Shown here piece after piece: positions 1 to 33,248 of a stretch of DNA of 33,248 nt. The stretch covers positions 1 through 33,248 of the forward strand of contig CALVZV010000012.1 in assembly GCA_944372665.1 (NCBI GenBank), given 5' to 3'. Both the position numbers and the translations under genes were made by a program. Position 1 is the stretch's first letter. The number at the start of each line of letters is the position of its first letter. Source of the DNA: an uncultured Clostridia bacterium. Its GTDB lineage: Bacteria; Bacillota; Clostridia; Christensenellales; DTU072. The notes under the pieces are model-generated. The model saw only the letters and a program-made list of their open reading frames with translations. It was not told the DNA's origin and made no database searches.

Positions 1-365
1 CCGGGTAAGATCAACGGCTCGTAGCTCGCTCTGAATCCTTCGGGAAGCGTTTCCAGAAGCTGTTTTTCGGCTATACCCTCGATATTTTTATAAGCGTTGC
101 GGATGTCGTCGTTATAGTATTTGATAGGCGTCGGCAAATCCCCTGTTATGACTTCGGAGGCTTCGTGGAAAACGGCTATCGCGGCGCATCTGTCCGGGTC
201 TGCGTCACCGGAGAACACGACGTTGTTTATGACTCCCAAAGCGTGCGCTATCATCGCCACGCCGGCGGAATGCTCCATTACGTTTTCCTTGACGGTGGAG
301 TGCATCAGCGACCAGCGCTCGATGTACTTCATTCTGTTGAGATACGCGAAAAAATCGTAAGACAT
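1..365 (-). CDS. yfbR: YfbR-like HD-domain 5'-deoxynucleotidase (3' end cut by window edge)
   Basis: The visible N-terminal 121 residues start MSYDFFAYLNRMKYIERW and carry the metal-binding histidine in MEHSAGVAMIAHALG and the second metal motif in FHEASEVITGDLPTPIKYY. That arrangement is characteristic of the YfbR branch of HD phosphohydrolases, which remove the 5'-phosphate from deoxynucleoside monophosphates in the cytosol. The gene starts 5 bp beyond the stop of the DUF47 gene and has no clear Shine-Dalgarno sequence (only CGGA before ATG), so it is probably translated by coupling as the third gene of a pit-DUF47-yfbR transcript. The C-terminus lies outside the window. Substrate assignment is by family only. 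Confidence 0.85.
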   Translation of the reverse strand, partial: MSYDFFAYLNRMKYIERWSLMHSTVKENVMEHSAGVAMIAHALGVINNVVFSGDADPDRCAAIAVFHEASEVITGDLPTPIKYYNDDIRNAYKNIEGIAEKQLLETLPEGFRASYEPLILP

Positions 366-370
366 ATCCG

Positions 371-988
371 TTACGACATTTTGACCAGTATTTTCAGCAG
401 ACAGTCCATCGCCTCGTCGGCTATGTCGGCGGTCTGGTTCATGTGCCTGTAAATCTCGCGGTATTTGAATATCGACCTGAAATCGGCCGTATCGAACAGC
501 TTTTCAAGCGCCTGTACGGTCAGGTCGCCTATCTTGTTCTCCATTCTCTTGACGTATATCGCCTCGTCGCGCGCTATGGCCTCGTGGCGTTTGATATTGG
601 ATACGGCAAGGATGATGTGCTCGCTCATCTCGCTCAGCGCGGTGGTGATCTCGGTCATCTCCTCGTTGGGAGTGACTTTGAACAGGCGTATTTCGTCCAC
701 AGAGGTTTTGGCGTAATCCAGCACCTCGTCGAGTTTGGCGGAAAGCTTGAAAAGGTCCTCTCTGTCGAAAGGGGTGATGAACGTCCTGTTCATATCGTCG
801 ACCAACACGCGGCGCACCATGTCGCCTTCGTCCTCGGCTTTGACCACCGCGTCGGCGACCGATTCGTCGTGGGTAATACAGTATTCGTTTAAAAGCCTTA
901 CACCTTTATTTATAAATTCCGCCTGCTTGGTCAGCAGCTCGAAAAAATCGGGCTCCTTATGCTTTTTGAATCTGTCCAGAAATTTCAT
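371..988 (-). CDS. DUF47 family PhoU-like Pit accessory protein
   Basis: This 205-residue, all-helical, charged protein begins MKFLDRFKKHKEPDFFELL and contains the family's typical segments DDMNRTFITPFDREDLF and LDEVLDYAKTSVDEI. DUF47 proteins resemble PhoU, bind metal, and are usually encoded beside a Pit phosphate transporter whose activity they are thought to modulate. That is the case here: the pit stop codon lies 19 bp upstream. The ATG at 988 was chosen because GGAGG sits nine bases upstream; an in-frame ATG 22 codons earlier would overlap the pit gene and has no ribosome site. Cytoplasmic. The family call is secure; the precise role is inferred from context. Confidence 0.93.
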   Translation of the reverse strand: MKFLDRFKKHKEPDFFELLTKQAEFINKGVRLLNEYCITHDESVADAVVKAEDEGDMVRRVLVDDMNRTFITPFDREDLFKLSAKLDEVLDYAKTSVDEIRLFKVTPNEEMTEITTALSEMSEHIILAVSNIKRHEAIARDEAIYVKRMENKIGDLTVQALEKLFDTADFRSIFKYREIYRHMNQTADIADEAMDCLLKILVKMS

Positions 989-1007
989 GCCTATATTACC
1001 TCCGTAA

Positions 1008-2042
1008 CTATATTCCAAAAATGGCTTTGCCCACCAGCAGATATAAGAGCGCACCCATGCCGGCGGAACACGGAAGCGTCAGCATCCAGCTGATAAGGAT
1101 GCGAATCGCCGTATTCCAGTGCACACCGTTGAGGCGTTCCGCGGCGCCCACGCCCATGATCGACGAAGACATTATCTGTCCCGTGCTCAGCGAAATACCC
1201 AGCGACGTGGCGGTCAGCATTACCACGCTGGTAGTGAACTGCGCGACCACGGAATGGACGGGTTCCAGCTTGTAAATTTTTCGTCCCACGGTGTTTATGA
1301 CCCTGTATCCGCCCAGCAGCAGTCCCAGCGTCAGCGCCGCCGCTATACATATCGGGATCCATATCGGAACGCTCTGCGACGTGAACGCCGTCAGCCCCAC
1401 CGCGCCCACGAGAAAGAAAATACCCATGGATTTCTGGGCGTTGTTGCTGCTGAAAGCGCTGGCTAAAATTACCAGGTTTATCCGCTGCAGCAGCAGCATT
1501 ATCTTGTTGAGTCCGCGGTTCATGCTCTTAGCAAGAGATCTGACGAGTTTCATCAAAAAGAATCCCAGTATCAGCCCTACCACAGGCGCAAGCACTATCA
1601 TAAGCACGACGTTGACCAGCACGTATCCCGTCCATTGCACGGCGCCGAATCCGAACGCCGCGATACCGGCGCCGATGATGCCGCCGAGCAGCGTATGCGA
1701 AGTGCTGTTGGGTATCTTAAGCCAGAACGTCACTCCGCCCCAGATTATAGCCCCCAAAACTCCGCTTAAAACGAACGAAAACGCCTGTTCGTCGGGAATG
1801 TCGGCAAAATATGCGTTGTCAATAAGTTTGTAGCTGATGTTGTCGGCGACCGACATTAAGCCCAGCACGAACACTACGATCGGCACGACGAAATTGATGA
1901 ACGCCGCCAGAAAAATTGCGGTGCGCGGCTGAACGGCACGCGTTACGACAGTGGTGGCGATGGCGTTGGAGCCGTCGTTGATACCCATGTAAAACGAATA
2001 TGCGAGTACGAATAAAAAAAGTACGATTGCGTATGCGCCCAT
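1008..2042 (-). CDS. pit: PiT-family inorganic phosphate transporter
   Basis: The 344-residue polytopic membrane protein has both PiT signature repeats: an N-terminal GINDGSNAIATTVVTRA and the segment PNSTSHTLLGGIIGAG. About ten hydrophobic helices run through the protein. PiT carriers import phosphate, often as a metal-phosphate complex, driven by protons or sodium. It is the first gene of a minus-strand unit followed by its DUF47 partner. A good promoter (TTGCAA-17-TAATAT at 2093-2121) lies upstream with a leader of about 44 nt. The ribosome site is unclear (GGCAGGCAGGAA directly before ATG), but no alternative in-frame start exists nearby. Confidence 0.95.
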   Translation of the reverse strand: MGAYAIVLFLFVLAYSFYMGINDGSNAIATTVVTRAVQPRTAIFLAAFINFVVPIVVFVLGLMSVADNISYKLIDNAYFADIPDEQAFSFVLSGVLGAIIWGGVTFWLKIPNSTSHTLLGGIIGAGIAAFGFGAVQWTGYVLVNVVLMIVLAPVVGLILGFFLMKLVRSLAKSMNRGLNKIMLLLQRINLVILASAFSSNNAQKSMGIFFLVGAVGLTAFTSQSVPIWIPICIAAALTLGLLLGGYRVINTVGRKIYKLEPVHSVVAQFTTSVVMLTATSLGISLSTGQIMSSSIMGVGAAERLNGVHWNTAIRILISWMLTLPCSAGMGALLYLLVGKAIFGI

Positions 2043-2092
2043 TTCCTGCCTGCCGTCCGTTAACTCCCGTGCACGTGAATGCGGGGTAATTT

Positions 2093-2121
2093 ATATTACA
2101 ACATTATTTGGATTTTTGCAA
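2093..2121 (-). promoter_or_regulatory. Predicted sigma-A promoter of pit-DUF47-yfbR
   Basis: On the minus strand TTGCAA (2116-2121) is followed by a 17-bp spacer and TAATAT (2093-2098). The start of transcription would fall near 2086. A short palindrome, CGTGCACG, lies in the leader at about 2068-2075; I cannot tie it to a regulator. Confidence 0.65.
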
Positions 2122-2202
2122 GACGAATTTTAATTTATTTTTATTTTTCGGTGTTTTTTTCCGCTGCCGCAGCGCTGAGACTCAAATCCTGCAAATACGC
2201 CC

Positions 2203-2231
2203 TTTTCAAAATGCGGCGCACTTGATATAAT
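2203..2231 (+). promoter_or_regulatory. Predicted leaderless promoter of the sialidase-like gene
   Basis: TTTTCA (2203-2208), a 17-bp spacer and TATAAT (2226-2231) with an upstream TG (extended -10). Six bases separate the -10 box from the ATG at 2238, so transcription should begin on or next to the A of the start codon. No Shine-Dalgarno sequence precedes the gene. Three other genes in the window share this exact geometry. Confidence 0.65.
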
Positions 2232-2237
2232 CGAAAT

Positions 2238-3578
2238 ATGAAGAAAAAGAAAATCGTCGCCGCCGTCGTAGCGGCAGCAGTTATCGTCGTAATAACAGGC
2301 GCGGTGCTGACCGGCGTCTATTTCGGTACGCTTAAGGACGCGCTGGATTATGTGGACCTGCCTTTAGTCGCTCCCGAAGAAAACAGCTATACCGTCGTGG
2401 ACAAAACCGATTATTACCTCGGACATCCAGACCTGGTATATACGGGCGACGGCAGGCTGCTGACGGCGTATCCGCTGGGTCACGGCAAAGGCGCCATAGT
2501 CATACGCGAAAGTACGGATATGGGTAAAACCTGGAGCGAACGGCGTTCCGATCTGCCCGAAAGCTTCGCTGATTCTCAGGAAACTCCCACCCTTTACAGA
2601 CTGGATTTCAACGACGGTTCCGAAAAAATACTGCTGGTATCCGGCTGTCCGTCCTGGACGGATGACGACGAATACTACGCCGACGGCTTCAACTACTCGC
2701 TTTCTTCGGACGGCGGGCGCACTTTCGGCGAATTCATAAACGCCTACGGTGTCGAATGGGCGACGTCCATGCCGGACAGCGGCGACGATCTGTATACCTC
2801 ATACTCCGCCGACGAACTTCCCAATTTCGACGAATCGGGCAAGGTCCTGCCTTACGACGTCATCGTCGCCATGAGCTCGCTCACCAGACTCAAAAACGAA
2901 AACGGCGGCTGGCTGGACGCATGGATGGGCACTTTCCACGACTACGACTTTTATAATTACGTTTCGGTGCTGACTTTCGACAGCGAAGGCAAGGCGAATT
3001 GGTCGGTACCCAGGCGCTTTCTGTCCTCCCAGCGCGAAAAGGAAGCCGAAATAGATCTATGCGAAATAGAGATATTCAGAACGCCCTCCGACGAGCTGGT
3101 GCTGCTGGGACGCGCCAACGCCAGAAACTCCAATTCGGTGATTTCCGTCTCGGCTGACGAAGGGAAAAGCTGGAGCGTGCTTAAAGAACTGCCCTACGCA
3201 CTGACCGGCGACCGTCACAAAGCCGAATACGACCCCGTCACGGGCAAGGTCGCCGTGTCGTTCAGACTGTATCTGCCCGGGATTAAGCCCAACGCTCTTT
3301 CGCAGATGAACGAACTGGGCGGTTACTGGGTCTGCTGGGTCGGCACGCCGGACATGCTGACGGATTACGCGCTGAATCCCGAGAAAGATAAAAATACGGT
3401 TTTGGGTGACAAAATGTTGGTTTTGGGCAAAACAAACGACGGGAAAAGCGACTGCGGCTATTCCGGTCTGGTCATTGCGGAAAACCGGGTAGTCGCCGTT
3501 TCTTACGGCAAATTCAGCCGCGGCGCAAAAGTACCGTATATCCTGGGAGTCAGTTTTTCCGCAGACCTGCTGAAGTGA
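2238..3578 (+). CDS. Membrane-anchored sialidase-like (BNR/Asp-box) protein
   Basis: A 446-residue protein. A lysine-rich start and one hydrophobic helix (residues 6-29) suggest an uncleaved N-terminal membrane anchor with the rest outside the cell. Three Asp-box motifs (S-x-D-x-G-x-T/S-W/F) lie at about residues 92-99, 156-163 and 305-312, which marks a sialidase-type beta-propeller. The motif GHPDLVYTGDGRLL is like that of exo-alpha-sialidase-like glycosidases, but I do not see the FRIP motif or the arginine triad of GH33, so enzymatic sialidase activity is not established. It is transcribed alone, apparently as a leaderless mRNA, and meets the next gene stop to stop. It could be a glycan hydrolase of another specificity or a binding protein. 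Confidence 0.8.
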   Translation: MKKKKIVAAVVAAAVIVVITGAVLTGVYFGTLKDALDYVDLPLVAPEENSYTVVDKTDYYLGHPDLVYTGDGRLLTAYPLGHGKGAIVIRESTDMGKTWSERRSDLPESFADSQETPTLYRLDFNDGSEKILLVSGCPSWTDDDEYYADGFNYSLSSDGGRTFGEFINAYGVEWATSMPDSGDDLYTSYSADELPNFDESGKVLPYDVIVAMSSLTRLKNENGGWLDAWMGTFHDYDFYNYVSVLTFDSEGKANWSVPRRFLSSQREKEAEIDLCEIEIFRTPSDELVLLGRANARNSNSVISVSADEGKSWSVLKELPYALTGDRHKAEYDPVTGKVAVSFRLYLPGIKPNALSQMNELGGYWVCWVGTPDMLTDYALNPEKDKNTVLGDKMLVLGKTNDGKSDCGYSGLVIAENRVVAVSYGKFSRGAKVPYILGVSFSADLLK

Positions 3579-4376
3579 TCACCGCAGCCGAAGCAGACGT
3601 TTTGCGTTGAGATAAAAGATCTTGTCCAAGTCGCCCGAGGGGATATCCCAGCTGCCGAGGTTTTTTATTTCCGCGGCGGCGTCGCTCCACGGCGAATCGG
3701 TAGCGAACAGTATCTTATCCGCGCCGTGCCCTGCCAGTATCCTTTTGAAACGCTCTTTACCGTAATACTCCGTGCCCATGGAAGTGTCCAGGTATATGTT
3801 TTCCCCGACAAGTTTGTCCTCGACTTCCTCCCACTGCTGCTGTCCTCCCAGATGCGCCGCCACTATCGTGCCGCCGCGCATAGCGCGAACGACTTTTCTG
3901 AACATGGCGGGGTCGGATCTGAACGGCGCGGTGCCTATAGGATCGTAGCCCGCGTGAAAAACAATGACGAGTCCTTTGGAAAGCGCGTAATCGTACATAG
4001 GGAATAGTTTTTCGTCGCCGACGGTGAAATTCTGGTACTCCGGATGCAGCTTTATGCCTATATATCCCATTTCCGCCGCCGTGTCCACGTTTTGTTTCCA
4101 CGTTTCGGCGTCGGGGAAAAGCCCCGCGAAGGTCACTATCCTTTCGGAACGTATCTGCTTTCCCCATTCCATGTTCTTGACGCTGTGCGAGGGTTTGGTC
4201 GCCACGGGGAGCACCACCGAAACGTCCACGCCGGCGGCGTCCATGGCGTTTATCAGACCTTTAGCGGTCATGTCGTGGGCGGGATAATATTCGCCGTGGG
4301 CGTTCTTTTTTAAAGATTCTACGGCGTGCGCCGCTATCGAATCGGGAAAAATATGCGTGTGGAAATCTATTATCAT
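3579..4376 (-). CDS. Amidohydrolase-2 (TIM-barrel metal-dependent) family protein
   Basis: 265 residues with the metal-dependent hydrolase pattern in order: DFHTHIFPD at the start (HxH metal pair, H6 and H8), KLHPEYQNF in the middle, FHAGYDPIG and AAHLGG, then FATDSPW supplying the late catalytic aspartate. This is the PF04909 amidohydrolase fold, close to uncharacterised TatD-like or decarboxylase-type enzymes; the substrate is unknown. It is a single-gene unit with a promoter at 4393-4422 and a GAGGTAAGGT ribosome site just before ATG. Its TGA directly abuts the TGA of the convergent sialidase-like gene. Confidence 0.9.
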   Translation of the reverse strand: MIIDFHTHIFPDSIAAHAVESLKKNAHGEYYPAHDMTAKGLINAMDAAGVDVSVVLPVATKPSHSVKNMEWGKQIRSERIVTFAGLFPDAETWKQNVDTAAEMGYIGIKLHPEYQNFTVGDEKLFPMYDYALSKGLVIVFHAGYDPIGTAPFRSDPAMFRKVVRAMRGGTIVAAHLGGQQQWEEVEDKLVGENIYLDTSMGTEYYGKERFKRILAGHGADKILFATDSPWSDAAAEIKNLGSWDIPSGDLDKIFYLNAKRLLRLR

Positions 4377-4392
4377 ACCTTACCTCGCGCAT

Positions 4393-4422
4393 ATTATAAT
4401 ACTCGTATGAATACTATTGCAA
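4393..4422 (-). promoter_or_regulatory. Predicted promoter of the amidohydrolase gene
   Basis: Minus-strand TTGCAA (4417-4422), 18-bp spacer, TATAAT (4393-4398). The start of transcription near 4386 leaves a leader of about 10 nt that consists almost entirely of the ribosome site. Confidence 0.65.
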
Positions 4423-4432
4423 CCGATAAAAC

Positions 4433-5125
4433 TCAATGTTTCAGCATTTTCTCCGCCTCTTTCCAGTCGGGCATGTATTTTTGAATTTCGGCGTAAAATA
4501 CTTTGTCGTGGTTGCGGCGTTTAAGATGCGTCAATTCGTGGACAAGCAGGTAGTCGACGGCTTTTTCCGGCTTTTCGGCGGCTTTGTCGGAGATACGCAT
4601 CAATCCGGTTGCTATGTCCATTTTTCCCCAATAGCTTTTGACCGTCGTGATTATGTAACGCGAGGCTTTCAATCCCGTAACGCGCTCCCATACGGGCAGT
4701 CGTTTTTCGACGGTTTCCGCAAGCCGCGCCCTGAGCCATTTTTTCAAAAACGCCGCGGCCTCGGCGTCGGAGATATTGTCGGGACGGACGAACACCGCTT
4801 TGTCGGCTGATAAAGTTAGGCATACTCTGCTTCCCGATTCCGTCTGCAACGGATAGGTCTTGCCTTGAAATATAAACTCGCTGCCGCCATACATTATGCC
4901 CGCGGGCTTGACCGAAACGCGCCGTTTTTCGGCTTTCAGGAAAAAATCCAGCACCCGGGGCGAACCCAGAAAAATCAGAGCCGCGCCTTCGGTGACTCCG
5001 GCTCCGTAGCTTAAAAAATATTTGCCGTCGCGGTATCGGATTATCATCTTTGTCCGGCGCATATCCGCTCTACCGCGCACCGTGTATACCGTGCGTCCGA
5101 ACGATTTCATCTTTTCGGGCAGCAT
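4433..5125 (-). CDS. YgjP-like (DUF45/M48-type) zinc metallopeptidase
   Basis: 230 residues with the zinc-peptidase motif VHELTHLKRRNHDKVFY: H196, E197 and H200 form HExxH and H206 lies in the family's conserved R/P-N-H segment. The preceding SYWGKMDIATGLMRIS matches the family's SxWGS...G.I.LN strand. YgjP/DUF45 proteins resemble SprT and WssA-type minigluzincins; their substrates are mostly unknown. The frame stays open far upstream, but the ATG at 5125 follows AAGGAGG and overlaps the TGA of the MGMT-domain gene by one base (TGATG), indicating translational coupling. Last gene of the 7921-4433 unit. Cytoplasmic. Confidence 0.9.
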   Translation of the reverse strand: MLPEKMKSFGRTVYTVRGRADMRRTKMIIRYRDGKYFLSYGAGVTEGAALIFLGSPRVLDFFLKAEKRRVSVKPAGIMYGGSEFIFQGKTYPLQTESGSRVCLTLSADKAVFVRPDNISDAEAAAFLKKWLRARLAETVEKRLPVWERVTGLKASRYIITTVKSYWGKMDIATGLMRISDKAAEKPEKAVDYLLVHELTHLKRRNHDKVFYAEIQKYMPDWKEAEKMLKH

Positions 5126-5433
5126 CAAAGCCTCCTTACCGCATAGCGCTCCAGATCCACCGTATAGTCGTCGTGCACTTCCACGCCTTCGGATAACAGC
5201 AGTTTCTTCTGCGCGTCTATTCCGCCGAATGCAAACGCCGGCGCCAGTCTGCCGTTGCGGTTGACTACACGGTGACAGGGAATTATCCCGGGACGCGGAT
5301 TGAAGTGCAGCGCGTATCCCACGGCGCGCGACGCTTTGGGCGAGCCCAGCGACGCCGCTATCTGCCCGTAAGTGGCGACCTTGCCCTCGGGTATCCTGAC
5401 GACCGCTTCGTATACTCTGTCGTAAAAACTCAA
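5125..5433 (-). CDS. MGMT-domain DNA-binding protein, alkyltransferase-like size but with catalytic Cys
   Basis: A 102-residue stand-alone copy of the C-terminal domain of O6-alkylguanine-DNA alkyltransferase: helix-turn-helix region GKVATYGQIAASLG, arginine finger in SRAVGYAL, and active-site IPCHRVV with C53 present. True alkyltransferase-like (ATL) proteins of this size usually replace this cysteine, so this one may still accept alkyl groups, though it lacks the N-terminal domain. The start is TTG (5431-5433), preceded at good spacing by AAGGAGT; there is no nearby ATG. It lies 3 bp after the rlmA stop and is coupled to the peptidase gene by TGATG. DNA repair is inferred from family. Confidence 0.88.
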   Translation of the reverse strand: MSFYDRVYEAVVRIPEGKVATYGQIAASLGSPKASRAVGYALHFNPRPGIIPCHRVVNRNGRLAPAFAFGGIDAQKKLLLSEGVEVHDDYTVDLERYAVRRL

Positions 5434-5436
5434 TCT

Positions 5437-6243
5437 CTACTCCTTTATAAAAACGTCGACTCTGAATTCCGTCCGCGTTTCCAATTCCGGTTGCGCATAC
5501 AGCTTCTCCAGCCTGCAGGGCGCAGTCTTTACCGAATACGGGGTCATGCCCGCCAGATCTTTTATTTCCCCGCCGACGCAAACATATACGTCCTCGATAC
5601 GGAAAGTTCCTTCTCTGACGAAGCCTTCGGGCACGGACTCGTCCTCCGCATTCAGGCGTACCTCGTCGTACAGCGCGCTTTTAAACTCCAGCAAATGGTT
5701 TTTGCCGGGAGTGACGCGCACCAGTCTGCACCCTTTTGCCAGCACGCGCCGGGCTTCGGCGGCGAAAAGCGTGGTGAATACCGAAAACACCGCGGATACC
5801 GACGCGTCCGCAAAAGGCAGCGCGGCGCTGTTTGCGACGGCGAAAAGCACGTCCGGGTATTTTTTCGCCGCTTTCGAAACGGCATATTTGGACAAATCCG
5901 TGCCGACGACCGTCGCTGACGGAAAATATTCTTTCAGTTTTCCGGCGAACGAGCCGTCGCCGGTACCTGCGTCGACGATCAGATCCCCCTCGGAAAAAGC
6001 GAACGCGCGTCGCGTGAACGCATAAAGCGCGCGGTAATAGCCCTTTTCCATCACTCTCCCGCGCGCCGCGATAAGCTCCGCGCCGTCGCCCGAGTCTTTT
6101 TTGCCGCCGAGTACTAAATTGACGTAACCGTTCTTTGAAACGTCATAGCAATGCCCCTCGCTGCAGTACATCGAGTTCCCTCTCGGCTCCAGCCCGTTGC
6201 CGCACTTGGGGCAAATAAAGATTCCGCCGCTTCCGGAAAGCAT
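5437..6243 (-). CDS. rlmA: 23S rRNA (guanine-N1) methyltransferase RlmA
   Basis: 268 residues. The N-terminus holds a zinc site, C11-x2-C14-x12-C27-x3-H31 (CPKC, then CSEGH), followed by the linker NGYVNLVLGGKKDSGD typical of RlmA. A Rossmann methyltransferase follows with SAM motif VDAGTGDGSFAGKL and post-motif TDLSKYAVSKAAKKYP. RlmA enzymes methylate N1 of G745 (Gram-negative type) or G748 (Gram-positive type) in 23S rRNA; the latter can contribute to tylosin resistance in producer strains. The gene starts 4 bp after the SGNH hydrolase stop with only a weak GGTGAG site, so it is probably read from that gene's promoter. Confidence 0.92.
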   Translation of the reverse strand: MLSGSGGIFICPKCGNGLEPRGNSMYCSEGHCYDVSKNGYVNLVLGGKKDSGDGAELIAARGRVMEKGYYRALYAFTRRAFAFSEGDLIVDAGTGDGSFAGKLKEYFPSATVVGTDLSKYAVSKAAKKYPDVLFAVANSAALPFADASVSAVFSVFTTLFAAEARRVLAKGCRLVRVTPGKNHLLEFKSALYDEVRLNAEDESVPEGFVREGTFRIEDVYVCVGGEIKDLAGMTPYSVKTAPCRLEKLYAQPELETRTEFRVDVFIKE

Positions 6244-6247
6244 ACTC

Positions 6248-7921
6248 TCACCGCTCGGCGACGATGACGAAATTCAAAAACTCTATCCTGGTGCTGACGC
6301 GCATCGTGCCGTCTTCGGCTTCGGTCAGGGTGCCGACGATATAGGGCTGACCGCCCTCTCCCGCTTCGCCGGTATATATCGCGGTGTATGTGACGCCCGT
6401 CGCGGCGCTGGTCACTTCCTCGATATAATATGTGCCTTCGTAACGTACGCCCAGGGTTTCGGGAAGGTTTATTGAGGAAGGCAGTCTGCCGGTAGTGCTT
6501 ATCGTATCCAGCAGCGCCGCGATGCCGGGATGCTCGGGGTCAAGCCCTATTATGCTCAGTCCCAAGGTCTGCCTCAGCATTTCGAAAGCGCCCATTGGGT
6601 CGCCAAGGTCGAATCCCGGGAACAGCTGGCTGGCGTACGGATCGACGATAGTGCCCTGAATATCGGCGTCGGGAAGCGTGAATTCGCCGTTTGCGAACTG
6701 GATATTCAGTCCTCTGATCACTTCGGGCATAATATACGCTTCCATAAGCATGGTGCCGTCTTTTCTGAAGGTTATCCTGCTGTTGCTTTTATCAAGCGCC
6801 ATTCCTAACGGGATCCCCCATACGGAGCACTCGTTGGTCAGATAGAAAATCCTGTTGGCGTCGAAGTGTTCCCGTTCGGGATCGGGTTCGGGCATCCTCA
6901 TATAATCGGCTTTCAGACCCGCGGTCTCGTCGAAATATACTTCGGTGACTTCCTCGACGCGCTTTGCGGCTTTAACGGCATTTTTCACAGAATACGTATT
7001 GCCGCTCTCAGAGTAAAGCCGCTCTATCTGTTCGCATCTGAGTCTTTTGTAGTTTTTGCACGCCTTGTCCGCATCGGCAAGTCCCAGCTTCTCCAGCGCG
7101 CGCTGAATCTGACATGCTATCACGGCGTGTCCTTCGTTTGAGGGATGCACGCCGTCGGCATAGAACAGCTCTTGGTTGCGTTCCTCGTCCTCCAGATATA
7201 TCTCCTCGAACGCCGCCGCCACGTCGACGACGGTATATGCGCCGGGGTTTTCCTCAAGATAATCGAACACCACGCCGTTAAGTTCTCCCAGCATGGCATT
7301 GGTCATGGCACGTATTTCGGCGTCGTTCATGCCCAGCTCGTTTTTCATGGCGTCGGTCACGTCCTGACCTATGATGCGGCTGCCGACGTACATCGGATTA
7401 TATACGGTGCTCATAAGTATGACGGCGTCGGGATTGACTGAACGGATATAGTCTATTATTTCGGAAAAATTGGAGTATGCGTTGCCGATAAGCGAATCCA
7501 GACGGGAATGCTCGCCGCGCGCATAGTTAAGAACCAGCGAACCCAGACTGTTCTGCAAAAGGTCGTTCCCCAGTATGGAAATGTGAATGATGTCTGACGT
7601 TCGAAGAATGCTGTTTGTCATCTCGGCTCCGGCGTCTTCGCGCTTTATGTATTCCAGCATATTCTCGGTTTTATGCCCTGAAACGGAACGATTATAATAA
7701 GTATATCCGTTTATCCTGCCTACGATTGCGTAGTAGCAGTTCGATTCCCTTTCGTTTATGGGCGACGCGCCGAGAATGCCCTCGGCTATCGAATCCCCCC
7801 AAAAACTGATGGTCAACGGCTCCTCGCCGGGGATGATATCTTCCTGAATGACAAACGCGGCGCCGATCAGTGCCAGCGCTACCGCCGTGACCAAAATTGC
7901 CAGAGTGACTCTGAAACGCAT
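6248..7921 (-). CDS. Membrane-anchored SGNH/GDSL hydrolase with long C-terminal domain
   Basis: 557 residues. A hydrophobic N-terminal segment (about 5-25) should act as a signal or anchor. The SGNH hydrolase domain occupies about 36-280: block I FWGDSIAEG with nucleophile S44, block III LGNDLL with N119, block V DGVHPSNEGH with D256 and H259. Such enzymes deacylate esters on lipids, glycans or cell-wall polymers. The remaining 270 residues have no motif I recognise; the end is beta-rich (GTYYIEEVT, GVTYTAIYTG, MRVSTRIEFL). It has a strong AAGGAGGG site and a promoter at 7946-7974, and heads a unit with rlmA, the MGMT-domain gene and the YgjP-like gene. Substrate unknown. Confidence 0.88.
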   Translation of the reverse strand: MRFRVTLAILVTAVALALIGAAFVIQEDIIPGEEPLTISFWGDSIAEGILGASPINERESNCYYAIVGRINGYTYYNRSVSGHKTENMLEYIKREDAGAEMTNSILRTSDIIHISILGNDLLQNSLGSLVLNYARGEHSRLDSLIGNAYSNFSEIIDYIRSVNPDAVILMSTVYNPMYVGSRIIGQDVTDAMKNELGMNDAEIRAMTNAMLGELNGVVFDYLEENPGAYTVVDVAAAFEEIYLEDEERNQELFYADGVHPSNEGHAVIACQIQRALEKLGLADADKACKNYKRLRCEQIERLYSESGNTYSVKNAVKAAKRVEEVTEVYFDETAGLKADYMRMPEPDPEREHFDANRIFYLTNECSVWGIPLGMALDKSNSRITFRKDGTMLMEAYIMPEVIRGLNIQFANGEFTLPDADIQGTIVDPYASQLFPGFDLGDPMGAFEMLRQTLGLSIIGLDPEHPGIAALLDTISTTGRLPSSINLPETLGVRYEGTYYIEEVTSAATGVTYTAIYTGEAGEGGQPYIVGTLTEAEDGTMRVSTRIEFLNFVIVAER

Positions 7922-7945
7922 ATATCCCTCCTTGAATTACAAATA

Positions 7946-7974
7946 ATTTTAACACACGCTCAAAAATAAATCAA
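7946..7974 (-). promoter_or_regulatory. Predicted promoter of the SGNH-rlmA-MGMT-YgjP unit
   Basis: Minus-strand TTGATT (7969-7974), 17-bp spacer, extended -10 TGTTAAAAT with hexamer TAAAAT at 7946-7951. The 19 bp at 7941-7959 recur with one mismatch over the M28 peptidase promoter (11287-11305). Confidence 0.7.
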
Positions 7975-7991
7975 TATTCTTTTCCGTCCCG

Positions 7992-8020
7992 TTGACCCGA
8001 CGGAAAACGGAATGTATAAT
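7992..8020 (+). promoter_or_regulatory. Predicted leaderless promoter of the rlmI-like gene
   Basis: TTGACC (7992-7997), 17-bp spacer, TATAAT (8015-8020), then six bases and the ATG at 8027. The predicted start of transcription coincides with the start codon. No Shine-Dalgarno sequence is present. The promoter stands back to back with that of the SGNH gene. Confidence 0.75.
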
Positions 8021-8026
8021 CGGATT

Positions 8027-9211
8027 ATGACATATACCGTAACGTTAAAACGCGGCGAGGAACGCCGCATACTCGCCGGGCATTCCTGGGTCTACGCGAA
8101 CGAAGTTTCGAAAATCGAAGGCGACGGCGGTCTCGGCTCCCTAGCCACGGTTCTAAGCCATAGCGGCGCTTTCCTGGGCAAGGGATACATCAACCATTTG
8201 TCAAAAATTCTTGTCAGGATTTTTATCCGCGATCCTGAAGAACAGGATACCGAAGAACTGTTTACGGAACGCCTTTTTCGCGCAAACACATTAAGGCGCG
8301 ACCTCGGTTACGACAGCGCTTACAGAATTTGTTTTTCGGAATCGGACGGTTTGCCGTCGGTTATCGCGGACAAGTACGGAGACGTCATCGTCATCTCCGT
8401 ACTCTCTTTGGGATTCAGAAAAAAGCGCGACGCGATAGTAAAAGCCTTGGTCAAACTGTTTTCTCCCGCCGCGATATACGAGCGCAGCGACTCCCCCGTT
8501 CTGAAAAAGGAAGGCATCGAACCGTACTCGGGTTTGGTATACGGTACTCTTCCCGAAAAGACCGTCATAGAGGAAAACGGTCTTAAACTATACGTCGACG
8601 TCGTGAACGGACAAAAAACGGGCTACTACCTCGACCAGAAAGAAAACAGAGCGGCGGTGCGCCGCTATTGTGCGGGCAAGCGCGTGCTGGACTGTTTTTG
8701 CAACGTCGGCGGTTTTACTCTTAATGCCGCAACCGTAGCGAAAAGCGTAAAAGCGGTGGACATTTCCGAACGCGCGCTGGAGGAATTGAAAGCCAACGCC
8801 GAACTCAACTCTTTAAACAACGTTACCGCGGAGCGCGCGGACGTGTTCGAATACTTAAGAGAAGCAAAAAAGCGTAACGAAACGTATCAGACTGTCGTTT
8901 TGGATCCTCCGGCGTTTTGCAAAAGCGCTTCCGAGGTCGCGGGCGCGGTACGCGGTTACCGCGACATAAACGCCGCCGCCATAAAAATCATTGAGGACGG
9001 CGGTTACCTGGTTACCGCGTCGTGTTCGCACTACATGAGTACGGAGCTGTTCGAAAGAACGCTGAAAGAAGCGGGCGACAATGCCGGCAAACGCCTTAGA
9101 ATTTTGGAAAAACGCATGCAAGGCTCGGATCATCCCGCCCTGCTCGGCGCCCCTGAAACGGAATATCTGAAGCTTTTCGTATGTACCGTTTCGGACAAAC
9201 GCGGTATCTGA
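8027..9211 (+). CDS. rlmI: RlmI-type class I SAM-dependent 23S rRNA cytosine-C5 methyltransferase
   Basis: 394 residues. An N-terminal PUA-like domain (about 1-75, with HSWVYANEV and GKGYINHLSKI) precedes the RlmI/YccW signature NGQKTGYYLDQKENR (about 194-208), SAM motif LDCFCNVGGFTLNA (221-234), the catalytic-loop motif LDPPAF (292-297) and a second cysteine motif SCSH (332-335). E. coli RlmI makes m5C1962 in 23S rRNA; the same target is likely but not shown. An in-frame ATG exists at 8012 but lies inside the promoter upstream of the predicted transcription start, so the ATG at 8027 is chosen. Single-gene unit closed by the hairpin at 9231. Confidence 0.92.
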   Translation: MTYTVTLKRGEERRILAGHSWVYANEVSKIEGDGGLGSLATVLSHSGAFLGKGYINHLSKILVRIFIRDPEEQDTEELFTERLFRANTLRRDLGYDSAYRICFSESDGLPSVIADKYGDVIVISVLSLGFRKKRDAIVKALVKLFSPAAIYERSDSPVLKKEGIEPYSGLVYGTLPEKTVIEENGLKLYVDVVNGQKTGYYLDQKENRAAVRRYCAGKRVLDCFCNVGGFTLNAATVAKSVKAVDISERALEELKANAELNSLNNVTAERADVFEYLREAKKRNETYQTVVLDPPAFCKSASEVAGAVRGYRDINAAAIKIIEDGGYLVTASCSHYMSTELFERTLKEAGDNAGKRLRILEKRMQGSDHPALLGAPETEYLKLFVCTVSDKRGI

Positions 9212-9230
9212 TCGGCAGATTAAAAAAAAC

Positions 9231-9264
9231 AAATGCCCGACAAGCAAACGTCGGGCATTTTTCG
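9231..9264. terminator. Bidirectional intrinsic terminator between rlmI-like and EFR1 genes
   Basis: Perfect 11-bp inverted repeat AAATGCCCGAC (9231-9241) and GTCGGGCATTT (9250-9260) with an 8-nt loop. A T-run follows on the plus strand, and the A-run at 9222-9228 gives a T-run on the minus strand, so it can end both convergent transcripts. Confidence 0.88.
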
Positions 9265-9278
9265 CTACGAAATTCGGG

Positions 9279-9992
9279 CTAAGGGTGTTTATAGTACGTT
9301 TTATCGGTAACCTTCAGCTTCCCGAACCGTATAGCCCTGACGGGACAGGACTGGATACAGCGGTAACAGTCCTCGCATTCGCCTTTGAACGAGATCGCGC
9401 CGTTTTTGACTTCGATGTTTTGTACGGGACATTCGTTCACGCATTGCATACACATGACGCACTCCGTCCCGGCGCTTTTATAAGCGATCTTACCCGCCAC
9501 GCGTCTGAAAAGATACCACATCGCGCGCGTGCCGAATCCGAAAGGTTTCTTCGGCGCGACCGTTTTTTCGGCGTGCGCCTCCAGTTCCGAGGCGATTTTC
9601 GAGACCCTTTCCTCTTCCGAATCCAGGAGCTTACGCTTTTCCGCTTCGGGAGTCGGGAACATTATGCACGAATCGGGCATTTTAAGGCACGCCGCGTAAT
9701 CGAGCTTAAGCCCCTTTTCCCGCATCAGATACGCCGCGGAATTGAGCGATCTGCCCGCGGAGCCTCCCGCCGTAGCCACGGCGAAAACGTACTTTGCCGA
9801 AATCTTTGCGCGGCGCAGGCTACCGATAAGTCCCGCCGGCATGTCGCCGGAATACACGGGAAACACTATTCCCAGTCTTTCGTCCTCGATTTTAGCGAGA
9901 TCCTCGTTCCATTCGACGATCTTTTCGCCCTCGCGCCTTAATTTGAACGCCACCGAACGCGAATTGCCGGTACCCGAAAAATATACTATCAT
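9279..9992 (-). CDS. EFR1-family flavodoxin-like / 2x[4Fe-4S] ferredoxin protein
   Basis: 237 residues. The N-terminal flavodoxin-like part starts with FMN-loop motif YFSGTGNS (4-11) and has GIVFPVYSGDMP. The C-terminus carries two [4Fe-4S] motifs, CVMCMQCVNECP (Cys 178, 181, 184, 188) and CEDCYRCIQSCP (Cys 206, 209, 212, 216). This is the EFR1 architecture, a soluble low-potential electron carrier common in Clostridia; partner and reaction are unknown. It begins 3 bp after the M28 peptidase stop without a good ribosome site, so it is probably translated by coupling. A second EFR1 protein is at 16258-17109. Confidence 0.92.
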   Translation of the reverse strand: MIVYFSGTGNSRSVAFKLRREGEKIVEWNEDLAKIEDERLGIVFPVYSGDMPAGLIGSLRRAKISAKYVFAVATAGGSAGRSLNSAAYLMREKGLKLDYAACLKMPDSCIMFPTPEAEKRKLLDSEEERVSKIASELEAHAEKTVAPKKPFGFGTRAMWYLFRRVAGKIAYKSAGTECVMCMQCVNECPVQNIEVKNGAISFKGECEDCYRCIQSCPVRAIRFGKLKVTDKTYYKHP

Positions 9993-9995
9993 ATT

Positions 9996-11246
9996 TTACG
10001 CACCGTACTTCTTTTCGAAGTTTTCAAGCGTTCTGACGCTGATGGCATAGCAGTCCGCAAGCCCTTCCGCATCGAGGTTAGTATAGGTATCCTTTCTGGT
10101 GTGATAGTAATCTTCCAGAACGTGATTCAACGCCGTTATGCCGGTAGCCTTGAAGCCGGCTTTGGCAAACGCGGCGGCGTCGGTCGCTCCGCCGAGAGGA
10201 GGCACCCAGGTCTTCTGGCAGGGAATGCCCAGCTCCTTGGCAGCCGCCATGAACGCGTCGCCCACTTCCTTGTCGGTCTTGACCGTACCGTTAAGGTCGC
10301 GGTAGTTCACGCCCAGGAACTTTTTGTCGTGAATGGTGTCGTAAGAAATTATCCAGGTCGGAACGTCGTTGTAATCGTCCTTATGCGCCTCGCACCATGC
10401 CATCGCGCCGCGCAGTCCCGCTTCTTCGGAGCCGGACAGAATTACGCCGATCTCGACGTTTTCGGATTCGATCCCCGCATCTTTCATGGCTTTAAGCACG
10501 GCAATACCCATATAGCAGCCCGTCAGGTTGTCGTTGGCGCCGTCAACTATCGTCTTTTCGTCCCACATGAAGTAAAGCCCTATCGTGATGGGGACGAATA
10601 CGATACCCGCTACGCCCGCCCAGAACAGCGCGCCGTAGCTTTCGGGAGTCGCCACGCCGGCAAACCCGTCAGCGACGGCTGCCGCGGCGATACAAATAGC
10701 CAGATTGAACAGACCGCCGATAACGGTGAGCAGGATGTGCATCTCGTAAACGAAGCCGCCGAATTTCTCGTTGACCGGCCAGTTCCACGCGGCGTCGGGG
10801 TGTCCGTTGAAGAATATCCTGGCTTTGACCTCGCCTGTGCATTTCTTGATCGCCGTGACGTTATGCCCCGTCTTTTCGGGGAAGAACTTATCGACGAATT
10901 TTTTATAGAAAATGAACTGGGCGACCATTATCACGAAACCGATCGCGACGATCACGGCGCCCGCAAGCGGCACGAACCAAAACAGTATGTATCCCGCCAG
11001 CGAGAACGTCAGCGTGAAATACAGCCAGCCCAGAAACGATGCGGGGTTCTCCTTGAAAGATTCCAGCGTGGCGCTTTCGCATCCGCACTTGTCTTTGAGT
11101 ACTTCCGCCATGTATTCGCAGGCGGCTTTTTCGCCTTCGGTGCCGGGCGAACGGGTGGGCAGATCGCGGCAAATATGGGTGATCTCGTCAACCATGAACT
11201 GCGCGCTTTCGTTCTTTGCTTCGATGAGTTTGTCGTACTTAGACAT
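9996..11246 (-). CDS. M28-family metallopeptidase with four embedded membrane helices
   Basis: 416 residues. Zinc-aminopeptidase motifs appear in M28 order: NGHPDAAW (H149, D151), VDGANDNLTG (D235), LSGSEEAGLRG (E274, E275), SYDTIHD (D303) and YYHTRKDTYTNL (H382). Four hydrophobic helices lie inside this order: about 70-92 and 94-116 before the HxD motif, 170-192 and 205-227 between it and DGAND. Each pair forms a hairpin, so the catalytic segments should all face one side. There is no signal peptide, so I infer a cytoplasmic face. Strong GGAGGAGG ribosome site and promoter at 11292-11320; EFR1 gene follows in the same transcript. Substrate unknown. Confidence 0.88.
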   Translation of the reverse strand: MSKYDKLIEAKNESAQFMVDEITHICRDLPTRSPGTEGEKAACEYMAEVLKDKCGCESATLESFKENPASFLGWLYFTLTFSLAGYILFWFVPLAGAVIVAIGFVIMVAQFIFYKKFVDKFFPEKTGHNVTAIKKCTGEVKARIFFNGHPDAAWNWPVNEKFGGFVYEMHILLTVIGGLFNLAICIAAAAVADGFAGVATPESYGALFWAGVAGIVFVPITIGLYFMWDEKTIVDGANDNLTGCYMGIAVLKAMKDAGIESENVEIGVILSGSEEAGLRGAMAWCEAHKDDYNDVPTWIISYDTIHDKKFLGVNYRDLNGTVKTDKEVGDAFMAAAKELGIPCQKTWVPPLGGATDAAAFAKAGFKATGITALNHVLEDYYHTRKDTYTNLDAEGLADCYAISVRTLENFEKKYGA

Positions 11247-11291
11247 AGTTCCTCCTCCGATATTGATCGGTAATGAATTTCCGTGTAAATA

Positions 11292-11320
11292 ATATTAACA
11301 CACGCCGCGCTAAATGTAAA
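11292..11320 (-). promoter_or_regulatory. Predicted promoter of the M28 peptidase-EFR1 unit
   Basis: Minus-strand TTTACA (11315-11320), 17-bp spacer, TAATAT (11292-11297) with an upstream TGTGT. The 11287-11305 segment matches the SGNH operon promoter over 18 of 19 positions. Confidence 0.65.
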
Positions 11321-11353
11321 TATCCACGTCTTTTTTGGCGCGAGTTTCCCGCG

Positions 11354-12154
11354 CTAGGCACAGTCGGAGCCGCCGCCTTCTTTTTCGGAGCTTGTTTTTT
11401 TTGCGTACGGAACGGCTAAATGCTTCTTAAGCCCGGGAAAAAGTGCGCCGTAACCGAACAGTCTGTCGGCTGCTTTTCCGAAAAGGGTTATCAGCGGCGC
11501 GTTCAGAAACGTCGCCAGCACCGTACCTGGTCCCAGCGAGTGGTATGCGGTCGCGTATATGCCGCGCCAATCGAAATCCGACGGGTCGAACAGCGTAAAA
11601 GCCAGCGTAAGCGTTATCGCAAGCTGGCTGAGATCGTAATACAGTTTCATTTTTTCGGTTCTCAGGTCAAAGCGTTTTGCGGTCTCGGCAACGAACAACT
11701 CGTAAACCTCCATGGGAAGATAGGTTCTGAAAAAGAAGGTCACTCCCAGCGAGACGCACGCTATTCCCGCGCCCAGCAGCAGATACCTTTCCCAAATCCG
11801 CATTCCGTCAGAAAAGCCGAGTACCGCCAGCCACATGTCCAGTACGTATCCGTAAACCACCGCCACCAGGAAACTCAACAGATACCGGAAATCGAATCTG
11901 CGCGTTATCAGGCACATCGCGGCGAGCACGATCCCCTGATAAAAATATTCCGCCATGCCCACGCTCAGCCACGGCAAAACGGGATCGAGCGCTTCGGCTA
12001 CGATAAAAGCGGGCGCCGCTATCATGGACACTCCGAGCCCCGCCGCGGAACACAGAGCCACGCCGAAAGCCACAGTGAAAACGCCGCCTATCCACATTGC
12101 CTCTCCCCAGCGGCAGCCCAGCAGCGGTTTTGCAGAAGCGTTATCTCGCGGCAT
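11354..12154 (-). CDS. YczE/YitT-like (DUF6198) membrane protein
   Basis: 266 residues with five or six hydrophobic segments; it opens with GGVFTVAFGVALCSAAGLG, resembling the first helix of YczE-like proteins (FxxGLGxAL..aglGv), and includes the later segment PLITLFGKAADRLF. The group is related to YitT and is of unknown function, often annotated as DUF6198. The ATG at 12154 overlaps the 3' end of the MFS gene by 14 bp, pointing to cotranscription and coupling; only a weak GGAA precedes it. The C-terminal tail is hydrophilic and serine/glycine-rich. Confidence 0.8.
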   Translation of the reverse strand: MPRDNASAKPLLGCRWGEAMWIGGVFTVAFGVALCSAAGLGVSMIAAPAFIVAEALDPVLPWLSVGMAEYFYQGIVLAAMCLITRRFDFRYLLSFLVAVVYGYVLDMWLAVLGFSDGMRIWERYLLLGAGIACVSLGVTFFFRTYLPMEVYELFVAETAKRFDLRTEKMKLYYDLSQLAITLTLAFTLFDPSDFDWRGIYATAYHSLGPGTVLATFLNAPLITLFGKAADRLFGYGALFPGLKKHLAVPYAKKTSSEKEGGGSDCA

Positions 12155-13337
12155 TTTCCGTATTGCCGCTTCCGCCGCGGGTAAGGCGTATCGCCGTTTC
12201 GCTCAAAACGAACGTCAACGCGAGAACGGCGATGAGCAGATAGCTCATGAACGCATATCCCAGCGCGCTTGCAACGAAGCCGAATGCGAACTGGAACGCG
12301 AAACCAAGTATGTATGCGCCGCCCATATGATATCCGGTGATGTCGGCGGCATACTCCGAACCGAAACGCGCGGGTACGGTGTGCAATACCGACGGGAACA
12401 CGGGTCCCATGCCTATACCGGTTATCATGAAAGCCGCGACCGCCCCTGCCATGCCTGAAGGTATCGCCAGCACTATAAGCCCCGGCAGGGCTATGCCGAG
12501 CCCTACCCTGACCAGCGTGTCGTCGCTTAGTTTTACCGCGGCGATCCCGGCGGCGAACCTGCCTATCATTATACCGCCGAAAAACGCGGATACCGCCAGC
12601 GCGGCGTTTTCCTCGGAAAGACCGCGGGCGTTTACGAGGAAGCTGGCACCCCACGTCCCCAGCGTAAATTCGGCAGCGCAGTAAGCTCCCAAAGTAAATA
12701 TCCCTGCAAGCACGCCTTTGCGCTTAAGGATACCTGTTATCGAAATACCGGGAACCTCTTTTTTTGGTTTTCCGATATCTAATTCCTTCGGATCTGACTT
12801 TTTCCACAACGGAAAACTGAGTATCACCGCGAGCATGATGGCTAGCTGGATATATCCCAGAACGCGGTAGCCCAGGTGCCAGTCCCCGACCGAAATGAAC
12901 CTCGACATTATTATCGGCGAGAGCGTGACTCCCACTCCCCAAAAGCAATGCAGAAGGTTCATGTGCGAAGCGCGGTAATTGGCGGAAACGAAGGTGTTGA
13001 GTCCCGTGTCTATAGCTCCCGAACCCAGTCCCATCGCCACAGCTATCAGCAGCATCTGCCAGTAGGCTGTGGTAAAGCCTATAGCGATAAGCCCTGCCGC
13101 GGTCAGTGCCACCGAAACCGCCGTGACCTTGTATGTGCCGAAACGCGCTATCAGCCTGCCGGCAAAAAACCCTGCCAGCGCACCCGCCGCTCCGGTTATC
13201 ATCGTATAGATCGAACCAAGAGAACCGGAAACCGAAAAATCCGTCTGTATGACCGGCCAAGCCGCGCCGAAAACGGAATCGGGCAGGCCGAGGGATATGA
13301 AAGTCAGATAAATCACCGCCAGAAGCAACAATCTCAT
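12141..13337 (-). CDS. Major facilitator superfamily transporter
   Basis: 398 residues with about 12 membrane helices. The start YLTFISLGLPDSVFGAAWP is the first-helix signature of a group of MFS carriers annotated as sugar or drug transporters, and GRLIARFGTYKV fits the family's loop 2-3 motif A. The second half repeats the pattern at GGIMIGRFAAGIAAVKLSD. Substrate unknown. The promoter at 13391-13419 is divergent from that of the alpha/beta hydrolase. The overlapping downstream YczE-like gene suggests a two-gene unit. The ribosome site is weak. Confidence 0.9.
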   Translation of the reverse strand: MRLLLLAVIYLTFISLGLPDSVFGAAWPVIQTDFSVSGSLGSIYTMITGAAGALAGFFAGRLIARFGTYKVTAVSVALTAAGLIAIGFTTAYWQMLLIAVAMGLGSGAIDTGLNTFVSANYRASHMNLLHCFWGVGVTLSPIIMSRFISVGDWHLGYRVLGYIQLAIMLAVILSFPLWKKSDPKELDIGKPKKEVPGISITGILKRKGVLAGIFTLGAYCAAEFTLGTWGASFLVNARGLSEENAALAVSAFFGGIMIGRFAAGIAAVKLSDDTLVRVGLGIALPGLIVLAIPSGMAGAVAAFMITGIGMGPVFPSVLHTVPARFGSEYAADITGYHMGGAYILGFAFQFAFGFVASALGYAFMSYLLIAVLALTFVLSETAIRLTRGGSGNTENAAR

Positions 13338-13390
13338 AAAAACTTTACCGTCCTAGCATCGTTATCTCGGGTATAACGCGTGTCTAAAAA

Positions 13391-13419
13391 TTTATACCAT
13401 ATTTTCTGTGCGTTTTCAA
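13391..13419 (-). promoter_or_regulatory. Predicted promoter of the MFS-YczE unit
   Basis: Minus-strand TTGAAA (13414-13419), 17-bp spacer, extended -10 TGGTATAAA (hexamer 13391-13396). The leader is about 47 nt. Confidence 0.6.
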
Positions 13420-13449
13420 CAGATTGCGCCTCCGAACGCGAAATTTGTA

Positions 13450-13478
13450 TTGTATACGTCGCGCGGATATGATATAAT
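13450..13478 (+). promoter_or_regulatory. Predicted promoter of the alpha/beta hydrolase gene
   Basis: TTGTAT (13450-13455), 17-bp spacer, extended -10 TGATATAAT (hexamer 13473-13478). The leader is only about 13 nt and consists mostly of the GGGAGGAG ribosome site at 13484-13491. Confidence 0.65.
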
Positions 13479-13497
13479 TTTCCGGGAGGAGAAATAA

Positions 13498-14529
13498 ATG
13501 TCAAAAGCCGTGAAAAAAGAGAATAAGAAAAAGAGCCGCAACAGCCTTTCAAGGCGCGTGACGCGTACCCTGCTGACGGTGGCGGCGCTGTACGTCGCGG
13601 TGACCTTCCTGATCACGCTGAACGATCTGGTCAATATGATCGCGCAGAACGTTAATTCCAGGAACACCGAATTGGGCGTGGCGCGCTATGCGGCGCTGAC
13701 CGACGCCGGGGAACCCGAATATTACAGCGTTTACACGCCCGAAGAAATCGCCGCCGATTCCGACCTGGAAGTCGTGAAACTGTACCGGTTCCCAGCGATA
13801 AACGGCGAGAAAACCCCGTTTGCGATAGTATTGCCGGGCGGCGGATATTACGAATGCGATATATACAAGGTGGGACTGCCCACTGCCGCGACTTTGAACG
13901 AAATGGGTTACTCTGCATTTGTGTTAGGGTACCGTTACGGCAAGTATTCTTCGAAATACGCGCCGCTGGACGACCTTGCGCGCGCGCTCGAATACATTAT
14001 AGATAACGCCGACGAATTTAACGTGGACGCCTCCGATTACGCCTTATTCGGATTTTCCGCGGGCGGCAACCTTGCAGGACTTTTCGCTTCGGAAGATCCG
14101 GGCTACGCAAAATATTCCCTGCCTGCGCCCACGGCGATAGCGTTGGCTTATCCGTGGATAAACATAAACGGCGACATCCCCTTGACGGGTAATATGTGGC
14201 AGGAAGCCGTTCAGGGCGTTTCACAGCTTATAGGCAACGGATTTCTGCTGGGTAACGCTTTCCCGGACGACGAAGCCAAAGCTTCCGTATGCGTTCAAAA
14301 CCACGTTACCTCTAATTATCCTCCCACATACATAATGCACGGCGACAACGATTTCGTCGTGCCCATAGAAAACAATTCCTATGTAATGAAAGAGGCGCTG
14401 GATAAAAACGGAGTCGAAAACGTGCTGCGCGTCGCCAAAGGCGTCAATCACGGCTGCGGACTGGGTATAGGCACTTCCGCAGAGGGCTGGGTCGCGGAAG
14501 CCGTGGCTTTCTGGCGTTCCGTCGCGTGA
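13498..14529 (+). CDS. Membrane-anchored alpha/beta hydrolase (esterase/lipase-like)
   Basis: 343 residues. A very basic N-terminus (1-22) and one hydrophobic helix (about 23-43) indicate an N-in membrane anchor with the enzyme outside. The hydrolase fold shows the oxyanion motif LPGGGYYEC (about 112-120), nucleophile elbow GFSAGG with S187, a late aspartate in MHGDNDFVVP (D285) and histidine in VNHGCG (H318). The motifs resemble BD-FAE/acetyl-xylan esterase-type carboxylesterases; substrate unknown. Monocistronic, with promoter 13450-13478 and terminator 14560-14584. It resembles the sialidase-like and SGNH proteins in being an anchored surface hydrolase. Confidence 0.88.
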   Translation: MSKAVKKENKKKSRNSLSRRVTRTLLTVAALYVAVTFLITLNDLVNMIAQNVNSRNTELGVARYAALTDAGEPEYYSVYTPEEIAADSDLEVVKLYRFPAINGEKTPFAIVLPGGGYYECDIYKVGLPTAATLNEMGYSAFVLGYRYGKYSSKYAPLDDLARALEYIIDNADEFNVDASDYALFGFSAGGNLAGLFASEDPGYAKYSLPAPTAIALAYPWININGDIPLTGNMWQEAVQGVSQLIGNGFLLGNAFPDDEAKASVCVQNHVTSNYPPTYIMHGDNDFVVPIENNSYVMKEALDKNGVENVLRVAKGVNHGCGLGIGTSAEGWVAEAVAFWRSVA

Positions 14530-14559
14530 CACAACGCGTATTTTCAAATCCAAATTCTT

Positions 14560-14584
14560 GCCCGCCCGCAAGGCGGGCTTTTTT
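14560..14584 (+). terminator. Intrinsic terminator of the alpha/beta hydrolase gene
   Basis: GCCCGCC (14560-14566) pairs with GGCGGGC (14572-14578) across a 5-nt loop and is followed by six T. Confidence 0.9.
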
Positions 14585-14689
14585 ATATGAAATTCTAAAT
14601 TTTCGTAATGTAAGAAAATTGTAATGTTTTTTTCATAACGCGGAAAGAAACGCCCTTTATCATATAGCCGTAGACAGGAGGTAACGACT

Positions 14690-16270
14690 ATGGCAAAGAT
14701 AGCATTGACGGGCGCAAGCGGAGCAATGGGCGAAGAAACGCTGAAACAGCTGTTTGAATCCGAAAAAGATCATTACGTAAAAATTCTGTGCATGCGAGAC
14801 GCATCCGACAGGCGTTTTGCCGCCAAAGCCAAAAGACTTTACGGCGACAGGCTGGAAGTCGTATACGGCGACCTGGTAAACTATGACGACTGCCTTAAAC
14901 TGGTGGAAGGAACCGAGTACGTTTTGCACGTTGCGGCACTGATACCGCCGCGCTCCGACCACGACGCGGACAGGACCGTGAAAGTAAATTTCGGCGGCAC
15001 GGTCAACCTGGTAAAAGCCGCGATGAGCCAGACAAACGAACCCCGCTTCGTTTACATATCCACCGTAGCCGTTTACGGCAACCGCAACTACCTGCATCCC
15101 TTCGGCAGAGTGGGCGACCCCCTGCTTCCCAGCGCGTTCGACGTTTACGCCGCCAGCAAATTGAAAGCCGAAAGATACGTGCTTGACTCCGGACTGCAAC
15201 GCTGGGCGGTGCTCCGTCAGACCGCGATGCTTCATAAAAAAATGCTTTCCAACAACGTCAAGGACGGGCTGATGTTCCATACGGCATGGAACGCGCCCCT
15301 GGAATGGGTGACCAGCGACGACTCCGGGTATCTTATGCGAAGAATAGTCGATGACGACGTCGACGGCAAAGCCGGAAATTTCTGGTACAAAGTCTATAAC
15401 ATCGGCGGCGGTCAGGAGTGCCGCAGAACGGGTTACGACACCTTCGACGGCGGATTCAAACTGATCGGCGGCTCGGCGGAATCCTTCTTTAAACCGGTAT
15501 GGAATATACCCAGAAACTTTCACGGACTGTGGTTTTCAGATTCCGACGTACTGAACGATATGTTCTCTTTCCGCCGTCAGACCGTGGACGATTACTGGAA
15601 AGCCATCGGCAAACGCCACCCCGAATATTCGGTGGCGAGAATACTGCCTGCCTCACTCATCAAAAAGCTGGTCATCGAAAGACTGCTCACCGACGAAAAC
15701 GCGCCTATGCGCTGGGTAAAGGAAAAGGAAAGCGCGAAAGTCGCCGCGATGTTCGGTTCCGGAGACAACATCAGGCTTTGCCCGGCAGACTGGCAGGACT
15801 ATCCGCTGCTGTGCCGCGGCGAAATAGCAAACGGCAGCGTCGATTACGACGATATGCGCACCACAGATTATGCGGTCAGGAACAAACTTATTCTGGACCA
15901 CGGCTACGACGAAACAAAGCCCGACGGCGAACTGGATATTTCGGATATGCAACGGGCTGCCGCGTTCCGCGGCGGAAAGTGCCTGAGCAAAAGCATGACC
16001 AAGGGCGACCTGTACACGAAGCTGGAATGGTCGTGCCACGACGGACACCGCTTTTTCGCCAGCCCGTATACCGTATTGAAAGCCGGGCACTGGTGCCCCG
16101 AATGCTGTATGCCCGAACCGTGGCGCTTCGACATACTGGCAAAAAGCATCCCCTTTTTCGCCCAGGTCTGGTATGACACCCACGCCAAAGGCGAAAACGC
16201 AATTTATTACCTGGAAAACGGGAAGCCCGAGGGCTTGAGACTGAAGGACGGTGTACTATGCAGAATATAA
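14690..16270 (+). CDS. Extended SDR (NAD-dependent epimerase/dehydratase-like) fused to a C-terminal treble-clef-type zinc finger
   Basis: 526 residues. Residues 1-310 form an extended SDR: TGASGAMG nucleotide loop (7-14), STVAVYG with S124, and YAASK giving Y153 and K157. Residues 320-526 are not SDR. Near 428-473, GGKCLS..., WSCHDGH and HWCPEC place C431, C449, H453, C469 and C472 in a CxxxH...CxxC pattern. This resembles the treble-clef zinc ribbon (GGxCLS...WxCxxGHxW...GxWCPxC) found in some DNA-associated and uncharacterised proteins. Substrate unknown. AGGAGGT precedes ATG. The 3' end overlaps the EFR1 gene by 13 bp, suggesting a functional pair of dehydrogenase and electron carrier. 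Confidence 0.85.
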   Translation: MAKIALTGASGAMGEETLKQLFESEKDHYVKILCMRDASDRRFAAKAKRLYGDRLEVVYGDLVNYDDCLKLVEGTEYVLHVAALIPPRSDHDADRTVKVNFGGTVNLVKAAMSQTNEPRFVYISTVAVYGNRNYLHPFGRVGDPLLPSAFDVYAASKLKAERYVLDSGLQRWAVLRQTAMLHKKMLSNNVKDGLMFHTAWNAPLEWVTSDDSGYLMRRIVDDDVDGKAGNFWYKVYNIGGGQECRRTGYDTFDGGFKLIGGSAESFFKPVWNIPRNFHGLWFSDSDVLNDMFSFRRQTVDDYWKAIGKRHPEYSVARILPASLIKKLVIERLLTDENAPMRWVKEKESAKVAAMFGSGDNIRLCPADWQDYPLLCRGEIANGSVDYDDMRTTDYAVRNKLILDHGYDETKPDGELDISDMQRAAAFRGGKCLSKSMTKGDLYTKLEWSCHDGHRFFASPYTVLKAGHWCPECCMPEPWRFDILAKSIPFFAQVWYDTHAKGENAIYYLENGKPEGLRLKDGVLCRI

Positions 16271-17109
16271 TAATTTATTACTTCTCCGCAACCGGAAACA
16301 CATTGAAGATCGCAAAACTGTACCGCGACGCCATGTCGGAACGCGGTGCAAACGTCAAACTGTCTGAAATTACGCCGCATTCGGTAGCTGAAACTACAAA
16401 ATACGACATAGTCGGGATCGCCTATCCCGTTCACGGCTTCCGCACTCCCGAAATAGTCACCGATTTTGGCAAACGTCTCGGAGCGGCAAACGGATCTAAA
16501 ATCTTTTTTATAAAGACTTCCGGCGAGCCGCTGCGGCTTAACGACGCTTCGGGCGCGGAGCTTAAACGGATCACAGACGGACAGGGTTATGATTTTTTGG
16601 GCGAGTATCACTATATCATGCCCTACAACATGGTATTCCGCCACAGCGACGGAATGGCTGCGAGGATGCTGAACACGGCAAAACAGCGCGTTCCCGCACA
16701 TGCCGAAGCAATATTGGACGGAAAGCGCGTTTTGCTCTCCGCGCCGATCTCGGCAAAGATAATGTCCGCTCTGTGTCTGATAGAAAGACCGGGAATGAAG
16801 CTGAACGGACGACTGTACCGCGTGAACGCATCCAAGTGCGTAAAATGCATGGCATGCGTCAAAAACTGTCCCGTATCCAACATACGTTACGAAAACGGAA
16901 AATTCAGTTTCGGCGGAAACTGTATAGGGTGCGCGCGCTGCGCGTTCAACTGCCCCTCAAACGCGCTGACGACGGGACTGCTGAACGCTATCAAAGTCAA
17001 CGGAAGATACGACTTCAACGCCGCCGAGGATACAACGCTGCCGCGTTACTGCAAAAGATCCTACAAAAAGTACTTTGCCGTCGACAAATTCGTCAAATAC
17101 GAAGATTAA
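16258..17109 (+). CDS. EFR1-family flavodoxin-like / 2x[4Fe-4S] ferredoxin protein
   Basis: 283 residues: flavodoxin-like N-terminus with FMN-loop FSATGNT (9-15) and GIAYPVHGF, a helical linker, then CVKCMACVKNCP (Cys 194, 197, 200, 204) and CIGCARCAFNCP (Cys 222, 225, 228, 232). It is longer than the 237-residue EFR1 protein at 9279-9992, mainly in the linker and tail, and the two differ clearly in sequence, so this is not a recent duplication. The start lies inside the SDR fusion gene (13-bp overlap) with GAAGGA upstream. Electron partner unknown; the overlap makes the SDR fusion the first candidate. Confidence 0.92.
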   Translation: MQNIIIYYFSATGNTLKIAKLYRDAMSERGANVKLSEITPHSVAETTKYDIVGIAYPVHGFRTPEIVTDFGKRLGAANGSKIFFIKTSGEPLRLNDASGAELKRITDGQGYDFLGEYHYIMPYNMVFRHSDGMAARMLNTAKQRVPAHAEAILDGKRVLLSAPISAKIMSALCLIERPGMKLNGRLYRVNASKCVKCMACVKNCPVSNIRYENGKFSFGGNCIGCARCAFNCPSNALTTGLLNAIKVNGRYDFNAAEDTTLPRYCKRSYKKYFAVDKFVKYED

Positions 17110-17133
17110 AACGCGCTGTAACGGAAATTGTGT

Positions 17134-17139
17134 TATACT
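17134..17139 (+). promoter_or_regulatory. Possible extended -10 element before the response regulator gene
   Basis: TGTTATACT (hexamer TATACT at 17134-17139) is a good extended -10, but no convincing -35 is found 16-18 bp upstream. If used, transcription starts about 9 nt before the ATG at the GGAGG site. Confidence 0.35.
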
Positions 17140-17154
17140 GTTTACGGAGGACTT

Positions 17155-17850
17155 ATGCAAAGGAAAATATTGATTGCCGAAGACAACACCGAGCTTAGCG
17201 ACATGTTCAGAAACTACCTGCTTAAGGCAGGACACGCGGTTTACCAGGCGTTCGACGGACCTCAGACGATAGACATGGCGTTGAAGCTTAAACCCGATCT
17301 GTTGGTATTGGACATAATGATGCCCGTCGTGGACGGATACGAGGTATGCCGCACGCTCAGAAAGTCGCTGAACATACCCATCATCGTCGCTTCAGCCAAA
17401 GAGACCGAAGAGGACAAACTGGCATTATTCGAGCTGGGCGCCGACGACTATATAACGAAGCCGTTCTCTTTCAAGGAGGCTGTCTCCCGCGTCAACGCGC
17501 AGCTCAGACGCTACTACGAATTCAACCGCCGCGAAAACGGCGACGTCCGCAGATACGGTGCGCTGACGATATGCCCCGAGCGCTTCGAAGCCCGGGTCAT
17601 AGACGAGCCGCTCAGACTTACCGCAAAGGAATTTAAGATGCTGGACGTACTCTCCGAAAACGCCGACAGGATCTTCTCCAAGCAGCAGCTCATCGACCGC
17701 GTATGGGGCACGGACGAATATATCGACGAAAACACCGTCGCCGTGACGGTCGCGCGCCTCAGGGAAAAACTCGCCGAAAAAGGCGTCAACGACATACAGA
17801 CCGTATGGGGGTTCGGCTATAAGTGGCAAAGCCGCTCCGGCGATAGATGA
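17155..17850 (+). CDS. OmpR/PhoB-family response regulator
   Basis: 231 residues. Receiver domain (1-118): acidic pair in IAEDN (E9, D10), phospho-acceptor D53 in VLDIMMP, S80 in IVASAK and K102 in ITKPF. Winged-helix DNA-binding domain (about 130-231): LTAKEFKMLDVL, the FSKQQLIDRVWG turn, ENTVAVTVARLREKL recognition helix and TVWGFGYKW wing. The ATG at 17155 was chosen because GGAGG precedes it by four bases; an in-frame ATG nine codons earlier has none. The histidine kinase gene follows after 25 bp, so this is a cognate two-component pair. Target genes unknown; the adjacent SDR/EFR1 and symporter/lipoprotein genes are candidates. Confidence 0.95.
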   Translation: MQRKILIAEDNTELSDMFRNYLLKAGHAVYQAFDGPQTIDMALKLKPDLLVLDIMMPVVDGYEVCRTLRKSLNIPIIVASAKETEEDKLALFELGADDYITKPFSFKEAVSRVNAQLRRYYEFNRRENGDVRRYGALTICPERFEARVIDEPLRLTAKEFKMLDVLSENADRIFSKQQLIDRVWGTDEYIDENTVAVTVARLREKLAEKGVNDIQTVWGFGYKWQSRSGDR

Positions 17851-17875
17851 TCGGCTTCATTAAGGCGGCGGCGAA

Positions 17876-18937
17876 ATGAGCAAAGCACATCCGATGATAG
17901 AAATAAGGCGCCTGACGCGCACGATACGCAGGCTGAAAGATTCCTTGGATCCGGCATCGAGGCTGGACCGAGGCAAACGCGGAGAATTTTGCGCCGTCTA
18001 TGCGGCGCTTGAGGAGCTTCGCACCGAACTGTTGGAAAAAGACACTCTGCTTTTTTCGGCTGAGGAGCGTACCCAGCAGATGATCGCCTCCGTCACGCAC
18101 GACCTCAAAACCTACGTCGCGCTGATATCGGGGTATGCCGAATGCGTTCAGGACGGTATAGACGACAAAGACTATCCCGAGCTCATCCGCACCAAATGCG
18201 CGGAAATGAACGAGATGATCCTCAAAATCATTTCGAACGCGAGAAACATGAGCCGTGATCTGAAAAACAGGCTGCAGCTGGTCTCGCTGCGCGAATACCT
18301 GCCTCCCGTCATCAAACGCGCCGTTGCTCCGGCATGTGCAAAAGGGATACTGGTCAAAGTAAATCGGATACCCAATATCAGGATTGCTTTATCTTCCGAC
18401 GAGTTCGTCTCAGTCGTGGAGAATCTGCTGTCAAACGCCGCCAAGCACACTCCTTCGGGCGGCAAGATAAAGATTCGCTTTTACACTTCGTCGAAGTATT
18501 TTTTCATGAAGGTATCCGATACGGGTACCGGAGTCGCCGCCGAGGATGCGGATCACATTTTCGAAAGATACTATACCGCGGACAAGTCGCGCGCATTGGG
18601 TTCCGGCACCGGTATAGGACTTGCCGACGCCAAGGACGTGATGAAAGCGCACGGGGGCGACGTAGTCTACGTAAAGAGCAAAAAACCGGGCGCAGTATTT
18701 TTGTGCTATCTGCCGAAATACAGCAAGTTTAAGGATTCACTGACTCCGGATGAGCTCAAGCTCGTTTCAAACGTCTTCCACATCGTCGCGTTCCCGTTTG
18801 TGATCGTGTTCAGATTCTTCTATATTTTTTATCTTGCCGCCAAGATTGCCGCCGGCAACCGTGTCGTTTCCGCGTCCAAAGACAGAACCGGTGCGCCGAC
18901 AGGCGATTCCGATACGGAAAAAACTATTTCCGATTAA
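17876..18937 (+). CDS. Histidine kinase lacking N-terminal sensor, with C-terminal hydrophobic tail
   Basis: 353 residues. No signal peptide, transmembrane helix, HAMP or PAS precedes the kinase core; residues 1-65 are a charged, coiled-coil-like helix. The H-box is SVTHDLKTYVALISGY with H75; the usual proline after HDLKT is Tyr. The ATPase has N-box ENLLSNAAKH (N187), G1 VSDTGTGV (D215), F-box FERYY and G2 GTGIGL. After the catalytic domain, residues 298-327 are strongly hydrophobic and aromatic, then a hydrophilic tail, which suggests anchoring by the C-terminus. Paired with the upstream response regulator. Signal unknown; it may sense the membrane or need a partner sensor. Confidence 0.9.
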   Translation: MSKAHPMIEIRRLTRTIRRLKDSLDPASRLDRGKRGEFCAVYAALEELRTELLEKDTLLFSAEERTQQMIASVTHDLKTYVALISGYAECVQDGIDDKDYPELIRTKCAEMNEMILKIISNARNMSRDLKNRLQLVSLREYLPPVIKRAVAPACAKGILVKVNRIPNIRIALSSDEFVSVVENLLSNAAKHTPSGGKIKIRFYTSSKYFFMKVSDTGTGVAAEDADHIFERYYTADKSRALGSGTGIGLADAKDVMKAHGGDVVYVKSKKPGAVFLCYLPKYSKFKDSLTPDELKLVSNVFHIVAFPFVIVFRFFYIFYLAAKIAAGNRVVSASKDRTGAPTGDSDTEKTISD

Positions 18938-18951
18938 ATTCGTCCGACGTA

Positions 18952-18979
18952 TTTACTTTATTGGAATATATGATATTAT
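18952..18979 (+). promoter_or_regulatory. Possible promoter of the symporter-lipoprotein pair
   Basis: TTTACT (18952-18957), 16-bp spacer, extended -10 TGATATTAT (hexamer 18974-18979). An overlapping alternative pairs TTGGAA (18961-18966) with TAATAT at non-standard spacing. The AT-rich gap between histidine kinase and symporter is 71 bp and holds no terminator. Confidence 0.45.
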
Positions 18980-19008
18980 TGTAATATATTTAAAGTGTCG
19001 GAGGCAGG

Positions 19009-20586
19009 ATGAAAAAGCTGTTTTTATCGGTGATCGGCGCAATAAAAGGATTTTTTGCAGCCTGGCATAAACCCGCCGACGGAAATTACGTTCCCAGCAA
19101 AGAAATCGTAGCATATTCCGTAGGCGGCATGGGCATTCAGTTTCTTGCCACCGTATCATCTTCGCTCACGATGTCGGCAAGCTGTCTGCTGCTCGGTTCG
19201 ATTTACGGCATGAAGCCTACTTCGCTTGCCATAATCGCTACGGTCAGTTCGATAGTATTGTTAGTCACCCAACCGCTTAAAGCATATCTTATCGACCACA
19301 CTCCCCCGGGAAAGGGTAAAGCCCGCTTCTGGCTGTTATGGATGAGTTTCCCGAGTGCGATACTGATGTCCGCTCTGGCGTACCTGGATCCAGGCTGGAG
19401 CGAAACTACTATGGCGATAGTCGTGGGAGTGCTGTTCGTCGTGATGAACTTTGCGTATCAGTTCTATTACGGTCAGTATACGATGCTCGCATACCTGATC
19501 AGCCCGAATACGGAAGAGCGCACAAAAATAATCACGATATCATCTCTCGTATATTCTTTTGCTCCCACTATCTCAAACGCCATAATCCCCATCATCGCGA
19601 TGGCGTTCCCGAATCAACAGCTCGATCAGGATTTCTACCGTCTGATTTTCCCGCTGTTTACGGGTATAGGCGTATTGATAACCCTTTTATGCTATTTCGG
19701 TACCAAAGAAAGAATAATCGTCCCCAAAGAATACAAAGCGGAGGTCAAATTCATCGACGGCATGAAAAAGATCGTCTGCAACAAGTACTTGTGGATAATC
19801 AACATCGCTTCGTGGTTTCAGTTCGCAAGGGTCGGCGTCACGGGCGTATTGTCGTGGGTCTACATATACATGCTGCAGAACGCGCCGATCCAGTCGGTCT
19901 TGTCCCTGGTCATCGGCACGGCGTCGGGTATAGGAATGTTCGTCGCTCCGTTTTTGGTCAAACTGCTCGGAAAACGCAATACCGCGGTCGCCGCCAACCT
20001 GCTTTTAACGATCTCGGCGCTGCTATTGATAATTATTCCGGGCAGTATGATACTGGTATTCATAGTTATTTACCTGAATATGTTCTGTATCGCCGTTCAA
20101 ATTATAACGTTGCCCGCCATGAACGCGGACGCACTGGATTATCAGCAATGGAAAACTGGCGACCGCTACGAGGGTATCTCCGGCAACCTCGGCATGATAG
20201 GTCAGGCGATAGCGATCGGCACCAACTTCATCATACCCGTCATTCAGGAGCTGTACGGCGTGGTGGACGACTATGACGTCCTGTACGACCCGGTGATAAG
20301 AGATCCTATCTTCCGCGCGCTGGCGATAGTCGTCGCCGTGGGCGGACTTGCGACCGCGATACCCTATATGTTCTGGGATCTTAACGAAAAGAAACATAAA
20401 CAGATCATTAAAGAGCTGACGCTCCGCGCGGAAATGCAGAATGTTTCCGACGGATTTACCGACGCTTCGGTGCTGTCCACGGGCGAAGTGACCGACGACG
20501 TCATCGAAGAGCAAAAGGAGCTTAAACGCAAAATGGAGGAAGCGGCTTTTGCAGATAACGAGGAAAACGAAAATGAAGAAGCTTAA
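19009..20586 (+). CDS. GPH-type (MFS_2) sugar:cation symporter-like transporter
   Basis: 525 residues with about 12 hydrophobic helices. The loop PLKAYLIDHTPPGKGKARFW and the late motif ADALDYQQWKTGDRYEGI match the glycoside-pentoside-hexuronide:cation symporter family (motif DxxDYxxxKTGxRxEG). It would import a sugar, glycoside or uronide with Na+ or H+; the substrate cannot be read from sequence. The C-terminal 60 residues are acidic and charged, cytoplasmic and longer than usual. GGAGG lies five bases before ATG. The following lipoprotein gene starts inside this gene, so the two should be cotranscribed. Confidence 0.9.
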   Translation: MKKLFLSVIGAIKGFFAAWHKPADGNYVPSKEIVAYSVGGMGIQFLATVSSSLTMSASCLLLGSIYGMKPTSLAIIATVSSIVLLVTQPLKAYLIDHTPPGKGKARFWLLWMSFPSAILMSALAYLDPGWSETTMAIVVGVLFVVMNFAYQFYYGQYTMLAYLISPNTEERTKIITISSLVYSFAPTISNAIIPIIAMAFPNQQLDQDFYRLIFPLFTGIGVLITLLCYFGTKERIIVPKEYKAEVKFIDGMKKIVCNKYLWIINIASWFQFARVGVTGVLSWVYIYMLQNAPIQSVLSLVIGTASGIGMFVAPFLVKLLGKRNTAVAANLLLTISALLLIIIPGSMILVFIVIYLNMFCIAVQIITLPAMNADALDYQQWKTGDRYEGISGNLGMIGQAIAIGTNFIIPVIQELYGVVDDYDVLYDPVIRDPIFRALAIVVAVGGLATAIPYMFWDLNEKKHKQIIKELTLRAEMQNVSDGFTDASVLSTGEVTDDVIEEQKELKRKMEEAAFADNEENENEEA

Positions 20587-21265
20587 AATAATTATAACCG
20601 TTCTTTTGCTGGGAATTCTTACAGCGTCGCTGCTCGGCGCGTGCAACTCTACGGGTAACAAAGCCGAAGCCTTCAAAAAATATTCCGACGCGATAACCGC
20701 AGGACTTAATACCGAATCTTTCTATATCAAGTATTCGGCTTCGTCTGACCCCAACGTCACGCAAAAGCTCAACTACGCGATCGCGGACGGGCTTATCGGC
20801 GCGGTATACGACCGCGAAACGCGCGGCAGCGTTTCCACCTCGCACGAATACATCTATTTCGGACACGCCCTGCCCGAAGGCGTCAAGGCTGCCGACGCCG
20901 ACGATTACAAGCTGACGCTTTTCAAATATTCGGAAACGCCCGTTTCGGCTTCGACGGAGGATTTCTTCGCCATTCCCGAAATTAATGCGCTGCTGCCCGA
21001 AACGGTACTGAACGGACTGAACCTGAGCGCCGAGGAAATGACGGAAGTGGACGGCGTCGATTTTTGCGTGACCGCCGGCGAAGTGGATACTTTCTCGTTC
21101 AGGGTGTCTGATACGTCAAATCAATATTACGGCTGTTGCACCGGCGGGAATTACCTGATCGTCCGCGCCATACAGGGCAGAGTCAACAAAATTTCCGACA
21201 GCAAAGGAACTTTCAGCATATATTTCGATTACGTCGGACCCAATATCGCTTTGCCCGCGTATTAA
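20573..21265 (+). CDS. Small lipoprotein of unknown function
   Basis: 230 residues. Signal peptide with a lysine-rich start and hydrophobic core ends in lipobox LLGAC, with C24 as the lipidation site, so it should sit on the outer face of the membrane. The mature part is soluble and beta-rich and contains FYIKYSASSDPN, FDYVGPN and three further cysteines (one in DFCVTAG, a CC pair in YGCCTGG). It matches nothing I recognise. The ATG at 20573 follows GAGG at good spacing and overlaps the end of the symporter gene by 14 bp. A role with the symporter is inferred only from this arrangement. Confidence 0.85.
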   Translation: MKKLKIIITVLLLGILTASLLGACNSTGNKAEAFKKYSDAITAGLNTESFYIKYSASSDPNVTQKLNYAIADGLIGAVYDRETRGSVSTSHEYIYFGHALPEGVKAADADDYKLTLFKYSETPVSASTEDFFAIPEINALLPETVLNGLNLSAEEMTEVDGVDFCVTAGEVDTFSFRVSDTSNQYYGCCTGGNYLIVRAIQGRVNKISDSKGTFSIYFDYVGPNIALPAY

Positions 21266-21286
21266 ACCGATCTTTTCCCGAAAAAA

Positions 21287-21317
21287 AACGCCGTTCGGTT
21301 TATGCCTGAACGGCGTT
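21287..21317. terminator. Intrinsic terminator overlapping the 3' end of the exonuclease gene
   Basis: Perfect 10-bp arms AACGCCGTTC (21287-21296) and GAACGGCGTT (21308-21317), loop of 11. On the minus strand it is followed by eight T. One arm encodes the last codons of the exonuclease gene and the loop contains its stop. For the plus-strand lipoprotein transcript the T-run is broken (TTTGTGTTT), so it is weaker in that direction. Confidence 0.85.
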
Positions 21318-22451
21318 TGTGTTTGCGGGATGTCTTTTTTTGCGTCTTCCGGAACGTCTGCGAACAATTTTTATGGCTCCGCCGGAATGTTCGTCGCTCA
21401 CCACGGGATAATCGGCATTTGTAAGATTTTCTTCGGTTATTCCGAGCTTTTGCATAAAATCACCCAAAGAAACGACTTCAATGGCTTTCCCGCCGTCAAT
21501 GGCGCGCTTGATGTGCGGATACCTGGCGCAACGGTGGTCGGAAGCTACCACGTATATATCGGCAGCGGTGCCCATTCTAACGTAACTGCCGCCGTGTTTT
21601 ACCACTTCCCCCGCTATCAGCGCGACCTGCTTATAGTGGTTGAACTCGTAATACGAATCCAGCGTAACGCGCTTGCCTGCCATGTTCTGTTCCAGCTCCG
21701 GCGACGGACTCAGTCCCCTCAGATACCGCCAGAATTCACGCAGGTTGGTGTCGTTCATCTTCTCGGAACGCGCCGATGCGCGCATACGCTTTTCCAGCTT
21801 TTTGGCTTCCTTCACGTAATAAAGGCATCTGCCGTCGGCGGTCACTTCGCCTTTGCAGCGCGGCGCCTTCTCTATAAGCTCCGCAAGGGTGGCGTTCTCT
21901 TTCAGGCAAAGCGCTTTCGTCGCAAGCATGGATGCTTCGGCGTCGTCGTCGCTGCGGTGCATCACCAGTCCCGTCAGATCGATCCCCAAATCGCCGGCAA
22001 TATCGTTTAAAGAAACCTGATTGATTTTTCCGTGCGTTTCGCCGTACATTTCCTGAGCATCGAAAAACTTGTACGATATTATCGGGAGCGAGTATCTGGA
22101 ACACGCCTTGGTCAGAAACAGCGCGTCGTTATTGTGCGAAAAACCTATAACGGCGGTGTCGGGATCGAGTATCAGCGACTTGATTTTTAAATAGTGCGCC
22201 GGAAACTTGGGGCTTCTTTTAAATTCAAGTTTGGGATACCCCAATTCGATTCCGGAATCCTTTTCACGGTTTTTACCCCATGCGCCCGTATGGAATATCG
22301 CCTCCGGATTCATCAGGATATCCTCTTTCAAAAGGATGTTGAAATGCGCGTCGGTCAGCACGTAACCGAAGCTGCACATGTGAAAACCGTCGCTGCATTC
22401 TATATCGTAGAACAAATATTTTTCTGCGTCTGACATCGCGTTTACGGCCAT
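21300..22451 (-). CDS. DnaQ-like 3'-5' exonuclease with C-terminal BRCT domain
   Basis: 383 residues. DEDDh exonuclease motifs: YDIECSDG (D16, E18), GFSHNNDALFL (D109) and MHRSDDDAEA (H165, D170). A basic helical linker (about 208-245) leads to a BRCT-like domain (about 254-335: GKRVTLDSYYEF, VVKHGGSYVRM, ADIYVVASD, GKAIEVVSLGDFMQKL). The tail is very basic (RRRSGRRKKRHP), suited to nucleic-acid binding. The pairing recalls exonuclease-BRCT proteins of Bacillota with presumed DNA-repair or proofreading roles. The start codon overlaps the stop of the YbaK gene (TAATG), with GAGGG upstream. Last gene of the probable holA operon. Confidence 0.87.
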   Translation of the reverse strand: MAVNAMSDAEKYLFYDIECSDGFHMCSFGYVLTDAHFNILLKEDILMNPEAIFHTGAWGKNREKDSGIELGYPKLEFKRSPKFPAHYLKIKSLILDPDTAVIGFSHNNDALFLTKACSRYSLPIISYKFFDAQEMYGETHGKINQVSLNDIAGDLGIDLTGLVMHRSDDDAEASMLATKALCLKENATLAELIEKAPRCKGEVTADGRCLYYVKEAKKLEKRMRASARSEKMNDTNLREFWRYLRGLSPSPELEQNMAGKRVTLDSYYEFNHYKQVALIAGEVVKHGGSYVRMGTAADIYVVASDHRCARYPHIKRAIDGGKAIEVVSLGDFMQKLGITEENLTNADYPVVSDEHSGGAIKIVRRRSGRRKKRHPANTNAVQA

Positions 22452-22918
22452 TACTTTTCCCTCGTCACCGAAACCCAGCCGCTCGCTCCCGACAATACAT
22501 ATAGTTCGTCGGGGCTGAGTCTAATGCCGCTATGGTCGTTGCCTGCGGACGGATATACGGTATCGAAACGCTTCAGCGACGAGTCCGTATACACCCTTAT
22601 ACCGCCCTTTAACGCGAACGGGCACACTCCGCCCACGGCATAACCCGTTTTTTCAAGCGTTTCCTCGGCGGAAAGCATCCTGGCTTTTTCGCCGAACACG
22701 GCTTTGAAAGCGGCGTTGTCTATTCTGACGTCGCCCGCAGCCACGATTATTATGACTCCGCTTTTAAGGCTGAACGCCAGGCTTTTGGCTATCCTGGAAG
22801 GCTCCGTGCCCAATGCCCCGGCGGCAAGCTCCACGGTCGGAGTCGGTTGCTCAGGCTCTATTATGCGTTCCGCAAGACCCAATTTACGGAAATACTCGCG
22901 CACTTGCTCGATAGCCAT
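22451..22918 (-). CDS. YbaK/EbsC-family (aminoacyl-tRNA deacylase-like) protein
   Basis: 155 residues. Family features are the early lysine in IAKSLAFSL, the segment VRIDNAAFKAVFG and the YAVGGVCPFALK loop. YbaK-type proteins hydrolyse mischarged aminoacyl-tRNA (for example Cys-tRNAPro) in trans; this one resembles the free-standing YbaK/EbsC group, and specificity is not predictable. The ATG at 22918 was chosen because it lies one base after the aspartate kinase stop; an in-frame upstream start would run 54 bp into that gene. No ribosome site at useful distance, so coupling is likely on both sides. Confidence 0.9.
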   Translation of the reverse strand: MAIEQVREYFRKLGLAERIIEPEQPTPTVELAAGALGTEPSRIAKSLAFSLKSGVIIIVAAGDVRIDNAAFKAVFGEKARMLSAEETLEKTGYAVGGVCPFALKGGIRVYTDSSLKRFDTVYPSAGNDHSGIRLSPDELYVLSGASGWVSVTREK

Positions 22919-22919
22919 A

Positions 22920-24233
22920 TCAGTCGAAAAACGCTCCGTATATGGCTTTAAGCGCGGCGGCGTAATCCTCATCCTCCACGCCTACTATTATGTTGAGTTC
23001 GGAGCTTCCCTGGTCTATCATGCGGATATTGACGCCGGCGCGGTACAGCGCGTTGAATATCTTTGCCGCCGTTCCGGGCGTGTTAGCCATGCCGTGTCCG
23101 ACAACGGCTATCAGCGACATGCTGGAGGTGACCTCGATATGGTCGGGATTTACCATCAGGCGGATATCGTCTATCAGTTTGGCTTCGTTCACGCCCTTGG
23201 AGCCCGGATCGGAAATTATCACGCTCATCGTGTCTATGCCCGTTGGAACATGCTCGACCGACAGTCCGTACCTTTCCATGACGCTGAGCACTTTGCGGCA
23301 GAAGCCTATCTCGCCGTTCATCATCGCCTTTTTGATTGTGATGTTGGTGTTGCCCTTTCTGCCGGCTATGCCCGTAACCAGCGGACGCTCGTAGGCGGAA
23401 GTGTCTTTCAGAATAAACGTGCCTTTTTTTTCGGGGGCGAAAGTGTTGCGGATATTGATCGGGATACCGTCGCTCTGAACGGGGAAAACGGAATCGGGAT
23501 GCAGTACGCTCGCGCCCATATACGAAAGCTCTCTCAGCTCCTCGTAGCTGAGCACGTCTATCAGCTTGGGCTTGTCGACGATCCTGGGATCGGTTATCAT
23601 GAACCCGTCCACGTCCGTCCAGTTCTCGTACACGTCCGCGTTTACGCCGCGCGCTATGATGGCGCCCGTAAAATCGGAGCCGCCGCGAGTAAACGTCTTT
23701 ATCGACTTGTCGGGCATCCTGCCGTAAAATCCGGGGATCACCACACCCGACGCCGAACCGCGGCAGCGCTGTGCGACCAGATCGTTCGTCAGCACGGCGT
23801 CGAAAGTGCCGTCGCTTTTAAACTTGATGACGTCGGCGGCGTCGAGAAATTCGAATCCCAGCACTTTTGCGGTAAGCACGGCGCTTAAATATTCGCCTCT
23901 GCTGGCGGCATAGTCGGCGCTTGTGCCTGCTGCTATACCTGAGGCAATTTCCTCGAATTCTCTGTCCCAGTCGTGAGTTATTCCCAACTCCGACGAAAGG
24001 GTCTCGAACCTGTTCTTTATTTCTTTCAGCGTTTCGTCGGCGTTGCCCTTTTCTTTTTGCTCGGCATAAGCCGCATACAGCAGATCGGTGACCTTGGTGT
24101 CGCCCGAAAAACGCTTGCCGGGCGCAGAAACGACTATGTATTTTCTTTCGGGATCCGAAAGGATAATGTTTTTGACTGCGTTCACGCTGTTGACGGTAGC
24201 CATGGAGGTGCCGCCGAATTTACATACTTTCAT
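22920..24233 (-). CDS. lysC: Aspartate kinase
   Basis: 437 residues. Kinase domain: VCKFGGTSMA (residues 3-12), ASRGEYLSAVLTAKVL, FTRGGSDFTGAIIA and NWTDVDGFMITDPR. Two C-terminal ACT domains (from about 300) end with VVGHGMANTPGTAAKIF and the conserved IDQGSSELNIIVGV, so feedback control by lysine or threonine is expected. It makes 4-phospho-L-aspartate, the entry step to diaminopimelate, lysine, threonine and methionine. GAGGAG precedes ATG by five bases. No other aspartate-pathway gene is in the window; it sits within a mixed housekeeping operon. Confidence 0.95.
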   Translation of the reverse strand: MKVCKFGGTSMATVNSVNAVKNIILSDPERKYIVVSAPGKRFSGDTKVTDLLYAAYAEQKEKGNADETLKEIKNRFETLSSELGITHDWDREFEEIASGIAAGTSADYAASRGEYLSAVLTAKVLGFEFLDAADVIKFKSDGTFDAVLTNDLVAQRCRGSASGVVIPGFYGRMPDKSIKTFTRGGSDFTGAIIARGVNADVYENWTDVDGFMITDPRIVDKPKLIDVLSYEELRELSYMGASVLHPDSVFPVQSDGIPINIRNTFAPEKKGTFILKDTSAYERPLVTGIAGRKGNTNITIKKAMMNGEIGFCRKVLSVMERYGLSVEHVPTGIDTMSVIISDPGSKGVNEAKLIDDIRLMVNPDHIEVTSSMSLIAVVGHGMANTPGTAAKIFNALYRAGVNIRMIDQGSSELNIIVGVEDEDYAAALKAIYGAFFD

Positions 24234-24242
24234 ATTGCTCCT

Positions 24243-25463
24243 CTATTTGATTTTTCTGCATTCCAGATAATATCTTTTTTCTTCCGCCGCTCCTATCGAG
24301 AAAGCCTTTTTGGGCAGATTGCCTACGTTCACCACGTAATCGAAGAGTTCTTCGCGTTTGAATTCGGGCATTACTATACCCATGCCGTCGGAGGAATCGA
24401 CGCAGTCCTGAAGATGCTTCAGATCGTGGACATAGTCTATCGCGGCGCCCGTGTGCTTTAAATAATCCTCGATTAAAGCCTGGATCTCGGTTATTGCCAG
24501 GCTGGCTTTTTCGGGACAGGCGATATATTCCTCGCTGCCCTTATACACTATTTTCAGTCTGCCGTCGCCGTAAAGAGAGCACTTCAGCTTCTTTACGAAA
24601 TCGTCGTCGCGATTTTTGAAATAGCGGTGAATGGGTTTGAAATCCATGCCGTCGCCGTGCAGATTGACCAGTTCCACCAGCATATACCTTGCCTTTGACG
24701 CGGCGCGTTCGGCTTCGGTCAGAGCGGGTTTGACTTTTTCCCAGCATACTTTTGCAGTGGCTATTGAATGGTTGCCGTCGCCCACTGCGAACATGATGCC
24801 TGCGTCCGTACCGTACTTGGCGCGCTGGACATCGGGATCAGCCAATGCGTTCAGCAATGCCAGCACCTTGTCCTCGGCGTCGGCAGGCACAGCATAGCCT
24901 CTTATATGTCCGCCGCCCATGTTAAGCTCGAAATCGTACAGCTTCTCGTACCCGTCCTTTGCCGCATAGAGAGGCTCTATTATCTTCTTTTCGGCGTCGT
25001 CTATCAGCACTATCGCGTGAGGGCTTTCGATCGCGGCGCCCGTTCTTATCGATATACGCACGGGAAGCCGCTCCATCAGCGTGTCTTCCGTCGCTCTGAT
25101 CGGCACTCTGACCCTGTGCCAGTCGTATGCGTCCAGGTCTATTGCTATCATCAGTCCGACGCGGTTTACGCCGCCTGCCTCGCGCTCCACCAAAACGAAC
25201 CCCCTGCGTTCCTCGAACACGCCGCCGTCCAGATATTTATTCATTTCCTCCCACACCTTCGGCACTTCACCCGAAACGTCGCGGGAAAGATATATCTCGG
25301 GGCACGTTATTTTCAAAGTCGAAGGCGCGTCGCCGATAAAGGATTTCAGCTCGTCCCAGTATTTCGGCGAAGACGTAAACTGGTCACAAGCTATCGTAGC
25401 CCACTTTTGCATGTCTATGCCCTTTGCCGGCAGGCAGATTTCAGGTACTTTTACGACTTCCAA
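24243..25463 (-). CDS. DUF1015 family protein
   Basis: 406 residues with DUF1015 landmarks: the proline-rich start PEICLPAKGIDMQKWATIACDQ, FVLVEREAGGVNRVGLM, MERLPVRISIRTGAAIESPH and the nucleotide-kinase-like motif VGDGNHSIATAK, the family's DGHHR-like element. Function unknown; the family is broadly conserved in anaerobes and some members are annotated as SerK-related kinases. The start is TTG (25461-25463), seven bases after GGAGGA, with no usable ATG nearby. It lies 19 bp after cdaA and 9 bp before lysC. Confidence 0.88.
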   Translation of the reverse strand: MEVVKVPEICLPAKGIDMQKWATIACDQFTSSPKYWDELKSFIGDAPSTLKITCPEIYLSRDVSGEVPKVWEEMNKYLDGGVFEERRGFVLVEREAGGVNRVGLMIAIDLDAYDWHRVRVPIRATEDTLMERLPVRISIRTGAAIESPHAIVLIDDAEKKIIEPLYAAKDGYEKLYDFELNMGGGHIRGYAVPADAEDKVLALLNALADPDVQRAKYGTDAGIMFAVGDGNHSIATAKVCWEKVKPALTEAERAASKARYMLVELVNLHGDGMDFKPIHRYFKNRDDDFVKKLKCSLYGDGRLKIVYKGSEEYIACPEKASLAITEIQALIEDYLKHTGAAIDYVHDLKHLQDCVDSSDGMGIVMPEFKREELFDYVVNVGNLPKKAFSIGAAEEKRYYLECRKIK

Positions 25464-25482
25464 AGTTATATCCTCCGTGGTT

Positions 25483-26289
25483 TTATATCATTCTGCTCTT
25501 GGTCTGCGGCGCGATCTTCAGCGTTTCGTGCAAAATGTCGCGCAGCCTGTCGGGCGTGACAAAACGGCGCAGTTCGCCGTGCTTGGCAACGGAAATGATG
25601 CCCGTTTCCTCGCTGACGATGATCGTCAGCATATCGCTTTCCTCGGTTATTCCTATGCCGGCGCGGTGGCGGGGACCTAGGTTCTTGCCGACCGTCTGGG
25701 ACTGCGACAGCGGCAGGAAACATCCTGCGGCAAGCACCTTGTTGCCTTTGATTATGGCGGCGCCGTCATGGAAAGGCGCCCTGGTATTGAATATCGCTTC
25801 CAATAGCGAAGCGGAAACTACCGCTTCCAGCTCCACCCCGGTGTCCAGTATATGCTGCGCCACCACCGTAGGCGCGATGACTATCAGTGCACCCGTGCGG
25901 GATTTGGACATGGTCTGACATGCCCTGGTTATCTCCTCCACCGATTTTCTGAGTTCCTCGTCACTGAGGTCGGAGCTGTCCGGCGCAGTCTTTTCGTGAG
26001 AACGCGTCAGGTTAAAGAAAATGACCTTAAGATCGGACTGGTACACGACCGCCATCGCCGCGACCATGAACCAGATCAGAACGGTTACCAGCGCCCTGGC
26101 TATGGGCACGGATACGCCGAAATAGTCCTCCATCATTATCAGCGCCACGTACACCACGAACACAACGGCGTAGATCAACATCAGTTTTACGCTCTTGCGT
26201 TTGAAAAAGAACCCGAACATCGCGGCAAGCACCGCGGCTATGGTAAAGATGTCCAGGATATAAGTAGCCACACTTATTGCCGAAATCAT
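25483..26289 (-). CDS. cdaA: Diadenylate cyclase CdaA
   Basis: 268 residues. Three N-terminal membrane helices (about 8-29, 36-55, 62-83), a short coiled linker, then the DAC domain with catalytic FHDGAAII (D175-G-A) and ATP-binding GPRHRAGIGI (R207-H-R). It condenses two ATP into c-di-AMP, which controls potassium and osmolyte balance and cell-wall homeostasis. GGAGGT precedes ATG. The usual downstream partners cdaR (YbbR-domain regulator) and glmM are absent; DUF1015 follows instead. The upstream neighbour is an unknown polytopic membrane protein. Confidence 0.96.
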   Translation of the reverse strand: MISAISVATYILDIFTIAAVLAAMFGFFFKRKSVKLMLIYAVVFVVYVALIMMEDYFGVSVPIARALVTVLIWFMVAAMAVVYQSDLKVIFFNLTRSHEKTAPDSSDLSDEELRKSVEEITRACQTMSKSRTGALIVIAPTVVAQHILDTGVELEAVVSASLLEAIFNTRAPFHDGAAIIKGNKVLAAGCFLPLSQSQTVGKNLGPRHRAGIGITEESDMLTIIVSEETGIISVAKHGELRRFVTPDRLRDILHETLKIAPQTKSRMI

Positions 26290-26301
26290 ATGACCTCCAG
26301 T

Positions 26302-27090
26302 TTACAGCCCGTAGCCGCGGAATATTTCGTCGTCGGGACCTTTTCCCGTACTCTGCGGCGGCGGTGGCGGAATAAAGTTTCTGCGGTTTTCTTCCTGCTC
26401 CTTTTTGAGGCGTCTGTAGACGGTGAAGTAAAGCACTGCCGCGGCTAAGGCAACCAGTCCCAGCATTACGCCGGAGGAAATCTTTTCCACCGAAGTGTAC
26501 GATTTGTCCGTCATGGTGAACAAAAAGTCCGTAATGCAAACGATACCCTGGTAAATAAACCATACCGAATACAGTCTGGAGTAGGTGTTGAACACGTAAT
26601 TATCGTTGATACAGCTTTGCTTTACGCCCAGATAGCAGAACGTGAAAAACACCGTGGTCACCGAAAAATTAATCCACATGTACGCATAGGCGTACACTAT
26701 CGGAGCATATACTGCCGTCAGCGAAAACAAACCTACTATAAGTTTATATGCCGCGTAGGTAAAGCGCACGGCGTTGTAAAAATACTTTTTTTCGCGCACC
26801 CTGCCGCTGCCGGAAATGATCCAAAGCACCGCGTAAATGACGAGTTCGACCAATCCCCACGTGACGACCGCGCTGATGAGCGCGACCACGTATTTATAAG
26901 AATCGGGCAGATTGCCAAGCGCGTTGCCGGCGTTCAGTCCGGCGTCCACGTAAGAAGCCAATATCGACTTCCACAAAACGTCGAACTGCAGCATCAGCGG
27001 GATATTCGCCACTATCGCTGCGACCAGAACCGCCACGATGCCGCTCCAGGACGGAAGTTTTGAAATCTTGTCATATAATTTCGATATCAT
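26302..27090 (-). CDS. Polytopic membrane protein of unknown function with proline-rich tail
   Basis: 262 residues with about six hydrophobic segments (near 18-38, 68-92, 110-133, 135-155, 175-192 and 205-225). A basic stretch follows, then five consecutive prolines and an acidic end DDEIFRGYGL. The pattern of membrane core plus Pro-rich cytoplasmic tail recalls small Clostridia membrane proteins, some Yip1-like, but I cannot assign a family. GAGGT lies before ATG. It is between holA (10 bp upstream) and cdaA (12 bp downstream), so it is surely cotranscribed; a role with CdaA is only a guess from position. Confidence 0.85.
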   Translation of the reverse strand: MISKLYDKISKLPSWSGIVAVLVAAIVANIPLMLQFDVLWKSILASYVDAGLNAGNALGNLPDSYKYVVALISAVVTWGLVELVIYAVLWIISGSGRVREKKYFYNAVRFTYAAYKLIVGLFSLTAVYAPIVYAYAYMWINFSVTTVFFTFCYLGVKQSCINDNYVFNTYSRLYSVWFIYQGIVCITDFLFTMTDKSYTSVEKISSGVMLGLVALAAAVLYFTVYRRLKKEQEENRRNFIPPPPPQSTGKGPDDEIFRGYGL

Positions 27091-27100
27091 TGTTACCTCG

Positions 27101-28117
27101 CTACATAGTCAGTATTTGAGCAAAAGCCGTACAAAACGCAGTTTCGTCCGAACATACGCCGCTGCGGTAATCGTATTCCGCCTTTACCAGCAAGTCCAGA
27201 ACGGCTTTCAGGTCGGCTTTCGAATACTTTTTGGCAGTCCTGCGGTTGACTTTTACGGCATATTCCCTGACTCCCATTTTTTCGGCAAGCTCCGCGTCGG
27301 AAAGCGGCGACAAAGCCGAATGCAGAAGCCTCCTGTATTGATTTATCAGCAACCAGAACAGCTGGGTGTATTCCATTCCTCCGGCTATAAATCTGTCCTT
27401 CAGCGCGCCGGCTTTCGGCTTGTCCTTGTCGGCAAGAGCGTTGGACAATTCGTATACGGCGTGCTCCATGTTGTCGCCGACCAGCGCTTCCACGTCTTCG
27501 CATTTTATTTCTCCGCCCTCATCGGCATAAGAGGCGAGTTTTTTGCCCTCCGAATATATGCCCATCGCGTTGCCGTCGGTGTACTGGATAAGCAGGTTGG
27601 CGGCGCGATAGTCTATGCGTGCAGGCATGACGCACTGCTTTACCAGCTTTTCCAGCGTCGCCTGACCGGGCTTGGAACAGTCTATGGCGACAAAGTTCTT
27701 CTTTACCGAAGCGGGTATGCCGCCCTCGCATATCAGCACTTTCACGTCGCCGCTTTCGCCCGTGATCGACGCCCACCTCTGCGCGTCCGCTTTGCCGCTC
27801 TCCTGCCTGGGCTCGCCGGAGGATTTGCTCTTTTTTTTGACCGGGGCGGGTATTATACCTCCCGCTACGACTCTTACGGGAACGTCGGGTATCGGCGAAA
27901 ACGCGCTGACGGCTTCGTACAGCATTTCCGCCGTCCATGCCGACGGCAGCCTTTTGAGATTGAAATCGCGCCATTCTTCCGGTACCGGTTCGACAAAAGC
28001 TTTTACGGCCTTTTCGCGCCAGTACACGTCGTCGCCGTCGAGATAATAAAATCTCGCTTCGGTGTCCTTAAATTCGGAAGCGTGCACCGCCGCGTTACCG
28101 AGTTTATTCTGAGCCAT
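27101..28117 (-). CDS. holA: DNA polymerase III delta subunit-like protein (HolA)
   Basis: 338 residues. The N-terminus RFYYLDGDDVYWREKAVKAF is the degenerate P-loop of clamp-loader delta (FLLYGxExYLxxe). Later segments fit HolA: VLICEGGIPASVKK, CVDxxKP-like AIDCSKPGQATLEKLVKQ, and the C-terminal helical collar LFWLLINQYRRLL...LAEKMGVREYAVKV with LVKAEYDYRSG. It opens the sliding clamp as part of the replicase. The frame is open further upstream, but the chosen ATG at 28117 lies six bases after a TATAAT box, so upstream starts would not be in the mRNA. It heads the probable seven-gene minus-strand operon down to 21300. Confidence 0.87.
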   Translation of the reverse strand: MAQNKLGNAAVHASEFKDTEARFYYLDGDDVYWREKAVKAFVEPVPEEWRDFNLKRLPSAWTAEMLYEAVSAFSPIPDVPVRVVAGGIIPAPVKKKSKSSGEPRQESGKADAQRWASITGESGDVKVLICEGGIPASVKKNFVAIDCSKPGQATLEKLVKQCVMPARIDYRAANLLIQYTDGNAMGIYSEGKKLASYADEGGEIKCEDVEALVGDNMEHAVYELSNALADKDKPKAGALKDRFIAGGMEYTQLFWLLINQYRRLLHSALSPLSDAELAEKMGVREYAVKVNRRTAKKYSKADLKAVLDLLVKAEYDYRSGVCSDETAFCTAFAQILTM

Positions 28118-28123
28118 AGCGGT

Positions 28124-28152
28124 ATTATACATCATCCAATAGTTATTTACAA
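28124..28152 (-). promoter_or_regulatory. Predicted leaderless promoter of the holA operon
   Basis: Minus-strand TTGTAA (28147-28152), 17-bp spacer, TATAAT (28124-28129) with upstream TG two bases off the ideal place, then six bases (ACCGCT) and the holA ATG. No Shine-Dalgarno sequence. Confidence 0.72.
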
Positions 28153-28167
28153 GTAATTTGAATTTTA

Positions 28168-29667
28168 TTATATAAACAGCAATAGCGCAAATGTAGCCAT
28201 GCATGCGGCAAAAACGCCGCCTTTTAATTTCTTACCGATCAGGTTTATTCCCGAAACAAACACCCAGCCGAAGTCCCATATCAGAGCCGCCGCGAACGGA
28301 ACGGACAGCGCCGCCGTTGCTCCGGGCAACGCGGCAACCGCCTCCGAGAACAATATAAATCCCTGAGTCAGGTAACCTATAGGTATCAAAAGGTATCCCG
28401 CATACGGAATAATCATGGCTATAAATGTTATCGGTGCCGCCAAGGAATATATAAGTGAAACCAGCGGCACCGCGATAATGTTCGCGGGCAGAAAATATAC
28501 GGCGAAGGTGCCGAATGCCGACGCGGTCAAACCGAACAGCAGCACGTTTGCGCCGACGCACACAGACGCCGCGTCAGCGACGGCGCGCATAAAAGCGTTT
28601 TTTTGCGGCAGCGCCCTTCTGATAGGATTTGCAAACAGTATTATCCCCGCCACCGCGGAGAAGCTCATGGCGAACCCCAGATCGAAAAGCGCCCAGGGCT
28701 GTATCAGCAAAATTACGATAGCCGACAGCGACAGCGCGTTGAGCGCGTCGAAGCGTCTGCCGCAGGCAAGCGAAAACAAAAAAACCAGCGCCGTTATCCC
28801 CGCTCTTACCACTCCGGGAGGGAACCCCGTCATCAATCCGTACACGGGGAGCATGACCGCTAAAAATCCCACGGCTTTTTTGGGCGGACGGCCGAACAGA
28901 CGGAAAAGCGCATAGACCATTCCGCACAAAAAACCTACGTGCAATCCCGAAACCGCCAGCACGTGACTAAGTCCCGCCGTGCGGATGGCGTCTTCTGTGC
29001 CACGCTCTATACCCGAATCGTCGCCGACCAGCAGCCCTTTCAGGACCGCGCCCGATTCGCCGCCTGCAAATTCGTACAGAGTTTTTTCGAGCTTTGCGTC
29101 CAGCCTTTCAAACAGCCCCGTTTTCTCCGTGCCGCTGACCGCCACGTAATCGCAGCGCGCCTCGTAACCTATGCCGTTACGGTAATACGACGCCGAATAC
29201 CAGTCGAAAGGATCGGGACTGACGTCGGCTATATCGGCTACGAATCCTACTCTTTCTCCCGTTACCAGTTCGGAGCGCGTTTCGAGATAAATTTTTTGTC
29301 CGACCTTCCCGCCGTTGATCGAAGCGTCTTTCAGAACATAGCGCGTGTATCCGTAGTATTCCGCGTCCGACTCCGCAACAGTGCCTTCGACGTATGCGAA
29401 GCCGCTGAAAGGCGCGGCTTGAGTGCATGAAAAGAAAATGCCGATCGCGGTGATCCCCGCAAAACAGAAACAAAACACCAATCGCGGGATGCGGTATTTT
29501 CCTATAATACACCACACCCCTGCCGCGGCGACGACACAAGCCAACGCGGGCGCCGCCCATTCTATTTCTTTCAAAGCCGCGCCGGCAATAATACCGACTG
29601 CCAGCGCCATGGCGGCAAACAGCGGAGGACGGTAATTGAGTATTTCCGTTTTATCGATGCCGCGCAC
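28168..29667 (-). CDS. comEC: ComEC/Rec2-family competence membrane protein lacking the C-terminal MBL domain
   Basis: 499 residues. It has an N-terminal DUF4131-like region (two helices, then an OB-like extracellular part about 90-200) and the Competence domain with SHVLAVSGLHVGF and FPPGVVRAGITALVFL, about ten helices in all. ComEC forms the channel for single-stranded DNA entry in transformation. Full-length versions are usually 700-800 residues because of a metallo-beta-lactamase domain, absent here; the protein ends after the last helix with a normal TAA. The start is GTG (29665-29667) after AAGGGGGG; no ATG fits. No other com gene is in the window. Confidence 0.9.
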   Translation of the reverse strand: MRGIDKTEILNYRPPLFAAMALAVGIIAGAALKEIEWAAPALACVVAAAGVWCIIGKYRIPRLVFCFCFAGITAIGIFFSCTQAAPFSGFAYVEGTVAESDAEYYGYTRYVLKDASINGGKVGQKIYLETRSELVTGERVGFVADIADVSPDPFDWYSASYYRNGIGYEARCDYVAVSGTEKTGLFERLDAKLEKTLYEFAGGESGAVLKGLLVGDDSGIERGTEDAIRTAGLSHVLAVSGLHVGFLCGMVYALFRLFGRPPKKAVGFLAVMLPVYGLMTGFPPGVVRAGITALVFLFSLACGRRFDALNALSLSAIVILLIQPWALFDLGFAMSFSAVAGIILFANPIRRALPQKNAFMRAVADAASVCVGANVLLFGLTASAFGTFAVYFLPANIIAVPLVSLIYSLAAPITFIAMIIPYAGYLLIPIGYLTQGFILFSEAVAALPGATAALSVPFAAALIWDFGWVFVSGINLIGKKLKGGVFAACMATFALLLFI

Positions 29668-29725
29668 TCTGCTATCCCCCCTTTTATAACGGTTTACGGT
29701 TACCGTACTTGCTGTTCAGGTTGCC

Positions 29726-30418
29726 TTATCTAGGTTTTAATATCTTCAGTTCCCGACTCCTCAAGGCATCCGCAAGCTCCGTCTCGTTCCCGATCTCCTT
29801 GTCGAGCATCACTCCCGCGCCGACGTCCTCGGGCTGGTGGAAATCGCTACCGCCCACCATTAGCAGGTCGTATTTTTTGCGGCGCGCCCTAGCCAGAAAA
29901 TTGCGGTTGGAATGTCTGGGATTGTTGTTGTATGTTTCCAGTCCGTCCAGATATCTTACGTCGATACGGCGCGTCCTTTCGCGGTACGGATGCGCCTGAA
30001 ACAGCAGCCAGCCGCGCTTTGCCGAAAACTCTTTTAATTCGGGATAGCCGAATTCTATCAAATCGAAAGCGTATTCTTTAAACTGCGCCGGGGTTATGCC
30101 GTAAACGAGTATTTCCGCAGCGCCGAAGTTAAACGGCGAATAATAGTCCTCCCTCAGCGCCAGTTCCATACCGAAAAACACGCGCATACTACCATCAGCC
30201 AGCTCTTTTACCCTTTCGTAGCCGCCGAGATACTTTTTTATTATCTCTCTGCGTTCGCCGCCGAAATATTTCCACGCTATTTTACGGTTCCAGTGATTGG
30301 TGACCGTCAGCGCGTCGTATCCGTTATCCCAATATATTCTGACGACGTCCTCGGGACTGACCTTGGCGCAGCTGCTGTTCAGCGCCGTATGCAGATGCGT
30401 TTCCACTTTATATTCCAT
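29726..30418 (-). CDS. PHP-domain metal-dependent phosphoesterase
   Basis: 230 residues. PHP motifs in order: ETHLHTALNSS (H8, H10), VTNHWN, a mid-protein FFGMELAL with E, LFQAHPYR and GGSDFHQPED, giving the full set of metal ligands. Free-standing PHP proteins hydrolyse phosphate esters (histidinol phosphate, oligonucleotides or 3',5'-nucleotide bisphosphates); this one resembles uncharacterised PHP hydrolases. It starts two bases after the stop of the 2H-HAD fusion gene and lacks a ribosome site, so it is probably coupled to it; three adjacent phosphoester-acting domains suggest related chemistry. Cytoplasmic. Confidence 0.9.
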   Translation of the reverse strand: MEYKVETHLHTALNSSCAKVSPEDVVRIYWDNGYDALTVTNHWNRKIAWKYFGGERREIIKKYLGGYERVKELADGSMRVFFGMELALREDYYSPFNFGAAEILVYGITPAQFKEYAFDLIEFGYPELKEFSAKRGWLLFQAHPYRERTRRIDVRYLDGLETYNNNPRHSNRNFLARARRKKYDLLMVGGSDFHQPEDVGAGVMLDKEIGNETELADALRSRELKILKPR

Positions 30419-30420
30419 AT

Positions 30421-31539
30421 TTATATCAGATCGAGTATATCCGTGGCGCTTGCCGCGGTATAGTCGGCGCCGGCTTCCCTGAGTTCCGCATAACCGCCGA
30501 ACCCGTATCCCACGCCCAGCGTTTTTACTCCGGCGGATATACCTCCTTCAATGTCGTAGACCCTGTCTCCTATCATCAGCACATCCTCGCCCGCGGCTTT
30601 GCCTATACGTTTCAAAGCCTGTTCGATAACGCTCTTTTTGTCCGCCTTGCGTTCGTCCGGCTGACCGCCGGACACGCACTCGAAATATTTTATCAATCCG
30701 AAATGCTCCAGCACCTCGCAGGCGGTCTTTTCAGGCTTTACCGTGGCTACGCCGAGGCGTATACCCTTTTCTTTCAGCGCCGCCAGCAGCTTTTCCACTC
30801 CCGGATAAACCTCGGCAACGTATTTGCCGCCCATTTCGTTGTAATTTCTGCGGTATTCCGCCAGCCCTCTGACGGCGGTGTCGTCGTCAAGTCCCATATA
30901 CGTTTTGAACGACCATACCAGCGGCGGTCCGAGAAACTTGTTTAAGATCTCCGGATCGTAACCGTATATGCCTAGTTTGTCCAGAGCGTATTTCAAAGAC
31001 CTTTTTATGCCCGGCGCGGAATCGGTGAGCGTGCCGTCCAGATCGAACAGCATGCAGCCGAAACGCCTTTCGGGTTTTAAAAACGTGCTTGACAGCGGCG
31101 TATATTCCCTTTTGCCGTTTATGTTCTCGGAAGCGAACAGCGTTAACGCGCACAGCCTTATCTGTATTTGTTCCGGCTCCGAAACGAAGTCGTCCTTGCG
31201 CGAAACAGTTATGTGCGGCAGCAGTTTCCGTTCGTCATCAAATTCCGCCGCAAGACAGAATTTCCTCTTGATTTCGGCGATTGCGCCGCCGTCTTCAATA
31301 ATGAGAGCGCGCGCGTTGCCGAAAGTGCGTCTGCCCCCGACCCATGCGCGTATCTCGGCGCCGTTTACAGACCTTACCGCTGCTTTTAAGCGTTCCGCGT
31401 CGTCGGTTTCCCCGAAAAACGACAGCGTCAGATGCAGATCGTAAGCGGGTATAACGCGACCGATCCCAGCCTTTAAAGCGAGGTCGTACAGCGCCTGCCG
31501 CGATTTATGATCCGGTTCCAAAGCCGCAAAGATTCTCAC
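30421..31539 (-). CDS. Fusion of 2H RNA 2',3'-cyclic phosphodiesterase (ThpR/LigT) and HAD phosphatase
   Basis: 372 residues from GTG at 31539. Numbering from the ATG two codons earlier: the 2H part (1-160) has both signature motifs, HLTLSF (H38, T40) and HITVSR (H111, T113), with the ThpR start VRIFAALEP. The HAD part (162-374) has LFDLDGTLTDS (D168, D170), VATVKPE (T268), a lysine near 303 and MIGDRVYDIEGG (D327, D331), close to phosphoglycolate phosphatase-like Gph. The reading frame is continuous, so the fusion is real in this sequence. The GTG is preferred because the promoter's -10 box directly abuts the ATG, which would therefore not be transcribed. PHP gene follows at 2 bp. Confidence 0.88.
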   Translation of the reverse strand: MRIFAALEPDHKSRQALYDLALKAGIGRVIPAYDLHLTLSFFGETDDAERLKAAVRSVNGAEIRAWVGGRRTFGNARALIIEDGGAIAEIKRKFCLAAEFDDERKLLPHITVSRKDDFVSEPEQIQIRLCALTLFASENINGKREYTPLSSTFLKPERRFGCMLFDLDGTLTDSAPGIKRSLKYALDKLGIYGYDPEILNKFLGPPLVWSFKTYMGLDDDTAVRGLAEYRRNYNEMGGKYVAEVYPGVEKLLAALKEKGIRLGVATVKPEKTACEVLEHFGLIKYFECVSGGQPDERKADKKSVIEQALKRIGKAAGEDVLMIGDRVYDIEGGISAGVKTLGVGYGFGGYAELREAGADYTAASATDILDLI

Positions 31540-31545
31540 CAGCAT

Positions 31546-31574
31546 ATTTTACCACATTCGTCCACGTATTGCAA
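31546..31574 (-). promoter_or_regulatory. Predicted leaderless promoter of the 2H-HAD fusion gene
   Basis: Minus-strand TTGCAA (31569-31574), 17-bp spacer, extended -10 TGGTAAAAT (hexamer 31546-31551). Six bases lie between the hexamer and the GTG at 31539. The ATG at 31545 touches the -10 box. Confidence 0.7.
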
Positions 31575-31631
31575 ACATCGATTTCGGGTAAATTCATATT
31601 GAAAAAATTTAAAAAAGTTTGCTCTAAACTG

Positions 31632-31659
31632 TTGACAAAAGAAAAAAAAGTGTTATCAT
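31632..31659 (+). promoter_or_regulatory. Predicted sigma-A promoter of hsp20
   Basis: Consensus TTGACA (31632-31637), A-rich 16-bp spacer, extended -10 TGTTATCAT (hexamer 31654-31659). Start expected near 31666, giving a leader of about 100 nt. Confidence 0.8.
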
Positions 31660-31660
31660 A

Positions 31661-31687
31661 TTAGCAGATAGAGGTTGAGAGTGCTAA
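31661..31687 (+). promoter_or_regulatory. CIRCE-like HrcA operator
   Basis: TTAGCAGAT, 9-bp spacer, GAGTGCTAA. The right half is a perfect CIRCE half-site and the left matches six of nine positions of TTAGCACTC. The 9-9-9 layout and the position one base after the -10 box fit repression by HrcA, which is released on heat shock. Confidence 0.72.
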
Positions 31688-31706
31688 CAAAGCAAGCATA
31701 TGATTG

Positions 31707-31733
31707 CTAACAAATAAACTTTGAGAGTGCCAG
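31707..31733 (+). promoter_or_regulatory. Possible second, degenerate CIRCE-like site in the hsp20 leader
   Basis: CTAACAAAT, 9 bp, GAGTGCCAG. The right half matches seven of nine CIRCE positions and the left only four. TTGAGAGTGC is shared with the first site, and TGCTAACAAA occurs twice (31682-31691 and 31705-31714). It may be a leftover of a duplicated operator. Confidence 0.35.
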
Positions 31734-31764
31734 CCTCAAATACATAAAAAAAGGAGATATTACA

Positions 31765-32184
31765 ATGAAAAACCTCAGTTTAAGAAATAACGGCAACTAC
31801 CTTTCGGACTTCTTCTCGGATCCTTTCGATTCCTTCTTCCGTCCGCTGTGGAAAGACGAAAGGATTTACGCCATGAAAACGGACATAACCGAATCCGAAA
31901 AGGAATACACTCTTGAGATCGATCTGCCCGGATTCGACAAAAAGGACATCAAACTCGATTACGAAAACGGCTATATCACCGTCAGCGCATCTCGCAGCGA
32001 AAAGGACGAAGACAAAAAATCTTATATCCGCCGCGAAAGAAACGTAAGCGCTTCCCGCAGCTATTATATCGGCGAAGTCGACGAGAGCAAGGTCTCCGCT
32101 AAATTCGAAGGCGGCGTGCTGACCATAGTCGTACCCAAGAAGGAAGCCGAAAAACCCGTCAAACGCGGCATAAACATTGATTAA
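31765..32184 (+). CDS. Hsp20/alpha-crystallin small heat-shock protein
   Basis: 139 residues. A Phe-rich N-terminal arm (LSDFFSDPFDSFFRPLW) precedes the alpha-crystallin domain (about 37-125) with TLEIDLPGFDKKDIKLDYENGYITVSA, SYYIGEVDESKVSAKFEGGVLTIVVPKK, the last being the conserved G-x-L-x-I/V-x-x-P motif. The C-terminal extension is short. It binds unfolding proteins without ATP. Upstream lie a consensus promoter, a CIRCE-like operator and AAAGGAG; the T-rich hairpin at 32209 ends the transcript, so it is monocistronic. Confidence 0.96.
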   Translation: MKNLSLRNNGNYLSDFFSDPFDSFFRPLWKDERIYAMKTDITESEKEYTLEIDLPGFDKKDIKLDYENGYITVSASRSEKDEDKKSYIRRERNVSASRSYYIGEVDESKVSAKFEGGVLTIVVPKKEAEKPVKRGINID

Positions 32185-32208
32185 ACAATTCATTTCCCGT
32201 TCCTCCGA

Positions 32209-32244
32209 GAACGCTCCCCTTGCGGGAGCGTTCTTTTCGTTTTT
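32209..32244 (+). terminator. Intrinsic terminator of hsp20
   Basis: GAACGCTCCC (32209-32218) pairs with GGGAGCGTTC (32224-32233) over a 5-nt loop, followed by TTTTCGTTTTT. Confidence 0.92.
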
Positions 32245-32256
32245 GCGCTGAATTTG

Positions 32257-32285
32257 TTGTAATTTCGTTTTATAAGTATTAAAAT
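32257..32285 (+). promoter_or_regulatory. Predicted promoter of mscS
   Basis: TTGTAA (32257-32262), 17-bp spacer, TAAAAT (32280-32285). The leader is about 22 nt and contains ACAGGAG. Confidence 0.65.
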
Positions 32286-32313
32286 AATCGATAATAAACT
32301 ACAGGAGAAAATC

Positions 32314-33114
32314 ATGGAGCAATTTCTTCAGACGCTTGTAAATTTTTTCACTAACGCCGGCGCAAAAATAATTCTCGGCATCCTGATAATCATCGTCGGG
32401 CTGATAATAGCTAAAGTCGTCAAAGTGCTGGTAAAAAGACTTTTCGCACGCGCCCAAAAAGACGAGGCGATGTCGCATTTTTTTGTTTGTCTTATTGATA
32501 TAGTCATCAAAATAGTAGTGCTGGTCAGCGCGCTGGCGACGATGGGCGTAAACACCGCGTCGCTGATAACCGTTTTGGGAACGTGCGGCGTAGCCATAGG
32601 CTTGGCACTGAAAGATTCGCTGTCCAACCTCGCGGGAGGCGTACTGATAATCTTCAACAAGCCTTTCAAAAAGGGCGACTATATCCAGACTCCGGACGTC
32701 GAAGGCAAGGTGAACACCATAAATCTGTTCAACACAAAATTAATCACTTCCGACAACAAGGAAATAGTTATACCCAACGGAGACCTGTCTTCCGAACATA
32801 TCATCAATTTCACTGCTTTGGGAGAACGGCGACTCGATATCGAAGTTTCGGTTGCCCTTACTGCGGATTTCAAAGCGGCGCAGGAAGCGATACTCAAGGC
32901 TGCGAACACACATGAAAAGCTTATCGACCGCGAGGCGCCCGCATGCAGGATCGCGCGCCAGACCGAAAACGCGCTGGTCATTTTATTGAGGGTCTGGGTA
33001 AAAGCCGACGACTATGCCGCGGTGCAGTTCGATCTGAACGAAATGGTCAAGGAAGCCCTGGACGCGGCGGCGGTGCCCTATCCCGTTTCCAAACTGAGGA
33101 TCGAAAACGCCTGA
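32314..33114 (+). CDS. mscS: Small-conductance mechanosensitive channel (MscS family)
   Basis: 266 residues, the usual length for the small MscS type. Helices lie at about 16-40 (IILGILIIIVGLIIAKVV), 58-82 and 86-112; the third is the pore helix with GVAIGLALKDSLSNLAGGVLIIF, glycine/alanine-packed as in MscS. The beta domain follows with FKKGDYIQTPDVEGKVNTINLFNTKLITSDNKEIVIPNGDLSS, the family's hallmark, and the C-terminal alpha/beta vestibule. It opens on membrane tension to release solutes during osmotic down-shock. Own promoter, GGAG site and terminator; monocistronic. Confidence 0.96.
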   Translation: MEQFLQTLVNFFTNAGAKIILGILIIIVGLIIAKVVKVLVKRLFARAQKDEAMSHFFVCLIDIVIKIVVLVSALATMGVNTASLITVLGTCGVAIGLALKDSLSNLAGGVLIIFNKPFKKGDYIQTPDVEGKVNTINLFNTKLITSDNKEIVIPNGDLSSEHIINFTALGERRLDIEVSVALTADFKAAQEAILKAANTHEKLIDREAPACRIARQTENALVILLRVWVKADDYAAVQFDLNEMVKEALDAAAVPYPVSKLRIENA

Positions 33115-33134
33115 AAGCAGCGAACCGTAAAATT

Positions 33135-33164
33135 AACGCTCCGCGTCTGCGGAGCGTTTTTTTT
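33135..33164 (+). terminator. Intrinsic terminator of mscS
   Basis: AACGCTCCGC (33135-33144) and GCGGAGCGTT (33149-33158) form a perfect 10-bp stem with loop GTCT and a run of eight T ending at 33164. On the minus strand the stem is followed by AATTTT, so it might also help stop readthrough from the rRNA operon. Confidence 0.93.
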
Positions 33165-33171
33165 AAACTTA

Positions 33172-33190
33172 CCGCCGCATATAGCGGCGG
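33172..33190 (-). terminator. Hairpin just downstream of the 5S rRNA gene
   Basis: CCGCCGC and GCGGCGG form a 7-bp stem with a 5-nt loop, 11 bp past the 5S 3' end. No T-run follows directly on the minus strand, so it may act in 3' processing, or in termination together with the next hairpin. Confidence 0.5.
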
Positions 33191-33201
33191 AAGGAATGAA
33201 A

Positions 33202-33248
33202 TCCGGCAACGCCCTATCCTCCCGGGTCGTCTCCAACCAAGTACTTTC
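33202..33248 (-). rRNA. rrf: 5S ribosomal RNA, 3' end (partial)
   Basis: Read on the minus strand, the segment has the 5S loop E/helix IV hallmarks: GAAAGTACTTGG at the edge, then GGAGACGACCCGGGAGGATAG and the closing GCGTTGCCGG strand that pairs with the 5' end. This matches Clostridia-type 5S tails (AGTACTTGG...CCxGGGAGGATAGG...GTTGCC). About 70 nt of the gene lie beyond the window. The operon would read toward mscS, converging with it. Confidence 0.87.

Follow-up and report, generated by a model that had tools for sequence, protein, structure and literature searches.

The organization of four genes raises the question of whether their mRNAs begin at the start codon itself, leaving no room for a leader or a Shine-Dalgarno (SD) sequence, and whether such an organization is inherited within the lineage. 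The genes lie in a 33,248-bp stretch of DNA (positions 1-33,248 of contig CALVZV010000012.1; hereafter, the window) from GCA_944372665.1, a 1.64 Mb MAG of an uncultured Clostridia bacterium, which GTDB places in Bacteria; Bacillota; Clostridia; Christensenellales; DTU072. No 16S rRNA gene was found in this MAG. All of our evidence is DNA sequence, from which we infer both the mRNA 5' ends and leaderless translation.

Four genes in the window share a -10 box, six bases and a start codon

An initial annotation of the window had described four genes in which a -10 box is followed by exactly six bases and the start codon, with a -35-like hexamer at 17 bp and no SD sequence. The four-site observation is confirmed at precisely the coordinates then given (Table 1), and the signal is real. 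The hexamer at 17 bp is the best match among spacers of 15-19 bp at all four sites, no SD word of at least 4 bases precedes any of the four starts, and the first T of the TANNNT box lies about 12 bp before the start codon in each case. Among the 28 other genes of the window, a tally that pools promoter-proximal and operon-internal genes, an SD of at least 5 bases is found at one or another near start in 18, one of 4 bases in 4, and none in 6. Sigma-A type promoters favor a pyrimidine at -1 and a purine at +1. Three of the four window sites follow this rule, the exception being the 2H-HAD gene with a G at -1.

Table 1. Promoter elements and predicted leaderless genes in the window.
Feature	Coordinates	Strand	Remarks
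-35-like TTTTCA, sialidase-like gene	2203..2208	+	4/6 to TTGACA, 17 bp spacer
-10 TATAAT, sialidase-like gene	2226..2231	+	spacer cgaaat, then ATG 2238
Sialidase-like (BNR repeat) gene, predicted leaderless	2238..3578	+	Pfam BNR_2 2.6e-8; without SD
-35-like TTGACC, rlmI-like gene	7992..7997	+	5/6 to TTGACA, 17 bp spacer
-10 TATAAT, rlmI-like gene	8015..8020	+	spacer cggatt, then ATG 8027
rlmI-like RNA methyltransferase gene, predicted leaderless	8027..9211	+	Pfam PUA_3, Methyltrans_SAM; homologues fix start
-35-like TTGTAA, holA	28147..28152	-	4/6 to TTGACA, 17 bp spacer
-10 TATAAT, holA	28124..28129	-	spacer accgct, then ATG 28117; within 50 bp gap to upstream gene
holA (DNA polymerase III delta subunit), predicted leaderless	27101..28117	-	Pfam DNA_pol3_delta_C 4.4e-15
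-35-like TTGCAA, 2H-HAD gene	31569..31574	-	4/6 to TTGACA, 17 bp spacer
-10 TAAAAT, 2H-HAD gene	31546..31551	-	spacer atgctg, then GTG 31539
LigT/2H phosphoesterase - HAD hydrolase fusion, predicted leaderless, GTG start	30421..31539	-	Pfam LigT_PEase + HAD_2

The six-base spacing is in excess in the genome

The initial annotation had named the absence of a genome-wide excess of this spacing over shuffled controls as a result that would refute it. An excess was found both by counting the pattern in the whole genome and by shuffling in a 402 kb sample, and the annotation was thus not refuted. TATAATN6ATG occurs 39 times in the whole genome, versus 11 occurrences of the reversed pattern and 13 at N9, two controls whose composition is unlike that of N6. 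The other 30 spacings of TATAAT-Nn-ATG (n from 0 to 30) have a mean of 15.5 occurrences (503 in total over all spacings), giving a Poisson P of 4e-7 for N6. At the gene level, the 402 kb sample contains 340 genes, predicted by a home-made hexamer caller whose starts are sets of near starts. A -10 box matching at least 5/6 positions stands at N6 in 18 of these genes, versus a mean of 3.26 and a maximum of 8 when the upstream regions were dinucleotide-shuffled, none of the 200 shuffles reaching 18. Six is also the sole clear peak in the spacing spectrum of the sample, the other spacings having a mean of 5.75 and a maximum of 10. With 18 genes observed and 3.3-5.8 expected, about 12-15 of the 340 genes (about 4%) stand above background at N6, a share below the fifth or more of genes that marks a high-usage leaderless genome. 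In the samples from three other genomes, the N6 counts are small and not decisive, namely, 5 in G001 (180 kb; background mean 2.6, maximum 6), 5 in G049 (2.0, 6) and 4 in G047 (2.3, 6).

The promoter signature extends beyond the -10 box. From six genomes we collected 48 ATG sites that combine an N6 -10 box matching at 5/6 positions or more with a -35 hexamer matching at 3/6 or more; sites with a weaker -35 were removed before counting. A pyrimidine occupies -1 in 47 of these 48 sites, versus 834 of 1587 (53%) other near-start ATGs, and the best -35 spacer is 17 bp in 35 of the 48, versus about a quarter at other starts. Two further sampled genomes without an N6 excess gave 2/2 and 0/0 sites with a -1 pyrimidine.

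The excess is concentrated in the order of the window's genome

In 200 genomes of this order, we counted 6567 N6 versus 4046 N9 patterns (ratio 1.62), whereas 104 genomes from other orders of the class, left from a draw of 109 after omitting 5 of the window's order, contain 6015 versus 5581 (ratio 1.08, P 3e-5, 66/104 genomes); these ratios are diluted by AT-rich genomes. Per genome, the N6 excess is 12.6 in the order versus 4.2 outside. Within the order, families f4, f2, f9, f13, f16 and f33 have no N6 excess. The initial annotation had held that this layout is not standard in Clostridia. This agrees with the few leaderless mRNAs reported by transcription start site (TSS) mapping in other clostridia (PMC9045289, PMC5171806, PMC7438776), and with the excess in the order, which is much larger than the small but nonzero one in other orders. 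Here and throughout, the sampled genomes and loci share kinship, so that the counts are not independent.

Conservation of the layout among orthologues

Comparison with relatives provides the strongest evidence for the layout. In the family set of 30 holA loci, 2 of which have no usable start, the -10 box stands at N6 in 21 of the 28 usable loci (own included), at N7 in 5, and at neither in 2, and a TTG is found at the 17 bp distance in all 21 N6 loci. The six-base spacers and the N-termini have diverged though the -10 geometry is kept, and where the length of the N-terminus changes, the promoter moves along with the ATG. Since relatives keep the same spacing, the geometry appears to be inherited rather than coincidental. 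Against this, a further 20 holA loci, 2 of the own family and 18 of other families, include 13 usable ones, and none of these has the box at N6. One locus of this set, from family f6, reads TAAAAT at N7 by eye. A scan of genome contigs with holA alone confirmed no relative.

A second replication gene, dnaA, has a -10 box at N6-N9 in 29 of 30 family loci and an SD in none, suggesting that it is near-leaderless throughout the family, with a predicted leader of about 0-3 nt. Therefore, the claim of exactly six bases, which stands at all four window sites, is too strict for such genes as a whole, given the N7 boxes of holA and the N6-N9 range of dnaA; six is the mode of the spacing, not a fixed rule.

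Of the 28 rlmI loci that were usable, counting the own one, 7 have a -10 box of at least 5/6 at N6, and these are 7 of the 11 loci of the genus. A scan with the rlmI alignment gave named genomes; among the best 80 of 572 relatives (79 with usable starts), the box is at N6 in 16, at N7 in 2, and at N8 to N15 in none, and a looser start rule gave 16 at N6 and scattered others, including some at N8-N15. Of 107 rlmI orthologues, 35 have the leaderless layout, 55 have an SD, 17 have neither and none has both, an exclusivity to be read with the fact that the two motifs compete for identical bases. On a quick tree with long branches flagged, these states require at least 13 changes, of which well-supported branches force 6. 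The rlmI orthologues switch between the leaderless layout and a leadered, SD-bearing state.

For the 2H-HAD gene, six full-length loci were compared; five of them show TA[AG]AAT-N6-[AG]TG, and the remaining one, read by eye, a weaker TAATAT at N6. In the window, three features of the 2H-HAD gene speak against a leaderless start, namely, the G at -1, the use of GTG as start codon, and an ATG in the same frame two codons before it. Conservation of the sialidase-like layout is thin, TATAAT-N6-ATG being kept within the genus in one relative (G001) with different N6 letters. The loci L276-L278 seem to carry a leader, as do L273-L275 when read by eye.

Interpretation of the layout

We consider it highly probable that the mRNAs of the four genes begin at the start codon, without leader or SD, and are translated by the leaderless route. 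That the mRNA starts at the start codon, as the initial annotation proposed, is supported by three predictions borne out in the sequences, namely, the -35 hexamer at 17 bp, the pyrimidine that precedes the start codon in 47 of the 48 sampled sites, and the joint movement of promoter and start codon in orthologues. In leaderless initiation, a ribosome with initiator tRNA recognizes a start codon at the 5' terminus. Having neither leader nor SD, each of these mRNAs would require this route, its 5'-terminal AUG or GUG being bound directly by the ribosome carrying initiator tRNA.

The alternative that survives best, though we regard it as improbable, is that the promoters are real but provide a minor TSS, most translation using longer mRNAs that start at a promoter further upstream or arise by read-through. 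The position of holA, 50 bp behind a gene on the same strand, would suit this explanation; however, the four genes have no SD, therefore a longer mRNA would also be without an ordinary ribosome site, the sialidase-like gene and rlmI are each preceded by a gene of the other strand, and none of the 107 rlmI orthologues combines the leaderless layout with an SD, although the two motifs compete for identical bases. It is very unlikely that TATAAT-like words merely happen to lie six bases from starts in AT-rich upstream DNA. The genome does hold a background of 15.5 such words per spacing and six families of the order show no excess, but the excess over shuffles and over other spacings, the layout conserved in divergent orthologues and the near-invariant -1 pyrimidine refute chance as a general account; it may hold for single sites, e.g., 4395-4409. 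Equally unlikely is that the true starts lie further downstream and these ATGs are the 5' ends of short leaders: the start codons here are predictions from sequence, but rlmI homologues align from their first residues, the holA promoter shifts with its ATG, and no SD is seen at near starts of the four genes.

Leaderless mRNAs starting at the start codon, our preferred reading, would be a trait that is inherited and specific to certain genes in a large, mostly uncultured group of gut Clostridia that was presumed to be SD-led. Accordingly, gene callers cannot safely pick start sites in these MAGs by SD alone. The presence of both rlmI states in close relatives offers a natural experiment on bacterial transitions from one initiation mode to the other, and a family-wide near-leaderless dnaA should be of interest to research on replication control. 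More speculatively, this order might keep a leaderless sub-proteome with replication genes among its members (holA in most sampled family members; dnaA with a 0-3 base leader and no SD in nearly all) as a selected device coupling replication to translation states that favor leaderless mRNAs, rather than as a relic or by drift; we think this a rather unlikely, if conceivable, extension.

Comparison with known leaderless genes

Leaderless genes are of a known kind; what is new here is the lineage, the conservation at the level of orthologues and the near-leaderless dnaA. Zheng et al. 2011 (PMC3160421) already described leaderless genes in Firmicutes, in 56 of 209 genomes. The bacterial leaderless genes of that study have a TANNNT -10 box, a distance of about 12 bp and no SD, all as in the window, and medium-GC genomes show the full TATAAT box, like the genome studied here. 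However, the Firmicutes cases in that study are mostly Lactobacillales and Mycoplasma, not a gut Clostridia order, and Actinobacteria and Deinococcus-Thermus, which have the same layout, use it in 19.2% and 39.4% of genes, versus about 4% here. The clostridial TSS maps give leaderless shares of about 2-3% (PMC9045289), potentially 4% (PMC5171806) and 15 genes (PMC7438776), small shares akin to our 12-15 of 340. In C. phytofermentans, leaderless genes generally have an RBS and another TSS, whereas here the SD is absent and the layout is kept in orthologues. In Caulobacter, dnaX and dnaQ are leaderless (PMC4117421), so that replication genes are involved as they are here, but its dnaA leader is 150-155 nt, versus the 0-3 nt predicted here. 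Caulobacter was the only case found in our search for leaderless dnaA mRNA, and matches for leaderless genes in Christensenell- taxa were unrelated by title and abstract, with none for Borkfalkia; most subscription papers lay outside these searches.

Additional observations in the window

The plus-strand TATAATN6ATG at 4395-4409, the fifth in the window, was considered as a leaderless micro-ORF and dropped; it has 25 codons by a translation made by eye and is antisense. Extrapolating from the remainder of the sample, about 1.3 sites would be expected in 33 kb, versus the four observed, a clustering that is not notable after selection.

Predicted leaderless layout at the four window genes

Direct reading of the four sites (see table) agreed base for base with the initial annotation, each carrying a -10 box, six bases and the start codon (N6, the number being that of the bases between box and start); the best -35 match lies at 17 bp in all four, as had been proposed, and no Shine-Dalgarno (SD) sequence is present at any of them. 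The window contains 28 other called genes: an SD of at least five bases stands at a near start in 18, four have a four-base SD and six have none; none of these six is among the genes listed with a -10 box at N5-N8, and translational coupling may account for some of them. A fifth TATAATN6ATG in the window is probably a chance occurrence.

When the start codon is +1, a pyrimidine is expected at the preceding base. This base is T at three of the four window sites and G in the 2H-HAD gene, a LigT/2H phosphoesterase-HAD hydrolase fusion. Across six sampled genomes, 48 ATG sites combine an N6 -10 box (at least 5/6 matches) with a -35 box matching at least 3/6, sites with a weaker -35 having been dropped beforehand; a pyrimidine precedes 47 of them versus 834 of 1587 other near-start ATGs, and 17 bp is the best -35 spacer at 35 of these sites versus about a quarter of other starts. 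The counts are 2/2 and 0/0 in two sampled genomes, G034 and G067, of families having no N6 excess. The interpretation that these four mRNAs would begin at the start codon is well supported by the sequence.

Coordinates of the features discussed (window positions unless stated)
Feature	Position	Strand	Remark
Sialidase-like gene	2238	+	ATG, N6
rlmI-like gene	8027	+	ATG, N6
holA	28117	-	ATG, N6
2H-HAD gene	30421-31539	-	GTG, N6
Fifth TATAATN6ATG	4395-4409	+	ORF of 25 codons only, antisense to end of 4433-5581 gene
Gene without SD word of at least 4 bases at near starts	1008-2042
As above	9279-9992
As above	17876-18937
As above	22451-22972
As above	28168-29667
As above	29726-30418
Own dnaA	G000:C29:4495-5865		-10 at N9

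Excess at a spacing of six bases and its taxonomic reach

The source MAG (1.64 Mb, 89 contigs) contains TATAATN6ATG 39 times, whereas the reversed pattern occurs 11 times, the N9 pattern 13 times and the remaining spacings (0 to 30) average 15.5. Genes were also called over a 402 kb sample, made up of the window and 20 fetched stretches (345 genes, of which 343 or 340 usable); there a -10 box of at least 5/6 stands at spacing six in 18 genes, the sole clear peak (other spacings: mean 5.75, maximum 10). The excess over shuffled upstream regions anticipated earlier was borne out, as the shuffle mean was 3.26 and none of 200 shuffles reached 18. Similarly, 13 N6 genes were found in G004 and nine in G038 versus shuffle means of 3.4 and 1.7 (0/200 as high in each), and none in G067 (family f4) versus 0.7. 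Judged by spacing background, no clear peak appeared at the sample size available in G001 (5; mean 2.6, maximum 6), G049 (5; 2.0, 6), G047 (4; 2.3, 6) or G034 of family f2 (4; 7.9, 14).

Over the order (200 genomes), N6 sites outnumber N9 sites by 6567 to 4046, and do so in 164 individual genomes. The excess is strong in families f32, f3, f17, f15, f6, f1, f28, f14 and f19, unclear in f24, f31 and f21, and absent by the same comparison from f4, f13, f16, f33, f2, f9 and f26. Across 104 genomes from the other orders in the class it is small, though significant in sum (6015 versus 5581, ratio 1.08; N6 higher in 66), and three single genomes (G320, G305, G277) are enriched like those of the order. 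Among the named relatives are Candidatus Borkfalkia and Candidatus Coproplasma, placed by NCBI in Christensenellales and Eubacteriales incertae sedis, respectively; the window itself probably belongs to Christensenellales.

Gene organisation of this kind is known, and a leaderless share of about 4% of genes is ordinary. Leaderless signals in Firmicutes were given for 56/209 genomes (4.2%), mostly Lactobacillales and Mycoplasma (Zheng et al. 2011, PMC3160421), and clostridial TSS maps gave about 2-3% (PMC9045289), 4% with the RBS generally kept (PMC5171806) and 15 genes (PMC7438776). Our literature searches found nothing relevant on leaderless genes in Christensenell- or Borkfalkia lineages. 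What goes beyond the routine is the order-level excess, the conservation among orthologues and the near-leaderless layout predicted for dnaA.

Conservation among orthologues

holA was found in 50 of 58 genomes, our own included. Of 30 family loci fetched, 28 had a usable start, with a -10 box (at least 5/6) at N6 in 21, at N7 in five and at neither in two. All 21 N6 loci have the TTG of the -35 box at 17 bp; the -1 base is A in one of them and the start codon GTG in one. The six-base spacers are diverse (12 distinct in a set of 15 loci), and the N-terminus differs in length among loci while the promoter-to-ATG distance is constant. The promoter thus moves with the ATG, which is hard to explain unless the two are coupled. 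Other families supplied 18 of a further 20 holA loci; of the 13 usable loci in this set, none had the box at N6.

The layout occurs in 46 sampled genes of six genomes, 39 of them covered by a Pfam scan, including Lon, an NFACT (RqcH-type) protein, NAD kinase, biotin ligase, Asp23, EamA transporters, UvrC, MurB (GTG), a DinB-type polymerase and, in G001, DnaA. At 30 dnaA loci of the family (L282-L311), the -10 box lies by eye at N6 in nine, N7 in eight, N8 in four, N9 in eight and N11 in one, and an SD word of at least four bases is found in none. Thus the rule of exactly six bases holds at the four window sites but not as a general constraint, 29 of 30 dnaA loci spanning N6-N9; these spacings point instead to a predicted leader of about zero to three bases. 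Among single dnaA loci from 20 other families, f14 and f20 have N6, f3 and f8 N7, and f6 N8-N9; others are SD-led, e.g. f9, f24 and f13, as well as f17, though that family is rich in N6 sites.

rlmI has N6 in seven of 28 usable loci, all within the 11 loci of the genus. In three other genus members (L055-L057, from G003, G010 and G009), TATAAT lies about 28-32 bases upstream and an SD-like sequence precedes the ATG; these leadered genes in close relatives allow a ready comparison of the two modes. Among the best 80 of 572 relatives (named loci from a contig search), 79 had a usable start: 16 were leaderless at N6, 39 had an SD word of at least four bases and 24 had neither, several of the latter carrying a weaker TAnnnT at N6 (TANNNT at N6 in 24 named loci versus 16 with a -10 of at least 5/6). 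Under a looser rule (N6 or N7, -10 at least 4/6, -35 at least 3/6), 107 loci comprised 35 leaderless, 55 SD-led, 17 with neither and none with both, an exclusion that is partly geometric since both motifs would occupy the same bases. On a quick tree, the state changes at least 13 times, six of these forced by starred branches, and shuffled labels gave a mean of 28 changes (0/500 as low as 13), so the state is inherited yet has changed over repeatedly.

For 2H-HAD, TA[AG]AAT-N6-[AG]TG is found in five of six full-length loci (GTG in two, ATG in three); by eye, a weaker TAATAT stands at N6 in the sixth (L086) and in two loci where 2H is encoded on its own (L088, L089). The two domains are fused in G000, G001, G005, G006 and G007 and form two adjacent genes in G003, G009 and G010; the full-length match in G012 has an internal stop. 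The sialidase-like gene occurs in 10 of 58 genomes. Its geometry is kept in G001 with a different six-base sequence, the -10 box lies farther upstream in L276-L278, and the distant L279 (family f6) has TATTAT-N6-ATG.
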